Below, one piece after another: positions 1 to 64,000 of a DNA stretch of 64,000 nucleotides. This DNA comes from Desulfobacula sp. (lineage in GTDB: Bacteria; Desulfobacterota; Desulfobacteria; Desulfobacterales; Desulfobacteraceae): contig JABGOU010000014.1 in NCBI GenBank assembly GCA_018645325.1, positions 1-64,000 on the forward strand. The letters run 5' to 3'. Both the position numbers and the translations under genes were made by a program. The stretch's first letter is position 1. Each line of letters opens with the position of its first letter. The notes under the pieces were generated by a model. It saw nothing but the letters and a program-made list of their open reading frames with translations. It made no database searches and was not told where the DNA came from.

Positions 1-207
1 ATTACTGAATATACAAGGGAAGAAATCAAAGAAATAGTCATAATGATACGTCTGGAACTATATAACCAGGGTCTGTGTTGTGGCGCCAAAGCAATCCAAA
101 ATAAAATGGAAAAAGATGATATCGAACCAGTTCCGTCTGAAAGTACTATCGGGCGTATACTATCAAGCAATGGCTTGACTCATGGAAGAATCGGATTTTA
201 TGAATAA
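1..207 (+). pseudogene. Transposase/integrase N-terminal fragment
   Basis: An open frame enters from the left window edge and ends at TAA 205-207 (68 codons visible). The peptide includes LELYNQGLCCGAKAI, then PVPSESTIGRIL and NGLTHGR. This matches the helix-turn-helix part of integrase-core (DDE, IS481/IS3-like) transposases, in which this segment precedes the catalytic core. Here the frame stops right after the THGR segment and no DDE core follows, so this is a remnant. The next 230 bases have a different, GC-rich composition, which marks a junction. The family call rests on motif memory. The upstream part lies outside the window. Confidence 0.6.
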
Positions 208-511
208 TAGATTTTTACCAATTTATAATGGGGGCCAGCCCCCATGCCCCCTGTTGAGTTTAGCGCATTATCGACCAAAGTATGAGAAGGCAGTTAGGGA
301 AAGGCCGCACATGAAAGTACGGCCCTCATACTTCGGTCACCTTCTCGGCGCTCGGGTTGCTCTCCAGCATGGCCCTATCCTCCGGAAGGATAAATATAAA
401 AACCATAGTGAGATTTATTTTGCAAGTATTATTTAATGAAATTAACAGGTTATATTGAATGGAAAACGGGAATTTTAATTGTCGTTACAGGAAAAAAATA
501 ATTGTCGTTGA
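208..511. other. Gene-less GC-rich junction segment with nested inverted repeats
   Basis: No credible gene. The stretch at about 225-395 is clearly more GC-rich than its surroundings. It contains nested inverted repeats: AAGTATGAG (about 279) with CTCATACTT (about 324), enclosing GGCCG...CGGCC (about 303-323). An 84-codon frame crosses it but begins inside the transposase remnant and resembles no family I know. It looks like a scrap left by rearrangement between the transposase fragment and the broken gene to its right. Confidence 0.4.
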
Positions 512-1702
512 TCAACTCATCGTACCATTCAATGAAATATTGCCGATCCCCTGATCTATGCTGACAGAATCAGCGTTGCTGGAGCTCCATTCAAGGGTTG
601 ATGATCCATTGATAAATATGGTTTCAGGATCAGCGCTAATACTAACCATGAGTTCAGGTGCATTACCATCCGAGACCACTAAATCCACAGGAAAGCCTAT
701 TATCACTGATTTTTCCGGTTGCGGGTCCTGGCTGACTACATCGCCGGCTGGAACTGTGTTATTGTAAGCTGTGGTTATGGTGCCAACTGATAAACCGGCC
801 GAGACTATCTCGGCTTTGGCATTATTCAATGAAAACCCGATCACATCAGGTGTTATTACCATGGGAGGACTGTTTGTCTGAAAGGAAAAGCTGGAACCTT
901 TGTCCATACGTATTTTTTTTGCATATACTGAGCCTTCCAGACGGCTGTTTCGTTCAAATTTTACATCATCATTCGGCGCAAAAAGCCTGCCTCTTACTAT
1001 GGCATATTTTTTGATCTTTACATCCTTGAGAACATTTATGATGATATCTTGTGCAGTACCAGATCCAGCAGGTTCTATACGAATCCGACCTGAATTGCCG
1101 ATCTCAAATTTCTTTTCCACGTTAAGGGTGACCTGTCCTTTAGAAAGATCTACCACCACGGAAGCATCACGACTGATAAGCAGTTTTTTTATATAATAGG
1201 TTCCGCTTGAAAGACGCAGCTTAGCCAGTTTTTTAACCCTTACATTATTATAAGATCCCGGCATAAGGATTTGTGAACCCTTTTTGGGCACATTTATATC
1301 AGGCCCATTTGCTGAAAACGATAGCGTGGGAAGTGCGATTTTTAAAAGGCTTGCCTGTTCATTTGTGGTTCCCAGTACTATCAATTGGCCTTTGCCATGG
1401 AGTTTCTTATTGGTAGTGATGTTTCCGTTAATGGTGATGTCGCCTTTGATGTCAATTTTGCCTATGGCGCTAAGGTTCCCTGTAATGGTTCCACTTACTT
1501 TTTTCCCAATCATTATCTTGTTGTTTGAGCCCACATGACCAACAGAGGCTTTTATTTCCTTAAGCTTGACTTCTTTTTCAGCGTAAAGAACAAAGTCGTT
1601 AAGCAAAGGATTTTCTGCTGCGAATGCGGAAAAAGGTATTGAAATAATAAAAACAAAAATAATCGGAATAATGGCTGATATGCCAAAAAGGATATTCTTC
1701 AT
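512..1702 (-). CDS. Secreted PASTA-domain protein, probably C-terminally truncated
   Basis: 396 residues, exported. Residues 1-28 are a Sec signal peptide (MKNILF..., hydrophobic core, cleavage after AFA). Residues 60-270 contain short repeated beta strands (GTITGN, GDITING, GNITTN) like the right-handed beta structure of polymer-forming or DUF7305-type surface proteins. Residues 285-350 are a PASTA domain (VIGFSLNNAKAEIVSAGLSVG, then VVSQDPQPE). The end starts an Ig-like stretch (ADPETIFINGSSTLEWSSSNADSVSID). In related proteins that stretch runs on for tens of residues, but here it stops at NGTMS. The start is set by AGGAG a few bases before ATG 1702. The abrupt stop beside a transposase fragment suggests the 3' end was replaced. 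The function is probably at the cell surface; the ligand is unknown. Confidence 0.75.
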   Translation of the reverse strand: MKNILFGISAIIPIIFVFIISIPFSAFAAENPLLNDFVLYAEKEVKLKEIKASVGHVGSNNKIMIGKKVSGTITGNLSAIGKIDIKGDITINGNITTNKKLHGKGQLIVLGTTNEQASLLKIALPTLSFSANGPDINVPKKGSQILMPGSYNNVRVKKLAKLRLSSGTYYIKKLLISRDASVVVDLSKGQVTLNVEKKFEIGNSGRIRIEPAGSGTAQDIIINVLKDVKIKKYAIVRGRLFAPNDDVKFERNSRLEGSVYAKKIRMDKGSSFSFQTNSPPMVITPDVIGFSLNNAKAEIVSAGLSVGTITTAYNNTVPAGDVVSQDPQPEKSVIIGFPVDLVVSDGNAPELMVSISADPETIFINGSSTLEWSSSNADSVSIDQGIGNISLNGTMS

Positions 1703-2301
1703 AACATGATTCTCCTAAGATATGCTTGTTACAAAAATTAATATATACCTTAAAATAATCAGCTGGTTATCGGATGGAAAGGACTATGCGTTGTCAATTG
1801 TTTCCAAATACTATAATTATGGAAGAATCCTGGATCGTAACACTCACAATAGGGTCTGTTCAAGAAGTCAACAAATTATTTTCGGCAGGTATTAGAATCT
1901 ACATCCTGATAATTTCTATCCGCATATCCTTTTTTCCAACTGCGTGTAAATTTGAGAGAATTTACTTTCGCAACATACCAGGACAAATATTAGCTGTCAA
2001 TTGCTATTATAGCGATTTTTCAAAATAACTTTTTGCCTGAAGCCATTTTTTGATTTCTTTTTGGATTGTCAATTACATCCAAGACGGCTTGATACAAGTA
2101 TTTTTACGTAATGCCCCTTCTCCAACCTGGCAGTTGTGAATTTAATTTTCTTTACATGATTCATAATTGCTGCTAAAAAATTATTTATTAAACTCTGATT
2201 CAGAACCTGCAACATTTCACTGGGTTTCTTATTATATGTACTTAGATATCAATCTATTGAAAGAAATACGGGCAACCGGTTAATTACTTGTGAGGCTAAA
2301 A
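1703..2301. other. Gene-less AT-rich region
   Basis: About 600 bases without a convincing gene on either strand. The longest frame (1774-2028, plus) has no family resemblance and no ribosome site. No hairpin, array or repeat was recognised. It holds the promoter regions of the leftward PASTA gene and probably of the small rightward gene. Confidence 0.4.
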
Positions 2302-2637
2302 ATGAAAAAAGACGGTGGATTGATTATAAACTGGCAGCTTCATCATCTGAGTTTACCGGATATAGAGGGATTCAAAGAGGAATTCCAGACTAGTTTCCCC
2401 GGCGTTTTGCTTGATCCTGGACCTCTGAAGTTCAGTGGTACTGTTGTTGAAGATTCAGCCGGCAGATATAAACCTGGATGGCATATGATCTCATCGTATA
2501 TCTGTTCGATTGATCGAAAAAGAGGAATTATTGAAACAATGAATACCATTTACAAAGTTATTGATGAGGGCAATGATGAACTGCCGGATATGGGTAACGA
2601 TATTTTAAATATTTTATACAAAGATCCCAAAAAATAA
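2302..2637 (+). CDS. Small hypothetical protein (DUF6957-like?)
   Basis: 111 residues from ATG 2302, which has GAGG seven bases upstream. The in-frame GTG at 2290 overlaps that ribosome site and is less likely. No signal peptide or membrane segment is seen. The middle (VVEDSAGRYKPGWHMISSY, then RKRGIIETMNTIYKVI) resembles DUF6957 proteins, where a 'W/H...SS...ETxNTVY' pattern recurs; this is from memory and not firm. Genes of that kind are often small accessory genes near mobile DNA or secreted effectors. The neighbours are worn accessory DNA to the left and an unrelated dehydrogenase to the right. No function is proposed. Confidence 0.55.
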   Translation: MKKDGGLIINWQLHHLSLPDIEGFKEEFQTSFPGVLLDPGPLKFSGTVVEDSAGRYKPGWHMISSYICSIDRKRGIIETMNTIYKVIDEGNDELPDMGNDILNILYKDPKK

Positions 2638-2651
2638 TAGCGGATAAATCT

Positions 2652-2822
2652 GTGCAAATATTGGAAAGAACTGTTTTGGAAAAAAAATTTTCCGAATTTA
2701 AAGGTGTTGACCGGTTAATATTTGTTAATCAAATTGCATATAATCAGAGAACTGCCAAGCAAAGGGCAAGCGATGCATATTTTCATCAAAATTTTAAAAA
2801 TGATGGGAATATGCATCAGTAA
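2652..2822 (+). CDS. Possible very small ORF (56 aa)
   Basis: A GTG-initiated frame of 56 codons starts 14 bases after the preceding gene. Its residue mix looks protein-like (KKFSEFKGVDRLIFVNQIAY, then QRTAKQRASDAYFHQN). There is no clear ribosome site and no recognised family. It could be a translationally coupled partner of the preceding small gene, a degraded gene end, or chance. I see nothing in the remaining 247 bases before the next gene (2823-3069). Confidence 0.25.
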   Translation: MQILERTVLEKKFSEFKGVDRLIFVNQIAYNQRTAKQRASDAYFHQNFKNDGNMHQ

Positions 2823-3069
2823 AATCCTGATCCTCAAAATAAATCCCCGTATGTTAAAGGACTTCAAGGGTGCTGTATTTAAAAATTGCCACCTAAGGCC
2901 TTGTAATATCATATCAATTTTATAATAAATATCTTTAAATCGTTTTGGTTGATCTGAAAATAAATATTTTGGTACGTCTGTTGCAGCTCTGATTTCATCG
3001 TACTTTATTAATTTGAAACTTTGTAACCGGCATAGGGTTCAGATAAAAATGTGCCAGAAAGGATTTTAA

Positions 3070-5514
3070 ATGACAACAACATTACCGAGTCAGGCCCAGA
3101 TTGTAATCATTGGCGGCGGGATCGTCGGGTGCAGCACTGCCTATCACTTAACCAAAATAGGATTCAAGGATGTACTTTTGCTGGAGCGTAAAGAACTCGG
3201 CTGCGGCACCACCTTTGCCGCAGCAGGATTGCTGGCCCAGTTAAGGCAGAATCAGGAGATGACCAATTTGGCAAAATATGCCACTGAACTCTATTCCACC
3301 CTGGGGGATGAGACAGGTATGAATATCGATTTTTTCAGGACAGGCGCCATCGGTGTCTGCCAGACCAAAGACAGGCGACTGGAGTGGCTTCGCGGTGCTG
3401 CCATGGCAAAGGCCTTTGGTATTGAAATGCATGAAATCGATCTCAAAGAAGCGGAAGATATGGTTCCCGGAATGAGTACAAAGGGATTGAAAGCTGCCTT
3501 TTATCTTCCCAATGACGGCCAGGTGGATCCCATCGGTGCGACCACTGCACTTGCCAAAGGGGCAAAAATGGGCGGAGCCGTCATCGTTGAAAACTGCAAG
3601 GTCACTGATATTAAAACAGCCCATGGAGAGATTACAGGGGTTGTCACGGAACACGGTGAGGTGAAATGTCAGTATCTCATAAATTGTGCCGGTATGTGGG
3701 GGCGCGATATCGGTAAAATGGTGAATGTCAGTATTCCCCTTCATGCGGCAGAGCACATGCACGCCATTACCATGCCCATTAAGGGGTTGAAAAAATATTT
3801 CCCGACAGTCCGGGATTTTGACGGGGTTACCTATTTTAGAGAGGAATCCGGTGGAATCCTTCTAGGAGGATTTGAAAAGGTTGCCAAGCCCTGGGGAATG
3901 AAAGGAATCCCTGAGGATTGGAAATTTACTGAACTGGCAGAAGACTGGGATCAGTTTGAAGTATTTATGGAGTGTGGCTTTGAACGGTTTCCCGTGCTGG
4001 AAGATGCAAGAATCAGACACCTTGAAGTCTGTGCCGAAAGCTTCACCCCTGACAATGCCTTTATGGTGGGCGAAGTGCCGGGCGTTAAAAATTTCTTTGT
4101 GGGATGCGGAATGAACTCTGTCGGTATTGCAGGTTCTGCGGGAACAGGCCGTGCGATTGCACAATGGATTTCTCAAGGATATCCTGAAGAACAGCTCTGG
4201 CCCGTTGATGTCCGAAGGTATTTTCCCTGGCAAAGCAATTCCAAATACCTTCATGACAGAGTGATTGAATCGGTCGGTATTCTCTATGAACACCACTATC
4301 CAAACCGTCAGAGGACCACGGCCCGACCGGTTATCTGTTCACCAGTACATGACCGCCTCAAGGAAAACGGCGCCTGCTTTTCCATGATTGCCGGCTGGGA
4401 AAGGGCGGACTGGTTTGCACCCGAAGGCGTAGAACCTGTTCATCAATATGATTGGAAATCTCCAAACTGGCTGCCTTACCAGGAGGAAGAGCACCTGGCA
4501 GTCCGGCACGGGGTGGGCATGTATGATTTGAGTTCCATGGGAAATCTATGGGTCCAGGGTAAGGATGCACCGTCTGTTCTGCAATACCTTTGCGCCAATG
4601 ACATAGATGTTGAAATCGGCAAGGTCATATATACTCCCATGACAAATGACCGGGGCGGATTTGAGACGGATGTGACGGTAACAAGGCTGGATCGAGAGAC
4701 CTTTTTTATCGTCACTGCCGCCGGTACGACCATCCGGGATCTGGATTATATCAAACGCCGGATCCCAGAGGATGCTCAATGTACCATCACCGATGTTACC
4801 CATGGGTATGCCATGCTTGGCGTCATGGGACCAAAATCCAGAGATCTTCTAAAGGCCCTTACAAATGCTGACCTTTCCAACCATACTTTTGCCTACGGTA
4901 CTGCACAAACCATTGACCTTGCCTATGCAAGGGTGCTGGCCGTGAGAATGTCCTATGTCGGTGAACTGGGATGGGAATTGTATATCCCGTCATTTTTTAC
5001 GGTTCCGGTTTTTGATGCCATCATGGAAGAAGGAACCCGGCATGGCCTGAAACTGGTTGGAATGCAGGCAGTGAATTCGCTCCGGCTTGAAACAGGATTC
5101 CGGCACTGGGAGTCGGACATTACACCCGATGAAAACCCTTATGAAGCGGGCCTGGGGTTCGGTGTCAAACTCCACAAGGGGGATTTTATCGGGAAAGCAG
5201 CACTTGCTTCACAAAAATCAGCTGCGCTTACCCGCAAGCTTGTCATGTTCACACTGGATGATCCAGAGGTCATGCTGTATGGAGGTGAGCCCATTTATCG
5301 GAATGGGGAATATATCAGCACAACCACATCCGGGACCTATGGGTTTGAAGTCGGAACAGCCGTTGCCATGGGGTATTTGAAAAATCCCGATGGCATCACC
5401 CTGGAGTGGATGAAACAGGGGAAATACGAAATTATGGTTGAGGGAAGACCGGTTCCCGCCACCCTGGTTTCAGGTTCTCCTTATGATCCTGAAAATCTGC
5501 GGGTTAAAATGTAA
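3070..5514 (+). CDS. FAD-dependent dimethylglycine/sarcosine dehydrogenase-like protein (DAO-GcvT fusion)
   Basis: 814 residues, the usual length for the family. Residues 8-370 are a D-amino-acid-oxidase fold with the FAD motif VIIGGGIVGCSTAYHL. Residues 375-430 are the FAO_M linker. Residues 435-700 are a GcvT aminomethyltransferase domain and 710-805 the GcvT C-terminal barrel. The family demethylates N-methyl amines such as dimethylglycine, sarcosine or betaine derivatives and passes the one-carbon unit to tetrahydrofolate. In mitochondrial DMGDH a His in a 'WHAAG' motif binds FAD covalently. The matching position here reads TTFAAAG with Phe49, so the FAD is probably not covalently held. 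The gene stands alone, with AAAGG before ATG 3070. The exact substrate cannot be told; betaine breakdown in a sulfate reducer is a reasonable guess. Confidence 0.85.
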   Translation: MTTTLPSQAQIVIIGGGIVGCSTAYHLTKIGFKDVLLLERKELGCGTTFAAAGLLAQLRQNQEMTNLAKYATELYSTLGDETGMNIDFFRTGAIGVCQTKDRRLEWLRGAAMAKAFGIEMHEIDLKEAEDMVPGMSTKGLKAAFYLPNDGQVDPIGATTALAKGAKMGGAVIVENCKVTDIKTAHGEITGVVTEHGEVKCQYLINCAGMWGRDIGKMVNVSIPLHAAEHMHAITMPIKGLKKYFPTVRDFDGVTYFREESGGILLGGFEKVAKPWGMKGIPEDWKFTELAEDWDQFEVFMECGFERFPVLEDARIRHLEVCAESFTPDNAFMVGEVPGVKNFFVGCGMNSVGIAGSAGTGRAIAQWISQGYPEEQLWPVDVRRYFPWQSNSKYLHDRVIESVGILYEHHYPNRQRTTARPVICSPVHDRLKENGACFSMIAGWERADWFAPEGVEPVHQYDWKSPNWLPYQEEEHLAVRHGVGMYDLSSMGNLWVQGKDAPSVLQYLCANDIDVEIGKVIYTPMTNDRGGFETDVTVTRLDRETFFIVTAAGTTIRDLDYIKRRIPEDAQCTITDVTHGYAMLGVMGPKSRDLLKALTNADLSNHTFAYGTAQTIDLAYARVLAVRMSYVGELGWELYIPSFFTVPVFDAIMEEGTRHGLKLVGMQAVNSLRLETGFRHWESDITPDENPYEAGLGFGVKLHKGDFIGKAALASQKSAALTRKLVMFTLDDPEVMLYGGEPIYRNGEYISTTTSGTYGFEVGTAVAMGYLKNPDGITLEWMKQGKYEIMVEGRPVPATLVSGSPYDPENLRVKM

Positions 5515-5640
5515 ATATGTCGTGTTTTCACAACGCTGCCGGACAGGATGAATCAGCTTCCAAAATGTAAAGTTATTTTTGAGTGGACCCTAAGGGTTTA
5601 ACCTGGCAAGCACCCTGACAACCACCTTACCTGAAAAAAC

Positions 5641-5671
5641 CCTGGCAGCACGCAACTGCCGGGCAGTTTTT
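5641..5671 (+). terminator. Candidate rho-independent terminator
   Basis: CCTGGCAG, a 7-base loop and CTGCCGGG form an 8-bp stem with one G-T pair. CAGTTTTTG follows. It lies about 125 bases after the dehydrogenase stop, so it would close a long 3' untranslated tail. Confidence 0.4.
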
Positions 5672-5695
5672 GAAGCAAGTACGGGATAAAATCTT

Positions 5696-5782
5696 TTGAC
5701 ATTTTTAATAAGTTCATTGTAATGTCAAGAAAAAGGGGTCTGATGGGGTGATAAAAACGCAAAAATTATTGCGCGATACCCC
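5696..5782 (+). promoter_or_regulatory. Sigma70-like promoter with overlapping inverted repeat and leader hairpin
   Basis: TTGACA at 5696-5701, a 16-base spacer and TGTAAT at 5718-5723 make a good sigma70-type promoter for the diguanylate cyclase gene. The -35 and -10 boxes lie in an inverted repeat, TTGACAT (5696-5702) with ATGTCAA (5722-5728), which could be an operator. Further down, CGCAA/TTGCG (5758-5762 and 5769-5773) lies inside GGGGT/ACCCC (5745-5749 and 5778-5782), a leader stem-loop. No riboswitch class was recognised. Confidence 0.45.
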
Positions 5783-5808
5783 GTGACAAGCACTTGGGGC
5801 ATGATATA

Positions 5809-6999
5809 ATGGAATTTCAAAAAATAGATCTTAAAGACACAAATATCACTGATATTTTCAGACTGGAAGATCTCCAGCAACTCCAGGATGCTTTTTCAAA
5901 GGCCAATAATATTGCATCCACCATTACTGATCTTGAGGGTAATGCTATCACAGAACCCAGCAGCCACACCACTGTGTGCGCCCTGGTCCGCAAGACAAAA
6001 AAGGGCCTTGATAAGTGCAGAAAATCGGGCAGAACTCTTGGACTCATGTCCCTGAAACAGGAACAGCCCTCTTATATGAAATGCCAGAGCCTGGGATTTT
6101 TTGATGCAGCTGCCCCCATTGTTATCGGCGGGATTCACATGGCCAACTGGCTCATCGGCCAGAACTGCATCGGGGATGTGGATGAAGACAGAATTGTCTG
6201 CTATGCCGAGGAAATAGGCGCAGATAAAGAACAAATGCTTCAGGCTTTTAGGCAAATGACTGTTATTTCCGAAGAGGAATTCAAGCAAAAACTTGATTTT
6301 CTCTGGCTTCTGGCACACCAGATAGCTGTATTGTCCTACCGGAACTTAAGCTATAAAAAGATGGTAACCCTGCTGGAAAAGTCCCAGCTGCGGCTCAAGG
6401 AATATAAGGATAACCTAGAAAAAACAGTGAAACTCAGGACCCGGGAGCTGACCCAGGCCCTTGATGAAATCAAGCAGATATCAGTAAGAGACGGACTCAC
6501 CGGCTGTTACAACCGCCGGTATATCAATGAACACTTTCCAAAGGAATTCAGCCGGGCCAAACGGTATAAAAACCCCATCTCCATCATCATGTGCGATATT
6601 GATTTCTTTAAAAAGGTCAACGATACTTATGGCCACCAGTGCGGCGATTATGTGCTCAAAGAGGTGGCTTTAGCACTCCAGTTATCCTTTAGAAAGGATA
6701 TCGACTGGGTAGGCCGTTATGGGGGAGAGGAGTTCCTGATCGTTTTACCATTCACAAGTATCAGGAGTGCAGTCATTATTTCCGAGCGGGTTAAAAAAGC
6801 AGTTCAGGATTTGCCGCTGGAGTATGATAAAAAGCAGATGTCCGTTACTGCCAGTTTTGGTGTGAGCGGCATGGACCAGTGGGACTTGTCTGAAGACCTG
6901 ACATGGGAGACCATTTTAAACAGCTCTGATATCTATCTTTACAAGGCCAAGGATGAGGGCCGCAACCGGATTGAGTTCGGCCCTGCCATGAAAAAATAG
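5809..6999 (+). CDS. PocR-domain diguanylate cyclase (GGDEF)
   Basis: 396 residues from ATG 5809, with GGGG ten bases upstream; a longer TTG start at 5794 is less likely. Residues 15-180 are a PocR sensory domain (LQDAFSKANNIASTITD, THTTVCALVR-like Cys-containing core, KCRKSG), a module that binds small hydrocarbon-derived ligands in PocR. Residues 190-230 are coiled coil. Residues 235-390 are a GGDEF domain with active-site GGEEF in GRYGGEEFLIV, so it should make cyclic di-GMP. The inhibitory I-site RxxD is not canonical: five residues before GGEEF the sequence is KDID. The protein is cytoplasmic, with no membrane segment. It is transcribed alone and converges on the beta-oxidation operon. 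Confidence 0.88.
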   Translation: MEFQKIDLKDTNITDIFRLEDLQQLQDAFSKANNIASTITDLEGNAITEPSSHTTVCALVRKTKKGLDKCRKSGRTLGLMSLKQEQPSYMKCQSLGFFDAAAPIVIGGIHMANWLIGQNCIGDVDEDRIVCYAEEIGADKEQMLQAFRQMTVISEEEFKQKLDFLWLLAHQIAVLSYRNLSYKKMVTLLEKSQLRLKEYKDNLEKTVKLRTRELTQALDEIKQISVRDGLTGCYNRRYINEHFPKEFSRAKRYKNPISIIMCDIDFFKKVNDTYGHQCGDYVLKEVALALQLSFRKDIDWVGRYGGEEFLIVLPFTSIRSAVIISERVKKAVQDLPLEYDKKQMSVTASFGVSGMDQWDLSEDLTWETILNSSDIYLYKAKDEGRNRIEFGPAMKK

Positions 7000-7057
7000 G
7001 GTTGTTTTGAACAAAAAGTAAACTCGCATATTTAATTGTCAGGGTCCCCAATAATTA

Positions 7058-8179
7058 CTATAGGGCCCATTGATCCGGTGTACTGTTTTTAAACTTTTCA
7101 GGCATATTAAAAAGGCCTGCATTACAAACAAGGGCAATCATTTCTTTTGTTTTTTCCATTCCCATATTGTTCATCATTGTAAAGGGGCCCTGGGGCCACG
7201 CAAGGGCGGTTTTGATCCCCAATTCCAGATCAGCAGCCGATACAATTTCCTTTTGAACAAGATGGGTTGAAATGGTAAAGATGGTTCCTAAAAGGGCATC
7301 CATAACCTTCTGCCGGGCATTTTTATCTTCAACAATAGAGCCATCTTCAAGATTCCAGTTTGATCCGCTGTTAAAACAGGTTTCCAATTGTTCCGGAACT
7401 TTTGGGTATCCCACATCTGATTGGTTGAGATAGTCATACATGGAGTTTGCCGCATGAAAGGCTGTTCCCAGTCCCGACATGTTCTGGACCCACATGATAC
7501 CGAACCTCACACCCAAAGCTTGTTTTGATATATCATCCAGGCTGGCTACATTATAATCTCCGTAAAAAGAATTCAATACCATATAGCTTGATATGAATAC
7601 GGGGTTAATGGCAAACCCCGGGAAATCCTTTACAGAAATGACAGTTTTTTTGTTTTTTAAAGCAAATTCATTAACGGCATTAAAGGTGTCATCACTGGTC
7701 TTTTTTTGCCGGATGACTTCCACAAGACGGTTCACGTTGGCTGGAAAAAAATAATGGAGACCTGCAGTACGGGCAGGGTTTGAAACTTTTTCCATAACTT
7801 TTTCAATGAGGAAAGTTGAAGTATTGCTCACCATTATGGTGTCTTCAGGGCAAATATCAGACAATTCCCCAAATATTTTTATTTTCAGCTCCAGATTTTC
7901 AACTGCTGCCTCAATGATAAGATCACATGCTTTTAAATCTTCATATTGCGGGGTCCCTTTTATTCTCCCTGCAATCTCATCCATATCTTCCTGGGTGATC
8001 TTGTTTTTTGCCACCCGTTTGTTCAAAGCCTTGATCACCCAAGTGTCATACATTGATTGAACAAGGTCCTTATTTAATTCTTTAAAAATGACATTATATC
8101 CTGAAGAGGCGGCATTAATACCAATGGCTGCTCCCATAACGCCAAATCCTATTATTCCGACGGTTTTAATTTCTTTCAT
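7058..8179 (-). CDS. 3-hydroxyacyl-CoA dehydrogenase
   Basis: 373 residues. It oxidises 3-hydroxyacyl-CoA to 3-ketoacyl-CoA with NAD. The N-terminal Rossmann domain begins VGIIGFGVMGAAIG (residues 7-20). The active-site region reads SNTST and then GLHYFFPANVNRLVEV, with the catalytic His in GLHYFF. The C-terminal 3HCDH domains follow (KDFPGFAINPVF; LGIKTALAWPQGPFTMMN). ATG 8179 has AGGAG upstream. It is the last gene of the leftward catabolic operon, about 100 bases after the thiolase gene. It lacks a fused hydratase, which is supplied separately by the gene at 9489-10436. Chain specificity is unknown. Confidence 0.88.
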   Translation of the reverse strand: MKEIKTVGIIGFGVMGAAIGINAASSGYNVIFKELNKDLVQSMYDTWVIKALNKRVAKNKITQEDMDEIAGRIKGTPQYEDLKACDLIIEAAVENLELKIKIFGELSDICPEDTIMVSNTSTFLIEKVMEKVSNPARTAGLHYFFPANVNRLVEVIRQKKTSDDTFNAVNEFALKNKKTVISVKDFPGFAINPVFISSYMVLNSFYGDYNVASLDDISKQALGVRFGIMWVQNMSGLGTAFHAANSMYDYLNQSDVGYPKVPEQLETCFNSGSNWNLEDGSIVEDKNARQKVMDALLGTIFTISTHLVQKEIVSAADLELGIKTALAWPQGPFTMMNNMGMEKTKEMIALVCNAGLFNMPEKFKNSTPDQWAL

Positions 8180-8225
8180 TTTGTTTCTCCTGCTTGGCTC
8201 CCTGCCATATATCTAATTAGTGTTT

Positions 8226-8241
8226 GGGTGAAAACTCACCC
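8226..8241. other. Small perfect hairpin between thiolase and hydroxyacyl-CoA dehydrogenase genes
   Basis: GGGTGA, loop AAAC and TCACCC form a perfect 6-bp stem in the 103-base gap between two operon genes. The lead-in TAGTGTTTG recurs at about 56210, so it may be the end of another worn repeat family. No U-run follows in either direction, so it is not an evident terminator. Confidence 0.3.
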
Positions 8242-8282
8242 ATCTACTGCGTTGCATCAAAGGCCAAATAGTACGCCTCAAA

Positions 8283-9476
8283 TTATTTTCCAACTTTAAG
8301 GACAAGCGCAGCTGAGGTATCACCTGCAGCACAGCCTGTAAAAAGAACATATCCCCCGCCTAATATGACTGCCTCTTCAATTCCTTCAATAATCGACCGC
8401 CCTGCTGTGGGTGCCTGGGGATGTCCGAACACCAATGAACTTCCATAATTGTTAAAGGTATTGATATCAAGATTCATCTGCTTTGACATATAAATATCAT
8501 TGGCAGCAAAGGGATTATGGGTTTTGATTACTTTAAGGTCATCAACAGTCAAACCGGCTCTGTCCAGAGCCATAAGGGCAGCCGGTACAGGTGCCATGGG
8601 CATATGAGCCTTTTTGACCCTGGCATGGCCAAATGATATGATCTGGATTTCAATATTCTTATCATCGCTCAATTCTTTTGCTTTTTCCTGGTCAGTGACA
8701 ATGAGCGCACAATGACCGTCAGCAGGGTGGGTCTGTGCGCCAAATGTAAGCTTCCCTCCTGGCAGGACAGGTCTAAGACCTTTCAGGCCTTCTGCAGTGG
8801 TTGGCATTATACCTTCATCTGAATCAATCTGAATGGTTTTTTTCTTTGACACCCGGATTTCAACGGGAAACATATATCGTTTTTGAAATTCTCTGTCATT
8901 GGCCAGGGAATCTTGATATTGCTCAGCCCGTCTTAATGCAGTTGCATCACACTCTTCCCTTGTAATTCCAGTCAGTTTTATGACATTTTCCGCTGTCTCG
9001 ATCATTGCTCCGCCTGCCCATGGGTCATTGCCAAAATGGTCCATGACCCAGTTTTCTGAAATCACCTGTCCACCAGGTCCTTTGGGATTTGGCCATATGG
9101 TATGGGGTCCATTAGAGCAGCGATCAGTATAAAGATTATAAACCGTTTCCCAGGCCCCATTTTCCACACCCATGGCAGCTTGAAATATTCCCGTGGTTGA
9201 GGTTGAACAGGCCTGGCTTACCAGTAAGCCGGCTGTTTCTGTGGAGCCAATAAGTGCTGATGCCCATGGACCGCCATAAAAAAGAGCGGGTTGTCCAATG
9301 GTAACTCCCAGCATCAGGTAATCAAAAATCTTTGGATCAATATCTTTTGTGGCCAGCCACCTTTTTGAGGTTTGCGCCCCAAGTGTAATTGAATTTTCAT
9401 TGGCAAGACTGCCCTGCCATCTTACAAATGGCGTGCTGTAATATCCTTTGTATGGAATAAAAGCTTTTTTTAACAT
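8283..9476 (-). CDS. Thiolase family protein (acyl-CoA acetyltransferase)
   Basis: 397 residues. It should cleave 3-ketoacyl-CoA with CoA, the last step of a beta-oxidation turn. The acyl-accepting Cys is Cys90 in SQACSTSTTG. The classical NEAFA box is HNPFAAND here, the GHP box is GSSLVFGHPQAPTAGR, and the second active-site Cys is kept in FTGCAAGD, where CxGGG is usual. It is therefore a divergent thiolase subgroup. The substrate pocket may be adapted to an unusual acyl chain, or the enzyme may work in a specialised pathway. AGGAGG precedes ATG 9476. The enoyl-CoA hydratase gene ends 13 bases upstream in the same operon. Confidence 0.83.
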   Translation of the reverse strand: MLKKAFIPYKGYYSTPFVRWQGSLANENSITLGAQTSKRWLATKDIDPKIFDYLMLGVTIGQPALFYGGPWASALIGSTETAGLLVSQACSTSTTGIFQAAMGVENGAWETVYNLYTDRCSNGPHTIWPNPKGPGGQVISENWVMDHFGNDPWAGGAMIETAENVIKLTGITREECDATALRRAEQYQDSLANDREFQKRYMFPVEIRVSKKKTIQIDSDEGIMPTTAEGLKGLRPVLPGGKLTFGAQTHPADGHCALIVTDQEKAKELSDDKNIEIQIISFGHARVKKAHMPMAPVPAALMALDRAGLTVDDLKVIKTHNPFAANDIYMSKQMNLDINTFNNYGSSLVFGHPQAPTAGRSIIEGIEEAVILGGGYVLFTGCAAGDTSAALVLKVGK

Positions 9477-9488
9477 GGTTCCTCCTAA

Positions 9489-10436
9489 TTATTTGCCTAT
9501 ATAGTTTGGTTTTCTTTTGCCTGCACTGGAAAGTCCTTCCAGTGCATCCTGCGTTGAAAAAATTTCTTCTAAATGGGCAAGTTCAATTTCAATTGCATCT
9601 TTATTTGTTTTTCCCTTCTGAAGGTCAATTATATCATTGGCCATTTTTAATGCAATGGGTGCTTTTTTGCCCAGGATTTTAATAATGGATTGGGCAAATG
9701 ATGGTTCAGCATCAGCTGTGTGGTTCCCCTTTATCAGTTCATTAAAATCAACATTGGAAAAAAAAGTATCAATATCTTTAAACCTTTCAGGCAGCAAAAA
9801 TTTTTTTTCTTCTTTTTGCTCTCCTTTTAAAACCAGCTGCGTTATTGTCTCTTCCAGGTCGTCAGAAGAAACAAGATGGTCCACCATCCCAAGTTCCTTT
9901 GCATCTGACGCTGATATGGTTTTGCCTGTAAATACATAATATTTAGCCAGTGCATGTCCAATTTTCCCGGCAAGACGAGGCATGCCTCCCAATCCCGGAT
10001 AGATGCCAATGGCCGTCTCTGGAAATGCCATGGAACCTTTGTCCGTTGCAATAATAGCCTGGCAGGAAAGAGCGAGTTCACTTCCCCCGCCAAGGGAGAG
10101 TCCATCTAAAATGGCAATTGTGGTTTTTTTACAATTTTCAATGGCCAGAAAAAGCTCGCTTGCTTTACGGGTAAATGCAATGATGTCGGAAAAATTTTTT
10201 TCCTGAATTTTTTGGATAAAAAATTTAATATCTGCACCTGCTACAAAAAATTTGCCCGCTCCCCTGATTACAATGGCCTTAACAGCCGGATCCGCTTCAG
10301 CCTTGTAAAATGTCTCTTCAAACTGGATCATCAATGGCAGGTTCAATGCATTCATGGCATTTGGCCTGTTTAGGGTAAGCGAAGCGATACCATTGTCCTG
10401 AACATCAAATATAACAAGTTCGGTATCTGGTTTCAT
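9489..10436 (-). CDS. Enoyl-CoA hydratase/isomerase (crotonase family)
   Basis: 315 residues, somewhat longer than the usual 260 because of a linker at about 205-245. Oxyanion-hole segments are GAGKFFVAGADIKFF (60s) and LSLGGGSELAL (about 115). Both catalytic Glu positions appear kept: Glu in GGGSELAL and Glu in AFPETAIGIYPGLGG. It adds water to trans-2-enoyl-CoA. The C-terminal helix includes APIALKMANDII. AGGAG precedes ATG 10436. It sits between the acyl-CoA dehydrogenase (53 bases) and the thiolase (13 bases), in the expected order for a beta-oxidation operon. A methylthioacryloyl-CoA hydratase role is possible but less likely given the thiolase and dehydrogenase beside it. Confidence 0.86.
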   Translation of the reverse strand: MKPDTELVIFDVQDNGIASLTLNRPNAMNALNLPLMIQFEETFYKAEADPAVKAIVIRGAGKFFVAGADIKFFIQKIQEKNFSDIIAFTRKASELFLAIENCKKTTIAILDGLSLGGGSELALSCQAIIATDKGSMAFPETAIGIYPGLGGMPRLAGKIGHALAKYYVFTGKTISASDAKELGMVDHLVSSDDLEETITQLVLKGEQKEEKKFLLPERFKDIDTFFSNVDFNELIKGNHTADAEPSFAQSIIKILGKKAPIALKMANDIIDLQKGKTNKDAIEIELAHLEEIFSTQDALEGLSSAGKRKPNYIGK

Positions 10437-10488
10437 TATACGTCACTCCTTTTTTTCAATACCTTTTCAATAAATCAATGGGCAAATC

Positions 10489-12312
10489 CTAGCGCCCCCC
10501 AAAAGCATCCGTGGAAATCCTTAGAACCGAATCGCCTGAATCCATAATTGAGTCCATCCTGCCCATGGTTATGGGGCCGATATTTTCAATGAAAAATCGA
10601 GCGGATTCCATTTGTCCCTGGTAAAAGGCTTTTCTCTTTTTTGGAGTTGCTTTGTCAAGTTGTTTTTGTGCCACATGGGCTCGCCAAAGTAGCATCCAGG
10701 CTAAAATAATATCTCCTGTGATATGGAGAAATGGCCCTGAAAGGGACCTGGCTTTAAGGATATCTGATGAGTGTTCAGGAGTTCGGCTCATGAGTTTGAC
10801 CACTTTTTCAAACCTGGATACCATTTTTTCAAATTTTGCAGCCAATGGTTTAAGAGACTCCAGGTTTTTTGCTTCAGATAAGGTTTTTTCAATCTCAGTG
10901 ATGAGGGTTTTAAAAAGACGGCCTTTTTTCATGGTTAATTTCCGGTTAAAAAGATCAATGGCCTGGATCCCGTTGGTTCCTTCATAAATGGTTGTGATGC
11001 GGACATCCCTGAGTATCTGCTCCACTGGGTATTCATTTGTATATCCATAGCCACCAAACACCTGGATAGCCATATCGCAAACTTTCACGGCCCGATCCGT
11101 TACATATCCTTTTCCAATGGGAATTAAAAAATCAATCAGGTTTTGAAATGTTTCTTTTTGGCTTTCATTATTTGTGACCTGTTTTTGATCCTGACAGAAT
11201 GCAATATAAAACAAAATACTTCTCATGCCTTCGGTATATGCTTTCATTGTCAAAAGCATGCGCCTGACATCAGGGTGGTCAATGATACGAATCTGGTTAT
11301 CTTCCCTATGGGTGCTTTTTATACCTGGAATTGAGCCCTGAACCCTGGTTTTGGCATAATTCAATGCAAGAAGAAATGATGATGATGCGCTTGCATGGCC
11401 CTGGGAACCCACAAGCAGTCTTGCATCATTCATCATGGAAAACATGGCATAAAGCCCTTTATTTTTCTCACCTAAAAGCGTACCCAGACATTCATACCTG
11501 CTGCCAAGAGACATGGAACAGGTCGGGCTTGCGTGCAGTCCCATTTTTTCTTCAATACCCGTACAGATGATATCATTTTTCTCACCGCATCTGCCTTTTT
11601 CATCCACATGGAAACCGGGCACCAGGAAAAGGGACAGCCCCTGGCTGCCTTCAGGTGCCCCTTTAATCCTTGCAAGAACAAGGTGAATAATATTTTTAGT
11701 CAAAGTGTGGTGGCCGCCCGTAATAAAAATCTTTGAACCACACAGGCTGTATTTCCCATCCGGCCTTGGCTCTGCAGTTGTTGAAATGCGAGTCAAATCC
11801 GATCCGGATTCAGATTCGGTAATATGCATGGCTGTGGCCCATTCGCCGGAATAAATTTTCTTTAAATACAAATTTTTCTGCTCTCTGGTGCCAAATTGTT
11901 CAATAACACAGCCCGCACCATGGCTTAATCCGGCTATCATAAACAAAGCAATGTTTGCCCCATTGATATAATCTCTTGCAGCAAGTGCAACGGACTTGGG
12001 CATGCCCTGTCCGCCCCATTCTTCGTTGGCTGTGGGAACGAACCATTCACCTGCCCTTAACAATTTCCAGACATGGTGGAACTCTTCAGGCAGAATCACT
12101 TCTCCATTTTCAAACCGGCACCCTACCTTATCCCCTATTGGGGAAGTGGGAAGAATTTCTTTTATGGCAAGATTGCGGGCTTCAGTGACCACCATTTCAA
12201 TAACTTTCTGATTAAAATCTGAAAATTTTTTGGTTTCACTTAGTGTTTGCACCTTGAATTTCTCAAAAAGGAGAAAATCAAGGTCTGATCTATCTATAAT
12301 AAATTGTGCCAT
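10489..12312 (-). CDS. Acyl-CoA dehydrogenase, long form with extra C-terminal domain
   Basis: 607 residues, against about 380 in classical enzymes. It belongs to the long group with the acetyl-CoA dehydrogenase-like C-terminal domain (PF12806 type), which includes enzymes named DmdC as well as ordinary fatty acyl-CoA dehydrogenases. The FAD-binding motif is AMHITESESGSDL. The catalytic-base region is IYEGTNGIQAIDLFNRK with Glu in YEGT. The C-terminal part (about 470-607) is helical. It introduces the trans-2 double bond and passes electrons to ETF. TTGGGA precedes ATG 12312. A palindromic mobile element lies in the 299-base gap between this gene and the ligase gene upstream. The substrate is unknown. 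Confidence 0.87.
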   Translation of the reverse strand: MAQFIIDRSDLDFLLFEKFKVQTLSETKKFSDFNQKVIEMVVTEARNLAIKEILPTSPIGDKVGCRFENGEVILPEEFHHVWKLLRAGEWFVPTANEEWGGQGMPKSVALAARDYINGANIALFMIAGLSHGAGCVIEQFGTREQKNLYLKKIYSGEWATAMHITESESGSDLTRISTTAEPRPDGKYSLCGSKIFITGGHHTLTKNIIHLVLARIKGAPEGSQGLSLFLVPGFHVDEKGRCGEKNDIICTGIEEKMGLHASPTCSMSLGSRYECLGTLLGEKNKGLYAMFSMMNDARLLVGSQGHASASSSFLLALNYAKTRVQGSIPGIKSTHREDNQIRIIDHPDVRRMLLTMKAYTEGMRSILFYIAFCQDQKQVTNNESQKETFQNLIDFLIPIGKGYVTDRAVKVCDMAIQVFGGYGYTNEYPVEQILRDVRITTIYEGTNGIQAIDLFNRKLTMKKGRLFKTLITEIEKTLSEAKNLESLKPLAAKFEKMVSRFEKVVKLMSRTPEHSSDILKARSLSGPFLHITGDIILAWMLLWRAHVAQKQLDKATPKKRKAFYQGQMESARFFIENIGPITMGRMDSIMDSGDSVLRISTDAFGGR

Positions 12313-12341
12313 ATCATTCCCAAATTAATGTTACATTAAAA

Positions 12342-12477
12342 GCAATTATTCAGCTCTTACGCTTGAAACCGCCCTGTCTGATGGATATTTGTTTCGAGGT
12401 TATTCGCTTAACCTCCTGCAAATATCCATCAGACAGGGCTTTGAGGATAACTTTTTTTTAAAGGGCTGAACAATTAC
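12342..12477 (-). mobile_element. Palindromic MITE, copy 1 (inverted)
   Basis: 136 bp. The terminal inverted repeats are GCAATTATTCAGC at the left and GCTGAACAATTAC at the right. The 21-bp inverted arms start with GCCCTGTCTGATGGATATTT. Between them GAGGTTA...TAACCTC makes a further stem. It is flanked by a perfect 8-bp duplication, CATTAAAA at 12334-12341 and 12478-12485. It lies inside the catabolic operon between the ligase and acyl-CoA dehydrogenase genes, so the transcript would carry a long hairpin there. Confidence 0.9.
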
Positions 12478-12611
12478 CATTAAAATTTGATTATTTTTAC
12501 AGAGGATTTATTTTTTTCGTTCTGCCATAATATCTTTTTTAAAAACACATTTAAGGCCACCACTATGGTTCCGATCTTTTGGACGGCAAGATTAAAAAAA
12601 CATTTTCAGAC

Positions 12612-14246
12612 TTAGCCGTCCGCTCTTCTGGCTTCCTCACTTCTGATTTCCCGGCGAAGCAATTTGCCAACTTTTGATTTTGGCAGCATATCCCTAAATT
12701 CTATATATTGTGGAATTTTATAAGATACCAAAGTTTTCCTGCACCATTTTATCAGCTCATATCCCGTGATACCTTTAATATCTTCTTTTAATACTACGTA
12801 GGCCTTAATCCTTTCCCCGACCTTTTCGTCGGGAACTCCTATAACACATGTGCCTATAACAGCAGGATGCTCCTGCAGCACTGATTCAATTTCCGATGCA
12901 GACACTCGATATCCTTTATGTTTTATGGTGTCCACAGTTCTGTCCACAAAATACAGGTTCCCGTCTTCATCCATTTTCATTATATCAGCTGTTCGATACC
13001 AGGTCTTGCCATTTATCGTGACAAAGGATTTTTGGGTCTCCTCTTTTTTATTCAAATAGGATGTAACCATTTCTTTGGAATGCACAAGCAGTTCTCCTGG
13101 ATCACCTGGCTTTTGAGGATTCATCACAGGATCCACAATCATTATTTTTTTACTGGGAACAAGCCGTCCAACGCTTTTTGGAGGGTTTTCAATATCCACA
13201 GGACACATCACAACTCCACCGCAGGTCTCTGTTGCCCCATACCCCTGGTAAATGCATTTTCCAAATTTCTCCTGCCACCTGCGCCCTACTTCCACGGGCA
13301 GCACATCTCCTGCACTATACCAATAGTCTACAGAACTTAAGTCATATTGATCCAGGCGGTCATGCTCCAGCATCATCCGGTAAAGCGCTGGAACCCCGAT
13401 CATGGATCGCACTTTGAAACGATAAATCGCTTCAAAAGTGGCATCCATATTAATTTTAGGCTGTACCAATAAAGCGCCACCAACAAGTAGGGTTGCAAGA
13501 CTGCAGGTCTGCCCCAATATATGAAAAAGAGGGGCATTCCCTAAAATAATATTTTCCGAAGGAGGAATGATGGGCTCACTTGTTAGAATCTGTTCTATTG
13601 CTGAAACAAGGAACAAGGCGTGGGACATGGGAACGCCTTTTGGAAATTTTGTTGTTCCGCCTGTATATAATATCTGTGCTGTTTTATCTGGGTCATCCTC
13701 TAAAGGTGGAAGATTTGGCTCTTTATATTTGGACAAGAGTCTTTTTAATGAATATATATGTTCTCCCGTGGCCACATTCCCTTTTGGTATAATATTATAA
13801 AGTCTGCCAAAGGTCTGTTTCCAAAAGGGTAAAAGATCTCCCATCCTGACATAAATGGTTCTTTTAATCCCAGTGGTTCCCAGCACCTTTTGAACATAGC
13901 CAAAGTTGGTATCTGCACAAATGATAACAGATACAGAACTATCATTGGCAATATAATCCAGATCATGGGGGGTGTAGATAGGCGTAATGGGAACACACAC
14001 GCAACCGATTCTCTGAACAGCTAAAAAACTAACCACCCATTGAATACTGTTGGGAATGTAAATCATTATCTTATCACCGGATTTTACATCTAAATCCAAT
14101 AATGCCGCTGCAAATTTTTCAGCCATTACCTTTAAGCTATGATAGGAGAATTTCGTTCCAAGGTAAATCACAGCCGTCTTTTCAGGATATTGATCGGCTA
14201 TAGAATTAAACGCTGAAAATATATTGTTTTCTTTTAAGATTTTCAT
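12612..14246 (-). CDS. Acyl-CoA synthetase (AMP-forming carboxylate-CoA ligase)
   Basis: 544 residues of the ANL superfamily. It activates a carboxylic acid to its acyl-CoA through an acyl-adenylate. The ATP loop is ILYTGGTTKFPKGVPMSH (about 192-209), A5 is YGATETCGG and A7 is YRTADIMKMDEDGNLYFVDR. A8 is KHKGYRVSASEIESVL. The C-terminal catalytic Lys is in KSKVGKLLRRE. It resembles long/medium-chain fatty acid ligases and could equally be an aryl-acid ligase. The start is three bases after the LivF stop, so it is co-transcribed with the importer. This links uptake directly to activation of the imported acid. Confidence 0.88.
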   Translation of the reverse strand: MKILKENNIFSAFNSIADQYPEKTAVIYLGTKFSYHSLKVMAEKFAAALLDLDVKSGDKIMIYIPNSIQWVVSFLAVQRIGCVCVPITPIYTPHDLDYIANDSSVSVIICADTNFGYVQKVLGTTGIKRTIYVRMGDLLPFWKQTFGRLYNIIPKGNVATGEHIYSLKRLLSKYKEPNLPPLEDDPDKTAQILYTGGTTKFPKGVPMSHALFLVSAIEQILTSEPIIPPSENIILGNAPLFHILGQTCSLATLLVGGALLVQPKINMDATFEAIYRFKVRSMIGVPALYRMMLEHDRLDQYDLSSVDYWYSAGDVLPVEVGRRWQEKFGKCIYQGYGATETCGGVVMCPVDIENPPKSVGRLVPSKKIMIVDPVMNPQKPGDPGELLVHSKEMVTSYLNKKEETQKSFVTINGKTWYRTADIMKMDEDGNLYFVDRTVDTIKHKGYRVSASEIESVLQEHPAVIGTCVIGVPDEKVGERIKAYVVLKEDIKGITGYELIKWCRKTLVSYKIPQYIEFRDMLPKSKVGKLLRREIRSEEARRADG

Positions 14247-14249
14247 GGC

Positions 14250-14996
14250 TCAGACTCCAAAATATGCAGCTTTGATTTCAGGATTGTTCATTAATTCTTC
14301 ACCAGTCCCGGAAAGGGACAGCATTCCGTTTTCCACAACATATCCCTTATCAATCATAGGAAGAACAGGACGTGCAAATTGCTCACTTAAAATAACGGTA
14401 ATTCCACTGGATTTGTTTAAGGCCTTGATGGCATCCACCACACTTTTTTGCATGATCGGACTTAATCCCAAAAGTGGTTCATCTAAAAGCAACAATTCAG
14501 GCTGAACAATCAATGCCATACCAATCGCAAGCATTTGCTGTTCTCCGCCGCTTAAAAATCCAGCTTTTCTTTTTTTGAGTTTGATTAAAGCAGGGAAGAG
14601 TTCAAAAACATATTGCATTGTCTTTTTAATTTCTTTTCGGGTTCTTAAATATCCTGCAATTTTCATGTTTTCCAAAACACTGGATTCCGGAAATATAGGA
14701 TGCCGTTCTCTTGATAAAACGATTCCCATTTTAACCCTTTCTTCAGGTTTCAAATAGGTGATATCCTCATTTTTATATAAAACCTTGCCATACACGGAAA
14801 TTCTTTCCCCGCCGCGTCTTTTTTCTTTTATCTGCATGTCGATTATAAGACCTGACAAGGTATTCATAAGGGTTGTTTTCCCGGCAGAATTGGAGCCGAT
14901 AATCCCCACAATTTCACCTTTGTTCACGGTGAGATTCAACCCATTTACGGCCAGTGCATTCTCGAAAAAAACCATTAATTCTTTAACTTCAAGCAT
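14250..14996 (-). CDS. livF: Branched-chain amino acid-type ABC transporter ATP-binding protein LivF
   Basis: 248 residues, an ATPase of a HAAT-family importer. Walker A is GSNSAGKT (about 33-40). The signature is FLSGGEQQMLAIGMAL and Walker B is LLLLDEPLLGLSP. The LivF-typical region SRERHPIFPESSVLENM is present. It lies on the cytoplasmic face of the LivHM permease as partner of LivG, 15 bases upstream. The ligase follows three bases downstream. Importers of this family carry not only branched amino acids but also aromatic and dicarboxylic acids, and the context here favours a carboxylic acid substrate. Confidence 0.9.
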   Translation of the reverse strand: MLEVKELMVFFENALAVNGLNLTVNKGEIVGIIGSNSAGKTTLMNTLSGLIIDMQIKEKRRGGERISVYGKVLYKNEDITYLKPEERVKMGIVLSRERHPIFPESSVLENMKIAGYLRTRKEIKKTMQYVFELFPALIKLKKRKAGFLSGGEQQMLAIGMALIVQPELLLLDEPLLGLSPIMQKSVVDAIKALNKSSGITVILSEQFARPVLPMIDKGYVVENGMLSLSGTGEELMNNPEIKAAYFGV

Positions 14997-15011
14997 TTTT
15001 TTTCTCCGGGT

Positions 15012-15764
15012 TTACGCCTCGGTTCCAAGATAGGCGTTTTTGACATCATCGTTTGCCATTACTTCCTTTGCAGAACCATCTGCGATTTTCTCTCCATAAT
15101 TAAGAACTATGACTCTATCCGCAATTTTAAACAATTCTTTTAAACGATGCTCGATCATGATGATTGCTATTCCCTTTTGCCGCAGCTTCTCAACAATAGG
15201 GACAATACTTGCAACTTCTGCAAGACTCAGTCCTGAGAAAAGCTCATCTAAAATCATAAGTTCGGGCTGAAGAGAGATAGCCTTGGCCAGTTCCAGGCGT
15301 TTTAAATATCCCTGGGGTAAGATTCCTGCAGGCTTATAGGCCACAAAGGAATCTCTTTCAAATCCTACTTCCTCCAGCAAATCCAAGGCCATTGCATCAC
15401 GATCTCCATATTTTCCACCAACGAAATTTTTAACCCTGGGGGAATATAAAGGAATAATCATATTTTTATAGGCTGGAAGCTTATAAAACGGCCTTACCAT
15501 TTGAAATGTTCTTGAAATACCCAGGCGAATAATTTTATGTGGTGGAAGGTGGTTAATTTTTTCACCATGAAACATCACCTCACCCGAGGTTGCCTTGACA
15601 AACCTTGTGATCAGATTCACTATCGTGGTCTTACCGGAACCATTAGGGCCTATTACGCCTAATAATTCTCCCGGCTTTATATCAAAGCTTACATTTCTAA
15701 CAGCCTGAACCCCGCCAAAGGATTTACTGATATTGATCACTTTTAAAAGTTTGGTCTGATTCAT
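15012..15764 (-). CDS. livG: Branched-chain amino acid-type ABC transporter ATP-binding protein LivG
   Basis: 250 residues. Walker A is GPNGSGKTTIVNLI (about 36-49) and Walker B is ELMILDELFSGLS. The ABC signature position reads PQGYLKRLELAKA, where LSxGQ is usual; the Ser and first Gly are replaced (ILPQGYLKR), a variation seen in some LivG-like subunits. The C-terminal part contains EHRLKELFKIADRVIVLNYG, typical of LivG. The ATG overlaps the LivM stop by four bases (ATGA), so translation is probably coupled. It pairs with LivF to energise the LivHM channel. Confidence 0.9.
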   Translation of the reverse strand: MNQTKLLKVINISKSFGGVQAVRNVSFDIKPGELLGVIGPNGSGKTTIVNLITRFVKATSGEVMFHGEKINHLPPHKIIRLGISRTFQMVRPFYKLPAYKNMIIPLYSPRVKNFVGGKYGDRDAMALDLLEEVGFERDSFVAYKPAGILPQGYLKRLELAKAISLQPELMILDELFSGLSLAEVASIVPIVEKLRQKGIAIIMIEHRLKELFKIADRVIVLNYGEKIADGSAKEVMANDDVKNAYLGTEA

Positions 15765-16765
15765 TTGTCCACCTCAACCCATCTTTCAAATTGGTTGTAT
15801 TTGCGTTGAACATAATGGAAAATACCTTCAGGTAATGCCACAGTAAAAACCACCAGGAAAAGACCATAGAACACAATTCTCAATCCTCCGAATCCTCTCA
15901 GCACTTCAGATAATGGAACCAGTATGCATGCGCCCAAAGTTGCACCGGCAAGTGTTCCAGGACCTCCCACAACCACTGCTGCTATTGGAAGTATGGAATA
16001 ATCAAGGGCAAAAACAGGCATGCCGACAAACATATATATATGGGTCATAAAAGCACCGGCAAAAGCACCAATGGAACTTGAAATAAAAAGTGCCTGGGTC
16101 TTATACCAGTAAATATTAATCCCTGCATTAGTTACGGACCGATCATTATCACGAATCCCTTTTAGAACCAGTCCGAAGTCAGAATCCAGCATTCTTCTAA
16201 ACCCGAAAAGTGCAATCAACATGACACCAATAATCAGATAAAGTTCAATCCAATGGGAAGGAAGAGGCGACATTCCGCTAAGCCCTTCAGTTCCCCCGAA
16301 TATCTTGGTTGCCTCGATTACCCTGACCATCATCAAAGGAATGATCAGGGTGACCATGGAAAAATAAATCCCCCTAAGCCTTAAAACAGGCAATAACATC
16401 AAGGTACATACCAATCCCCCCATTATTGTTGCCAAAGGAATTGAAATAAAGGGGTGAAATCCGAAATAATGGTTCAGGATACCCGTAATATATGCCCCTA
16501 TTCCAAAAAAAAGCGCCTGGCCCAGGGACACCATTCCGCTTTCAGCAAGGATATCCCAGCTGATCGCTAAAAGCACAAAAACAACAGCCGAAAGAAGTAC
16601 TTTCTGCCAGTAAACCCCAATAACAAGGGGCAAAATTAAAAATCCCAGGATCGGAATTAAACGGGGTGCTGAAAGATAAAGCATTTCTCTATAGGAACAA
16701 AGCGCAAAAATATCCTGAGATCTTGCTTTTATGCCCCGATCAATTCTTTCTTTTCTTTTTTCCAA
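15761..16765 (-). CDS. livM: Branched-chain amino acid-type ABC transporter permease LivM
   Basis: 334 residues with about nine hydrophobic segments. The N-terminal 45 residues are charged and cytoplasmic (MEKRKERIDRGIKARSQD). Family landmarks are ISWDILAESGMVSLGQALFFGIGAY, FGGTEGLSGM and VVVGGPGTLAGATLGACILVPLSEVLR. It forms the inner-membrane channel with LivH. It starts four bases after the LivH stop and its end overlaps livG. The long charged N-terminus is ordinary for LivM. Substrate range cannot be read from the sequence. Confidence 0.9.
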   Translation of the reverse strand: MEKRKERIDRGIKARSQDIFALCSYREMLYLSAPRLIPILGFLILPLVIGVYWQKVLLSAVVFVLLAISWDILAESGMVSLGQALFFGIGAYITGILNHYFGFHPFISIPLATIMGGLVCTLMLLPVLRLRGIYFSMVTLIIPLMMVRVIEATKIFGGTEGLSGMSPLPSHWIELYLIIGVMLIALFGFRRMLDSDFGLVLKGIRDNDRSVTNAGINIYWYKTQALFISSSIGAFAGAFMTHIYMFVGMPVFALDYSILPIAAVVVGGPGTLAGATLGACILVPLSEVLRGFGGLRIVFYGLFLVVFTVALPEGIFHYVQRKYNQFERWVEVDK

Positions 16766-16769
16766 TGAT

Positions 16770-17642
16770 CTATATCCTTTCTTCTAGTTCTTTTTGCTTT
16801 CCAAAAAGCCCGGAAGGCTTAACAACAAGTACAATCAGAATGGCTGCTAAACTGACTATCATGGTCCAGTGTGATCCTATGTAGGAATCTGTAAAACGTT
16901 CCGCAAACCCAATTAAAAAACTGGCCACAATAACCCCTCCCGTACTGCCAAGTCCCCCTATGATGCACACGGCAAGCGCCTTGATCAGGACATCATACCC
17001 TTCTGAAGGGAAAATACTGCCAAGTGGGATAATAATGGATGCGGCAATGGCGGCAAAACCCGCCCCCAAAGCTACTGCCAATGTGGCAATTTTATCTGAA
17101 TCTATACCAAAGGTAAGAGCGGTCCGTTCATCTTGAGCAATACCTCTGAAAGCAAGTCCAAGAGAGGTGTTGTGGGTAAAAAGCCAAAGGAGCACGACAA
17201 TGATAACACCAAGAACCACAATTAGAATCCTCTGCATATCAACATAGGTTCCCAATATCATATAGCTTGAATCTATAAAAGGCGGGAGATTATATTCAAA
17301 TCCCACGAATCCTAAATATCTGAATAATTCCAATATGGCCAGACCGATTCCAAATGTGGCAATGACCTCTGAAATAGCCTGGCCTCTCACACGCTTGAGA
17401 ACCAATTGGTACATGAGGGCTCCCAAAGCCATTGTGAGAATTATGGAAATCATCACAGAAACAAAATAAGGCAGATGAAATGAATGCATCATAATCCATG
17501 TGGAATAGGCGGAAAGGATATAAAAGGCACCATAGGCGAAATTAGCAACGCCGCTGATACCAAATGTCAGGTTAAAGCCAATGGCGATTAAGGTTAGTAT
17601 GACACTATTGATCAGTGCGTAAATAATCGTACCGGTAAACAT
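16770..17642 (-). CDS. livH: Branched-chain amino acid-type ABC transporter permease LivH
   Basis: 290 residues from ATG 17642, which has GGAG eight bases upstream and gives the standard LivH length. An in-frame start 39 bases further up adds MDGIIHLRNGEKS and is less likely. About eight membrane segments are present. Family landmarks are FNLTFGISGVANFAYGAFY near the start, RGIAQDERTALTFGID in the cytoplasmic coupling loop and GGLGSTGGVIVASFLIGF near the end. It forms the permease with LivM. It lies 204 bases after the binding-protein gene, with a stem-loop between them. Confidence 0.9.
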   Translation of the reverse strand: MFTGTIIYALINSVILTLIAIGFNLTFGISGVANFAYGAFYILSAYSTWIMMHSFHLPYFVSVMISIILTMALGALMYQLVLKRVRGQAISEVIATFGIGLAILELFRYLGFVGFEYNLPPFIDSSYMILGTYVDMQRILIVVLGVIIVVLLWLFTHNTSLGLAFRGIAQDERTALTFGIDSDKIATLAVALGAGFAAIAASIIIPLGSIFPSEGYDVLIKALAVCIIGGLGSTGGVIVASFLIGFAERFTDSYIGSHWTMIVSLAAILIVLVVKPSGLFGKQKELEERI

Positions 17643-17738
17643 CGATTTTTCTCCATTTCTCAAATGAATGATGCCATCCATTAAAATCTGATGGGTTATC
17701 TTTGAAACTATTAAATTTTGGTTTATCGGAGTTGTTTT

Positions 17739-17803
17739 AGGTGGCCTGAAAAAATAAGATTGTTTATTGCAAACTTATTACAAGCTTTATTTCCCGGCCA
17801 CCT
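17739..17803 (-). other. Stem-loop between livK and livH
   Basis: AGGTGGCC (17739-17746) and GGCCACCT (17796-17803) are perfect inverted repeats about 50 bases apart, with smaller pairings inside. In the transcript no U-run follows, so it is not an evident terminator. It may protect the 3' end of the livK message so that more binding protein than permease is made. That role is inferred from the position only. Confidence 0.4.
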
Positions 17804-17846
17804 TAAGTTTTTCAAGTTAATAAAAGCCTTAACAAAAAACAGGTCT

Positions 17847-19130
17847 CTAGTTCTGAACCGCTTTAAGCCCTTTTGGAAGCTTAATTTCTCCTTCAGCAAC
17901 AGATGGTGGAAAAACAATGGTCCTGTTTCCATCTTCACCCCACTGAAATACAGCTGCCACTGCAGCTTTTGAAGGATCCATATCATAAACAGCCTGATGC
18001 CCTGCATCAAACTTAACCCTTCCCATTACGCCTTCTCGATTTGTTTTTTCAAGTTCTGCCACAATGGCATCGGCATCAACACTGTCTGCACGTTCAATGG
18101 CCTCTGCAAGTAGATATACTGATTCATAGGAAGGAGCTGGACCATGGCCTGCTTCCAGTTTACTTCCCCATCTTTTTTCATAGGATTCAACAAATGCTGC
18201 TGCCTTTGGCATTTTTGCTGAAGAAATCGCACTTCCCATCTCAAAATTTACATTGATGGCACCGGCTATTTTTTTATCAAAGGTATTCCAGGCGCCGGGG
18301 CCTGCAAGAGGAGAGATAAATCCGGCCAAAAGACTTGGAATTTTCATGCTGTTCCATTGTTTAACAAGAGTACCGCTTTGGGGCATATCAAATATTGGCA
18401 GAATGACCTGGGCCCCTTTTGCTTTTGCTTTCATAAGTGCAGAGGAGAAATCTGAAGTACCTGTTGGAAAACTTTCTTGTCCCACAACTTCCCATCCGGC
18501 TTTCGCAAAATAGACCTTGTTTGTAATTTCAGCTGTTTTTCTTGCCCAGGCAACGTCCTGATTCATAATATAAACTTTGTTAAACCCATATTGTTTTTTA
18601 ATAAACCCCATGGTACCAGCCAGATATTTAACCAGATATTTTGCATTGAGACAGGATCTGAATATGTATTTATATTTTTCAGGGTCTTTTTTAATTTTTC
18701 CCTCGGATGCTGGAGACATGGCGATTGTACCGATTAAGGGTACTTTGTATTTGGCGATAATATCCATGCCTGCCATTAAAGCTTCTGATCGAAAAGGCCC
18801 TACAATTAAAGCTGTGGGTTTTTTCTCCAGAATAATTTTTTCCAGGCCTAAAAGAGCTTCAGGAACGGGTACTCCAGGAGCAGCATCCCTTATATCTATT
18901 GATTCCACTTTGAATATTCTATTATCGTTTCCTACTTTTACGCCACCTTTTTTGTTTATTTCTTCAACAGCCATTTCGACTGATTTAAGGCATTCTTTTC
19001 CTTCTAAAAAGCCGGTTGAGGTGGGAACTCCAATAACTATCGGATCAGCCGCCCATATACCTGGTACAAAAAGAAAACATAGTACGATAACCTGTATCAT
19101 GCATACTGTAAAAAATTTTCTCGTTCTCAT
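17847..19130 (-). CDS. livK: ABC transporter substrate-binding protein, LivK type
   Basis: 427 residues, periplasmic. The signal peptide is residues 1-27 (MRTRKFFTVCMIQVIVLCFL..., cleavage after IWA). The mature part starts with DPIVIGVPTSTGFLEG, the first strand of a type I periplasmic-binding fold (Peripla_BP_6). Further features are PTALIVGPFRSEALM and YIMNQDVAWARKTAEI at the lobe hinges. AGGAGG stands seven bases before ATG 19130. As first gene of the importer it probably defines the substrate, but the binding residues do not identify it. Upstream (19131-19354) is a 224-base gap that could hold the transporter promoter. The two-component genes precede it. Confidence 0.9.
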   Translation of the reverse strand: MRTRKFFTVCMIQVIVLCFLFVPGIWAADPIVIGVPTSTGFLEGKECLKSVEMAVEEINKKGGVKVGNDNRIFKVESIDIRDAAPGVPVPEALLGLEKIILEKKPTALIVGPFRSEALMAGMDIIAKYKVPLIGTIAMSPASEGKIKKDPEKYKYIFRSCLNAKYLVKYLAGTMGFIKKQYGFNKVYIMNQDVAWARKTAEITNKVYFAKAGWEVVGQESFPTGTSDFSSALMKAKAKGAQVILPIFDMPQSGTLVKQWNSMKIPSLLAGFISPLAGPGAWNTFDKKIAGAINVNFEMGSAISSAKMPKAAAFVESYEKRWGSKLEAGHGPAPSYESVYLLAEAIERADSVDADAIVAELEKTNREGVMGRVKFDAGHQAVYDMDPSKAAVAAVFQWGEDGNRTIVFPPSVAEGEIKLPKGLKAVQN

Positions 19131-19354
19131 GGTGATGCCTCCTTGTTACGGGTTAGAATATTGAATTGCTTATTAAAATAGCACTTAAAAAGAAAATGCC
19201 TGTTCTGTAAGTTAGTCTGTAAGTTAGAAAGATAAATAAAATATGTAAATCAGTAATGTCACTAAAAAAACATAGGCAAATCACCTAGTGTCCTTAAGAT
19301 CAAGCATAACAAGACATGATTATACATTATTTTAAAAAAAGTACTAATGAAAAA

Positions 19355-20011
19355 TCAGAAAAGATCTGTTTCCAGCCATAAAACAGCATAGCGAACCATT
19401 TCGCCACTGGTTTTCAGACCCAGCTTGCTCTTAATTCGTTCCCGGTGGGCCCCAATGGTTTTGACGCTCAAATTCAACTGGGAAGCTATCTGACCCGATG
19501 AGAATCCTTTTCCTATAAGCTGAAATATTTCCAATTCGCGATCCGTCAAATTCTGTACACAGGATCCCTGGTCCGAAAAAGGCTGATTCCCCATTTTATT
19601 TACAATACTTTCCATGATGCGCTGACTGATATATTTTTTCCCGGCAAATATCTGTCTGATTGCCTTAATCACTGATTCTATGGCTTCGTGCTTCATTACA
19701 TAGCCTTTAGCACCTGCCAAAAGGCATCGTTCTGCATGAAGGGATTCTTCATGCATGGACAATACCAGAACAGAAATGTCCTTATGATATTTATTCAGTT
19801 CTTTAAGCAATTCCATCCCATTGCTATTCTTCAGTGAAAGATCAAGGATTACAAGTTCCGGTTTTTCAGTTTTGATAAGCTCCCTTGCCTCGGAAACATC
19901 TTCTGCACTGCCGCAGACAACAAAATCCTTTTCCTGGTCAATGAGTTCGCACATACCCATTCGAAATATGGGATGGTCCTCAACAATCAGTATTTTTCTC
20001 AAAGCTACCAT
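19355..20011 (-). CDS. NarL/FixJ-family response regulator
   Basis: 218 residues. The receiver domain (5-120) has acidic pocket residues in VEDHP and phospho-acceptor Asp in LVILDLSL (about 56), Ser/Thr in VLSMHE and Lys in KGYVMK. A LuxR-type helix-turn-helix (about 150-212) reads LTDRELEIFQLIGKGFSSGQI, SVKTIGAHRERIKSKL. It binds DNA when phosphorylated by a histidine kinase, most likely the one encoded 51 bases upstream. It lies between the kinase and livK in the same orientation, so the importer and beta-oxidation genes are its obvious candidate target. Confidence 0.9.
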   Translation of the reverse strand: MVALRKILIVEDHPIFRMGMCELIDQEKDFVVCGSAEDVSEARELIKTEKPELVILDLSLKNSNGMELLKELNKYHKDISVLVLSMHEESLHAERCLLAGAKGYVMKHEAIESVIKAIRQIFAGKKYISQRIMESIVNKMGNQPFSDQGSCVQNLTDRELEIFQLIGKGFSSGQIASQLNLSVKTIGAHRERIKSKLGLKTSGEMVRYAVLWLETDLF

Positions 20012-20062
20012 AGGTGTATCAATCCTTATTTCATACAGCTATATCATATAAAAATGGCCATA

Positions 20063-22666
20063 TCATTCTAGTATGGCCATCTCGTTTTCCATTTCCAGCA
20101 AAACTATAGTCCCCCCCTGATCGGATTTCTTAATTTCAAGGGAAGCCTTTATCCTTTGTGCCCTGTAGCTCATGATTTTCAATCCCATTCCTTTTCCCAT
20201 GGCATGTTCACAAATCCCTTTGCCATCATCTTTAATGATGAGTCTGATTTTATAATTTTGATTTGAATAATGAATGGAAATATTTTTTGCCTCTGCATGT
20301 TTTACAGCATTATGAACAGCTTCATGGGCAATATAGTAAGCATGGGTGGCAATGGCATTATCTTTAAAGGGATTAAATTCATCATAGTTGTTATTGGAAG
20401 TATTACACTCTAAAACACAGGTTATACCAAAAACATCCTCTACATATCCCGCAAGCTCCGACAACGAAGAATCAAAGCCGCTATTAACGATATCTGCTGT
20501 GCAGAGTCCCCGGGACATAAGGCGGGTTTTCTGGATGGATTCTTTGACAAGCAATCTGATCTTGTCAGCATAGTCTGCAGTATCCGGTAATTTGTTTTTC
20601 AGCTTCTGTCTTAATATTTCAATGAGGACTTCTATGCCTATGAGCTGAGGGCAGAGATCATCATGAAGGTCAAAGGCAATTTTCTGTCTTTCTCTTTCCC
20701 GCATATCAAGAAATTCCTTTTCAAGGAGTCTAGCTTTTGTATGGTCTTCAAGGGCCACAAGGATGCACATTTCCTCCCATATTTCCAGGGCTTCCGCTGA
20801 AATCACTCCCTGCCGGACTTCCCCTGAGGTCCTGCAAAAATCAATTTCATAGTTACGAAGACTTTTTTTCTCTCTAAATAAGGTGAACAATTTTTGGCCT
20901 TCTTTTTTATTTCTAAAAAACTCAAGATCTATCAGGCCTTTGCCTAAAACATTTGCAGAACCATAACCTGTGAGCTTTAAAAAGCTCTCATTTACATTGA
21001 TCAATTGCCCTGTTTCAATATTGGCCAGGAACATTCCGCTGGGATTGGAATGAAATGCTTTTGAAAACATTTCCTCTGATAAAAAAAGCGCTTTCTGGGA
21101 TTGAATCCTTAAGGTAACATCCCGGACAACTCCACTAAACCCTGTCTGGTATCCATTTTTATCTGAAATCGTGGACAAAGAAATTTCAGCAAACCGGTTT
21201 GATGAGTCTTTTCTTTTTAATTCCCACTCAACTATTCTATCGTTTTCCCCTGAAATACAAATTGAATCAAATTTTTTTGTAATCCCGTTTGAATTTTTGA
21301 TATCAAATATATCTTTGATATTTTTCCTTAAAAGCACTTCTTTGGAATACTTGGACATGGTTAACATGGAATGATTGAAAAATGTAAAATCACCTTTCAA
21401 GTCCACTTCAAAATATCCTTCATGAATACATTTTAGAATGGATTTATATTTCCATTCGCTTTCCCGCAATGCATCGGCAGTAAATCGATGTTCGGATATT
21501 TCAGATTTTAAGCTGGTATTATATATTTCAAGCTTTTCCATAAAATCATTAAAATACATGGAAAGTTTACCTATTTCATCGCTTGATTTAACATGCCCCC
21601 GGGTACTTAGATCTCCTGATGCCCCCATGGCAAAATTATTCATCAATGCCCTTAAAGGTTTAATAATCAAATTGCTTAACCATAGCGATGTCAACAGTAC
21701 AAGAGACAGCATAATGAAAATACTCACGATGACTATTTTTTTTACAATTTTAAGAATGGAATAAAATTCATCAGAATACACTGAAGATGCAACAATCCAG
21801 TCATATTCAGGCAAATAATTGAATATGACAATTTTTTTTCTAAACTCATTTTCAGTGGCATTTTTCCATGAATAAGTAAGCCTTCCTGTCTTTAACCGGG
21901 TTATCTCACGTATAAAATAATTACCTTCTCCATCCTGGGTGTCAAAAAAATTACCTTTAAGTGTTGGATGAATAATTACATTTCCTTTGCTGTCGATTAC
22001 ATAAGCATAACCCGTCTTACCAAATTTCAATGCAAGAATGCTTTCTTTAAAATCATTCACATTGATAAGGCCCTTAAGCTCCTCTGAATAAGTAGATACT
22101 GAAACAATCCAGTCCCAGGGTTTAAAATAGCTCATAAAAAGAGCCTTTGACCTATAATGATCTTCTCCCGGATTTTTCCAGTCATACTCCAGATACCCTT
22201 CTTTACGCTTGACCATCTCCCTTACAAAAGGAAGATGGGTCCAGTCTTCTCTGCCTACAATATCAGGATTTGGGTGTTCTATGGGAACGCCCTTGCTGTT
22301 GACACAATAAATATAACCGGTTTTACCGATGGTCTGGGAAAAAATTATTTTTCTCACTTCATTTTTAGCTTCAGCCTCAGTTAACTCACCTGATTCATAT
22401 CTTTTATAAATATGTTCAATGTTCTCTTTGGTTTTTTCACAAACAGCTCTAAGATAATTTTTTATTGAAACATTGGCAGCTGTTTTAACCATATTAAGGA
22501 CAACACCAGTTGTGTTGTTCAGTTCATTTTGAATATTTTCGGTGATCGTCGGCTTGACCTGGAAATAAATAATTGCCCCGCCTATCAGCGAGGCTGCAAT
22601 AAATATTGATGTATACCCTGCAAGTATTTTAAACCGGATACCAAGGTTACTAAAAAAACGTAACAT
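20063..22666 (-). CDS. Membrane sensor histidine kinase (Cache-HAMP-PAS-PAS-HisKA_3)
   Basis: 867 residues from ATG 22666, with AGGGGA eight bases upstream. A TTG start 42 bases further up is less likely. The first membrane segment is followed by two periplasmic Cache-type modules with the same signature, GKTGYIYCVNSKGVPIEHPN and GKTGYAYVIDSKGNVIIHPT. Then come a second membrane segment (IVIVSIFIMLSLVLLTSLWL), HAMP (LMNNFAMGASGDLSTRG), two PAS domains and a NarX/DegS-type dimerisation domain with the phospho-His in FDLHDDLCPQLIG. A HATPase domain follows (NAVKHAEAKN, DDGKGI, GKGMGLKIM). The duplicated Cache module suggests it reads an extracellular small molecule such as the acid imported by the adjacent transporter; that link is inference. 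Confidence 0.88.
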   Translation of the reverse strand: MLRFFSNLGIRFKILAGYTSIFIAASLIGGAIIYFQVKPTITENIQNELNNTTGVVLNMVKTAANVSIKNYLRAVCEKTKENIEHIYKRYESGELTEAEAKNEVRKIIFSQTIGKTGYIYCVNSKGVPIEHPNPDIVGREDWTHLPFVREMVKRKEGYLEYDWKNPGEDHYRSKALFMSYFKPWDWIVSVSTYSEELKGLINVNDFKESILALKFGKTGYAYVIDSKGNVIIHPTLKGNFFDTQDGEGNYFIREITRLKTGRLTYSWKNATENEFRKKIVIFNYLPEYDWIVASSVYSDEFYSILKIVKKIVIVSIFIMLSLVLLTSLWLSNLIIKPLRALMNNFAMGASGDLSTRGHVKSSDEIGKLSMYFNDFMEKLEIYNTSLKSEISEHRFTADALRESEWKYKSILKCIHEGYFEVDLKGDFTFFNHSMLTMSKYSKEVLLRKNIKDIFDIKNSNGITKKFDSICISGENDRIVEWELKRKDSSNRFAEISLSTISDKNGYQTGFSGVVRDVTLRIQSQKALFLSEEMFSKAFHSNPSGMFLANIETGQLINVNESFLKLTGYGSANVLGKGLIDLEFFRNKKEGQKLFTLFREKKSLRNYEIDFCRTSGEVRQGVISAEALEIWEEMCILVALEDHTKARLLEKEFLDMRERERQKIAFDLHDDLCPQLIGIEVLIEILRQKLKNKLPDTADYADKIRLLVKESIQKTRLMSRGLCTADIVNSGFDSSLSELAGYVEDVFGITCVLECNTSNNNYDEFNPFKDNAIATHAYYIAHEAVHNAVKHAEAKNISIHYSNQNYKIRLIIKDDGKGICEHAMGKGMGLKIMSYRAQRIKASLEIKKSDQGGTIVLLEMENEMAILE

Positions 22667-22744
22667 GTTAATTTCCCCTGCCATTTTTTTTATATCTGAA
22701 TAGAGCAATCAAGCAAAAAAAACTTCATAGATTATGAATAGCCC

Positions 22745-23140
22745 TTAGTCGATGATCTCCAGCAAAACACCATTCATTTTATGCGGGTGAATAAAAGCAA
22801 ATTCACTGTCCCGGAAAGGACGGGGACCGCCAATAAAAGGATAACCTTTTTTTTGGAGTTCATCCATGGCCCTGCGGGTGTTGTCGACATTAAAGCTGAT
22901 CAGCATCACCCCTTCGCCTTTTTTCTCGATAAATTTTGCAACATCCCCATCTTGATCTGTTGATTCCATCAACTCAAAACCGACCTCCCCAACCCAGTAT
23001 CTGGCAACTTTAATTTTTTCTGATTCATCGATATATTCCTCGTCTGGTTTTGATTTACCCAGCACGGGCTCCCAGATTTTCTGTGCTTTATCCAGATTTT
23101 TGACTGCGATGCAGATATGATCGATTTTTTTTGTTTCCAC
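22745..23140 (-). CDS. mce: Methylmalonyl-CoA epimerase
   Basis: 131 residues, the normal size. It is a VOC/glyoxalase-fold protein: KIDHICIAVKNLDKAQKIWE at the N-terminus, VGFELMESTDQDG in the middle and PHKMNGVLLEIID at the end. It carries the metal-binding His and Glu positions typical of the epimerase. It interconverts the two epimers of methylmalonyl-CoA in propionyl-CoA metabolism. The start is GTG 23140, chosen for the strong GGGAGG six bases upstream. As first gene of the leftward cluster it suggests the pathway yields propionyl-CoA. Carboxylase and mutase genes are not in the window. Confidence 0.8.
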   Translation of the reverse strand: METKKIDHICIAVKNLDKAQKIWEPVLGKSKPDEEYIDESEKIKVARYWVGEVGFELMESTDQDGDVAKFIEKKGEGVMLISFNVDNTRRAMDELQKKGYPFIGGPRPFRDSEFAFIHPHKMNGVLLEIID

Positions 23141-23357
23141 TTCAACCTCCCAATGACAATATTGAATTATAAGGGTCCATTCAAAAATTAATTACCAATT
23201 TTTAAGTGGGCCATAGGTATTCAAATAACACACAAGCTTTAACAAGAAAAGGCGGGATTGAACAATCATAGTGCTCCTCTGATTTCTATAACTTTAATAT
23301 AAAGAGAGTCTGAACAACCTAATTGTACATTTATCGATTTTAATTATTAAAATTTAT

Positions 23358-23491
23358 GTAATTGTTCAGCCCGTTAAAAAAAGTTATCTCCAAAGCCCTG
23401 TCTGATGGATATTTGTAGGAAGTGAACCCTTAGCATCGAAATAAATATCCATCAGACAGGGCGGTTTCAAACGTAAGAGCTGAATAATTAC
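23358..23491 (+). mobile_element. Palindromic MITE, copy 2
   Basis: 134 bp with GTAATTGTTCAGCCC at the left end and AGCTGAATAATTAC at the right, and the 21-bp inverted arms. The loop is diverged from the other copies (it contains AAGTGAACCCTTAGCATC). The flanking 8-mers AAATTTAT and AAATTGAT match at 7 of 8 positions, suggesting an older insertion. It lies between divergent genes (mce to the left, a GGDEF gene to the right). The rest of the 23141-23612 gap shows no gene. Confidence 0.9.
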
Positions 23492-23612
23492 AAATTGATT
23501 TGCCTTGCACTGGAATATATACTAATGTGCCTTTGATTAAAATATGCTATCACAGAATTTATGTCCCGAATTGATAATCAAAACTTAATTCCGGTTTTAA
23601 AAGGAATGCAAA

Positions 23613-25346
23613 ATGACAGAAAAAAAGACTCTTGAAGAATTGGAAAAAAGAATTTCAGAGTTAGAAAATGAGGTTCAAAAACAAGCTTTACAAAACAAAG
23701 ATGAAAAATATCGTATTCTGTTTGAAAAATCCAAAGATGCTATTTTAATAATTGAAAATGGGAAATTTATTGACTGCAATAAGGCAGCAATGGAGATGCT
23801 GGGTTATAATGACAAAAATAAAATTTTTCAAGCCCATCCTTCAGAATTATCTCCTGACACCCAGCCTGATGGCAAAGACTCCTTTGTCAAAGCTAAGAAG
23901 ATGATGGATTATGCTTTAAAAAACGGCAGTAATAGATTTGAATGGAATCATTTAAAATCAAATGGAGACATTTTCCCTGTAGAAGTTCTTCTAACAACAA
24001 TATCTCACCAAAAAAACGACTTTGTAATTCATACCATATGGCGTGATATTACCAAGCGTAAATCAGCAGAAAAATCTCGAGAAAAAGAGAAAGAAATTCT
24101 TTCAACAATCCTTGAAAGCACTCCCTATGGCATTACATTGATAGACAGCCAGGATAAATATCTCTATGTAAATCCCTATTTTACCCAAATCACTGGGTAT
24201 ACGCTTAAAGACATCCCAACCAGAGAAGACTGGTTTAAAAAAGCTTATCCAGAAGAAAGTTATCGAAACAAAGTCTGTAAAGCATGGGGCAATGACAGCA
24301 ATAACAGCTGTCTTGCAAAGAATCACGAATTTAAGATTAAATGTAAAAATGGTCAATCAAAATATATTGAATTCAGGTCAACTTTTTTAAAGGACCGAAC
24401 AATTTCCGTGCTCACCGATATTACACAAAGAAAAAAAGTAGAAGAAGAACTAAAAGAAAGTGAAGAACGGCTACAAACCATATTGTCTGCAACTCCAGAT
24501 CCAATTGTAATATATAACAATGTGGGCGAGACAAAATATCTTAATCCAGCTTTTGTTGAAGTATTCGGGTGGTCTTTAGATGAATTGGAAGGTAAGCACA
24601 TCCCCTTTGTCCCTGATGATCAAAAACCTATAACTTCAAAAAAGATAAAAGAACTGCGGGACTCGGGGATTAAAGTACAATTTGAAAGTAAAAGGCTTAC
24701 AAAGCAAGGCCGCAGCATAGATGTCATAATAAGTTCTTCCTGCATTAAAAACATTGATGACGAAATATCAAAACTGGTTGTAATTTTAAAAGACATATCT
24801 GACCAGAATCAGGCTAAAAAACAATTAAAATTACTAAATTTAAAATTGAAGCACGAAGCCTCACACGATCCTCTAACAGGAACTTTGAACCGGCGCGCTA
24901 TTTTAAACAGCCTTGAAAAAGAATTGATACGTACTAAGAGAAGAAATACAAAGCTCAGCATAGGGTTATGTGACATTGATTTTTTCAAGAAGGTAAATGA
25001 CGAACATGGCCACCAGGTGGGTGACGATGTTCTATGCAGTTTTGTCAAAGTCATCGAGAACACACTTCGGCCCTATGACCTCCTTGGTCGATATGGAGGA
25101 GAAGAATTCCTATTGGTGATGCCGGATTCCACAGTATCCATTGAAAAAGTGATTTACGAACGTTTGAGAGCAAAAACAGCTGATCATAAAATGGTAACCA
25201 GATCAGGTGAAATCGGTATTACGGTCAGTATCGGGATCACCTGCAGTAAAGGGGATGATACAGCAGATGGAATGATTGCCAAAGCTGATGCAGCATTATA
25301 CCGGGCGAAAAAAAATGGGCGTAATCAATTGGTTTTTGCTGATTAA
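23613..25346 (+). CDS. PAS-PAS-PAS-GGDEF diguanylate cyclase
   Basis: 577 residues, cytoplasmic. A short coiled coil (1-30) precedes three PAS domains (about 35-150, 160-275, 285-405) and a GGDEF domain (about 420-577). The active site is GRYGGEEFLLV. The I-site is RPYD five residues upstream, so product inhibition is likely. Metal-binding Asp is in CDIDFFKKVND. Residues from about 280 to the end are closely similar to the protein at 51649-53379, while the first two PAS domains differ. AAAGGAATGCAAA precedes ATG 23613. It should make cyclic di-GMP in response to an unknown signal. Confidence 0.88.
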   Translation: MTEKKTLEELEKRISELENEVQKQALQNKDEKYRILFEKSKDAILIIENGKFIDCNKAAMEMLGYNDKNKIFQAHPSELSPDTQPDGKDSFVKAKKMMDYALKNGSNRFEWNHLKSNGDIFPVEVLLTTISHQKNDFVIHTIWRDITKRKSAEKSREKEKEILSTILESTPYGITLIDSQDKYLYVNPYFTQITGYTLKDIPTREDWFKKAYPEESYRNKVCKAWGNDSNNSCLAKNHEFKIKCKNGQSKYIEFRSTFLKDRTISVLTDITQRKKVEEELKESEERLQTILSATPDPIVIYNNVGETKYLNPAFVEVFGWSLDELEGKHIPFVPDDQKPITSKKIKELRDSGIKVQFESKRLTKQGRSIDVIISSSCIKNIDDEISKLVVILKDISDQNQAKKQLKLLNLKLKHEASHDPLTGTLNRRAILNSLEKELIRTKRRNTKLSIGLCDIDFFKKVNDEHGHQVGDDVLCSFVKVIENTLRPYDLLGRYGGEEFLLVMPDSTVSIEKVIYERLRAKTADHKMVTRSGEIGITVSIGITCSKGDDTADGMIAKADAALYRAKKNGRNQLVFAD

Positions 25347-25370
25347 AATAAAAAAGGGGTGTTTTAAATA

Positions 25371-25625
25371 TTATTTTATTCCTAATTTTTCCAAATCAGA
25401 ATTCAGTTCTTGCTCATTATAGATTTTGCCTTTCCTCCATTTACCATTAAATTCAAGGGTTGGTACGACCCAATCATCACCACCGTTTACTTCAATAATT
25501 TTTTTGATTATATTATCGGATTGTAGCTCTATTTCAAAGTATTCAAATTCAATATTGTTATTTTTTAAATATTCAATTGTTTTTGTACAATGTGGACACC
25601 ATACTGCAGCATATACTTTTAACAT
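25371..25625 (-). CDS. Glutaredoxin-like thiol protein
   Basis: 84 residues. A thioredoxin-fold mini-protein starts MLKVYAAVWCPHCTKTIEYL with redox motif CPHC at residues 10-13. The cis-Pro strand is VVPTLEFNGK. The usual GG near the C-terminus that binds glutathione is weak, so it may use another thiol carrier. AAAGGG stands just before the ATG. It is convergent with the GGDEF gene, 24 bases away, and is apparently monocistronic. It probably reduces disulfides or acts as an electron donor in the cytoplasm. Confidence 0.8.
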   Translation of the reverse strand: MLKVYAAVWCPHCTKTIEYLKNNNIEFEYFEIELQSDNIIKKIIEVNGGDDWVVPTLEFNGKWRKGKIYNEQELNSDLEKLGIK

Positions 25626-25673
25626 AACACCCTTTTTTAATAATTATTTTCGTCCATTATTCAAATAAATATT

Positions 25674-25806
25674 GTAATTGTTCAGCCCGTAAAAAAGTTA
25701 TCCCAAAAGCCCTGTCTGATGGATATTTGCAGGAGGTTAAGCGAATAGCCTCGAAACAAATATCCATCAGACAGGGCGGTTTCAATCATAAGAGCTGAAT
25801 AATTAC
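25674..25806 (+). mobile_element. Palindromic MITE, copy 3
   Basis: 133 bp with intact arms and terminal repeats. It is flanked by a perfect 8-bp duplication, TAAATATT at 25666-25673 and 25807-25814. It lies between the glutaredoxin start and the end of the Bat operon. Confidence 0.92.
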
Positions 25807-25845
25807 TAAATATTTTATGAAACTCAATGCTCTATTGTCATAATC

Positions 25846-28314
25846 TTAGATAATAACTGCCTGGCCTATTTTTACCCAGCCAACCTTTCCATTTGAAAAC
25901 AATATTTTCAAATGGCTGGTTTTTCTTTGTTCAACCTTTACTTTGGTTCCGGCATGAAGGTTGAATAATTTTGTAGAAGTGTCTGTAATACCTGAACGTA
26001 CTGCAACTTCATCCTGCACAATAACGGCATTTTGCCTTACAGACCGCTTATAGTAATTAACCCATACAACGGCTGTGACCAGAACAAATAATGAAAAAAG
26101 GATAATACCGGTTCCTGAAAAAATTTTTTGTTTTTTAATCACTCGTACAACAGCCCATGTAAAAAAAACAAAAGAAAGGAAAATGGCTGTAATCTGAATT
26201 GTTTTTGCAGGAATCAAATTATCCCAGAAAAAAAGAACATCCATCATAGCCAGATTTTCTTCTTTTTTATCTTTTACAAGGGTATTGGCATATTCAAGGT
26301 TAAACTTCAGGTCAGGGTCATTAGGGGACAAAACCTTTGCTCTTTCATACCATAAAATAGCCTGACCTATATCATTGGCTTTCAGATGAGCATTTCCAAT
26401 ATTGTAAAAAAGATAGGGATTTTTAATATTATTTTGGGCAAGGGCTTCAAAATTTATGGCTGCCTGTTTGAATTTTCCTTGTTTATAATTTTTAATACCA
26501 TCCAAAAACAAAGCAGAGTTATCGGCTATTACCTTTTGAGGGAAGGAAAAAATAACTCCCACACAGATCAAGGCAAGACAAAACAATTTCATTGTCTGCT
26601 TTGTTTTTGCCAAAAGCTCCCTTGCCTTGTTCTCATCGATTTTTTTCCCGCCAAACCGAAAAGATTCAATAGTTTCAAGCAGATGGGTTATCCCGCCTAT
26701 TTTGAGCTCATCCACATTTGCCTTAGTTAAAATCTTTTGAGCTTCTTTAATCGTTATAGTCTCTCCTCTTTTTTTCCCTTTGCTGAAAATCAGCGCCACC
26801 AGGCTTGAATAAAGATGTCCTAAAAAGTCTTTATCCAGGCTGTCCATTTTGTCTGCTTTTTTTAAATGATTTTTTGCCTTATCTTCCATTATCTTTTCAA
26901 CAGGTAAATCTTTTTTTGCAACCAGGGTAAATAATTTTACCCCTGAAAATAAAACCACGGGAACTGATAACAATAAAACAAAAAAGAAAGGGCTTATTTC
27001 ACGCTGGTTCTCCAATACGAAAACTCCTTCTTTTATCTCCAGGATATCCTTATTAACAAGGGAAACCTCTTCTTTAACAATTGATTTATCCTTTGCGGGG
27101 TCCATTTCAGATACGGCCAGATGCATTTCTTGTGACTGGGAGACAGTAAGTAATATTTTCCCTGTGGAAATGGTTTTAAAATTTTTTTTATCCACATCAA
27201 AATATACCAATGAAACAGGATTGATCAAAAATTTTCCAGACTTTACAGGAACAATGGCTTTCTTAAATGTTTTAGAGCCCTCATATCCTTTTTCAGTCAA
27301 ATTAATGGTTTCAACAGGGCTGTCGTCATAAACCTTAAACAAATCCTGATCCAGGTCCATTTCAGGAAGACTTGCATCCATTATATTTCCTGATCCCAGG
27401 ATTTTTATAGTAAGGGTCGCAGACTCACCTGCTTTAAGGCTTGTTTTATCCATTTTAGCTTTAATACCAAAGCTGCCAACAAGCCCTGAAAACTTAAATT
27501 TACCCTGGTAGGCAGGGACAGGATCAACTTTAATTTTTATAGAATTTGACACAACCCTGACGGGTTTGAAATTATTAGAAGAAAAAAAAGAATTATTAAA
27601 AAAAGAATTAAACTGCGAATCCCGGCTTGATTCCACAATCACCCTTGCAATCAGTGAGGCAGGATCAATAGTAAAGGTTCCAGGGCCTGTAGGAATAATG
27701 ATATAATCAACCTGGGTTACATTATACAAAACCCCATTTATGTTCCTGGTATAGTTTTTTTCCTTTTCAAAAGGTTTTGATGAAAATGCCTTAAATTCAG
27801 GAGGCCTTTCAAACCCTAAACCAGACAACCTTTTTGAGGTAAAAAACTTCAAAGAGAAGACTGTCTGCTCACCAACAAAAAGGTTTTGCTTTGCCACGTC
27901 TGCTGTGGCAAACAATGCCTTGACATCATCAGGATTAACCATTTGGTCTGATACTTTGATGACAATTTGCTTTGTAAAAGAGGTTTCACCATCCATGACA
28001 GCCTTTATGGCAGGGATTTTCAAAATCCCTTTTTTCAAAGGGATTAAAACATATTGGTAGCTCGCCTTTCTTTCGGATTTGCCATTAATATAGTTATAAC
28101 TTGAAGAGGAACCTCGGGATATCACTTTAAAATCCTTGATCATGGAAAGATCGAGATCAGCCTTTGGGCCCCTGACCACAACTGTTAAAAAGACAGAGTC
28201 TTCCTTAGAAATACTGGATTTATCAACTTGGGCCGTGACATCAAAACAGATACCCGTGCCAGGTAAAATAAAGGCAAGCAAAATTAAAACAAAAAAAATA
28301 ACTTTTAATTTCAT
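25846..28314 (-). CDS. BatD-BatE fusion: oxygen-tolerance protein with TPR and SH3 domains
   Basis: 822 residues from ATG 28314, at the signal peptide MKLKVIFFVLILLAFILPG; an in-frame ATG at 28338 is possible. Residues 25-430 are BatD-type beta domains (VTAQVDKSSISKEDSVFLTV, then SGNIMDASLPEMD). A membrane segment lies at about 450-475 and a cytoplasmic helical part follows. A second signal-like segment is MKLFCLALICVGVIFSFP (about 580). TPR repeats follow (ALFLDGIKNYKQGKFKQAA, YNIGNAHLKANDIGQAILWYERA), then two membrane segments and a C-terminal SH3_3 domain. The second half is what BatE genes encode separately elsewhere. It is the last gene of the MoxR/Bat operon and probably a membrane scaffold. 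Confidence 0.82.
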   Translation of the reverse strand: MKLKVIFFVLILLAFILPGTGICFDVTAQVDKSSISKEDSVFLTVVVRGPKADLDLSMIKDFKVISRGSSSSYNYINGKSERKASYQYVLIPLKKGILKIPAIKAVMDGETSFTKQIVIKVSDQMVNPDDVKALFATADVAKQNLFVGEQTVFSLKFFTSKRLSGLGFERPPEFKAFSSKPFEKEKNYTRNINGVLYNVTQVDYIIIPTGPGTFTIDPASLIARVIVESSRDSQFNSFFNNSFFSSNNFKPVRVVSNSIKIKVDPVPAYQGKFKFSGLVGSFGIKAKMDKTSLKAGESATLTIKILGSGNIMDASLPEMDLDQDLFKVYDDSPVETINLTEKGYEGSKTFKKAIVPVKSGKFLINPVSLVYFDVDKKNFKTISTGKILLTVSQSQEMHLAVSEMDPAKDKSIVKEEVSLVNKDILEIKEGVFVLENQREISPFFFVLLLSVPVVLFSGVKLFTLVAKKDLPVEKIMEDKAKNHLKKADKMDSLDKDFLGHLYSSLVALIFSKGKKRGETITIKEAQKILTKANVDELKIGGITHLLETIESFRFGGKKIDENKARELLAKTKQTMKLFCLALICVGVIFSFPQKVIADNSALFLDGIKNYKQGKFKQAAINFEALAQNNIKNPYLFYNIGNAHLKANDIGQAILWYERAKVLSPNDPDLKFNLEYANTLVKDKKEENLAMMDVLFFWDNLIPAKTIQITAIFLSFVFFTWAVVRVIKKQKIFSGTGIILFSLFVLVTAVVWVNYYKRSVRQNAVIVQDEVAVRSGITDTSTKLFNLHAGTKVKVEQRKTSHLKILFSNGKVGWVKIGQAVII

Positions 28315-28318
28315 ATCA

Positions 28319-30151
28319 TTACCAGTCTTTCTCAACATTTTGTTTTTCCAACACGGGCATCATTGCACCTCCAGGTTTGTCTTCAAGACGATTGAGCATA
28401 TTCTCCAAAATCTTTTGGGCCTGTTCAGGCGCCTTATCTTCAGGTGATGCTTTATCCTCCCGGGACTCCGATGAAGTTTTTTCAGGTTTATCCTGGGGCT
28501 TATTTCCCTTTCCCTGTTTCTCTTTGGGTTTATCTTGTTCCTTTTGCCCTTTCTTGTCTAAATCTTTGTTATTATCTTTTTTATCCTCATTGTTATTCTG
28601 ATTTTTTTCAGGATTCTGTCCTTGTTTATTGTCCTGATCTTCTTTGTTTTCCTTATCGTCTTTATTGTCTTTATTTTCTTTATTATCTTTATTTTTATCG
28701 GATTGGGTTTCCTTGTGTTTTTGCTCTTCTTGTTTCAGTCTGGCTAACTCCAGGTTTTCTTTTGCCTGTATGTCATAGGGAAAATTGTTCAGGAGAGCTT
28801 CATACTCTTTGATGGCCTCATCAAAATCTTCCATTCGATAGTATGTATTGGCAAGGTTGTACCGGGCATCATGCGCAAGCTTTATATCCTTAGTTTTTGC
28901 GGCCTCCATAAAATTTGTTTTTGCCTGTTCAAATTCATTGTTCATATAGGCGGCAACACCAATATTATAATAAAGTCTAGCATTTTCAGGATCTTTAAGC
29001 TGGGCATCAATAAAATGCGTTTTGGCCTGTTCATAGTTTAGTTCCTCAAATGCTTTTATTCCAGAATTGACGCTGGAAGTAACAGACTGTGCATAAACAG
29101 ATTCTTTCTGAAAAACAAAAATACTCAAACCAATTGCAAACACAATTATTGATAATCCTCTTAATCTCTTTTTTGAGGACAATATAAATTCTATCAGCAA
29201 TAAAACCACACAAGGAAAAAGAAACCATTGATACCTGTTTTCCCAGATTTTTTGTTTCCCTGATGTCAAGGTTTTACGTTCCATGGTTCCAAGGATTTTA
29301 TCTTTATAAATCAGGTCAAGATCCATATCTCCTGCCACAGATCTGACATGGGTTCCCCCGGTCATGGCAGCCAGTTTTTCAAGGGTCTTTGTATCCACCT
29401 TTGATAAAATAATATTGCCCGAGGTATCTTCTTTAAATCCGCCTTTTGCATCGGGAATGGGTGCACCCTGTGAGCTTCCAACCCCAATACTAAAAATTTT
29501 AATTCCCTGTTTGGCCATTTCCCGGGCAGTCTCTTCCACATCTCCTGAGGTAGATTCTCCATCAGTAATAATAATAATGGCTTTTTGTGTATCAGACTCT
29601 TTTTCAAAACCATTATAAGCTTCTTTAATTGCATGATCGAGATTTGTCCCGCCCACGGGCAGATACCCCGGTTCCAGAACCTTTAAAAAAATATTAAACG
29701 CTTCATGGTCAAGGGTTAAGGGGCACTGGAGAATTGCCCTTCCTGAAAAGGCCACAAGCCCTGCCCTGTCTGATTTCATCATACGAAGCAGATCAATAAT
29801 CTCTCTTTTTGCCCGTTCAAGCCGGTTGGGCTTGATATCCTGTGCCAGCATACTTTTTGAACAATCAAGGGCAATCATGATATCCACCCCTTTCTGGTTC
29901 GTCTTTTCCCATCTGTATCCCCATTGGGGAACTGACAGTGCAACAATGGCGAAACCAAAAGATATTATGATTAAGCTTGTCTTTATCCACCTTTTTTGGG
30001 GATCAAACCCTGGAACTAAAGAAGCAATCATATTTGTCCCTGCAAATCGGGCGAGTATCTTTTTTCGTTTCAGAATGCCATAGGCCATTATACCTAACAC
30101 AGGGATCAGCCCCCATAACAAATTCAACAGGTATGGACTGGCAAATTTCAT
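28319..30151 (-). CDS. BatB-BatC fusion: VWA-domain membrane protein with TPRs and acidic/basic tail
   Basis: 610 residues. Two N-terminal membrane segments flank a short loop. The VWA domain (about 90-290) has MIDAS motif ALDCSKSM, GGTNL and ITDGEST. Two more membrane segments lie at about 310-355. TPRs follow (YYNIGVAAYMNNEFEQAKTNF, ARYNLANTYYRMEDFDEAI). The tail (about 470-585) is almost only K, D, E, N and Q, and ENMLNRLEDKPGGAMM closes the protein. BatB and BatC are separate genes in Bacteroides-type loci, so this is a fusion. Its stop lies five bases before the BatD-E start. The family is tied to stress or oxygen tolerance by genetics; the mechanism is unclear. Confidence 0.83.
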   Translation of the reverse strand: MKFASPYLLNLLWGLIPVLGIMAYGILKRKKILARFAGTNMIASLVPGFDPQKRWIKTSLIIISFGFAIVALSVPQWGYRWEKTNQKGVDIMIALDCSKSMLAQDIKPNRLERAKREIIDLLRMMKSDRAGLVAFSGRAILQCPLTLDHEAFNIFLKVLEPGYLPVGGTNLDHAIKEAYNGFEKESDTQKAIIIITDGESTSGDVEETAREMAKQGIKIFSIGVGSSQGAPIPDAKGGFKEDTSGNIILSKVDTKTLEKLAAMTGGTHVRSVAGDMDLDLIYKDKILGTMERKTLTSGKQKIWENRYQWFLFPCVVLLLIEFILSSKKRLRGLSIIVFAIGLSIFVFQKESVYAQSVTSSVNSGIKAFEELNYEQAKTHFIDAQLKDPENARLYYNIGVAAYMNNEFEQAKTNFMEAAKTKDIKLAHDARYNLANTYYRMEDFDEAIKEYEALLNNFPYDIQAKENLELARLKQEEQKHKETQSDKNKDNKENKDNKDDKENKEDQDNKQGQNPEKNQNNNEDKKDNNKDLDKKGQKEQDKPKEKQGKGNKPQDKPEKTSSESREDKASPEDKAPEQAQKILENMLNRLEDKPGGAMMPVLEKQNVEKDW

Positions 30152-31147
30152 TTAAGGCACCCTTAAAAATCGTGTGTTTGTCAAAATAATATAAATGAGA
30201 AAAAGGATCAGGCCCATAGCAAGCATTCCTGGATACAATTCCTTGTACTCCACCCACTTTTCAACATCTACCTTTGTTTTTTCAAGGTTGTTGATCATCT
30301 CATAAATCCGGCCCAGTGATTTTAAATCCCCTGCTTCAAAAAAACCGGCCTGTGTCTTTTCGGCAATTGTTTTTAAAGCATCAATGTCCACATCCACTTT
30401 TTGATAAACATATTGCTTACCAAACAATCCATCCACAAGAAAGGGCGCTTCCCCTTTTGTGCCCACGGCAATGGTATAAATTTTCACTTTTCTTTGAACA
30501 GCAATTTTTATTGCATCCTGCCAGGAAAGCTCGCCTGAATTGCTTTTTCCATCTGTTAACAAAATAATAATATTGGATTTGCTTTCAATATCTTCCAGAC
30601 GTTTTAAAGAGATACCAATGGCATCTCCAATTGCTGTTCTGGGTCCTGCCGCCCCTATTCTCAAACGGTCCAGAATAAAGGCTATGGTATTATAATCCCG
30701 GGTTAAGGGAATCTGTGTAAATGCATTTGTTCCAAAAACCACCATGCCGATACGGTCGCCTTCACGTTTCATAATAAACTCTCGGACCACAGTTTTAACA
30801 GCTTCCAGGCGTGTTACAATTTTATTGTCTTTTTTAAAATCAAGGGCCCGCATGGATTCGGAAAGGTCAAGAGCCAGGATAATATTAACCCCTTCAGTGG
30901 TCACATTTATTTTCTTATCTCCGAACTGGGGTCTTGCAAGGGCAAGGATCAACAGGATCAAAGATATTATTTTTAAAACAGGGATAAATTTAGAAACCCC
31001 TGCCATAAGAGATGGGGGAAAAGTTTCAAAACCTTTTAACGAGGACACCTTTATTATATTTTTACTTTTCTTTCTAATCTTTAAAAAAATCACAAAAGCA
31101 ACCACAAGCAGCAATAATAAAAACAAAGGAGAAGCAAATCTAAACAT
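30152..31147 (-). CDS. batA: BatA: VWA-domain membrane protein
   Basis: 331 residues. Membrane segments lie at about 5-22, 55-72 and 305-325. Between them is a VWA domain with MIDAS LALDLSESM (DxSxS), Thr in GPRTAIGDAIG and ILLTDGKSN. It is the classic BatA layout, with the VWA domain facing the periplasm or cytoplasm between N- and C-terminal anchors. The start ATG overlaps the preceding stop by one base and its own stop abuts the BatB start, so all are co-translated. It presumably binds divalent metal and partner proteins under MoxR control. Confidence 0.86.
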   Translation of the reverse strand: MFRFASPLFLLLLLVVAFVIFLKIRKKSKNIIKVSSLKGFETFPPSLMAGVSKFIPVLKIISLILLILALARPQFGDKKINVTTEGVNIILALDLSESMRALDFKKDNKIVTRLEAVKTVVREFIMKREGDRIGMVVFGTNAFTQIPLTRDYNTIAFILDRLRIGAAGPRTAIGDAIGISLKRLEDIESKSNIIILLTDGKSNSGELSWQDAIKIAVQRKVKIYTIAVGTKGEAPFLVDGLFGKQYVYQKVDVDIDALKTIAEKTQAGFFEAGDLKSLGRIYEMINNLEKTKVDVEKWVEYKELYPGMLAMGLILFLIYIILTNTRFLRVP

Positions 31148-31689
31148 TATTGGTTTTCTTCCTTTTTTTCCAAAAGTTTTATCAGATCATTTTCTATTTT
31201 ACTGATTAGCTTTTTAACAAAGGAAAGATCATTTTTTATCTGATCTTTTCCAGGAACAATCCCGGCATATTTAATTGGGTCACAATACTTTTGAAACCTT
31301 GTAATTTCTTTTTTTTGCCCCTTATCAAAATCAAGAAGCATTATGCCTCTGATAAACTCCTGGGATGTCATCTCTATGGCATTAATGCCAAAGGAACCTT
31401 TGATATATTTTCTCAAGACAGCCGTCAGATTAAAATAAAAAAGTCTTGGATCGATCATTTCTCTTTGTAAAAGAAGATCAAGCTCTTTTAAGGCAGCGTC
31501 ATAAGGTGCCGGGGGTTCTGGAAGATATTTAGGCTCTGTACTCTGGTTTCTTTTTTTCAAATATTTTTTTATCAGAAAAAATATGACAACCAAAACAATG
31601 ATCACCCCTGATATTATCAAGATAATTTTAAGAAGCATGGGATCAAACCCTAACCGGACCGGGGGTCTTATACCGTGGATATCCTTCAT
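31147..31689 (-). CDS. DUF4381-type membrane protein of the Bat operon
   Basis: 180 residues. One membrane segment lies at about 20-43 (LKIILIISGVIIVLVVIFFLIKK in part). A helical cytoplasmic domain follows (ALKELDLLLQREMIDPRLFYFNLTAVLRKYIKGSFGINAIEMTSQEF), as in DUF4381 proteins found between DUF58 and BatA genes. The length is as usual. The function is unknown; the constant gene position suggests it is part of the MoxR-Bat membrane complex. It lies one base from the DUF58 gene on one side and overlaps batA on the other. Confidence 0.78.
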   Translation of the reverse strand: MKDIHGIRPPVRLGFDPMLLKIILIISGVIIVLVVIFFLIKKYLKKRNQSTEPKYLPEPPAPYDAALKELDLLLQREMIDPRLFYFNLTAVLRKYIKGSFGINAIEMTSQEFIRGIMLLDFDKGQKKEITRFQKYCDPIKYAGIVPGKDQIKNDLSFVKKLISKIENDLIKLLEKKEENQ

Positions 31690-32568
31690 CTATCTTAATC
31701 GCCTTTCCCTGAATCTAAAATATTGCAACAGGGTATCAGAAACAGATGCAGAGGTTTCAAGCTCGATCACATCACTTTTTGCCCTTAAAAAATTATTCAA
31801 TGTTTTCTTGTGACCTGTCTGTTTTATGGATAAGAATTCTTGTTGAGTCTTTTTATTGAATGCATCAAACAAAATTTGTCTTTTGCTTTCAAAGTCACAC
31901 AGGGTAATGATGCCTTTTCCCGGCAGTTTAAATGCTCCTTTATCATAGATCATTACCCCTATCGTCTCATGCTTTTGTCGAATTCTTCTGAGACTTTTCA
32001 GGTAGCCCTCGTCCAGAAAATCAGACAATATAAAAACAAAAGACCTTTTCTTGGATATTTTCCCCAGATAGTCCAGAGCTTCTGATATATTGGTGCCCTT
32101 TCCCTTAGGATAAAAGGTAAATATCTCTTTTATCACCCGCCAGATATGGCTGGAGCCTTTTTTAGGCGGTATATATTTTTCAACCCTGTCTGTAAAAAAA
32201 ATTACGCCCACTTTATCATTATTTTTAATGGCATTAAAAGCCAGTACCGATGCTACCTCGGCTGCTTTTTCAAGTTTAGGGCCTGAAAATGTGCCGAATT
32301 TTAAAGAAGAACTCATATCAATAAGCAGCATGACAATACTTTCACGTTCTTCCTTATAAAGTTTGACAAAGGGCTTGCCAAGCCTTGCTGAAACCTTCCA
32401 GTCCAGAGTTTTGACATCATCTCCGGGGGCATATTCCCTGACTTCTTCAAACTCGATACCAGAGCCCCTGAACACGGATTTATACTGGCCTGCCATAATA
32501 TTGTTTACAGAACGGCTGGATTTAATATGAATTCGTTTTATTTTTTTAATAATATGCGCAGGAATCAT
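31690..32568 (-). CDS. DUF58 family protein
   Basis: 292 residues. The DUF58 hallmark is EFEEVREYAPGDDVKTLDWKVSARLGKPFVKLYKEE (residues about 39-73, given here only as landmarks EFEEVREY and DWKVSARLG). It is followed by a VWA-like core with LLIDMSSSLKFG and FILSDFLDEGYL. No membrane segment is present. It is normally encoded next to MoxR AAA+ ATPases, as here (14 bases downstream of moxR), and is thought to be their adaptor or client. GGGAG precedes ATG 32568. Confidence 0.85.
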   Translation of the reverse strand: MIPAHIIKKIKRIHIKSSRSVNNIMAGQYKSVFRGSGIEFEEVREYAPGDDVKTLDWKVSARLGKPFVKLYKEERESIVMLLIDMSSSLKFGTFSGPKLEKAAEVASVLAFNAIKNNDKVGVIFFTDRVEKYIPPKKGSSHIWRVIKEIFTFYPKGKGTNISEALDYLGKISKKRSFVFILSDFLDEGYLKSLRRIRQKHETIGVMIYDKGAFKLPGKGIITLCDFESKRQILFDAFNKKTQQEFLSIKQTGHKKTLNNFLRAKSDVIELETSASVSDTLLQYFRFRERRLR

Positions 32569-32582
32569 TTAAAAAGCTCCCT

Positions 32583-33557
32583 TTAGGGCACCTCAACAGA
32601 GTCAAAAAGGGTCTGGATGATATCATCGGTTGAAATATCTTCCGCCTCTGCTTCAAAGCTTAAAATAATTCTGTGACGTAATACATCAGGGCCCACAAGC
32701 TTGATATCCTGGGGCGTGATATAGGCTCTGCCTGATAAAAATGCATTCACCCGGGCAGCTTTTGCAAGGAAAATACTGGCCCTTGGAGATGCTCCATATT
32801 CGATATATTCGGCCACATCCATTCCATAACTATCCGGCTTTCTTGTGGCAAATATCAGATCTACAATATACTCTTTTAGTTTTTCATCCACATAGATCTG
32901 ATCAATCAATTGACCCATACCCGCGATTTGGCCACAATTGATTACCGGGCTTATGGCATCAGGTCTTTGAAAACTGTTCTTTTTAAGAATCTCAAGTTCC
33001 TGAGCCTTGTCTGGATAGTCAACCCGCACTTTAAGCATAAACCTATCCACCTGGGCTTCAGGCAAAGGATAGGTCCCTTCCTGTTCAATGGGATTCTGGG
33101 TGGCTAAAACAATAAAAGGGGCTGGTAATGAATATGTTTGATCCCCAATGGTCACCTGTTTTTCCTCCATGGCTTCAAGCAGCGCTGACTGCACCTTTGA
33201 AGGTGCCCTGTTAATCTCATCAGCCAGGATTATATTATTAAACAAGGGTCCTTTTCTTGTTACAAAATCAGATGTTTTGGGCCGGTAGATTTCAGTTCCG
33301 GTTAAATCCGCCGGAAGAAGATCCGGGGTAAACTGAATACGCTTGAACTGAGCCTGCACAGCAGAAGCAAGTGCTTTTACCGCACTTGTTTTTGCCAATC
33401 CCGGAACCCCTTCAATAAGGATATGCCCTCCTGTTAAAAGCCCTGTTAAAAGACTGTCCACCAGTTTTTCCTGACCCACAAGTTCCTTTGCGATCTCATT
33501 TCGGATACTGCTGATTAAAAGATGATTTTTCTCTATTGATTCTTGGATCTGTTCCAT
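32583..33557 (-). CDS. moxR: MoxR-family AAA+ ATPase
   Basis: 324 residues. Walker A variant is EGVPGLAKTSAV (about 54-65), Walker B is NIILADEINRAPSKVQSALLEAM, sensor 1 is VLATQNPIEQEGTYPLPEAQVDRFM, and the arginine-finger and lid region is YGASPRASIFLAKAARV. This is a typical full-length MoxR protein. It is the first gene of the six-gene operon and probably acts as a chaperone that remodels or loads the VWA proteins encoded downstream. No obvious regulator-binding site is seen upstream. Confidence 0.9.
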   Translation of the reverse strand: MEQIQESIEKNHLLISSIRNEIAKELVGQEKLVDSLLTGLLTGGHILIEGVPGLAKTSAVKALASAVQAQFKRIQFTPDLLPADLTGTEIYRPKTSDFVTRKGPLFNNIILADEINRAPSKVQSALLEAMEEKQVTIGDQTYSLPAPFIVLATQNPIEQEGTYPLPEAQVDRFMLKVRVDYPDKAQELEILKKNSFQRPDAISPVINCGQIAGMGQLIDQIYVDEKLKEYIVDLIFATRKPDSYGMDVAEYIEYGASPRASIFLAKAARVNAFLSGRAYITPQDIKLVGPDVLRHRIILSFEAEAEDISTDDIIQTLFDSVEVP

Positions 33558-33662
33558 ATTCTTTTATGCCCTTATCCTATAAATTTTACCCATGACAAAA
33601 ATATAATTTTTGATAAATATAATATTTCAAAATAAAGTGTCAAGACATGAAACAAGCAAGGC

Positions 33663-33752
33663 AGGGCAATCGCATGTAGTTTCCTTATGATTCGTCCATA
33701 CCCGTTCAGACCAGTTTACCTTTCCATCGCCGACTGGAACTAATTGACAGGC
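33663..33752. repeat. Diverged direct repeat, copy A (flanks tetR)
   Basis: About 90 bases, roughly 78% alike by eye to 34600-34689 and in the same orientation. The minus strand reads in both copies as GKVNxSERVWxNHK followed by TCD, so both come from one protein-coding ancestor. The surrounding gap 33558-33884 has no other gene; a 79-codon minus-strand frame here is the remnant itself. Confidence 0.6.
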
Positions 33753-33884
33753 CCCAAAATGCTCATCCAAGGTAATCTGGTCTGAACTAGCTGCTTTGCC
33801 AATAATTACAATCCTTGTTGAGGATAGTAACCAAATATTATTTACATGCGTTGGACCTGCAAGCAAGGAGTTAAACCTTAATTG

Positions 33885-34502
33885 CTATTTATTTATAAGC
33901 TGATCAGCATAAAGAGAGGAAGTGATTTTGATTACTTTTATAATGTGATCTCTAACGGCTTTTTTATCTTTTAACGAATAATTGCGGAAGGTCATCAAAA
34001 TACCGGTTATCGATGCAATAAATGAGTGGGAATACAACCGGGCATTCTGATTCTTTACGTCATGCCTTTTCAGAAGCTGCTCAAAAAGATCGAAAAAAAT
34101 CTTGGTCACGGAATCGAATTTGCCCATAACCGGATTTGCAAGGTTATTTTTCAACATCAGATAGGTCATCATCTGAAATGTTGATTCATTGTCTATCAGA
34201 TGGTTGGCGAATTTGATGCCAAACTCTTCAATACTTGCCGGAATATCCTTTTGAACCAATGTTTTAAACTCTATGCTTGCAAAAGAAATATCCTGAATAA
34301 AAGCTTCATGGAATAATTCTTCCTGGCTTGGAAAATATCTGTAAATGGTTGCAGGAGAAATGCCTGCCTCTTCGGCGACTTCCCTCATGCCCACCTCAAA
34401 GAAAGGCTTTTTGGCAAAAAGTGCTAAAGCAGATTCAATGACGATTTGTTTTCTTGCTTGTTTTTCTTTTTCCTTTAACTCTGCAAATCTTGATTCACCC
34501 AC
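33885..34502 (-). CDS. TetR/AcrR-family transcriptional regulator
   Basis: 205 residues. The N-terminal helix-turn-helix (about 15-65) reads IVIESALALFAKKPFFEVGMREVAEEAGISPATIYRYFPSQEELF (landmarks: MREVAEEAGIS, TIYRYFPSQEELF). The C-terminal helical ligand domain (70-205) is not recognisable to a subgroup. It lies alone between two copies of a diverged direct repeat, so it may have arrived with a mobile segment. Its target is unknown; no adjacent efflux or enzyme gene is present. The nearest genes are the moxR operon (same strand, downstream) and the arginine kinase pair (opposite strand). Confidence 0.87.
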   Translation of the reverse strand: MGESRFAELKEKEKQARKQIVIESALALFAKKPFFEVGMREVAEEAGISPATIYRYFPSQEELFHEAFIQDISFASIEFKTLVQKDIPASIEEFGIKFANHLIDNESTFQMMTYLMLKNNLANPVMGKFDSVTKIFFDLFEQLLKRHDVKNQNARLYSHSFIASITGILMTFRNYSLKDKKAVRDHIIKVIKITSSLYADQLINK

Positions 34503-34599
34503 TAATATCCTACCTTTTCCAAGTATTTATGATTGATTGAATAATCTTTTTGACTTATCATTTGTTCAGCCATCTGACAAGGAAAAAACTTTTCTATAC

Positions 34600-34689
34600 A
34601 GGGTAATCGCATGTAATTTTTTTGTGATTACTCCATACCCGTTCAGATCGGTTTACCTTTCCTTCGCTGGATGGGACATGTTGACAGGC
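34600..34689. repeat. Diverged direct repeat, copy B (flanks tetR)
   Basis: Partner of 33663-33752. The minus-strand reading is ACQHVPSSEGKVNRSERVWS in part. It lies upstream of tetR in the 34503-34938 gap, which otherwise holds only the fourth palindromic element and the likely tetR promoter. Confidence 0.6.
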
Positions 34690-34768
34690 TCTATGTCGGG
34701 CTACACTTGTGGCGGAAAAACTGTCACAGATATTGACGCTTCTTCTCAAAATTGATACAAATAAATTT

Positions 34769-34903
34769 GTAATTGTTCAGCCCGTTAAAAAAAGTTATCC
34801 CCAAAGCCCTGTCTGATGGATATTTGCAGGAGGTTAAGCGAATAGCCTCGAAACAAATATCCATCAGACAGGGCGGGTTCAAGCGTAAGAGCTGAATAAT
34901 TAC
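34769..34903 (+). mobile_element. Palindromic MITE, copy 4
   Basis: 135 bp, the best-preserved type. Its arms are perfect over 21 bp around a 27-base loop. A perfect 8-bp duplication, ATAAATTT, lies at 34761-34768 and 34904-34911. It lies 35 bases upstream of the Cys-rich small ORF. Confidence 0.92.
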
Positions 34904-34938
34904 ATAAATTTTAACTTTTTATTTGAAAATATTTTGCC

Positions 34939-35124
34939 ATGGAAACCATCATAAATAGAGATATGTTTGATTTTGAAATCGGGTACTTAACAAAAAGCCC
35001 GTGCATGACTTGTGAAAACAAACCTTTGCTTCCCCGTTGTCATAAAGATTGCCTGATCCTGGACAAAATCCAGACAATGCTTGCAAGGGGCATCTCATCA
35101 CAGTCATCTTTAATCGAGAATTAA
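34939..35124 (+). CDS. Small Cys-rich protein upstream of arginine kinase
   Basis: 61 residues. Four Cys are set as CMTC (22-25) and CHKDC (about 35-39) around ENKPLLPR, plausible as a small zinc site. The C-terminal half looks helical (LILDKIQTMLARG). The stop lies six bases before the kinase start, so the two are probably co-translated. No strong ribosome site precedes ATG 34939. The family is not recognised. A resemblance to McsA, the zinc partner of the protein-arginine kinase McsB, is suggested only by Cys pairs and neighbourhood. The kinase itself is not McsB-like, because it keeps the full N-terminal domain. Confidence 0.5.
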   Translation: METIINRDMFDFEIGYLTKSPCMTCENKPLLPRCHKDCLILDKIQTMLARGISSQSSLIEN

Positions 35125-35130
35125 CACCTT

Positions 35131-36150
35131 TTGAGCACCTTTTCATTTCCAGAAGAATCCAATAGCCTTGTAAAAAAATATTTATCCCAAAAAATTTGTA
35201 AAACCCTTGAACAAAAAAAAACTGATTCAGGATTTACACTTGCAAAAGCTGTCAATTCCGGTTTGAAAAATCCTGATAGCAAAATTGGTATTTATGCAGG
35301 TGATGAACAGTCATATAAGACATTTTCGCTAATTTTTGATCCAGTTATTTCACAATACCATGGAGAAAAAGATCTGAACCACAAATCAGATATAAATGAA
35401 CTTAAGCTTTCCGCCATTGATCCTGAAAAAAAATATATTCAGTCCACAAGGATAAGGGTTGCCAGAAACCTTAAAGGCTTCAACTTCACCTGCAACATGG
35501 ACTTATCCCAACGTCATGATCTTGAAATAAAAATCATCAGGGCATTAAACTGTCTGCAAAAAACTTTTAAGGGAAAATATTTTTCTTTGGAGCATGATGA
35601 TAAAAAAGAATTAAAACAGCTTGAAAACGAAAACATATTGTTTCACAAAGGTGACCGTTTCCAGGATGCCGCAGGAATCAATTCTGATTTTCCCAAGTGT
35701 AGAGGAGTATATCATTCTTTTGACAAAAAATTAATGGTCTGGGTAAATGAAGAAGATCATTTAAGAATAATCAGCCTTGAAAAAACGTCAGAATTTTCAA
35801 GTGTTTATAGCCGTCTTTGCCGCGCCGTCTCAGAGTTAAACAAAAATCTTGATTTTGCATGGAACAAAGCCTATGGGCATCTGAGTTGCTGCCCTACAAA
35901 CATTGGTACATCCATGAGGGCCTCCGTCCATGTTCAACTTGAAAAACTTGAAAGAAAAAAAGAACTCCTTTTTAAACTCATCAAGGACTATAACCTTCAG
36001 ATCCGGGGAACCAAGGGTGAAAAAACAAAGATCGAAAATGCTGTATTTGACGTCAGTAACCGCCAAAGACTTGGAATTTCAGAATCCGGGATCATTAAAA
36101 ATCTTCATGCCGGCCTTATGGCCATTATCAAGGCTGAAAAAGCCCTTTAA
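35131..36150 (+). CDS. Arginine kinase (phosphagen kinase)
   Basis: 339 residues, close to animal arginine kinases (about 355). It transfers phosphate between ATP and a guanidino substrate in the cytoplasm as an energy buffer. The small N-terminal domain is present (SLVKKYLSQKICKTLEQKKT; LFDPVI-like FDPVISQYHG). Its guanidino-specificity loop is SKIGIY at 50-55, against SGVGIY in arthropods. Nucleotide-binding Arg are in STRIRVAR (105-112), LRI (212), SMR (263) and R292. The NEEDHLRI motif is at 206-213. Reactive Cys254 is in CPTNIGT, and Glu297 in RGTKGE favours arginine over creatine. The start is TTG 35131; no closer ATG exists. Bacterial cases are rare but known, for example in Desulfotalea and Myxococcus. 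Confidence 0.9.
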   Translation: MSTFSFPEESNSLVKKYLSQKICKTLEQKKTDSGFTLAKAVNSGLKNPDSKIGIYAGDEQSYKTFSLIFDPVISQYHGEKDLNHKSDINELKLSAIDPEKKYIQSTRIRVARNLKGFNFTCNMDLSQRHDLEIKIIRALNCLQKTFKGKYFSLEHDDKKELKQLENENILFHKGDRFQDAAGINSDFPKCRGVYHSFDKKLMVWVNEEDHLRIISLEKTSEFSSVYSRLCRAVSELNKNLDFAWNKAYGHLSCCPTNIGTSMRASVHVQLEKLERKKELLFKLIKDYNLQIRGTKGEKTKIENAVFDVSNRQRLGISESGIIKNLHAGLMAIIKAEKAL

Positions 36151-36232
36151 GCATCTCTTATCATAATTTTACCCTGGCACAAAAAATGCACTTCTAGGGT
36201 TCAGGCTGTAACGCGTTTTAAGAGGTGACGTC

Positions 36233-37321
36233 ATGAAAAAGATAAAAACAATCTATTGGATAATTGTATTGTCAGTTATTACAGGCATTTTTATTCAGAT
36301 AATGCCTGCTTCAGATTTAAACCAGGGGAAACTTATCATGGATAATAAAAACTTTGAGACTGCTGTTTTTGCCGGCGGTTGTTTCTGGTGTGTAGAGGCA
36401 GCTTTTGAAGGGCACAAAGGTGTTATTGATGTTGTTTCCGGATACACGGGAGGCCATGTTAGTGACCCCGGCTATGAACAGGTCACATCCGGTACAACCG
36501 GTCATTTTGAGGCCGTAAAAATAAATTTTAACCCGGATATCATCACTTACAAAGAACTTTTGAAAATTTTTTTCCAGCAGATTGACCCCACGGATTTCTC
36601 CGGGTCTTTTGTTGACAGGGGAAGCCAGTACAGTTCTGCAATTTTCTATCAGAATGATACCCAGAAAAAAGAGGCCTTAAAAACAATTGATAAAATAAAC
36701 CAGTCAAAACTTTTTAACACTCCCGTGGCAACACAGGTTCTTAAATTTAAAACATTTTATGATGCAGAAGTGTATCATCAGGATTATCATAAAAAAAATC
36801 CCATTCGCTACAAATATTATCGGGCAGGCTCGGGAAGGGATCGTTTTATTGAAAAAGCATGGAAAAATAAAGAATATATATTTGATTCAGATATGAATTT
36901 AGAAAAGAGTGCTGCCGTTAAGCTGACTCCGCTTCAATATAAAGTAACCCGTGAAAATGGCACTGAACCCCCTTTTGATAATGAGTACTGGGATAATAAA
37001 AAACAAGGCATATACGTAGATATCATTTCCAATGAGCCCTTGTTTTCGTCACAGGACAAATTTGATTCAGGTACGGGATGGCCAAGTTTTGACAAACCCA
37101 TCAACAAAGAATCTATAAAGAAAATAGAGGATAACTATCTGTTTATGAAAAGAGTTGAGGTTCGAGGTAAAACATCGGATTCGCATCTGGGTCATGTGTT
37201 TGATGATGGTCCTGATCCTACAGGATTAAGGTATTGCATCAATTCGGCATCCCTAAGGTTCATTCCAAAAGAGAACCTTGAACAAGAAGGGTTTAAAAAT
37301 CTTTTATCCTTATTTGACTGA
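36233..37321 (+). CDS. msrAB: Peptide-methionine sulfoxide reductase MsrA-MsrB fusion, membrane-anchored or exported
   Basis: 362 residues. Residues 6-26 form a signal or anchor helix ([20 protein letters not shown]). MsrA (about 42-195) has catalytic Cys50 in [10 protein letters not shown] and EVYHQDYH near its end. MsrB (about 215-355) has [15 protein letters not shown] and catalytic Cys335 in [11 protein letters not shown]. The two CxxC pairs that hold zinc in many MsrB proteins are absent. It reduces both epimers of methionine sulfoxide in proteins, here outside the cytoplasm. AAGAGG precedes ATG 36233. Together with the oxidase genes nearby it fits a strategy for surviving oxygen. Confidence 0.9.
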
Positions 37322-37328
37322 TTGATAA

Positions 37329-38498
37329 TCATAATTGATTCATTACATTTGTATAAAAGTCGCAGGCATCAATTATCTGGCTTATCCCGCAATTTTCATT
37401 GATCATATGGGCTAATTTATATTCGCCCGGACCAAATCCAATAGTGGGTATACCCATTGCTACACTTGCAACGGCATTTGTACTGAAATCCCAATAGTCC
37501 AGGTCCGGGTCAGACCCGAACGAATCATTAAAGGCTGCAAAACAGGTTTTTGTAAATTTATGGTCAAGATCAATCTGCCAGGGCAAATGAAACGGGTGAT
37601 ATTTTATTTTTTTTCCTGTCCAGCTTGTCCGGTTAAGGACGCCAATCTCCCATGATGCATTTTTCCCTTTAATGATGGAATTCATTTCCTTTTCTATCAA
37701 ATCCTGTGACTCACCCGGCACTAATCGCCTGTCCAGGTATATTTCACATTCAAAGGGCACAGCATTGAGAGATTCGCTTACACTTGAAATTTTTGAAGCC
37801 ACCAAGGTTCCGTTTGCCGGTTTGGCCTTTAAAAGTGCATCACTTGTTTTTTCAATCCGCTGAATAATGTCTGCCATTTCATATATGGCATTCAATCCTT
37901 TTTCAGGAGCAGATCCATGGGCTGATATGCCCTTTGTTTTTATTGCAATCTGGGCTTTGCCATTATGGCCTGTAACCAGTTTGTTGGCAGATGGCTCACA
38001 AATGATCATGTAGTCAGGTTTAATACAGCATTCCTTAAACAGATGTTTCAGGTTCTCTCCATCACAGTCTTCCTCCATCACCGTACATGATACATATATG
38101 GTTTTATCTGTGTGAAATCCCAGCCTTTTAGCAACTGCCCCGGCATATATGGAAGCTGCTGCCGATGATTTCATATCCACGGATCCTCGCCCATGCAGCC
38201 TGCCTTTTTCAATTATACCGGCAAAAGGGTCATGGGTCCATTTTGAAGCATCATTCACCGCCACTGTATCTATGTGGGAGTCTAACATGAGAACTTTTCC
38301 GCCATTACCGATTCTACCCACAAGATTGCCCATTGAATCCAGGATGACCTCATCATAATCCAATTGTTTCATTTTTTTTTCTATAAGATGGATGATCTCT
38401 TTCTCATCTCCGGAATAACTTTTTGTTCTCACAAGATCCTGTGCAAATTCAATCAGGTCTGACTGTAATTCTTTAATTGTTGATTTTATATTGATCAT
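37329..38498 (-). CDS. M20-family metallopeptidase/deacylase resembling YgeY
   Basis: 389 residues. Metal-site motifs are SHIDTVAV (His and Asp), GRGSVDMKSS, MEEDCDGENL (general base Glu and metal ligand) and the C-terminal FGPGEYKLAHMINE with the last His ligand. EEDCDG and STNAVASVAMGIPTIGFGPGE resemble the YgeY group, which is linked to selenium-dependent molybdenum hydroxylases. The dimerisation domain holds GISAHGSAPEKGLNAIYEM. It should hydrolyse an amide bond of a small N-acyl or ureido substrate. YqeC and MocA-like genes of the same selenium theme lie 7 kb to the right. The exact substrate is unknown. Confidence 0.8.
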   Translation of the reverse strand: MINIKSTIKELQSDLIEFAQDLVRTKSYSGDEKEIIHLIEKKMKQLDYDEVILDSMGNLVGRIGNGGKVLMLDSHIDTVAVNDASKWTHDPFAGIIEKGRLHGRGSVDMKSSAAASIYAGAVAKRLGFHTDKTIYVSCTVMEEDCDGENLKHLFKECCIKPDYMIICEPSANKLVTGHNGKAQIAIKTKGISAHGSAPEKGLNAIYEMADIIQRIEKTSDALLKAKPANGTLVASKISSVSESLNAVPFECEIYLDRRLVPGESQDLIEKEMNSIIKGKNASWEIGVLNRTSWTGKKIKYHPFHLPWQIDLDHKFTKTCFAAFNDSFGSDPDLDYWDFSTNAVASVAMGIPTIGFGPGEYKLAHMINENCGISQIIDACDFYTNVMNQL

Positions 38499-38662
38499 AT
38501 TGATTCCTCAGATTTTTATTTATAAAAATTAAATCTCAAATACTAAATACCAGGATAAAATGCAAAAGATTTGAAATGAAAAAGCATAGGCTCTGGCGTG
38601 GAATTATTTGAAACTTGTTAGGATTTGGCACGGGTATGTGGTTGTGGTTTTGCAGGCTAAAA

Positions 38663-39580
38663 TTACAAAAAACACTTGTCACAAATACCTGCGCCCATAA
38701 ATAAGAGCATGGATAAATTTATGGCTGCAAAGGCAATAGAAATGGTTTGAGCTTTTTGATTCAGCATAATTGTTGAAATAAAAAAAATGATCACCACAGC
38801 ATTCAGTCCGGAAACGCTTGACAGCACAGGGTTTTTTATAGACCCATTCATTAAAAATAATAATATGGCAAGGCTGTAGAGGCTTGTCCAGATCAGGATC
38901 TGTAATTTAATCTCATTTTTGGAAAAAAAAGTTGTAAAACAGGGAAATCTTTTCAAAGAATCAGTTGCAGTTTGAGCCTGTCTTGTTTTTAGCAGGATAA
39001 TAAAAAAATGAGGAATCTGCCACAGGCCAAAAATAGTCATGAGGATAAAGATATGGGAATCCGGCATGGATTTTCCTGCGGCTGTCCACCCGATCAGCGG
39101 GGGCAGCATACCTGTAAGACTCCCGGGAATAATGGCCAGTAAAGATTTCTTTTTCAAAGGTGTATAAAGACCATTGTAGCAAAAAACAGCTACAGCACCC
39201 CAGACAAAGGGATAAAACCCCGTTGCAAACAGCAAGCCTGAAAGCCCGAAACCTATCATTATCAAAGAGATAACCTTTGCATGAAACACGGGTACTCTTT
39301 TTTGAGGCAGACTTCTTTTGCATGTTCTTTGGAAAAACCTGTCATACTCTCTGTCCTGGACATTGTTCAGGACAGCAGACCCAAAGGCCAGAACCATCAC
39401 GAAAAACCCCAATACAAGAGATGTGGAAGAAAAACTCTTGCCTGCCATAACATGACCCAGAATTGCGGAAAGACTTATATAAATGCACAAGTGTACTTTA
39501 AACATTGAGAGGTAATCTTTTAAAATATAAGAAAACCCTGGAGCCTTGGCATGTGAAAAACTTATTTTATTACCATTCAT
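38663..39580 (-). CDS. ctaB: Protohaem IX farnesyltransferase (haem O synthase)
   Basis: 305 residues, a UbiA-fold enzyme with about eight to nine membrane segments. The first prenyl-binding motif is NNVQDREYDRFFQRTCKRSLP (Asn and two Asp; landmark NVQDREYD). YNGLYTPLKKKS and PLIGWTAAG match CtaB landmarks. It attaches farnesyl to haem b to give haem o, needed for the aa3-type oxidase encoded just upstream. The start overlaps the coxB end by 11 bases. No ctaA gene for haem a is in the window. Confidence 0.85.
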   Translation of the reverse strand: MNGNKISFSHAKAPGFSYILKDYLSMFKVHLCIYISLSAILGHVMAGKSFSSTSLVLGFFVMVLAFGSAVLNNVQDREYDRFFQRTCKRSLPQKRVPVFHAKVISLIMIGFGLSGLLFATGFYPFVWGAVAVFCYNGLYTPLKKKSLLAIIPGSLTGMLPPLIGWTAAGKSMPDSHIFILMTIFGLWQIPHFFIILLKTRQAQTATDSLKRFPCFTTFFSKNEIKLQILIWTSLYSLAILLFLMNGSIKNPVLSSVSGLNAVVIIFFISTIMLNQKAQTISIAFAAINLSMLLFMGAGICDKCFL

Positions 39581-40181
39581 CTTCTTTGTTTACCCATTCT
39601 TCATATTCTTCCTGGGAGACCACCCTTACAACCCCTGTCATACTCGCATGATCAGTGCCGCAAAACTCTGTACACTGGAAAAAGTACTCGCCTTTTTTCT
39701 CCGGCAAAAACCAGGCGTAGGTATCAAGCCCTTTCACTGCATCCACCTTTACCCTGAATGCAGGAATAAACAGGCTGTGAATCACGTCTTCCGATGTAAT
39801 ATTCAGCTTAACCGGCGTATTTACAGGTACCACAATTTCATTTTCAGTCTCTTTTTCATTGGGATAATAAAAAAGCCATGAAAAGGACTGGCCTATCACC
39901 TCTATTTCAAGGGCGCCTTCAGGAACATTTCTAAGGCCCGTATAAGATTTCCATCCAGATGCAAACATTAAAAGAGCAATAATCGTGGGAATTACAATCC
40001 ATACTATTTCAAGAAAAAAATTCCCCCTTATATCTGAAGGGGTTGGATTTTTACTTCTCCTGTACCGGATAACAAACCATATCATCACAATTGTAATGGC
40101 AAACAGGAAAACAAAAGAAAAACCCACAATAAAATAAAAAGACCTGTCAACCAGAGTGACTGGATTTACTATATCATTCAT
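39570..40181 (-). CDS. coxB: Cytochrome c oxidase subunit II
   Basis: 203 residues. Two membrane segments lie at about 15-38 and 58-78, then a periplasmic cupredoxin domain. All CuA ligands are visible: His135, Cys170, Glu172, Cys174, His178 and Met181 (CTEFCGTDHASM). There is no C-terminal cytochrome c domain and no obvious lipoprotein signal, so a separate c-type cytochrome must donate electrons. It is followed by ctaB and preceded by coxD with an eight-base gap. Confidence 0.9.
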   Translation of the reverse strand: MNDIVNPVTLVDRSFYFIVGFSFVFLFAITIVMIWFVIRYRRSKNPTPSDIRGNFFLEIVWIVIPTIIALLMFASGWKSYTGLRNVPEGALEIEVIGQSFSWLFYYPNEKETENEIVVPVNTPVKLNITSEDVIHSLFIPAFRVKVDAVKGLDTYAWFLPEKKGEYFFQCTEFCGTDHASMTGVVRVVSQEEYEEWVNKEDEW

Positions 40182-40189
40182 TTTTTACC

Positions 40190-40477
40190 TCATCTGAATC
40201 CAACATCCCAGAATGTAAAACTGATCATGATGCCAAGAAAAAAAACAGTTCCCAAAAATGAAAGAACAAGAACTCTTCCTTCATACTTCATGTGCATGAA
40301 AAAAAATAAAATAAAAGACCCTTTTATGGATGCAATGAAAAGAGCAATCCAGACATTCATCTTTCCAAGATCAATATAGGAAGCAATCACGGTAATACCG
40401 GTTAAGGCCAGTAATGTTAGAAGAACATTAATCAGTATTTTATATTCAAAAAAATGCTGTGTGTTTAAACTTTTCAT
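40190..40477 (-). CDS. coxD: Cytochrome c oxidase subunit IV (CoxD/caa3 type)
   Basis: 95 residues from ATG 40477, which has AGGAGA seven bases upstream. The ATG 18 bases earlier contains that ribosome site and is unlikely. Three membrane helices are present. The family motif region is GKMNVWIALFIASIKGSFILFFFMHMKYE, with landmark IKGSFILFFFMHM. It is a small accessory subunit, thought to help assembly of the CuB site. It is encoded between coxC and coxB. Confidence 0.83.
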   Translation of the reverse strand: MKSLNTQHFFEYKILINVLLTLLALTGITVIASYIDLGKMNVWIALFIASIKGSFILFFFMHMKYEGRVLVLSFLGTVFFLGIMISFTFWDVGFR

Positions 40478-40499
40478 CAAATATCTCCTGAACAATGGC

Positions 40500-41096
40500 T
40501 TAAATAACCAGATAAAATAAAGGGAAAATAAATATCCAGATCAAATCCACCAGATGCCAGTAAAGACCCGAATTTTCAAGCAGGGCAAACCTTTCATGGT
40601 TTGTTCTGTTTCTTTGGACATACACAAGGCTGATAAATAGAAGGGTCATCCCGAGAATTATGTGAATGCCGTGCAGTCCTGTAATTACAAAATAAAGCCC
40701 GAAAAATATATTCTGCCCAGGCGGCCCGTCCAAAAGCTTTTCCGAATTGGGAAAGATTCCAAGATCAATCTTGTGGCTCCATTCAAAAAATTTATTGACC
40801 AGAAAAACAAGGCCGCATAAAAGTGCTGCGACTATTCCTGCCATTGCCCTTTTCTTTTCTTTTTTCTGAATAGCGGTAATGGATGCTGCAACACTGAAAC
40901 TTGAAATCAAAAGAATAATGGTATTAGCAACACCAAACAGCCGGTTCAATTCTTTGCCGCCTTCAATAAAATCGCTTGTGTACCTTGCAAAATATACGGC
41001 ATAAAGAACAAAAAGTCCGCCGAAAAGAATGATCTCAGTATACAGGAAGAGCCACATACCAAGCTTTTTACCGGACTCATCCGAAGGGGAAGACAT
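40500..41096 (-). CDS. coxC: Cytochrome c oxidase subunit III
   Basis: 198 residues with five membrane helices, the shorter bacterial form. Landmarks are KLGMWLFLYTEIILFGGLF near the start, ITGLHGIHIILG in the middle and LYWHLVDLIWIFIFPLFYL at the end. The ribosome site AAGGAG lies within the coxA 3' end, and the ATG follows the coxA stop directly. It supports proton uptake and the stability of subunit I. Confidence 0.88.
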   Translation of the reverse strand: MSSPSDESGKKLGMWLFLYTEIILFGGLFVLYAVYFARYTSDFIEGGKELNRLFGVANTIILLISSFSVAASITAIQKKEKKRAMAGIVAALLCGLVFLVNKFFEWSHKIDLGIFPNSEKLLDGPPGQNIFFGLYFVITGLHGIHIILGMTLLFISLVYVQRNRTNHERFALLENSGLYWHLVDLIWIFIFPLFYLVI

Positions 41097-42731
41097 CTAT
41101 TCTCCTTTTGTGTTTTTGGCGTATTTTTTTACAACCCCGGTAAAATCATAGGGGTAATCCAGCACTACAGGTTCTTTCACAAAATTATGCAGCGGAGGCG
41201 GTGAGGGTGTCTGCCATTCGAGTGTGGTCCCGCCCCAGGGATCGGATGATGCATCCATTGGTTTTCTCAAGGTCAACAAAAGGTTGATCACCAGCAAAAA
41301 TATCCCGATAATCATGAATGCCGCTCCAAATCCTGCAAAAAAATTACCCTTGGCATATTGGGGAAGATAATCAAAATACCGTCTTGGCATCCCCTGGAGC
41401 CCCAGAATAAACATGGGAACATAATGAAACATGAATCCGCCAGTTAAAAGAATGGCACCGATGTAGGCCTTTTTAAAATCGTACATCCGCCCGAACATTT
41501 TGGGCCACCAATAATACAGGGCGGCAAAGAAAGCAAATCCGGTTCCCCCAAACATGGTGAAATGAAAATGGGCCACCACAAAATGGGTATCATGAACATA
41601 AATATCTGTTCCGGCTGCACCAAGTACAAGTCCTGTTAATCCCCCCACTGAAAAAAGATAGATAAAACACAGGGATAAAAACAGAGGCGGTGCCATTTGT
41701 ATCGAGCCTTTATACAGGGTGGCTACCCATGAAAAAACTTTAATGGCAGAGGGAATCGCAACCACAAAGGTAAGCAGGGAAAATACAAAAACGGCTGTAT
41801 CACTCATTCCGCTTGTATACATATGGTGGGCCCAGACAAGGGAACCTGCAACGGCAATAGCCATTGAAGAGGCCACAATAGCCTTATATCCGAATATGGA
41901 TTTTCTTGAAAATACGGGGATGATTTCCGATATAACACCCATACCTGGAAGAATCATAATATAGACTGCGGGGTGGGAATACATCCAGAACAGATGCTGG
42001 TATAAAATCGGGTCCCCGCCCTTTGCAGGATCAAACAGGCCCACCCCGATATACCGCTCAATCATGACTAACAATAAGGTTATTGAGACAACGGGTGTGG
42101 CAAGAAGCTGGACCCATGAAGTTGCATACAGACTCCATGTAAACAAAGGGATCTGCATCCAGCCCATATTTTTTTTTCTCATGCGGTGAATGGTGGTAAT
42201 AAAATTCAGACCCGTTAGCATGGAAGCCATTCCCAGGACAAAGGCTGCAAAGACAGCCGTGGAAACATTTGTATTGGTTGAAATGGAAAAAGGAACATAA
42301 AAGGTCCAGCCTGTATCAGGAAAGCCATCGGAAAAAAGAGATATAACAGCAATGATACCGCCTGCCATATATAGATACCATGATAAAAGATTCAGCTTGG
42401 GGAAAAAGACATCATCGGTTCCGATCTGAATCGGCAAAAAGAAATTGCCAAATACTGCAGGCAGTGCCGGGATGATAAAAAGAAAAATCATGATCACACC
42501 GTGAAGGGTAAATAGTGAATTGTACACTTCAGGGCTGATAAATGTTTCACCGGGGAACATGAGTTCAAGCCGGATAAAACCACCTAAAAGGACTGCTAAA
42601 AGGAACCAGAAAAGGATGGAATAAAGATACATCAATCCAATCCGCTTGTGGTCCGTGGTCAAAAGCCAGGACCATATTCCTTTTAATCTGCTAGAAGAAG
42701 GGGTTACAAAAAACGAGTTTACAACTTCCAT
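41097..42731 (-). CDS. coxA: Cytochrome c oxidase subunit I (A2-type haem-copper oxidase)
   Basis: 544 residues with twelve membrane helices. It reduces oxygen to water and pumps protons. The haem a ligands are His77 and His390 and the haem a3 ligand is His388. The CuB ligands are His253, His302 and His303, and the cross-linked Tyr is Tyr257. K-channel Lys331 is present (PSAIKVFSW). In most A1 oxidases a Glu follows the HP of this motif (GHPEVY). Here the segment reads YSHPAVY (251-257), the Tyr-Ser variant that defines the A2 group known from Rhodothermus and Thermus caa3. Finding it in a sulfate-reducer-like genome implies oxygen scavenging or respiration. A palindromic element sits 27 bases upstream of the start. 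Confidence 0.93.
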   Translation of the reverse strand: MEVVNSFFVTPSSSRLKGIWSWLLTTDHKRIGLMYLYSILFWFLLAVLLGGFIRLELMFPGETFISPEVYNSLFTLHGVIMIFLFIIPALPAVFGNFFLPIQIGTDDVFFPKLNLLSWYLYMAGGIIAVISLFSDGFPDTGWTFYVPFSISTNTNVSTAVFAAFVLGMASMLTGLNFITTIHRMRKKNMGWMQIPLFTWSLYATSWVQLLATPVVSITLLLVMIERYIGVGLFDPAKGGDPILYQHLFWMYSHPAVYIMILPGMGVISEIIPVFSRKSIFGYKAIVASSMAIAVAGSLVWAHHMYTSGMSDTAVFVFSLLTFVVAIPSAIKVFSWVATLYKGSIQMAPPLFLSLCFIYLFSVGGLTGLVLGAAGTDIYVHDTHFVVAHFHFTMFGGTGFAFFAALYYWWPKMFGRMYDFKKAYIGAILLTGGFMFHYVPMFILGLQGMPRRYFDYLPQYAKGNFFAGFGAAFMIIGIFLLVINLLLTLRKPMDASSDPWGGTTLEWQTPSPPPLHNFVKEPVVLDYPYDFTGVVKKYAKNTKGE

Positions 42732-42758
42732 ACGCGCCTCATAAAAGTTTAATAATTT

Positions 42759-42892
42759 GTAATTATTCAGCTCTTACGCTTGAGCCTGCCCTGTCTGATG
42801 GATATTTGTTTCGATGCTAAACGCTTAACCTTTTGCAAATATCCATCAGACAGGACTTTGGGGATAATTTTTTTAACGGGCTGAACAATTAC
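42759..42892 (-). mobile_element. Palindromic MITE, copy 5 (inverted)
   Basis: 134 bp with arms differing at one base. A perfect 8-bp duplication, AATAATTT, lies at 42751-42758 and 42893-42900. It lies between the sco and coxA genes, just before the coxA ribosome site, so it may separate or modulate the two transcription units. Confidence 0.92.
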
Positions 42893-42952
42893 AATAATTT
42901 TTAATATCGGCAGTTTGAGCAATTATTATGTATCATGAGACAATTTTGTCTT

Positions 42953-43816
42953 TTATCTCTTGTCTCTTTTTGACGGATACAGCAAAAAAATAATAAATCC
43001 CAAAAGTAAGATCAGGATGGCCGTCCCTGTTATCCTGAACAATTTAAATACATAGGTTTTATTTTTTGGATCATAATCAAAACAAAATGACAGAACCCCC
43101 CTTTTTATTGAGATACCGGGGGTTCCCTTGTCTGCTTCGCTTAAAGCCATCCCAAGGTCAAAAGGAAGAAACTTGGGCCCATACAGGTAGCGGATAATTT
43201 TTCCGTCCTTTGCAAGCACCATAAGAACGTTTGGATGAACATAGAGATGGGGTTCTTTTTTGATGAAATAATAGCCCAGGGAATCGGTCAGTTTCAGTAT
43301 ATTTTCCCTGTCTCCTGTCAGGTAAAACCAGTTGTCCAGAACAAAATTACGCTTTATCATGTTGGTATAATTTCTTTTGGCTGTATTTGCATGGGAAGGG
43401 CCTTCATCATCGGAAAAACTTATTGTAACCACGTTAAAGTCTTTACCCGGGACCTGATCCACAAGGTTCAATGCATAGGCAAGATCTGCCTGGAGAAAAG
43501 TGCAGACTGTGTTACACATAAAATAGACCGGCAAAACTACAACCGGCTTATCAAAAATAGTTTCAAGCTTTATTTGCTTACCATTAATATCTTTAAAATA
43601 AGTATCAAGAGCTGCAAGGTTTCCCAGCTGCTCTTCAACTTTAACCTTCTGGGCTAAAAGCGGGCTATCATTTTCTACAGCCATGACCACCTTAGAGTGG
43701 TCATGGCCTATCTGATCTGAGGTTTGATCTCCTTTGGCAAACACTTCCTGCAAAAAGACAAGGCTTAACCCAAAAAAAACTATAAAAACTGCTGATACAA
43801 ATTTTGATCCCGTCAT
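42953..43816 (-). CDS. Sco1/SenC-family copper chaperone
   Basis: 287 residues. An N-terminal signal or anchor helix (5-27, ending VFA) precedes a thioredoxin-fold domain and a C-terminal membrane segment (ITGTAILILLLGFIIFLLYP), so it is tethered at both ends. Copper ligands are Cys101 and Cys105 (CNTVC) and His194 (LYVHPN). It delivers copper to the CuA site of CoxB. It overlaps the DOMON gene by four bases (ATGA) and precedes coxA on the same strand. Confidence 0.87.
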   Translation of the reverse strand: MTGSKFVSAVFIVFFGLSLVFLQEVFAKGDQTSDQIGHDHSKVVMAVENDSPLLAQKVKVEEQLGNLAALDTYFKDINGKQIKLETIFDKPVVVLPVYFMCNTVCTFLQADLAYALNLVDQVPGKDFNVVTISFSDDEGPSHANTAKRNYTNMIKRNFVLDNWFYLTGDRENILKLTDSLGYYFIKKEPHLYVHPNVLMVLAKDGKIIRYLYGPKFLPFDLGMALSEADKGTPGISIKRGVLSFCFDYDPKNKTYVFKLFRITGTAILILLLGFIIFLLYPSKRDKR

Positions 43817-44358
43817 TTTATCTTTTTATTTTCACCCGTTGTATAATTGATTTCATAGACTGTCCTGTACGGGTGGCGGGATTTGAAAGAATCTTTCCCG
43901 GCCCCATAGGCAAACATAACAAGGCTTGTTCCCTCAGGTTTGATGGGTTTGTCATATTTATCACCCGTATCCAGCGGCAATGTAAAAGAAATGGTTGTTA
44001 CACCGTCTTTTTCAGAACCAGAAGGGTTTATGACATTATTTTTGCCCCCAAGTTTCTCATCATTGTCATGCCCTCTTTTCCTGTTGCCATAATGATCCTC
44101 AACCTTGAAATTGCCTTTTTTAACTGCGCCGATGATTATATTGGCACCTGACATGGCTTTTTCAGGATCAAAACCTATACCTACCCAGCCCGTGGTTTTT
44201 GCAGACAATTGAACATGGATCAAATCCCCTTCAATGGTCCATGAGAACTGCATATTTTTTATTTCAAGTTTATGCTGGTATTCCATTGCCGACAAAGGCA
44301 GTGTGAATAACACGAGCATGATTAAAACCAGTATCGATATAGAGTAAATTTTTTTCAT
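43813..44358 (-). CDS. Secreted DOMON-domain protein
   Basis: 181 residues. The signal peptide is 1-24 (MKKIYSISILVLIMLVLFTLPLSA in part). The DOMON beta-sandwich begins FSWTIEGDLIHVQLSAKTTGWVGIGFDP and continues with SGANIIIGAVKKGN. It ends TSLVMFAYGAGKDSFKSRHPYR. DOMON domains bind haem b or sugars; Met and His candidates (MQFSW; SRHPYR) could ligate haem, but I cannot confirm this. Translational coupling to the Sco gene suggests a redox role tied to the oxidase, perhaps passing electrons in the periplasm. Confidence 0.8.
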   Translation of the reverse strand: MKKIYSISILVLIMLVLFTLPLSAMEYQHKLEIKNMQFSWTIEGDLIHVQLSAKTTGWVGIGFDPEKAMSGANIIIGAVKKGNFKVEDHYGNRKRGHDNDEKLGGKNNVINPSGSEKDGVTTISFTLPLDTGDKYDKPIKPEGTSLVMFAYGAGKDSFKSRHPYRTVYEINYTTGENKKIK

Positions 44359-44373
44359 AATGTTTTCTCCTTC

Positions 44374-44799
44374 TTATCCATATTGAAGTTCACCCCCGGA
44401 AAATCCCAGCCCGATGGCAACGAGAACTATTAAAATATAGAAAAATGTCTTTTTATCAAATCTGGTATTTTCAGGATCATCTGTAAAAGCAATTGCTGCC
44501 AAAAGTATTGTCAAGACGGCGGCAAGGACTATTTTAAGTATGATCAAAAATTCCCACTCCCCTCCAAAGGTATGCTGCCAGTCCAGGTAGCCTGCAAAAG
44601 CCGTTGGAAATACCCCTAAAAGCCCCAGAATAATACAATGGTATCCGGTTTTTGCCAGGAATTTAAGTCTTGGCAAAAAAGATGCCATCCTGAACACAAC
44701 CGCCCCCATTACCATCCCCATGGGGATATGGGTCAATGCAGGATGCAGGGGGTGGGTGAATCCGATTTTGTTAAGAAACTCAAAAATAATCTCTGTCAT
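44374..44799 (-). CDS. DUF2231 membrane protein
   Basis: 141 residues with four membrane helices. HPLHPALTHIPMGMVMGAVVF near the N-terminus (landmark HPLHPALTHIPMG) is the DUF2231 signature. The conserved His residues might ligate haem. It is the first gene of the oxidase-associated minus-strand run, 15 bases before the DOMON gene. DUF2231 proteins often accompany cytochromes. With DOMON and Sco it may form a small membrane redox module; the function is not established. Confidence 0.75.
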   Translation of the reverse strand: MTEIIFEFLNKIGFTHPLHPALTHIPMGMVMGAVVFRMASFLPRLKFLAKTGYHCIILGLLGVFPTAFAGYLDWQHTFGGEWEFLIILKIVLAAVLTILLAAIAFTDDPENTRFDKKTFFYILIVLVAIGLGFSGGELQYG

Positions 44800-45046
44800 G
44801 TGTTATCACCTTTGATTTAATTTAACTTTCTATTTATAATGAACAAGCAAATCCTGTGCCCTGATTTTCATTTATCTGCACCTTTGCTTTTATCTTCGAC
44901 AAATTAGATCCTTTTATTTTAATACTTGAATTATAAAAATAGTATGAAATAATCGTATAAAAGTTTTAAGGTTTTTACAAGCATATTAAAGCACCTTAAT
45001 ACTCAATAAACAACCATTTAAATGGCTTTATCATTTGATTTTATAA

Positions 45047-45823
45047 ATGAAAACAAAACTTATTGATAAATTACAATTAACCGGAAAAGGAGTTATCAGC
45101 ATAATCGGTGCAGGCGGCAAAACAAGTCTCATGTTCCAATTGGCTAAAGAACTTGAAAATTCAGGCAAATCAGTTTTAACCACAACCACAACTAAAATTT
45201 TCATGCCCACGCTTAAGCAGTCGCCTTTGACCATTATTGAAAACTCTATTGATGAACTTGTTAAAAAATCAAAAGGTCTTCTCAAGAGTTCATTTCAATT
45301 TTCTGCAGGCCAAAAATATAATCCCATAACGGAAAAACTGGAAGGATTTACCCCGGACTGTATTGATAAATTGTGGCAAACTTCTCTTTTTGACTGGATA
45401 ATTGTAGAGGCTGACGGGGCAAGGCAAAAACCGATTAAAGCAACTGGTTCTCACGAGCCCGCCATCCCGAAAGTCACCACCCATCTGATTCTTGTAGCAG
45501 GGCTTGATGCCCTTGATAAACCACTTGATGAAACTTTTGTCCACAGGGCTGAAATTTTTTCAAGGAATACAGGATTACCCAGAGGGGAAACCCTGGATGA
45601 ACTGTCAATAGCAAAATGTATTGCCTTTGAAATTAAAAAAGCCGGCCATTTGGCTCATAGCCTGTCAAATTCTGTTCTACTAAACAAAGCTGACAGCCCT
45701 GACCAGATAAAATCCGGTGAAAAAATTGCAAAGCTTCTGCAAACAAACAAAACTATTCACCGGATTATTACAGCATCACTTATTGATAAATTTCCCGTTA
45801 AAAATAGTTTAACACCTAAATAG
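45047..45823 (+). CDS. yqeC: YqeC-like selenium-dependent hydroxylase accessory protein
   Basis: 258 residues. The P-loop is ISIIGAGGKTSLMFQLA (about 17-33). TTTTTKIFMP follows, then a Walker B-like WIIVEADGARQKPIKA. VLLNKAD resembles a base-specificity NKxD motif. This arrangement is that of YqeC, a protein linked by gene neighbourhood to selenium-dependent molybdenum hydroxylases; its reaction is not known. The MocA-like gene follows 46 bases later, the usual partner. No hydroxylase gene is in the window. It is transcribed divergently from the DUF2231 gene. Confidence 0.8.
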   Translation: MKTKLIDKLQLTGKGVISIIGAGGKTSLMFQLAKELENSGKSVLTTTTTKIFMPTLKQSPLTIIENSIDELVKKSKGLLKSSFQFSAGQKYNPITEKLEGFTPDCIDKLWQTSLFDWIIVEADGARQKPIKATGSHEPAIPKVTTHLILVAGLDALDKPLDETFVHRAEIFSRNTGLPRGETLDELSIAKCIAFEIKKAGHLAHSLSNSVLLNKADSPDQIKSGEKIAKLLQTNKTIHRIITASLIDKFPVKNSLTPK

Positions 45824-45869
45824 TGCCTGACCTTGCATCAGGACAAACCAAAAAGAAAGACTTTATTTT

Positions 45870-46469
45870 ATGAATTTTTCCAGCAAAAAAATTGCCGGTG
45901 TCATTCTTGCCGCCGGATCAGCATCACGAATGGGGAAAACAAAACAATTGCTGCCCTTTGGGAAAACCACCCTTTTGGGTCAGGTAATTTTAAATGCAAG
46001 GGAATCAGCCCTGGATGAAATTATTGTTGTTCTGGGCCATAATGCCCATAAAATAACTCAAACCTTAGATCTTCGCCATATAAAAATCATTAGAAATAAA
46101 GAGTACTCAAAGGGACAAAGTACCTCCCTTATCAAGGGCCTTGAAAATGTCTCAGCCCAATGTGATGCAGCGATGTTTCTTTTAGGTGACCAGCCCCTTG
46201 TCAATGCCGCTATTATCAACCACTTGATTATAGACTTTGAAAGGGCTCGTAAATCTATTATAATTCCTTATTTCAATGACAAACGGGGCAACCCGGTCAT
46301 CATTGCCAGACCATTGTTCCACCGACTGGAATCTTTGTCCGCAGATACCGGGGCAAGGGTTATTTTTGATGAATTTAAAAAATCCATATTAAAAGTACAG
46401 ATTCCTGATAAAGCAATTCTGGTTGATGTGGACACAATGGACGATTATGAAAAATTATTCAAAAATTGA
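45870..46469 (+). CDS. MocA/YgfJ-like molybdenum cofactor nucleotidyltransferase
   Basis: 199 residues. The nucleotidyltransferase signature is GVILAAGSASRMGKTKQLLPFG (landmarks LAAGSASRMG and KQLLPFG). Asp in FLLGDQPLV serves metal binding. Late residues include GNPVII and VDVDTMDDYEKL. It transfers CMP or a related nucleotide onto molybdopterin cofactor for hydroxylases of the xanthine dehydrogenase family. Pairing with yqeC points to the selenium-linked YgfJ subgroup. It ends nine bases before a palindromic element. Confidence 0.82.
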   Translation: MNFSSKKIAGVILAAGSASRMGKTKQLLPFGKTTLLGQVILNARESALDEIIVVLGHNAHKITQTLDLRHIKIIRNKEYSKGQSTSLIKGLENVSAQCDAAMFLLGDQPLVNAAIINHLIIDFERARKSIIIPYFNDKRGNPVIIARPLFHRLESLSADTGARVIFDEFKKSILKVQIPDKAILVDVDTMDDYEKLFKN

Positions 46470-46478
46470 AATATCTTT

Positions 46479-46613
46479 GTAATTGTTCAGCCCGTTAAAA
46501 AAAATTATCCCCAAAGCCCTGTCTGATGGATATTTGCAGGAGGTTAAGCAAATAGCCTCGAAACAAATATCCATCAGACAGGGCGGGTTCAAGCGCAAGA
46601 GCTGAATAATTAC
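46479..46613 (+). mobile_element. Palindromic MITE, copy 6
   Basis: 135 bp, nearly identical to copy 4. A perfect 8-bp duplication, ATATCTTT, lies at 46471-46478 and 46614-46621. It lies just after the MocA-like gene stop and may act as its transcript end. The 46614-46818 gap to the next gene holds no gene. Confidence 0.92.
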
Positions 46614-46818
46614 ATATCTTTTATATTAAGGACTGCTAATGATTGCGATCCTGACTTCCCTGGAATTTAATGCTTGACTTGGACTGTTTATTCTCATAAA
46701 AAAAACTGTGGCAGCGATAAACCTGTTTAGTTTGTAGGTAATGCATATTCTTTGAATATGTTTTAATATTTCCAATGAGTTTTAACCCCATAACTCTAAC
46801 CACAAACAAGGAGGGCCT

Positions 46819-48192
46819 ATGAGAACCAAAAAGTATGTATTAACAGAACAAGAAATGCCGCGACAATGGTACAACATCATGGCAGACCTGCCCAATGGAA
46901 TGGAACCACCCCTTCATCCAGGTACGGGGCAGCCCTGTGGCCCTGAAGATCTGGCACCTATTTTCCCCATGAATCTGATCGAGCAGGAAGTTTCTACCCA
47001 GAGATGGATTGACATTCCTGAAGAAATCCTGGACAAATATGCGATCTGGCGTCCTTCTCCTCTATACCGGGCTTACAATCTTGAAAAAGCCCTTGATACC
47101 CCTGCAAAAATCTATTTTAAAAATGAGGGTGTAAGCCCTGCCGGAAGTCACAAACCCAATACTGCCATTGCCCAGGCCTATTATAATAAGATGGCAGGCA
47201 CAAAAAAGATTACAACGGAAACAGGGGCCGGCCAGTGGGGCAGCGCCTTATCCATGTGCTGCTCATTCTTTGGCATTGAGTGCAAGGTATTCATGGTAAA
47301 AATTTCTTACAACCAGAAACCTTACCGCCGCCTGATGATGGAAACCTGGGGTGCCAATTGTACGGCAAGCCCAAGCAGTGAAACAGCAGCCGGCAGATCC
47401 ATACTGGAAAAAACGCCTGATTCTCCGGGCAGTCTTGGCATGGCTATCAGTGAAGCCGTTGAAGCGGCTGTGGGTGATGACAACACCAAATATGCCCTGG
47501 GCAGCGTGCTCAACCATGTTATGATCCATCAAAGTATCATCGGCCTTGAAGCCAAAAAACAGATGGAAATGACAGGAGACTATCCCGATGTAATCATAGG
47601 CAGTGCCGGAGGCGGAAGTAATTTTGCAGGCCTTGCAGCCCCCTTTGCCCATGATAAAATTAATGGGAAGGATATTGATATTATTGCTGTGGAACCCAGT
47701 TCTTGTCCAACCCTGACAAGGGGTCCCTTTGCCTATGATTTCGGGGATACAGTCCAGATGACTCCATTGCTGCCCATGCATACCCTGGGTCATAATTTTG
47801 TGCCTGCACCCATCCATGCAGGGGGTCTAAGATACCATGGCATGGCACCCATTGTCAGCCAGCTTGTTCTGGATGGAATCGTCAGGCCAGAGTCCATCCA
47901 GCAGATGGAAACATTCAAGGCCGGCATGACCTTTGCCCGATCTGAAGGGTATATATCTGCTCCTGAATGCAACCATGCAGTTGCCATGACCATTCGCGAA
48001 GCTCTTAAAGCCAAAGAAGAAGGAAAGGAAAAAACCATTTTGTTTAATTGGAGCGGACATGGTCTTGTGGATCTTGCAGCCTATGAAGGCTTCTTCAGAG
48101 GCAAACTTTCCGACCATGAACTTCCCCAGGAACAAATTGATGCAGCATTAAAAGATATTGAAGCCCTGCCCAAACCCAAGCAGGGAAGCTGA
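46819..48192 (+). CDS. Tryptophan synthase beta-like protein (TrpB2 type)
   Basis: 457 residues, longer than classical TrpB (about 400) and typical of the TrpB2 class. PLP Lys is in [11 protein letters not shown] (about 110-120). [12 protein letters not shown] and [12 protein letters not shown] (phosphate-binding glycine loop) are present. The C-terminal part includes [17 protein letters not shown]. TrpB2 enzymes condense serine with indole without needing TrpA and often stand apart from the trp operon, as here; some are serine deaminases. AGGAGG precedes ATG 46819. Other trp genes are absent from the window. Confidence 0.88.
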
Positions 48193-48201
48193 TTAAATTG
48201 G

Positions 48202-48248
48202 CAAACCCGGATCTGCTTTTTTTAAGTATAAATCAGTATCCGGGTTTG
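48202..48248 (+). terminator. Candidate terminator after trpB2
   Basis: CAAACCCGGAT (48202-48212) and ATCCGGGTTTG (48238-48248) pair perfectly over 11 bp around a 25-base loop. TTTGTTTT follows. It starts nine bases after the stop codon. It may also serve the convergent aminotransferase gene. Confidence 0.6.
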
Positions 48249-48278
48249 TTTGTTTTAAATAGGGTCATTAAATTAGGG

Positions 48279-48322
48279 TCAGGTTTGCGTTTTAGGGTTA
48301 TTATTAAATAACGCAAACCTGA
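48279..48322. repeat. REP-like hairpin
   Basis: TCAGGTTTGCGTT (48279-48291) and AACGCAAACCTGA (48310-48322) form a perfect 13-bp stem around an 18-base loop, preceded by ATTAGGG. It lies between convergent genes. The form resembles REP elements handled by RAYT transposases, but I saw only this copy in the window. Confidence 0.45.
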
Positions 48323-48350
48323 TCTTTACGAACCCGCTTTAACTCCCTGT

Positions 48351-49523
48351 TTATTTCACAGCATCATAGGCTTTTTTGAATCTTTCCAAAGATCCTTTTA
48401 TAGTTTTGTCCGGCACGGCATAAGAAAGCCTGAAATGGCCGGGGCCACCAAAAGCTATTCCCGGAACAGCAAGGATATTGTGTTCTTGTAAGATATCCAC
48501 AAATTTAACGTCATTTTCAATTGGGCTTTTCGGAAACAGATAAAATGCACCTTCCGGCACGTCAAATTCATAGCCTGCCGCATGAAGTCCTTTGCAAAAC
48601 ATATCCCGCCTTTTTCTATAAATGTTGATATCCACTGTAACGCCCTGAAGCATACCAACAACCTGCTGAAAAAGGGCCGGAGCATTCACATACATCATGG
48701 TATTGGTGACCCCTGCAGCCCCTGCAATCATTTGGGCATCTTCTGCTTTGGGATGAATGGCAAGATAGCCGATTCTCTCTCCTGCAAGCGACAATTCCTT
48801 GGAATAAGAAGTCAGCACAATAGTATGGGGATAAACGTCAAACATGGACGGAACCTCAACATCATAGACAATCTTTCGGTAAGGTTCATCGGAAATCAGA
48901 TAAATCCGCTTCCCGAATTTTACGCTGGCTGCATCAAGAATCTTTCCTAACCCCAACAGCTCCTCTCTTGTGTAAACTACTCCAGTGGGGTTGTTGGGTG
49001 AATTAACCAGCATCACCCGGGTATTTTTAGTAATGGCCTTTTCAATGGCATCAAGGTCCAGATGAAAATCAGAAAATGATGCCACAGTTTTTAAATTTGC
49101 ACTTGCAACAAAGGCATACTGATTATAGCCCACAAAATAAGGTGCCGGCGTAAGGATATCCTCTCCCGGGTTTAACAGAGCTCTCAAGGTATCATTCAAA
49201 GCTCCTGCCGCACCCGCAGTCATCACAATAAGGTCTGAACTAAGCCCGACATTGTATTCTTTATTCAAATAATCCGCCACTGCCTGTCTGACATGGGGAT
49301 ATCCCGGGTTAGGCATATACCCGTGGGAAGTAGTTTTGTCGTTTATAAGTTCCATAAGGGCATTTTTTACAGCCGCTGGTGGTGGAACATCCGGATTTCC
49401 CAGTGAAAAATCAAATACATTATCAGCTCCATATTTTTCTCTCATTCTGATCCCTTCTTCAAACATCTTCCGGATCATGGAGGCGGCTTCAACCATTTTA
49501 ACCATCTTATCTGCAATAGGCAT
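48351..49523 (-). CDS. PLP-dependent aminotransferase, class I/II
   Basis: 390 residues. A fold-type I aminotransferase: FSLGNPDVPPP near the N-terminus, GAAGALNDTLRALLNPGED, VNSPNNPTGVVY, ISDEPYRKIVYD and PLP Lys in TSYSKELSLAGERIGYL. The substrate-carboxylate Arg is in GHFRLSYAVP near the C-terminus. It resembles aspartate/aromatic aminotransferases of subgroup I-gamma; the donor is not determinable. AAGGAA precedes ATG 49523. It is transcribed alone. Confidence 0.88.
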   Translation of the reverse strand: MPIADKMVKMVEAASMIRKMFEEGIRMREKYGADNVFDFSLGNPDVPPPAAVKNALMELINDKTTSHGYMPNPGYPHVRQAVADYLNKEYNVGLSSDLIVMTAGAAGALNDTLRALLNPGEDILTPAPYFVGYNQYAFVASANLKTVASFSDFHLDLDAIEKAITKNTRVMLVNSPNNPTGVVYTREELLGLGKILDAASVKFGKRIYLISDEPYRKIVYDVEVPSMFDVYPHTIVLTSYSKELSLAGERIGYLAIHPKAEDAQMIAGAAGVTNTMMYVNAPALFQQVVGMLQGVTVDINIYRKRRDMFCKGLHAAGYEFDVPEGAFYLFPKSPIENDVKFVDILQEHNILAVPGIAFGGPGHFRLSYAVPDKTIKGSLERFKKAYDAVK

Positions 49524-49577
49524 AAAAATTTCCTTTTATATTAAAATTTAAAATTATCTTACCATACATCAAATTTT

Positions 49578-50159
49578 TCATGATGAAAACACTCCTTTAA
49601 AAAAGGGGCTACCGCTTTTTTGAATACACGCTTTCATCTCAATTACATATTGTGGTCTTACCTCATTTTTCCAACGTGGATACCCGCCCTTCCATACATA
49701 CCGAATCAGTTCATGGAATACAGCTTTATCAAAATAATATCTGCCGATTTTTATTCTGCCATCCTTATAAATCTCAATTGAAATATCTCTTATTACTGAA
49801 AAGGGTTCAATATGCGATATCACAATGTCTCTTGTATCAAATCCATCCGGGTTCTGCTTAAACGCTTGTGGGTCATCTGGAAAAGGAAATATAGTATACA
49901 ATTTTCCAATAAACCCGGTAAACCTTATTCCATGGATGGCTCCCATCAAATCTCCAACAGCATTGGGATCAGATATATGATATACGGTGCGGTCAAACGT
50001 TTTTACATGGGAATCATCTTCTTTTGCCATCTTATTTACCCACCTGCAAAAATCCTCTGCGAAAAAAAAATAATTTTCCAGCAGCAGCATATCCGACTCA
50101 ATATTAAAAAAACCAAAAGCGATATTTCCATGGCTCTGGGATCTAAACGATAATGGCAT
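49578..50159 (-). CDS. Conserved hypothetical protein
   Basis: 193 residues from ATG 50159, which has AAGGAG eight bases upstream. The frame extends 16 codons further but that start lacks a ribosome site. It is soluble, with no signal or membrane segment. The sequence starts MPLSFRSQSHGNIAFGFFNIESDMLLLE and is rich in aromatic residues (ENYFFFAEDFCRWV; YVWKGGYPRWK). I do not recognise the family. It lies upstream of the aminotransferase on the same strand (54 bases), so the two could share a transcript. No role is proposed. Confidence 0.7.
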   Translation of the reverse strand: MPLSFRSQSHGNIAFGFFNIESDMLLLENYFFFAEDFCRWVNKMAKEDDSHVKTFDRTVYHISDPNAVGDLMGAIHGIRFTGFIGKLYTIFPFPDDPQAFKQNPDGFDTRDIVISHIEPFSVIRDISIEIYKDGRIKIGRYYFDKAVFHELIRYVWKGGYPRWKNEVRPQYVIEMKACIQKSGSPFFKGVFSS

Positions 50160-50310
50160 AAATCTTCTCCTTTTTGTTGATGGCAATCCTTGTTTCAAAT
50201 AGCCCAATTGTACACAATTTTAAAAAAATCTCAAACCCGGTTTTTCTTTAACTTGACGCTGATCTGCAAATCTAATATCCATATATATTAAATATAAAGG
50301 ACGAAACCCA

Positions 50311-51294
50311 ATGAAAAAAAAAATACTGGTATCCAGATTATACCCAAAAGAAGGGATCAGACTCCTGGAAAAAGAAAATTTTCATCTCACCTTATGGGAA
50401 GAAAAAAGGCCAATGACCCAAGTTGAGCTTATTGAGAAGGCAAAGAGCCATCATGCCCTTTTGTGCACCCTCACCGAAAAAATAGATAGTCATTTTTTAA
50501 CCCAGTGCAGCCACCTTGAGATCATCTCTCAATTTGCCGTGGGGTATGATAATATCGATATTGATGCGGCCACAGGTTTTGGTATTCCTGTGGGGTTTAC
50601 TCCGGATGCTATGAGCGAAGCCACTGCAGATATTGCCTTTGGTCTTATGATCGCTGTTGCAAGGAAAATGTTTTTTCTGCATAAAACCATTATCAACGGC
50701 CGGTGGGGGTATTTCAATCCCACTGGGAATCTTGGTTTTGAGTTGAAAGATAAAACCTTAGGAATCTTCGGACTTGGCCGTATTGGAGTTAAAATGGCCA
50801 AGCGATGTAAAAATGCCTATGATATGGATATTATTTATCATAACAGGACACGCAATAAAGAGGCTGAAAAACTTCTTGATGCAACCTATTTGGGATTTGA
50901 CGACCTTCTTTTAAAAAGCGATGTCCTGTCGGTTCATTGTGCCCTGACACCTGAAACAAAAGAAATATTTAACCGGTCTGCCTTTAAAAAAATGAAACCA
51001 TCAGCAATCTTCATTAACACTGCAAGAGGACCCATCCACAATGAAAAAGATCTGAGTTCCGCCATAAGCTCAGGCGAAATCTGGGGGACGGGCCTGGATG
51101 TGACAAACCCAGAACCTATGCAGCCTGATAATGCTCTTCTCTTCATGGAAAATGCCTGTGTCCTTCCCCATGTGGGATCAGGAACACAGGAGGCCAGAAA
51201 TCAGATGTCTGTGCTGGCAGCCATGAATATAATTGAATTCTACCGGAACAAACAGGTCCCTCATATTGTCAATCCAGAGGTGCTGGCGCACTGA
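50311..51294 (+). CDS. D-isomer-specific 2-hydroxyacid dehydrogenase (glyoxylate/hydroxypyruvate reductase-like)
   Basis: 327 residues. The NAD(P) loop is LGIFGLGRIGVKMAKR (about 150-165), followed by YHNRTRN, whose Asn-Arg-Thr-Arg suggests NADPH preference. Active-site residues are Arg in INTARGPIHNE, Glu in DVTNPEPM and His in VLPHVGSGT. It reduces a 2-keto acid such as glyoxylate or hydroxypyruvate to the D-hydroxy acid. AAAGGA precedes ATG 50311. It is monocistronic, divergent from the hypothetical gene to the left. Confidence 0.88.
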   Translation: MKKKILVSRLYPKEGIRLLEKENFHLTLWEEKRPMTQVELIEKAKSHHALLCTLTEKIDSHFLTQCSHLEIISQFAVGYDNIDIDAATGFGIPVGFTPDAMSEATADIAFGLMIAVARKMFFLHKTIINGRWGYFNPTGNLGFELKDKTLGIFGLGRIGVKMAKRCKNAYDMDIIYHNRTRNKEAEKLLDATYLGFDDLLLKSDVLSVHCALTPETKEIFNRSAFKKMKPSAIFINTARGPIHNEKDLSSAISSGEIWGTGLDVTNPEPMQPDNALLFMENACVLPHVGSGTQEARNQMSVLAAMNIIEFYRNKQVPHIVNPEVLAH

Positions 51295-51336
51295 TTCACT
51301 AAAAAAAGGTCATGCTTTTTTTTTGCATCAATGATT

Positions 51337-51603
51337 TTATTTTAATCCCAGGTTATCCAGAAAATGTCTGTGTTTCACCCGATATAGATTTTTGTCTTCC
51401 TTAACCAGATAAAAAAACCGCTTGTTGTCATCATCGCAGCACTCAAACAAACCAGTATAATCCTGCTGATCAACGACATCACAGATACGAGACACATCAT
51501 CATTGAATTTTTCACAAACGGATACCCAGTCTTCCTCTTTGGCACCCTTTTTAATTGTAATTTTTTTGGATAGTTTTTCAAATTCCGCCTGGATGGATTT
51601 CAT
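51337..51603 (-). CDS. Small hypothetical protein
   Basis: 88 residues, with GGGGGAG six bases before ATG 51603, so it is very likely translated. It is charged and mostly helical (MKSIQAEFEKLSKKITIKK), then has a Cys-containing acidic stretch (LFECCDDDNKRFFYLVKED). The family is not recognised. It lies 45 bases after the GGDEF gene on the same strand and may be co-transcribed with it. No function is inferred. Confidence 0.6.
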   Translation of the reverse strand: MKSIQAEFEKLSKKITIKKGAKEEDWVSVCEKFNDDVSRICDVVDQQDYTGLFECCDDDNKRFFYLVKEDKNLYRVKHRHFLDNLGLK

Positions 51604-51648
51604 TATTTCTCCCCCAAACCTTTTAATATTTGAATAAAAATTAAAGTT

Positions 51649-53379
51649 TTAATCGGCAAAAGCCAGTTGATTACGCCCGTTTTCCTTAGCCCTGTATAAG
51701 GCTGCATCAGCCCTTGCAATCATTGCATCTGCTGTCTCATCTCCTCTTCTGCTTGTAATACCGATACTGATTGTGATACTTATCTTTCCTGCTCTTGTTA
51801 CCATTTTTTGATCGGCTGTTATTGCCCGCACACGTTCATAGATTTTTTCTTCAACCATTCCAATAGAATCTGGTAAATCAGGTATAACTAATAAGAACTC
51901 TTCTCCACCGTATCGTCCAACCATGTCATAAGGCCTGAGGGTTTTCTGGATAATTTTAACGAAATTGAATAGGACATCGTCACCCGCCTGGTGGCCATAC
52001 TTGTCATTGACATGCTTAAAGTGATCAATATCGCATATGCCAATGCTCAGTTTCAGGTTCCCTCTTTTAGCTCGGAGCAATTCATTTCTCAGCCTGTCTA
52101 AAATGGCACCCCGGTTCGGAGCTCCTGTTAAAGAGTCATGTGTGGCCTTGTGTTCAAGCTTTATGTTCAGTAATCTCAATTCATTTCTAATCTGTTTCTG
52201 CTCGGTGATGTCTTTTAAAATTACAACCAGCTTTGATATTTTACCATTTATATCTTTTATACAAGATGAGCTTATGATGACATCTATGCTGCGGCCTTTC
52301 TTTGTCAGCCTTTTACTTTCAAATTGTACTTTCTTCCCCGAGCTCAGCAACTCTTTTACTTTTTCAGAAGTTATCTTTTTTTGATCATCAGGAACAAAGG
52401 GGATACGCTTTCCTTCCAATTCATCCAAAGACCACCCGAATAGTTTAATAAAAGCCGGATTAAGATACTCTGTCCCACCCTGGTTATTATATATTGCAAT
52501 TGGATCCGGAGTTGCAGACAGGATGGTCTTTAATCCTTCTTCACTCTCCTTCAGTGCTTCCTCGGTTTGTTTACGCGCTGATATATCATTTACCAATGAT
52601 GCCATGCCTATATTCTTACCATCGGCATCCTGCAGGACTGTATTATACCAATCACAGATAATTCGCCTGCCTTTCTTAGTTATATTCTCGTTTATACTGT
52701 GGGTGCCTCCTTTTTCCGATAATATATCCTGGAAAATGTCCTCAACAATTTCTTTGCTATCTTCAGTAAGGATGAGATCTGCAATATGTTTGCCCAATGC
52801 CTCTTCTTTAGTATAGCCGAATATATTTTCAGCGGCAGGGTTCCACTCAATAGTTTTGAAATTCAAGTCCCATGAAATTGCTCCAATCGGTGTATTTAAA
52901 AGATGGGTGGAAAGTTGCTGCTCACTCTTTTGCAAAGCCTCCTGGGCATTCTTGAACTGGGTAATATTGCGAATTATTGATAAAATGAAGTCCTCGCCAT
53001 TGATTTGCATTAGATGGGCGGATAACAGACCCACCACGATCCGTCCACCTTTGCAGATAAACCGGGCCTCCATATTGTCTACATAGCCGGTCTTTGCCAA
53101 ACTATTGATCAGGCGGTTCCTGTCTTCAGGGTTTGCCCACATATTTAAAGAAAGAGAAGTTTTTCCTATGACATCGTCCTGCTTATATCCCATGATTTTG
53201 GTAAAACCATGGTTGACATTTATAAACATTCCGTCAGAAGCCCTGCTGATATTAATCGCATCAGGGCTTGTTTGAAACGCTAATTTATATCGTTCTTCGT
53301 TCTCCCGAGCCTTTTTATCAGATTGTTCCAGCTTCTGAATTTTTTTTTCTAATTCTTCATAAGTCGGTTTTTGAATCAT
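51649..53379 (-). CDS. PAS-PAS-PAS-GGDEF diguanylate cyclase, paralogue of 23613-25346
   Basis: 576 residues. A coiled start (MIQKPTYEELEKKIQKLEQ) is followed by PAS domains at about 25-145, 150-270 and 285-400. The GGDEF domain (about 415-576) has active site GRYGGEEFLLV and I-site RPYD. Metal Asp is in CDIDHFKHVND. The last PAS and the GGDEF domain are nearly the same as in the protein at 23613-25346 (shared: FGWSLDELEGK, PFVPDDQK, RSIDVIISSSCIK). The first two PAS domains differ. AGAGG precedes ATG 53379. It makes cyclic di-GMP; the signal is unknown. Confidence 0.88.
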   Translation of the reverse strand: MIQKPTYEELEKKIQKLEQSDKKARENEERYKLAFQTSPDAINISRASDGMFINVNHGFTKIMGYKQDDVIGKTSLSLNMWANPEDRNRLINSLAKTGYVDNMEARFICKGGRIVVGLLSAHLMQINGEDFILSIIRNITQFKNAQEALQKSEQQLSTHLLNTPIGAISWDLNFKTIEWNPAAENIFGYTKEEALGKHIADLILTEDSKEIVEDIFQDILSEKGGTHSINENITKKGRRIICDWYNTVLQDADGKNIGMASLVNDISARKQTEEALKESEEGLKTILSATPDPIAIYNNQGGTEYLNPAFIKLFGWSLDELEGKRIPFVPDDQKKITSEKVKELLSSGKKVQFESKRLTKKGRSIDVIISSSCIKDINGKISKLVVILKDITEQKQIRNELRLLNIKLEHKATHDSLTGAPNRGAILDRLRNELLRAKRGNLKLSIGICDIDHFKHVNDKYGHQAGDDVLFNFVKIIQKTLRPYDMVGRYGGEEFLLVIPDLPDSIGMVEEKIYERVRAITADQKMVTRAGKISITISIGITSRRGDETADAMIARADAALYRAKENGRNQLAFAD

Positions 53380-53512
53380 ATGAAGCCTCTTTTAAATATG
53401 AGATTAAGCTTTGGGAGCAAAATATTTATCATATCCACCACACTCCCAAATCAAAAAACCACTTGAAAACATTTTATATCCGGGACTTTCTCAATAAAAA
53501 TCACAATAGTAC

Positions 53513-53815
53513 ATGTTATTCAATAAAGTAAATAAATTTTTACTTATAAAATTGCTTGCCGAACTGATTAATAGTTTTGGAAAAAATCTTCTATTGGTAA
53601 CCGGAGGTCGGTCTTTTAAAGATACCAGTCAATACAGATGGCTTTTGAATGCCCTTAAAAACAACTCTGCTAAAATATATTGTTATTCCATCTCATCAGA
53701 GCCATCACCCGACATGATTGATGAAATAGTTCGGATATATCAAGAGAAAAATATTCATGTTGTCGTTGCCGTTGCCGTTGCCGTTGGTCGCGGCAGTGTT
53801 ATAGATGCTGGGAAA
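53513..53815 (+). pseudogene. Iron-containing alcohol dehydrogenase, N-terminal remnant
   Basis: About 101 codons match the N-terminal Rossmann part of Fe-ADH proteins: ELINSFGKNLLLVTGGRSF, SEPSPDMIDEIVRIY and GSVIDAGK, the NAD-binding site. The family normally has about 380 residues. Here homology ends at IDAGKK and the frame runs into the Sel1 gene's 3' end. The site VVVAIGGGS has become VVVAVAVAVGRGS through a GTTGCC hexamer repeated three times (53765-53782), adding four residues. One glycine is also replaced by Arg. It is a decayed fragment; the rest is missing. Confidence 0.7.
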
Positions 53816-53856
53816 AAACGTCTTAATAAATATTTTAAAATCCAGGCTTTAAAGAT

Positions 53857-55299
53857 TTATTTTATAGTACTAATATGTTGCCGGATTGTTTCTTCTATGG
53901 CCCGGGCTTCTTCCAATTGTTGAGGTGATAATTTTTTAAGGAGAATATATCTGTCCTTAATAGCCTGTTCATGACCTTGTTCTGCGGCTAAGCTGCCCCA
54001 CACATAGGCAAGTTTATAATCTTTAGTAACACCTGAACCGTTATAATACATACTCCCGAGAATGAATTGAGCTGCAGCATCACCCTGTTCAGCAGCTTTT
54101 TTGTACCAGTAGAAGGCCTTTTTATCATCCTTTGGCACCCCTTTGCCTTTAGAATAAAGAATCCCAAGATTAATCTGAGCGCTGAGATTATCCTGTCTGG
54201 CAGCTTTCCAATACCAGTATGCCGCCTTTTTATCATCCTTTGGCACCCCTTTGCCTTTGGAATACAGAAGCCCGAGATTGAACTGAGCCGCAGCATTTCC
54301 CTGTTCAGCGGCCTTTTCATACCAGTATGCCGCCTGTGTATCGTCTTTTGGCACCCCTTTTCCTTTAAGAAACATATATCCAAGATTTGCTTGAGAGTCT
54401 GCTTTCCCGTGTTCAAGTGCTTTTTTGTACCAGTATGATGCCAGTTTTTCATCCCGGGGCACTCCCATGCCTTTAGAATGCATGATTCCAAGATTGAATT
54501 GAGCACTGACATTCCCCTGATCAGCAGCTTTTTTGTACCAGTATGCCGCCTTTTTATCATCCCTTGGCACCCCTTTGCCTTTGGAATACAAAATCCCAAG
54601 ATTAAACTGAGCCGCAGCATCTCCCTGATCAGCTGCTTTTTTATGCCAGAAGGCGGCCAGCTTATCGTCCTTGGGCAGCCTTTTGCCTTTAGGATATATA
54701 ACCCTGAGATCATCGGGAATAACCGGGTTTACCGGGTCAGCTACTTTCTCTTTAACCAATGTTTCAGGCTTAACAGGTATTTTCCTTTGCTCAGGTGATT
54801 TTTTCTCAATAGATACATTCTTTTGCTCAGAAGGTTTCCTTTGTTCGACTATTTGTTTTAGTTCATATTTTTTCTGTTGTTCAGGCAATTTCTCTTTTTC
54901 ACCTGTTCTCTTCTGTTCAGATGTTTTCTTCTGTAAAACCGCATTGGTCAATTCAGGTAATTTTCCCCTAACCTGTACTTTTCTTTTAAGATTCGCCTTT
55001 TTTTTAAGATTTACTTTTCTCTTAAGGGTTGCTCTTTTCTTAACCAGCCTTTTTTGGGTTTCCCCGGAAGGGAAAATTTTACCGGGGGCTAATTCAGGGC
55101 CCATCAATTTTATACCGGTCTTTTGCAGCCTAAAAGAAAAGCTGTTTACTTTGTCAGGACTTGTGTTCTTGCCTTTTTGCATAGGCTTGTCCTGGTAATT
55201 GCTGAAATGATGGGTTCCGTTTTCAACCCAATGATAAAATTGTGCATATGCAATGCAGGGAAAAAATAAAAAAAGGATAAATAAAACTATATTTTTCAT
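53857..55299 (-). CDS. Secreted Sel1-repeat protein with DUF4124-like N-terminus
   Basis: 480 residues. The signal peptide is 1-19 (ending CIAYA). A short DUF4124-like motif follows (FYHWVENGTHHFSNYQDKP). Residues 85-190 are a Lys/Arg/Gln-rich linker with internal repeats (LKRKVNLKKKANLKRKV). From about 205 on there are six full 36-residue Sel1 repeats and a partial seventh, each of the form AAYWYKKAADQGNxxAQFNL then SKGKGVPKDD. At DNA level they are a 108-bp tandem repeat (about 54070-54700). Sel1 solenoids bind partner proteins. It is exported to the periplasm; the partner is unknown. Repeat number may vary between strains. Confidence 0.87.
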   Translation of the reverse strand: MKNIVLFILFLFFPCIAYAQFYHWVENGTHHFSNYQDKPMQKGKNTSPDKVNSFSFRLQKTGIKLMGPELAPGKIFPSGETQKRLVKKRATLKRKVNLKKKANLKRKVQVRGKLPELTNAVLQKKTSEQKRTGEKEKLPEQQKKYELKQIVEQRKPSEQKNVSIEKKSPEQRKIPVKPETLVKEKVADPVNPVIPDDLRVIYPKGKRLPKDDKLAAFWHKKAADQGDAAAQFNLGILYSKGKGVPRDDKKAAYWYKKAADQGNVSAQFNLGIMHSKGMGVPRDEKLASYWYKKALEHGKADSQANLGYMFLKGKGVPKDDTQAAYWYEKAAEQGNAAAQFNLGLLYSKGKGVPKDDKKAAYWYWKAARQDNLSAQINLGILYSKGKGVPKDDKKAFYWYKKAAEQGDAAAQFILGSMYYNGSGVTKDYKLAYVWGSLAAEQGHEQAIKDRYILLKKLSPQQLEEARAIEETIRQHISTIK

Positions 55300-55334
55300 A
55301 ACCTGTCTTTAATTTTATAAACCATTATTATTTT

Positions 55335-55392
55335 GTAATTGTTCAGCCCGTTAAAAAAAATCATCTCCAAAGCCCTGTCTGATGGATATTTG
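55335..55392 (+). mobile_element. Palindromic MITE, copy 7 (truncated)
   Basis: Only the left 58 bases remain: GTAATTGTTCAGCCC, the A-rich spacer and the first arm up to GATATTTG. The loop, second arm and right terminus are gone. What follows is the 3' end of the glpR gene, so a deletion joined the element to it. No target duplication partner is found. Confidence 0.85.
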
Positions 55393-55407
55393 ATTAAAAC
55401 CTTCCTT

Positions 55408-56181
55408 TTAACCTGTAATCAGTTTGATGCCATTTTCTATAATAACCTCCATCAGCTGTTCTGGCGGTTTTTTATCTGTAATCAATGTGTCAATTTCTCT
55501 GATACTTCCAAGCTTAACCATTGCATTTCTGCCAAACTTGGAATGATCTGCAACAAGAAAAACCTTTCTTGAATTTTCAATAATGGTTCTTGCCACATGA
55601 ACTTCCCTGAAATCAAAATCAAGCAATGTCCCATCAAGGTCTATTCCACTTATTCCAATAATTCCAATATCCATTTTAAACTGTTTGATAAATTGAACGG
55701 CTGATTCCCCTGTGATACCTCCGTCTTTACTTCTTACAATTCCACCCGCAACAATGACTTCAAACTCCTCTTTTCTGCTCATAATAGCTGCAACATTGAG
55801 ATTATTGGTTATGATTCTCAACTTATTATGGTTGCACAGAGCATTAGCAACATGCTCGGTTGTGGTTCCGATATTGATAAAAAGTGATGATTTGTCCGGG
55901 ATAATGGATGCTACATTCCCGGCAATCAGCTTTTTTTCTTCAAGAAGGAGTTCTTTTCTATGCGTATATGCAACATTTTCCACACTGGAAGAGGACCCTG
56001 CACCGCCATGATACCTTGAAACATATCCTTCATTATCAAGAAAATTAATATCCCTTCTGATGGTTTGTGGAGTAACATTATAAAGTTTCGCCATTTCCTC
56101 AACCGTGGCAAATCCATTTTTATTTATCAATGAAATAATATTTTCATGCCTGTTACTTACTGCTTTTCGTGAATATTCCAT
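55408..56181 (-). CDS. glpR: DeoR-family regulator, probable glycerol repressor GlpR
   Basis: 257 residues. The DeoR helix-turn-helix (about 10-62) reads IISLINKNGFATVEEMAKLYNVTPQTIRRDINFLDNEG (landmarks VEEMAKLYNV, TIRRDINFL). The sugar-phosphate sensor domain contains INIGTTTEHVANAL, AGGIVRSKDGGITG, GISGIDLDGTLLDFD and VADHSKFGRNAMVKLG. It is encoded 93 bases after glpK on the same strand and opposite glpAB, so glycerol-3-phosphate is the likely inducer. A truncated palindromic element abuts its 3' end; the final residues (NGIKLITG) look normal. Confidence 0.83.
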   Translation of the reverse strand: MEYSRKAVSNRHENIISLINKNGFATVEEMAKLYNVTPQTIRRDINFLDNEGYVSRYHGGAGSSSSVENVAYTHRKELLLEEKKLIAGNVASIIPDKSSLFINIGTTTEHVANALCNHNKLRIITNNLNVAAIMSRKEEFEVIVAGGIVRSKDGGITGESAVQFIKQFKMDIGIIGISGIDLDGTLLDFDFREVHVARTIIENSRKVFLVADHSKFGRNAMVKLGSIREIDTLITDKKPPEQLMEVIIENGIKLITG

Positions 56182-56274
56182 ATATTTTAATTATCCGCGC
56201 TTGTTAACTAGTGTTTGAACAAAATCCTCCGGATAAACTTACCCTAATCATTAATCTGCCGCAAACTATAAATG

Positions 56275-57783
56275 TCACACCCAGTCAAAAGATCTTTCAA
56301 TGGCTTTTCCCCATCTTGAATACAGGTCTTCACATATTTTTCTATCCATGGATGGAAGCCATGTTTTCCCCTCTGACCAGTTTTTCTTCAAATCTTCTAT
56401 ATCACTCCAGAATCCCGTAGCAAGCCCTGCAGCATAAGCTGCCCCCAATGCAGTTGTTTCAATGACTATCGGCCGTATAATAGGTACATTGAGAATATCT
56501 GATTGAAACTGCATGAGCAATTCGTTCAATACCATTCCACCATCAACCTTGAGCCGGGTTAGATCCACCATTGAATCTTTCTTCATTGCCGTTATGATAT
56601 CCCTGGTCTGGTAGGCGCTTGCTTCTATAGCAGCCCTTGCCAGGTGACCTTTATTTACAAATCCTGTAAGCCCTGCAATAATACCTCTTGCATCTGATCG
56701 CCAGTATGGTGCAAACAATCCGGAAAATGCAGGTACAAAATAAACATCGCCATTATCATCCACTGTTTTTGCCAGATCTTCTATTTCTGCAGCAGATTTA
56801 ATAATACCCAGGTTATCCCGCATCCACTGCACAAGAGCTCCTGCAATAGCAATTGAGCCTTCCAGGCAATATACGGCTTTTTCATTATTGATCTGATATC
56901 CCACGGTAGTTAGAAGACCGTGCCTGGATATAACAGGTGTGTTTCCCGTATTCATCAGCAGAAAACACCCTGTACCATAGGTATTTTTCGCCTCTCCTTT
57001 GGAAAAACAGGTTTGACCGAAAAGTGCTGCCTGTTGATCACCAAGCGCACCGCAAACAGGTATTTCTCCTTTAAAAGGGCCTTCTTTCAGTGTTCTTCCC
57101 CAGGTATTAGAATCTATGGAAGGCTTTATTTCCGGCAATATGGATATAGGTATCCCAAGAGCTCCCAAAAGGTCATTATCCCATTCAAGAGAATGGATAT
57201 TCATCATCATGGTCCGGCTGGCATTGGAAACATCTGTAATATGTGATCCTTTTTCAGGCCCTCCGGTCAGCCACCATATAATCCAGGTTTCAATTGTTCC
57301 AAAAAGAACATCGCCTGAAAAAAGATCTTTTTTTGATTCCAGTATATTGTCAAGCACCCATTTTACTTTTGGCCCTGAAAAATAGGTTGCCAAGGGCAGA
57401 CCTGTTTTTTTTGAAAAAAATGCCCCCCCTGTCTCTGCTTCAAGATTCTTACAGATCTCATCTGTTCTTGTACACTGCCAGACAATGGCATTATAATATG
57501 GTTTTCCTGTTTTCTTATTCCAGACAACACTGGTCTCTCTTTGGTTTGTTATTCCAATTGAATCAATTAATTTAAAAGGGACACAGGTTTTATCCATCAC
57601 CTCTGCTATAACCGAAAATGTATTTTCCCATATTTCAATAGGATCATGTTCCACCCAGCCTGGTTTTGGAAAAATCTGTCTGTGCTCTTTTTGAGCAGAG
57701 CCAAAGATATTGCCTTGTTTATCAAAAAGGATGAATCTGATACTGGTCGTCCCAAGATCTATTGAACCGACATATTTTGACAT
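56275..57783 (-). CDS. glpK: Glycerol kinase
   Basis: 502 residues from ATG 57783, with GGGGG eight bases upstream. A TTG 24 bases further up is unlikely. The length equals that of E. coli GlpK. FGGY-family landmarks are GSIDLGTTSIRFILFD (ATP loop), TNQRETSVVWNKKTGKPYYNAIVWQ (substrate Arg-Glu), GDQQAALFGQTCF and VDGGMVLNELLMQFQSDIL. It phosphorylates glycerol to glycerol-3-phosphate, the substrate of the dehydrogenase encoded divergently. No glycerol facilitator gene is seen in the window. Confidence 0.93.
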   Translation of the reverse strand: MSKYVGSIDLGTTSIRFILFDKQGNIFGSAQKEHRQIFPKPGWVEHDPIEIWENTFSVIAEVMDKTCVPFKLIDSIGITNQRETSVVWNKKTGKPYYNAIVWQCTRTDEICKNLEAETGGAFFSKKTGLPLATYFSGPKVKWVLDNILESKKDLFSGDVLFGTIETWIIWWLTGGPEKGSHITDVSNASRTMMMNIHSLEWDNDLLGALGIPISILPEIKPSIDSNTWGRTLKEGPFKGEIPVCGALGDQQAALFGQTCFSKGEAKNTYGTGCFLLMNTGNTPVISRHGLLTTVGYQINNEKAVYCLEGSIAIAGALVQWMRDNLGIIKSAAEIEDLAKTVDDNGDVYFVPAFSGLFAPYWRSDARGIIAGLTGFVNKGHLARAAIEASAYQTRDIITAMKKDSMVDLTRLKVDGGMVLNELLMQFQSDILNVPIIRPIVIETTALGAAYAAGLATGFWSDIEDLKKNWSEGKTWLPSMDRKICEDLYSRWGKAIERSFDWV

Positions 57784-57837
57784 AATTTTACCCCCGGATT
57801 CAAACAAACTTCCTTTATGAAGATATCATTTAAATAT

Positions 57838-57897
57838 AGGTCTTTAAATATAAATATATTAATTTTTAAATCTATGCAAATTTTTATATAAAGACCT
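57838..57897. promoter_or_regulatory. Candidate operator in the glpK-glpA divergent promoter region
   Basis: AGGTCTTTA (57838-57846) and TAAAGACCT (57889-57897) are perfect 9-bp inverted repeats about 42 bases apart, in very AT-rich DNA between divergent glycerol genes. The position suits binding by the nearby DeoR-family regulator, perhaps with looping. It does not match the E. coli GlpR operator as I know it. Confidence 0.4.
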
Positions 57898-57999
57898 CTA
57901 AACAACATAATGCTTTCATTTGATATTCGTTTTTTTCACTTGCAGAAGCTTTAAGGTCATGATATTTGTTTTATGAACATATCAACAAAGGTCTTCTTA

Positions 58000-59562
58000 A
58001 TGAACAAATCCATAGAAACACAAGTATTGGTTATCGGTGGCGGGGTCACGGGAACGGGAATCGCAAGAGATCTTTCTCTTCGCGGACTGGAATGCACTCT
58101 AATTGATAAATCCGATTTGAATGCCGGAGCCTCGGGGGGGAATCATGGTCTTTTACACAGCGGTGCCAGATATGTTTATTCAGATCCAAAAGCTGCGATT
58201 GAATGTAAAAATGAACTGGAAATCCTGAAAAAAAATGCCGGACATTGTATTGAAGATACAGGCGGCCTTTTTATTGCTGTAAAAGGTGATGATGAAACAT
58301 ATATCGCCGATTTTCCAGGTTATTGCAAAAAATCAGGAGTTTATTGTAAAAAAATTGACCTGGCCCTTGCCAAAGAGATGGAGCCTGGTTTATCAAATGA
58401 TGTGATAGCGGCATATCAAGTCAATGATGCTTCAGTAAATCCGTTTAAGCTTTCCATAGAAAATATGAACGATGCTGTTTTAAGGGGCGGTCAATACCTG
58501 AGCTTCAGTGAAGTGATTGGATTCAGACTTAAAGATAACTCCATAGAATATGCCACAGTAATGAACAAGAATAATGGTGAAACTTTTCACATAAAGGCAC
58601 GCACCTATGTTAATGCCTCTGGAGCATGGGCCGGCACGGTTGCCGCCATGGCCGGCATCACAATTAAGATGGTCCTTTCCAAGGGCACCCTTCTTGTCAC
58701 CAGTAAAAGGATGACAAAAAGGGTTATCAATCGATTAAGGAAACCTAGTGATGGAGACATACTGGTTCCGGGCGGGGTGGTATCTATACTTGGAACAACC
58801 TCGGTTCGAGTTGAATCTCCTGATAATATTTATCCAACCATAAATGAGGTTGATCAGATTATCAGCCAGGGTGAAAAAATGGTCCCTGAAATAAAAACAT
58901 GCAGGTATATAAGGGCATATTCAGGGGCCAGACCGCTTGTCAGTGCAGGTAATGATGAAGATGACAGAGCTGTCAGCAGAGGATTTACCCTGAAAGATCA
59001 TACAGATGACAAGGTTGACAATTTTATCACCATAACGGGGGGTAAGTTATCCACTTATCGTCTCATGGCGGAGAAAACATCTGATATGGTTGCCTGGAAA
59101 CATTCAATATTTTCGAAATGCCTGACAAAAGAAATTCCCCTTCCGTCTTCAAAAAGCGGTGAATGGTCTGAACCCGGTGTTCAGATAAATGAACCCTTTA
59201 AATCAAAGACTGTCAGCGACCCGATTTTGTGCGAGTGTGAAATGGTACCTCAGAAAGCAATTGATACGATCATAAATTCAATCAAACAGGCCGGTGGCAA
59301 GCCGGATCTGAAATCTATCGCACTCAGAAGCAGGATAGGGAAAGGACCCTGTCAGGGAGCCTTCTGCAGTTTAAGGATCTTTTCCCACATGTATGACAAT
59401 AATGTCATCCATGATTATTCAGACATTAATGATCTGAAACTTTTTTTAAATGAACGGTGGAAGGGTGAGCAATCTTTGCTGTGGGACCAGGCACTTGTTC
59501 AATCATCTCTGAAAGAAATGATTCATTCCGGGTTATTTGGATTGGAACTTATTAAAAAATGA
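58000..59562 (+). CDS. glpA: Anaerobic glycerol-3-phosphate dehydrogenase subunit A
   Basis: 520 residues from ATG 58000, chosen because AAAGG stands nine bases upstream; ATG 57973 has no such site. The FAD domain begins TQVLVIGGGVTGTGIARDLSLRG (landmark GGGVTGTGIARDL). Substrate-site residues are in GNHGLLHSGARY, with TGGKLSTYRLMAEKT later. The C-terminus carries a BFD-like [2Fe-2S] module (ILCECEMVP, then GKGPCQGAFCS). It oxidises glycerol-3-phosphate to dihydroxyacetone phosphate at the membrane with GlpB and an anchor subunit. E. coli GlpA has 542 residues. It is first gene of a four-gene operon. Confidence 0.9.
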   Translation: MNKSIETQVLVIGGGVTGTGIARDLSLRGLECTLIDKSDLNAGASGGNHGLLHSGARYVYSDPKAAIECKNELEILKKNAGHCIEDTGGLFIAVKGDDETYIADFPGYCKKSGVYCKKIDLALAKEMEPGLSNDVIAAYQVNDASVNPFKLSIENMNDAVLRGGQYLSFSEVIGFRLKDNSIEYATVMNKNNGETFHIKARTYVNASGAWAGTVAAMAGITIKMVLSKGTLLVTSKRMTKRVINRLRKPSDGDILVPGGVVSILGTTSVRVESPDNIYPTINEVDQIISQGEKMVPEIKTCRYIRAYSGARPLVSAGNDEDDRAVSRGFTLKDHTDDKVDNFITITGGKLSTYRLMAEKTSDMVAWKHSIFSKCLTKEIPLPSSKSGEWSEPGVQINEPFKSKTVSDPILCECEMVPQKAIDTIINSIKQAGGKPDLKSIALRSRIGKGPCQGAFCSLRIFSHMYDNNVIHDYSDINDLKLFLNERWKGEQSLLWDQALVQSSLKEMIHSGLFGLELIKK

Positions 59563-59574
59563 AGTGTACTATAA

Positions 59575-60864
59575 ATGAAAATACAAAAAAATACTGATTG
59601 TGATGTTCTGGTCATTGGTGCCGGTCTGACCGGCATGATAGCTGCAGCCCGTGCATCTTGCCTCGGGTTGAATACTATTCAAACCGGAAATTCATCCGCT
59701 CTCTTTTTTGCAAGCGGATTATTGGATTTATTAGGGGTTTATCCGATGGATTCGGGGAAAATAATAAAAGACCCCTATTCCGGAATCAAAAAATTACAAT
59801 CTGATCAACCAGAACACCCCTATTCAAAAATAAGTCAAAAACAGATCCGTGACAGTATTCAGTTTTTGACGAACTTTTTGAATTCTGCCGGACTTAATTA
59901 TCATTTGTCAGGTCCTGGAAACAAACAGATTCTAACCTCCGTGGGAACTTTCAAGCCTACATATGCGGTGCCTGAAACCTTTTCAAACGGTTGTGATCTT
60001 CAAAGACAGGAAAAAAATCTTTTAATCGTCGATTTTAAAGGATTAAGAGGATTTTCTGCCAAACAGGCAGCCTCAGGCCTACAAAAAAGGAAGGGGAAAA
60101 CCTATACATTGAGTATTGATCTTCCTGGAAATAAAAACGGCTTAAATCCTGTTCATCTGGCTAAATCATTTGAAAGCAAAGAATTCATCCAGGAACTGTC
60201 AGATAAAATTCTTCATTTTTCATCAAAAACACAAATTGTCGGTCTGCCAGCCTTATGCGGAATTCATAATAGCTTTGATATCGTAAAAACCCTTGAAAAA
60301 AAGATTGGTATGGCGGTTTTTGAAATACCGGGAATGCCGCCTTCAATTCCAGGCCTGCGTTTGAAAAACGCGTTTGAAAAAAAATTATCAAATCTTAATG
60401 CCACATTTTTAAGCAATGCTAAAGTTGCTTTTCAATCCATGAAAGGAGACCATTTTATATTACAGGCGGTAAATGATAATTTAAAAACCAGAATAAAAGC
60501 CAGGTGCGTCATTCTCGCTTCGGGAAGATTTCCCGGAGGAGGACTTTTTGCAAAGAGAAATATGGTTCTTGAAACTGTTTTTAATTTATCGGTTTTTCAG
60601 CCGGACACCAGGAGTCAATGGCATCAATTGGATTTTTTTGATTCCAAAGGACATGGGATAAATCAATCAGGACTTGAAACCGATGATACTTTCAGGCCTT
60701 TGGACAAAAAAGGTAAACCAGTCTTTGAAAACTTATATGCCGCAGGTTCCATTTTAGCCCATAATGACTGGGCCAGGCTTAAGTCAGGAGCGGGTGTTTC
60801 CTGTGTATCTGCCTATACAGCAGTTAACAGTTTTTATAAAAAAATCAAGATAATGAGCAACTAA
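59575..60864 (+). CDS. glpB: Anaerobic glycerol-3-phosphate dehydrogenase subunit B
   Basis: 429 residues, against 419 in E. coli. The flavin-binding start is CDVLVIGAGLTGMIAAARAS. FFASGLLDLLG follows. ILASGRFPGGGLFAKR and LYAAGSILAHNDWARLKSGAGVSCVSAY (landmark GSILAHND) match GlpB. It carries FMN/FAD and passes electrons from GlpA onward. The start is 12 bases after glpA and its stop overlaps the next start by one base, so it is translated together with the Hdr-like anchor. Confidence 0.86.
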   Translation: MKIQKNTDCDVLVIGAGLTGMIAAARASCLGLNTIQTGNSSALFFASGLLDLLGVYPMDSGKIIKDPYSGIKKLQSDQPEHPYSKISQKQIRDSIQFLTNFLNSAGLNYHLSGPGNKQILTSVGTFKPTYAVPETFSNGCDLQRQEKNLLIVDFKGLRGFSAKQAASGLQKRKGKTYTLSIDLPGNKNGLNPVHLAKSFESKEFIQELSDKILHFSSKTQIVGLPALCGIHNSFDIVKTLEKKIGMAVFEIPGMPPSIPGLRLKNAFEKKLSNLNATFLSNAKVAFQSMKGDHFILQAVNDNLKTRIKARCVILASGRFPGGGLFAKRNMVLETVFNLSVFQPDTRSQWHQLDFFDSKGHGINQSGLETDDTFRPLDKKGKPVFENLYAAGSILAHNDWARLKSGAGVSCVSAYTAVNSFYKKIKIMSN

Positions 60865-62483
60865 TGATCCAGACTGCACTTCAAATTGCCATAAGTTTAT
60901 CCATTATTGGTTTTCTTTATCAATTATTTTCCTTTACCAGGAAAAACAAAACCTTTGAAAATAGAAAATGGCTTGCCAACGGTTTAAATATTATCCCCTT
61001 TTTTCTCAATACCTTTTTACAGACAAAACTTTTCAGCGCCGGAAAAATCAGATGGATGATTCATTTTCTGGTGGCCTCAGGATTTATATATCTTGTGCTT
61101 ATCCATGCTTTGGATGATGTTACCTCGTTTTACTTTTTCCAATATTATCAGCCTACTGTTGATCCGTTTCAATTTTTAAGGAATCTGGCCGGTGGGTTTG
61201 TCCTGGCCGGCTGCCTGGGTTTCCTGTATCGACGAGTGACTCTTTTCAAAGTGCTTTATAAAAGAAAAATTCATTTAAAAGGCCTTGTTTCAATCCTGCT
61301 TATCCTTTTGTTGATATTATCGGGTTTTCTACTTGAAGCAGTTAAAATAATTTCCGAGCCCGTCTTTATGGAAATGGTGGAAGAATATTCAAACCTGGAA
61401 GACGACACGGACCTTGAAGATCTAAAAATTTACTGGGAAAAACATTATAATGTAGTCTTTGATGATACCTTGATCATCACCAAAGAAAAACTGGCACTGG
61501 GAAAAGATCTAAATGAAGAGTACTGCATTGCCTGCCACTCTCCTGTAAAATCAGCTTTTATGTCCAATAGCATATCCCGGGCGCTGAAAAAAACCAGTGT
61601 TTGGCTGAACCGTTACCGGGCTGACAATTTCGTATATTATATTCATTATTTTCTGTCTCTTCTGATTCTTGTGACCCTGCCCTTTTCAAGGCTTTTTCAC
61701 ATCTTTCTAATACCCTTTGCAAGTTTAGAAAAAAATTTTAAAAAAGAGCTGCTGTCTTTAAAAAAGGGATATATAAACACAGCAACCCTGTACGCCTGTA
61801 CAAACTGCGGATTTTGCTCGGATGTTTGCAGTGTCCTGCCCAATTATCTGGTCACTAAAAATATCCACACCCTGCCCCATTCAAAAATAGAGGCTTTTAA
61901 ACAGCTCATGCATCATTCACCTTTTGAACCTGCCGCATTATTCCTGCTTCAATCGGGCAATGAAGATTGTACCTGTTGCCACAAATGTACTGATATATGC
62001 CCATCCGGAATTGACCTTCAAAATTTATGGGTAGTTCTGGAACAAAAACTCGCCTTAAAGGGTTTTCAGAATAATTACACCTATATTGACAGCAAATCCC
62101 TGAAAGAATGGACAGGGCTTGCGCCTGAAAAAGAAAAGATTCCGTCATCACGGAAGGTGACCACAAACCTTGCAGACAATGTGGATTCTTTTGAAAATTG
62201 TATTCAATGTACCATTTGCTCAAATGTATGCCCAATTGTTGAATATGATCTTGTCGGCAATGACTTTACCCCTCACCAGGTTTTAAATTTGTTGCGTCTG
62301 GGCAACAAACACCTGGCAGCGGGAACCTGTATGGTTTGGAATTGCCTGACCTGCTTTTCATGCCAGGAAAACTGCCCCCAGGGGATAAGAGTTGCAGACA
62401 TCATGCTGGAATTGAGAAATAATGGAAATTTACGGGCAGACGCAATGAAAATTGAAAATTTTACAAACAAAAAGGCTGATTAA
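60864..62483 (+). CDS. Membrane cytochrome b/c-type, four-[4Fe-4S] electron-transfer subunit (GlpC replacement, HdrDE/TmcC-like)
   Basis: 539 residues. Five membrane helices (about 5-22, 65-83, 108-122, 140-162, 255-280) resemble NarI/HdrE-type cytochrome b, with His67, His81, His261 and His279 as haem candidates. Between helices four and five is a loop with CIACH (221-225), a c-type haem motif. The cytoplasmic half has four CxxCxxCxxxC sets: Cys312-322, 369-379, 446-456 and 494-504. Classical GlpC has two cluster motifs plus CCG domains and no such membrane part. Position after glpB makes it the anchor and quinone- or cytochrome-linked outlet of GlpAB. The c-type haem is seen as a motif only. 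Confidence 0.82.
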   Translation: MIQTALQIAISLSIIGFLYQLFSFTRKNKTFENRKWLANGLNIIPFFLNTFLQTKLFSAGKIRWMIHFLVASGFIYLVLIHALDDVTSFYFFQYYQPTVDPFQFLRNLAGGFVLAGCLGFLYRRVTLFKVLYKRKIHLKGLVSILLILLLILSGFLLEAVKIISEPVFMEMVEEYSNLEDDTDLEDLKIYWEKHYNVVFDDTLIITKEKLALGKDLNEEYCIACHSPVKSAFMSNSISRALKKTSVWLNRYRADNFVYYIHYFLSLLILVTLPFSRLFHIFLIPFASLEKNFKKELLSLKKGYINTATLYACTNCGFCSDVCSVLPNYLVTKNIHTLPHSKIEAFKQLMHHSPFEPAALFLLQSGNEDCTCCHKCTDICPSGIDLQNLWVVLEQKLALKGFQNNYTYIDSKSLKEWTGLAPEKEKIPSSRKVTTNLADNVDSFENCIQCTICSNVCPIVEYDLVGNDFTPHQVLNLLRLGNKHLAAGTCMVWNCLTCFSCQENCPQGIRVADIMLELRNNGNLRADAMKIENFTNKKAD

Positions 62484-63308
62484 ATGAAGTTTGCTTATTT
62501 CCCGGGATGTAAAATTCCTTTTGAACTTGAAGAATACGGGCGTTCTTTTAAAGCCATAATGAAAAAACTGGGGGTAGATCTTATAGACCTGCCGTTTAAC
62601 TGCTGTGGATACCCTTCAAGAAGCAAAAGTCTTGAAATCTCCGTATTGTCTTCCATTCGCAATCTTGCCCTTGCCCAAAAGAACGGTCTTGATATCATTA
62701 CACCCTGCAAATGCTGTTTTGGTCAGTTTAAACATGCCATCTACTTTTGGAATAATCATATAGATCTGAGGATCAAAATTGATGCCATCCTGAAAAAAGA
62801 AGGCCTTGCATGGACAGGAGAAACACAGATCAAACATTTGCTTTCCTTTTTGCATGATGATCTTGGTCTTCGGGAATTAAAACAAAAGATAACAAGACCA
62901 TTTTCAAATAAAAAAATAGCTGTTCAATATGGATGCCACGCTTTAAGGCCTTTTTCAGTCACAGGATTTGATGACCCCCATGCGCCCAGGATATTTGAAG
63001 CTTTGGTAAATATCACAGGATTTAAAATAGTTGAGTGGTCAAAAAGCACTGAGTGCTGCGGAAATCCCATTTATGAGACTAATAAAAAACTGTCCCTGAA
63101 AATACTTGAGTCAAAATTAAAAGCCGCTTCTGAAACAGGAGCTGCCTATATATGCAACGCCTGTACCCATTGCCAGATACAATACAATGTCATGGACATG
63201 GAACAAAACTTGAAAAAATTCAATATCATTCCCGTCCTTTTTACTCAAATTCTTGGAATCTCAATGGGTTTAAGCAGAAAAGATTTGGGAATAAACATTA
63301 ATTTATAA
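62484..63308 (+). CDS. CCG-domain (HdrB-like) iron-sulfur protein
   Basis: 274 residues. Two cysteine-rich CCG modules are complete: Cys9, Cys40-Cys41, Cys75/Cys78, then Cys151, Cys191-Cys192, Cys227/Cys230 (FPGCK, FNCCGYP, CKCC; YGCH, ECCGNP, CTHC). Such pairs hold the non-cubane [4Fe-4S] clusters in HdrB. The protein is soluble. In E. coli GlpC this part is fused to the ferredoxin part; here it is separate and starts on the base after the upstream stop. With the preceding protein it makes an HdrD/HdrE-like pair serving GlpAB. It could pass electrons to a disulfide, quinone or cytochrome. Confidence 0.85.
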   Translation: MKFAYFPGCKIPFELEEYGRSFKAIMKKLGVDLIDLPFNCCGYPSRSKSLEISVLSSIRNLALAQKNGLDIITPCKCCFGQFKHAIYFWNNHIDLRIKIDAILKKEGLAWTGETQIKHLLSFLHDDLGLRELKQKITRPFSNKKIAVQYGCHALRPFSVTGFDDPHAPRIFEALVNITGFKIVEWSKSTECCGNPIYETNKKLSLKILESKLKAASETGAAYICNACTHCQIQYNVMDMEQNLKKFNIIPVLFTQILGISMGLSRKDLGININL

Positions 63309-63310
63309 AA

Positions 63311-64000
63311 TTAATCACAGGCTGGTTTTTTCAAAAAATAAGTTAAAACCACTGCACCTGAAGTCAGAATTGCACACAACCAGAAAGCCATACTGAAAGT
63401 TCCTGTTATGTCTGCCAGAAAGCCTGCCACAGCAGGCCCCGTGATCTGTCCGACTCCAAAGAACAGGGTTATAAAACCAAAGGCCTTTACTGCCTGGGCC
63501 GGGCCCATGTAATCTCCTACAGCGGCTGCCATGATAGTCGGGATACTCCACACAGCCAGGCCAAAAATCCCAATGGAAGCATATAAAAACAAATCAGGTA
63601 GATTGGCTGCCACAAGGACATAAGCAATTGTGAACAATGAATAGACCACCATCATGCCCATTTTTCTGCCCAGTTTGTCGGACAGCCACCCGAACAAAGG
63701 GCCTGAAAATAAAGAAAGCCCTCCAACAACAGCCCAGAACGTTCCTGCTGAGCCTTCACCAAAACCCCTCTCATTGACCATGGCTGTGACAATAAAAGTG
63801 GCATAGACTACATAGGTGGCCCCGAAAAGACTGTAAATGAAGCCCAAATGTACCATGGCCCATTTATTGGATTGTTTTTTCCCATGGGGCTTTTTATCAG
63901 AGGTAGACTCAGGGTCCTGGTTTGTTTCTCCCAAAGGAGCCAGGCCTTTTCCTTCAGGGTCATTTCTCAGAAGCATTGCAGCAATGAAAGCTATGACAAG
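63311..64000 (-). CDS. Major facilitator superfamily transporter (partial, N-terminus beyond window)
   Basis: The visible part is the C-terminal half, about 229 codons; the frame runs through the right edge (LVIAFIAAMLL...). A hydrophilic loop (EGKGLAPLGETNQDPEST in part, then KKPHGKKQSNK) is followed by six membrane helices. The repeat of the MFS motif A is GPLFGWLSDKLGRKMGMM. FGVGQITGPAVAGFLAD lies in helix 11. It resembles YbfB/oxalate-formate type MFS carriers. It converges with the glycerol operon, two bases from its end. The substrate is unknown. Confidence 0.85.
   Translation of the reverse strand, partial: LVIAFIAAMLLRNDPEGKGLAPLGETNQDPESTSDKKPHGKKQSNKWAMVHLGFIYSLFGATYVVYATFIVTAMVNERGFGEGSAGTFWAVVGGLSLFSGPLFGWLSDKLGRKMGMMVVYSLFTIAYVLVAANLPDLFLYASIGIFGLAVWSIPTIMAAAVGDYMGPAQAVKAFGFITLFFGVGQITGPAVAGFLADITGTFSMAFWLCAILTSGAVVLTYFLKKPACD

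Follow-up and report, generated by a model that had tools for sequence, protein, structure and literature searches.

A high-copy MITE family of Desulfobacula with ends and target duplications like those of ISBst12-type IS66 elements

The window analyzed here, a 64,000-nt stretch of the genome of a marine sulfate-reducing Desulfobacula, harbors a palindromic repeat with 8-bp target duplications (TSDs): six complete copies of 133–136 bp and a left half of 58 bp (Table 1). The repeat very probably represents a non-autonomous MITE family of the ISBst12-like (single-ORF) group of the IS66 family, resident in this genus and mobilized in trans. All seven copies listed in a first-pass annotation of the window proved to be real, as did its five perfect duplications and one 7/8 duplication, its 21-bp arms and its loop, which in the folded copy contains an additional 7-bp stem. 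The terminal repeats that it described are present, but the two ends are not identical (left GTAATTGTTCAGC and right GTAATTATTCAGC differ at 1 of 13 positions) and copy 12342 starts with GCAATT. As annotated, no ORF lies inside: with at most 46 codons, the element is too short for an IS66 transposase gene and can therefore only be a MITE of the IS66 family, not an IS. A 58-base left-half probe (up to three mismatches) matched the window four times, compared with a mean of 0.00 in 100 shuffles.

Table 1. MITE copies in the window and parts of the consensus-like copy
Feature	Position	Strand	Remarks
Full MITE copy	12342..12477	-	TSD CATTAAAA at 12334-12341 and 12478-12485
Full MITE copy	23358..23491	+	TSD 7/8, AAATTTAT / AAATTGAT
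Full MITE copy	25674..25806	+	TSD TAAATATT at 25666-25673 and 25807-25814
Full MITE copy, near family consensus	34769..34903	+	TSD ATAAATTT at 34761-34768 and 34904-34911
Left terminal inverted repeat of consensus-like copy	34769..34781	+	GTAATTGTTCAGC
Left arm, internal 21-bp palindrome	34806..34826	+	GCCCTGTCTGATGGATATTTG
Right arm, internal 21-bp palindrome	34854..34874	+	
Right terminal inverted repeat	34891..34903	-	GTAATTATTCAGC; 13/13 identical to outermost 13 bases of IS66 element L111/L159
Full MITE copy	42759..42892	-	TSD AATAATTT at 42751-42758 and 42893-42900
Full MITE copy	46479..46613	+	TSD ATATCTTT at 46471-46478 and 46614-46621
Truncated copy, reduced to left end, spacer and left arm of the palindrome	55335..55392	+	Stops at loop foot, without right end

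The window holds a small share of the whole family. The genome-wide count that the annotation had proposed found the left end (at most one mismatch) 130 times in the 4.39-Mb genome of the window (G000), and about 115 elements, 92 of them full length, in the 651 kb that were read; copy and TSD statistics refer to these 651 kb. An end pattern was used for the genome counts, a whole-copy pattern having found nothing with its too short gap limit. The length of 89 of the 92 full copies is 133–138 bp. Duplications are also present at copies elsewhere in the genome: when each element was counted once, replacing an initial tally that took many elements on both strands, 60 of the 91 elements with both flanks had a perfect 8-bp TSD (mean 0.9, maximum 5, with shuffled partners) and 87 matched at six or more of the eight positions. 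Fifty-four different sequences are represented among the 60 perfect TSDs. The AT-richness of the duplicated sites, pointed out before, takes the form of a symmetric palindromic A/T target motif, WA-AAWWWWTT-TW. Viral contigs gave no match to the palindrome arm. An end match in G015 sits inside a long open frame and was taken as chance, and a pair of MITE ends spanning 1,766 bp of contig C35, considered as an autonomous element, consists of two broken copies flanking host DNA.

The annotation had also suggested a search for an IS66-like element with the same terminal repeats, and one was found in another Desulfobacula genome (G048), not in the host assembly. This intact 1,759-bp element (L111/L159) contains a single 471-aa ORF (PF03050, 160 bits; NF033517, 291 bits). 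Its ends, located without assuming their sequence, are GTAATTATTCAGC and GTAACTATTCAGC, the former identical to one MITE end over all 13 outermost bases, and its 8-bp TSD is TATAATTT. The end GTAATTATTCAGC is also carried by two more Desulfobacula elements or fragments (L181 and L190), and relatives in other families end in GTAACTATTCAGC, the sequence that, in Candidatus Desulfobacula maris, forms the right terminus of the presumably older MITE subfamily. GTAAC/T ends combined with perfect 8-bp TSDs were found at 10 of 30 protein-search loci, in seven genomes, and the ISBst12-like elements with a perfect TSD measure 1.6–1.8 kb. Each IS end was scored against whichever of three MITE ends it resembled most: 10 of 11 ISBst12-like ends agreed at 12–13 of 13 bases and one at 11, whereas the two multi-ORF IS66 ends compared agreed at 9 and 6 of 13, and the MITE lacks the GTAAGCG ends of classical multi-ORF IS66 elements. 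The IS66 link proposed earlier from the GTAA termini and 8-bp duplications is supported for the single-ORF group, but not for the multi-ORF GTAAGCG type. Some other IS66 ends come near the MITE, such as that of L105 in G036 (GTAAATATTCGGC; 11/13).

Beyond the terminal 13 bases, BLAST showed only chance-level similarity between MITE and IS, and the MITE is therefore not a visible internal-deletion derivative of the IS; no exact MITE end was found in G048, the genome with the best IS. Searches of the three assemblies that bear the MITE, G000, G031 and G038 (about 90, 94 and 81% complete), revealed no co-resident autonomous partner, which is usual for a MITE though not required. Since none of the three yielded a cognate ISBst12-like transposase, the mobilizer is lost, unassembled or elsewhere. 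A search with P0001 gave no match in G000 and matches of 28–30% identity in G031 and G038. In the latter two, an IS66 profile search picked up other IS66 genes; in G000 it picked up a relic. The relic, on contig C106, was rejected as the parent because P0001 has no match in G000. The idea that an IS66-type transposase would move the MITE in trans agrees with its ends and TSDs, but no matching transposase was found in the host assembly.

Under the ISBst12-like reading, a DDE transposase of this group would recognize the 13-bp ends GTAATTGTTCAGC / GTAAYTATTCAGC in trans and insert copies into the palindromic A/T target with an 8-bp stagger, the repair of which would leave the 8-bp duplication. 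In the expected parent, an IS66 ORF would be bounded by the ends GTAATTGTTCAGCC / GTAATTATTCAGCT. Two right-end variants are consistent with successive waves: (i) a presumably older subfamily that ends in GTAACTATTCAGC and is most frequent in Candidatus D. maris; and (ii) a presumably younger one that ends in GTAATTATTCAGC and is most frequent in the genome of the window. The burst may have been driven by an element since lost or absent from the assembly.

The MITE shares its GTAAC/T..TCAGC ends and 8-bp TSD with the ISBst12 group of the IS66 family (ISBst12, ISDge4), but members of that group contain one transposase ORF, whereas the MITE is a geneless 135-bp element with an internal palindrome. 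ISDge4, which is reported to transpose, ends in GTGACTACTCAGCA / GTAACTGCTCAGCA and has a repeat of 8 bp; the same account terms the group insufficiently characterized (PMC12898284). MITEAba12 of Acinetobacter, as described in PMC6382973, likewise lacks a transposase gene (111–114 bp) and has its ends and TSD length in common with an IS; it differs in its 9-bp TSD and co-resident parent ISAba12, no such parent having been found here. MITEPsy1 of Pseudomonas syringae (PMC3189936) is a short bacterial MITE with ends close to those of an IS and demonstrated movement, but its 100 nt, 4-nt duplication and ISPsy2-like ends are unlike the Desulfobacula MITE. Chunjie of Geobacter uraniireducens, covered in a review (PMC10969869), is comparable by its description as a many-copy bacterial MITE, although its full length is 235 bp compared with 135 bp here. 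The present family is thus a new one of a familiar kind; a limited literature search found no IS66-derived MITE.

Comparison between species revealed two exact empty sites, alongside two insertions inherited by two species, as well as lineage-specific copies. None of the outcomes named beforehand as speaking against the annotation (ends unlike any IS, duplications absent elsewhere, no empty sites) occurred. The shared-site count excludes three G000/SI073 pairs whose 300-bp flanks are 100% identical, a pattern that may reflect cross-binning or recent transfer. At two orthologous targets, two species hold copies in opposite orientations: the target of window copy 12342-12477 is occupied by L156 in SI073_bin145, and L283 and L268 share another. 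Inversion of the element in place could produce this pattern, but we consider it highly improbable and favor separate insertions into preferred targets. Loop and right-end subfamily markers distinguish the window copy from L156, pointing to two insertions; for L283/L268 the markers do not decide. Target preference alone predicts, as rough upper estimates, about 1.8 coincident insertions for G000 and SI073, 1.1 for G000 and maris (where none was seen) and 0.4 for SI073 and maris. At two further, diverged shared sites the copies agree in orientation and have a variant in common. L242/L287, nearby but at different targets, was dismissed as an inverted shared site.

It is very unlikely that the mobilizer belonged to another IS66 group residing in one of the genomes that carry the MITE. 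Candidates include a 1,563-bp element of G038 (L191/L292) and the GTAAATATTCGG elements of G031 (L291, L294). L191 lies within SI073_bin145, has an 8-bp TSD (AAAAAAGG) and with its left end matches 15 of the first 20 left-end bases of the MITE; GTAAATATTCGG-type elements occur in maris, and L105, with such an end, reaches 11/13 and 15/20. However, the ends of L191 agree with MITE ends at only 7–10 of 13 bases, compared with up to 13/13 for ISBst12-like ends, the GTAAATATTCGG type has no CAGC core, and neither kind was found in G000. It is also decidedly unlikely that selection now maintains the family for its hairpin, as a domesticated regulatory or RNA-structure repeat whose mobility is entirely past, although the 21-bp palindrome is predicted to form a very stable hairpin (RNA, -65.7 kcal/mol, z -10.7 in one folded copy) and its arms are 97% conserved, compared with 94% in the loop and 91% in the spacers. 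G-U cells outnumber A-C cells in arm pairs (98 vs 34), but 45 of the G-U cells are concentrated in two pairs, where a single founder may be their source, and the remainder shrinks to 53 vs 34. Between tandem genes there is neither an orientation bias (21 vs 20) nor a significant nearness to stops (24/41, p 0.35); one scanned copy contains no promoter- or terminator-like site, Rfam has no match in the window, and lineage-specific copies exist. A combined scenario, which we regard as unlikely, is that in three Desulfobacula species an IS66-derived MITE has persisted beyond the loss of its transposase and keeps a selected 21-bp hairpin with its own role at the RNA or single-strand DNA level; its waves of spread would then depend on an ISBst12-type IS entering anew from related lineages.

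The family provides a high-copy bacterial MITE tied to the IS66 family through its ends, duplication length and subfamily history, and its symmetric target motif and clean empty sites are usable markers for Desulfobacula genome history and for target choice by this IS group. Several contig ends of these draft assemblies carry MITE copies, and the family therefore affects their assembly.

All seven MITE positions claimed for the window by the first-pass annotation were confirmed, six as complete copies (133-136 bp) and the seventh as a 58-bp left half, and the target site duplications (TSDs) described there are perfect 8-bp direct repeats at five complete copies and 7/8 at one. A left-half probe matched four times in the window against a mean of 0.00 in 100 shuffles. 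The window represents C46:1-64000 of the G000 draft genome (4,385,846 bases, 157 contigs), in which a genome-wide count of the left end GTAATTGTTCAGCCC, allowing at most one mismatch, gave 130 occurrences (72 + 58) and the reversed control none. A profile run on 650,853 bases of G000 picked around matches, plus the window, returned 120 separate matches (92 full length); as ten of the partial matches combine into five interrupted or deleted copies, these correspond to ~115 elements. The 8-mers flanking the 91 full copies with both flanks agree at 8/8 positions in 60, 7/8 in 17, 6/8 in 10 and fewer in four, whereas shuffled partners yielded a mean of 0.9 and a maximum of 5/91 perfect TSDs. The consensus is 135 bp long, and 90 copies diverge from it by 5.3% on average. 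Two copies (G000:C67:8985-9051 and C105:16295-16389) retain both ends but have mostly or partly lost the palindrome, as expected from the instability of palindromes.

Exact GTAATTRTTCAGCYC ends were found in four of the 86 genomes of the family: G000 (182), Desulfobacula sp. SI073_bin145 (SI073; 34), Candidatus Desulfobacula maris (maris; two, one of them a fragment) and G015 (one, which sits within a long frame and was taken as chance). The SI073 and maris assignments rest on DNA that matches named records exactly. A palindrome-arm scan of the genome collection, which may omit the window's own genome, detected at least 45 stretches, and all among the matches listed belong to SI073 or maris. 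The best 40 of 61 candidates (SI073) and 40 of 51 (maris) obtained with a whole-copy query were nearly all MITE copies or pieces. In total, 43 elements were collected in SI073 (36 full length) and 27 in maris (20 full length), with perfect TSDs at 26/36 and 15/19, respectively. The commonest ends in maris are GTAATTGTTTAGCCC on the left (6/20) and GTAACTATTCAGCTC on the right (10/20), those in G000 are GTAATTGTTCAGCCC (72/90) and GTAATTATTCAGCTC (52/90), and SI073 has both kinds. The two loop types, A and B, are distributed likewise, with exceptions in G000, where 26/90 copies carry type A and 19/90 are unassigned.

Empty sites keeping a single 8-mer were sought in orthologous loci, and two exact ones were found: the SI073 copy L149:3201-3335 (AAAATCAT) faces a single AAGATCAT in G000, and a G000 copy in locus L219, itself interrupted, faces a single TTATTTTT in maris. 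Additional sites lack the MITE but have diverged junctions. Two pairs of diverged occupied sites (L221/L249 and L226/L133) have target, orientation and one variant in common and are therefore inherited. Two other pairs share the target in opposite orientation: the copy at window 12342-12477 and that at L156 1612-1747, from two species, have an identical 8-bp target and different subfamily markers, and in L283/L268 these markers do not separate a single from a double insertion. A target-weighted estimate of ~2,900 effective sites predicts ~1.8 coincidences for G000 x SI073, 1.1 for G000 x maris and 0.4 for SI073 x maris, a rough calculation with crude gene calls, G000 entered as 120 and sites assumed conserved; with such expectations, independent insertion suffices for the opposite-orientation pairs. 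In three G000/SI073 pairs (L240/L122, L028/L259 and L232/L281), the MITE flanks are 100% identical, compared with 79-95% in most other orthologous flanks, reflecting either cross-binned contigs or recent transfer.

The first-pass annotation had related the GTAA termini and 8-bp duplications to the IS66 family, and an IS66-like element with MITE-like ends was indeed found in the same genus: L111 of G048, with ends GTAATTATTCAGC / GTAACTATTCAGC and TSD TATAATTT. It is 1,759 bp long with a single 471-aa ORF matching PF03050 and NF033517, and among 291 genomes of the order, its protein has matches at E <= 1e-30 in 21. When 30 IS66 loci from the family were screened for inverted repeats flanked by an exact 8-bp TSD, leaving the end sequence free, convincing ends emerged at 10 loci: GTAAGCG at six, GTAACTACTCAGGC at two, GTAAATATTCGGG at one, and L111. 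A second search, on 30 loci drawn from the L111 protein matches and accepting only ends starting with GTA, found perfect 8-bp TSDs at 10/30 loci (seven genomes), every one with GTAAC/T ends. Other Desulfobacula IS elements or fragments end in GTAATTATTCAGC (L181 and L190) or GTAATTATTCAGT (L189). Thus, both variants of position 5 in the MITE right end have counterparts among the IS elements: the T of the younger form also occurs in those of the genus, whereas the older form has the C of the wider group. BLAST of one MITE copy against eight IS66 elements showed the terminal 13 bases to be exact and only chance-level matches beyond them. ISDge4, assigned to the ISBst12 group in PMC12898284, has ends GTGACTACTCAGCA / GTAACTGCTCAGCA and an 8-bp repeat, equal in length to the MITE TSD. 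L111 appears ISBst12-like, judging by its single ORF and ends.

Searches with protein query P0001 and an IS66 profile revealed no ISBst12-like transposase in G000, SI073 or maris. P0001 matched nothing in G000, and its matches in SI073 and maris were no better than 28-30%; the profile detected one interrupted relic in G000 and four IS66 genes over the cut-off in SI073 and maris, two of which gave ends, GTAAATATTCGGT (L294) and GTAATCGTTCACGGGG (L292). The GTAAATATTCGGC-type end of L105, an IS66 locus of G036, agrees with the MITE end at 11/13 bases, so the first 13 bases separate IS66 groups incompletely. The exact MITE end is absent from G048, although that genome has L111. A block carrying three ORFs on the minus strand (4248-7480) interrupts the G000 relic (L033 on C106, 3115-3381 and 7754-7915); by eye, these ORFs resemble the tyrosine recombinases of a recombinase-in-trio element. 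No description of an IS66-derived MITE was found in the portions covered of the literature on IS66/ISBst12 and on Desulfobacula/Desulfobacter MITEs, nor any paper on palindromic MITEs of deltaproteobacteria; a 2024 review of prokaryotic MITEs (PMC10969869) does not mention IS66 in its main text.

The target motif is symmetric (60 perfect sites, both strands pooled): the left half of the 8-mer is A-rich and the right half T-rich, preceded by WA and followed by TW at 96-99% A+T. Among 88 copies with sufficient flank, the neighbouring genes are tandem for 41, divergent for 21 and convergent for 18; seven overlap a crude ORF call by >30 bp and one has no flanking ORF. Copies between tandem genes show no orientation bias (21 vs 20) and no significant nearness to stops (24/41, p 0.35). 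The copy at 34769 has a predicted fold of -65.7 kcal/mol as RNA (z -10.7) and -32.7 as DNA (z -7.8), and conservation is 97% in arms, 94% in the loop and 91% in spacers. Plus-strand arm-pair changes lean toward G-U over A-C (98 vs 34; 53 vs 34 without two founder-like pairs), a bias that is suggestive at best; only four double changes occur.

Repeats other than the IS66-type MITE
Feature	Location	Description
Second short palindromic repeat	G000: L219 2543-2700, L226 2271-2427, L069 18468-18625	ends GGGTCCACTCAAAAAT; 3-bp TAA/TTA duplications
Further dispersed repeat (CAGGGCAATCGCAT...)	window 33662-33752 and 34599-34689	81% alike
108-bp-period repeats, five in register	window 54012-54743	in 480-aa ORF, 53857-55299, minus strand

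The 480-aa ORF presumably encodes a repeat protein. The second palindromic repeat lies within the loop of the IS66-type MITE in L219, L226 and, by eye, L074, and sequence related to the dispersed repeat adjoins, also by eye, a broken MITE in L064 near 12340-12420.
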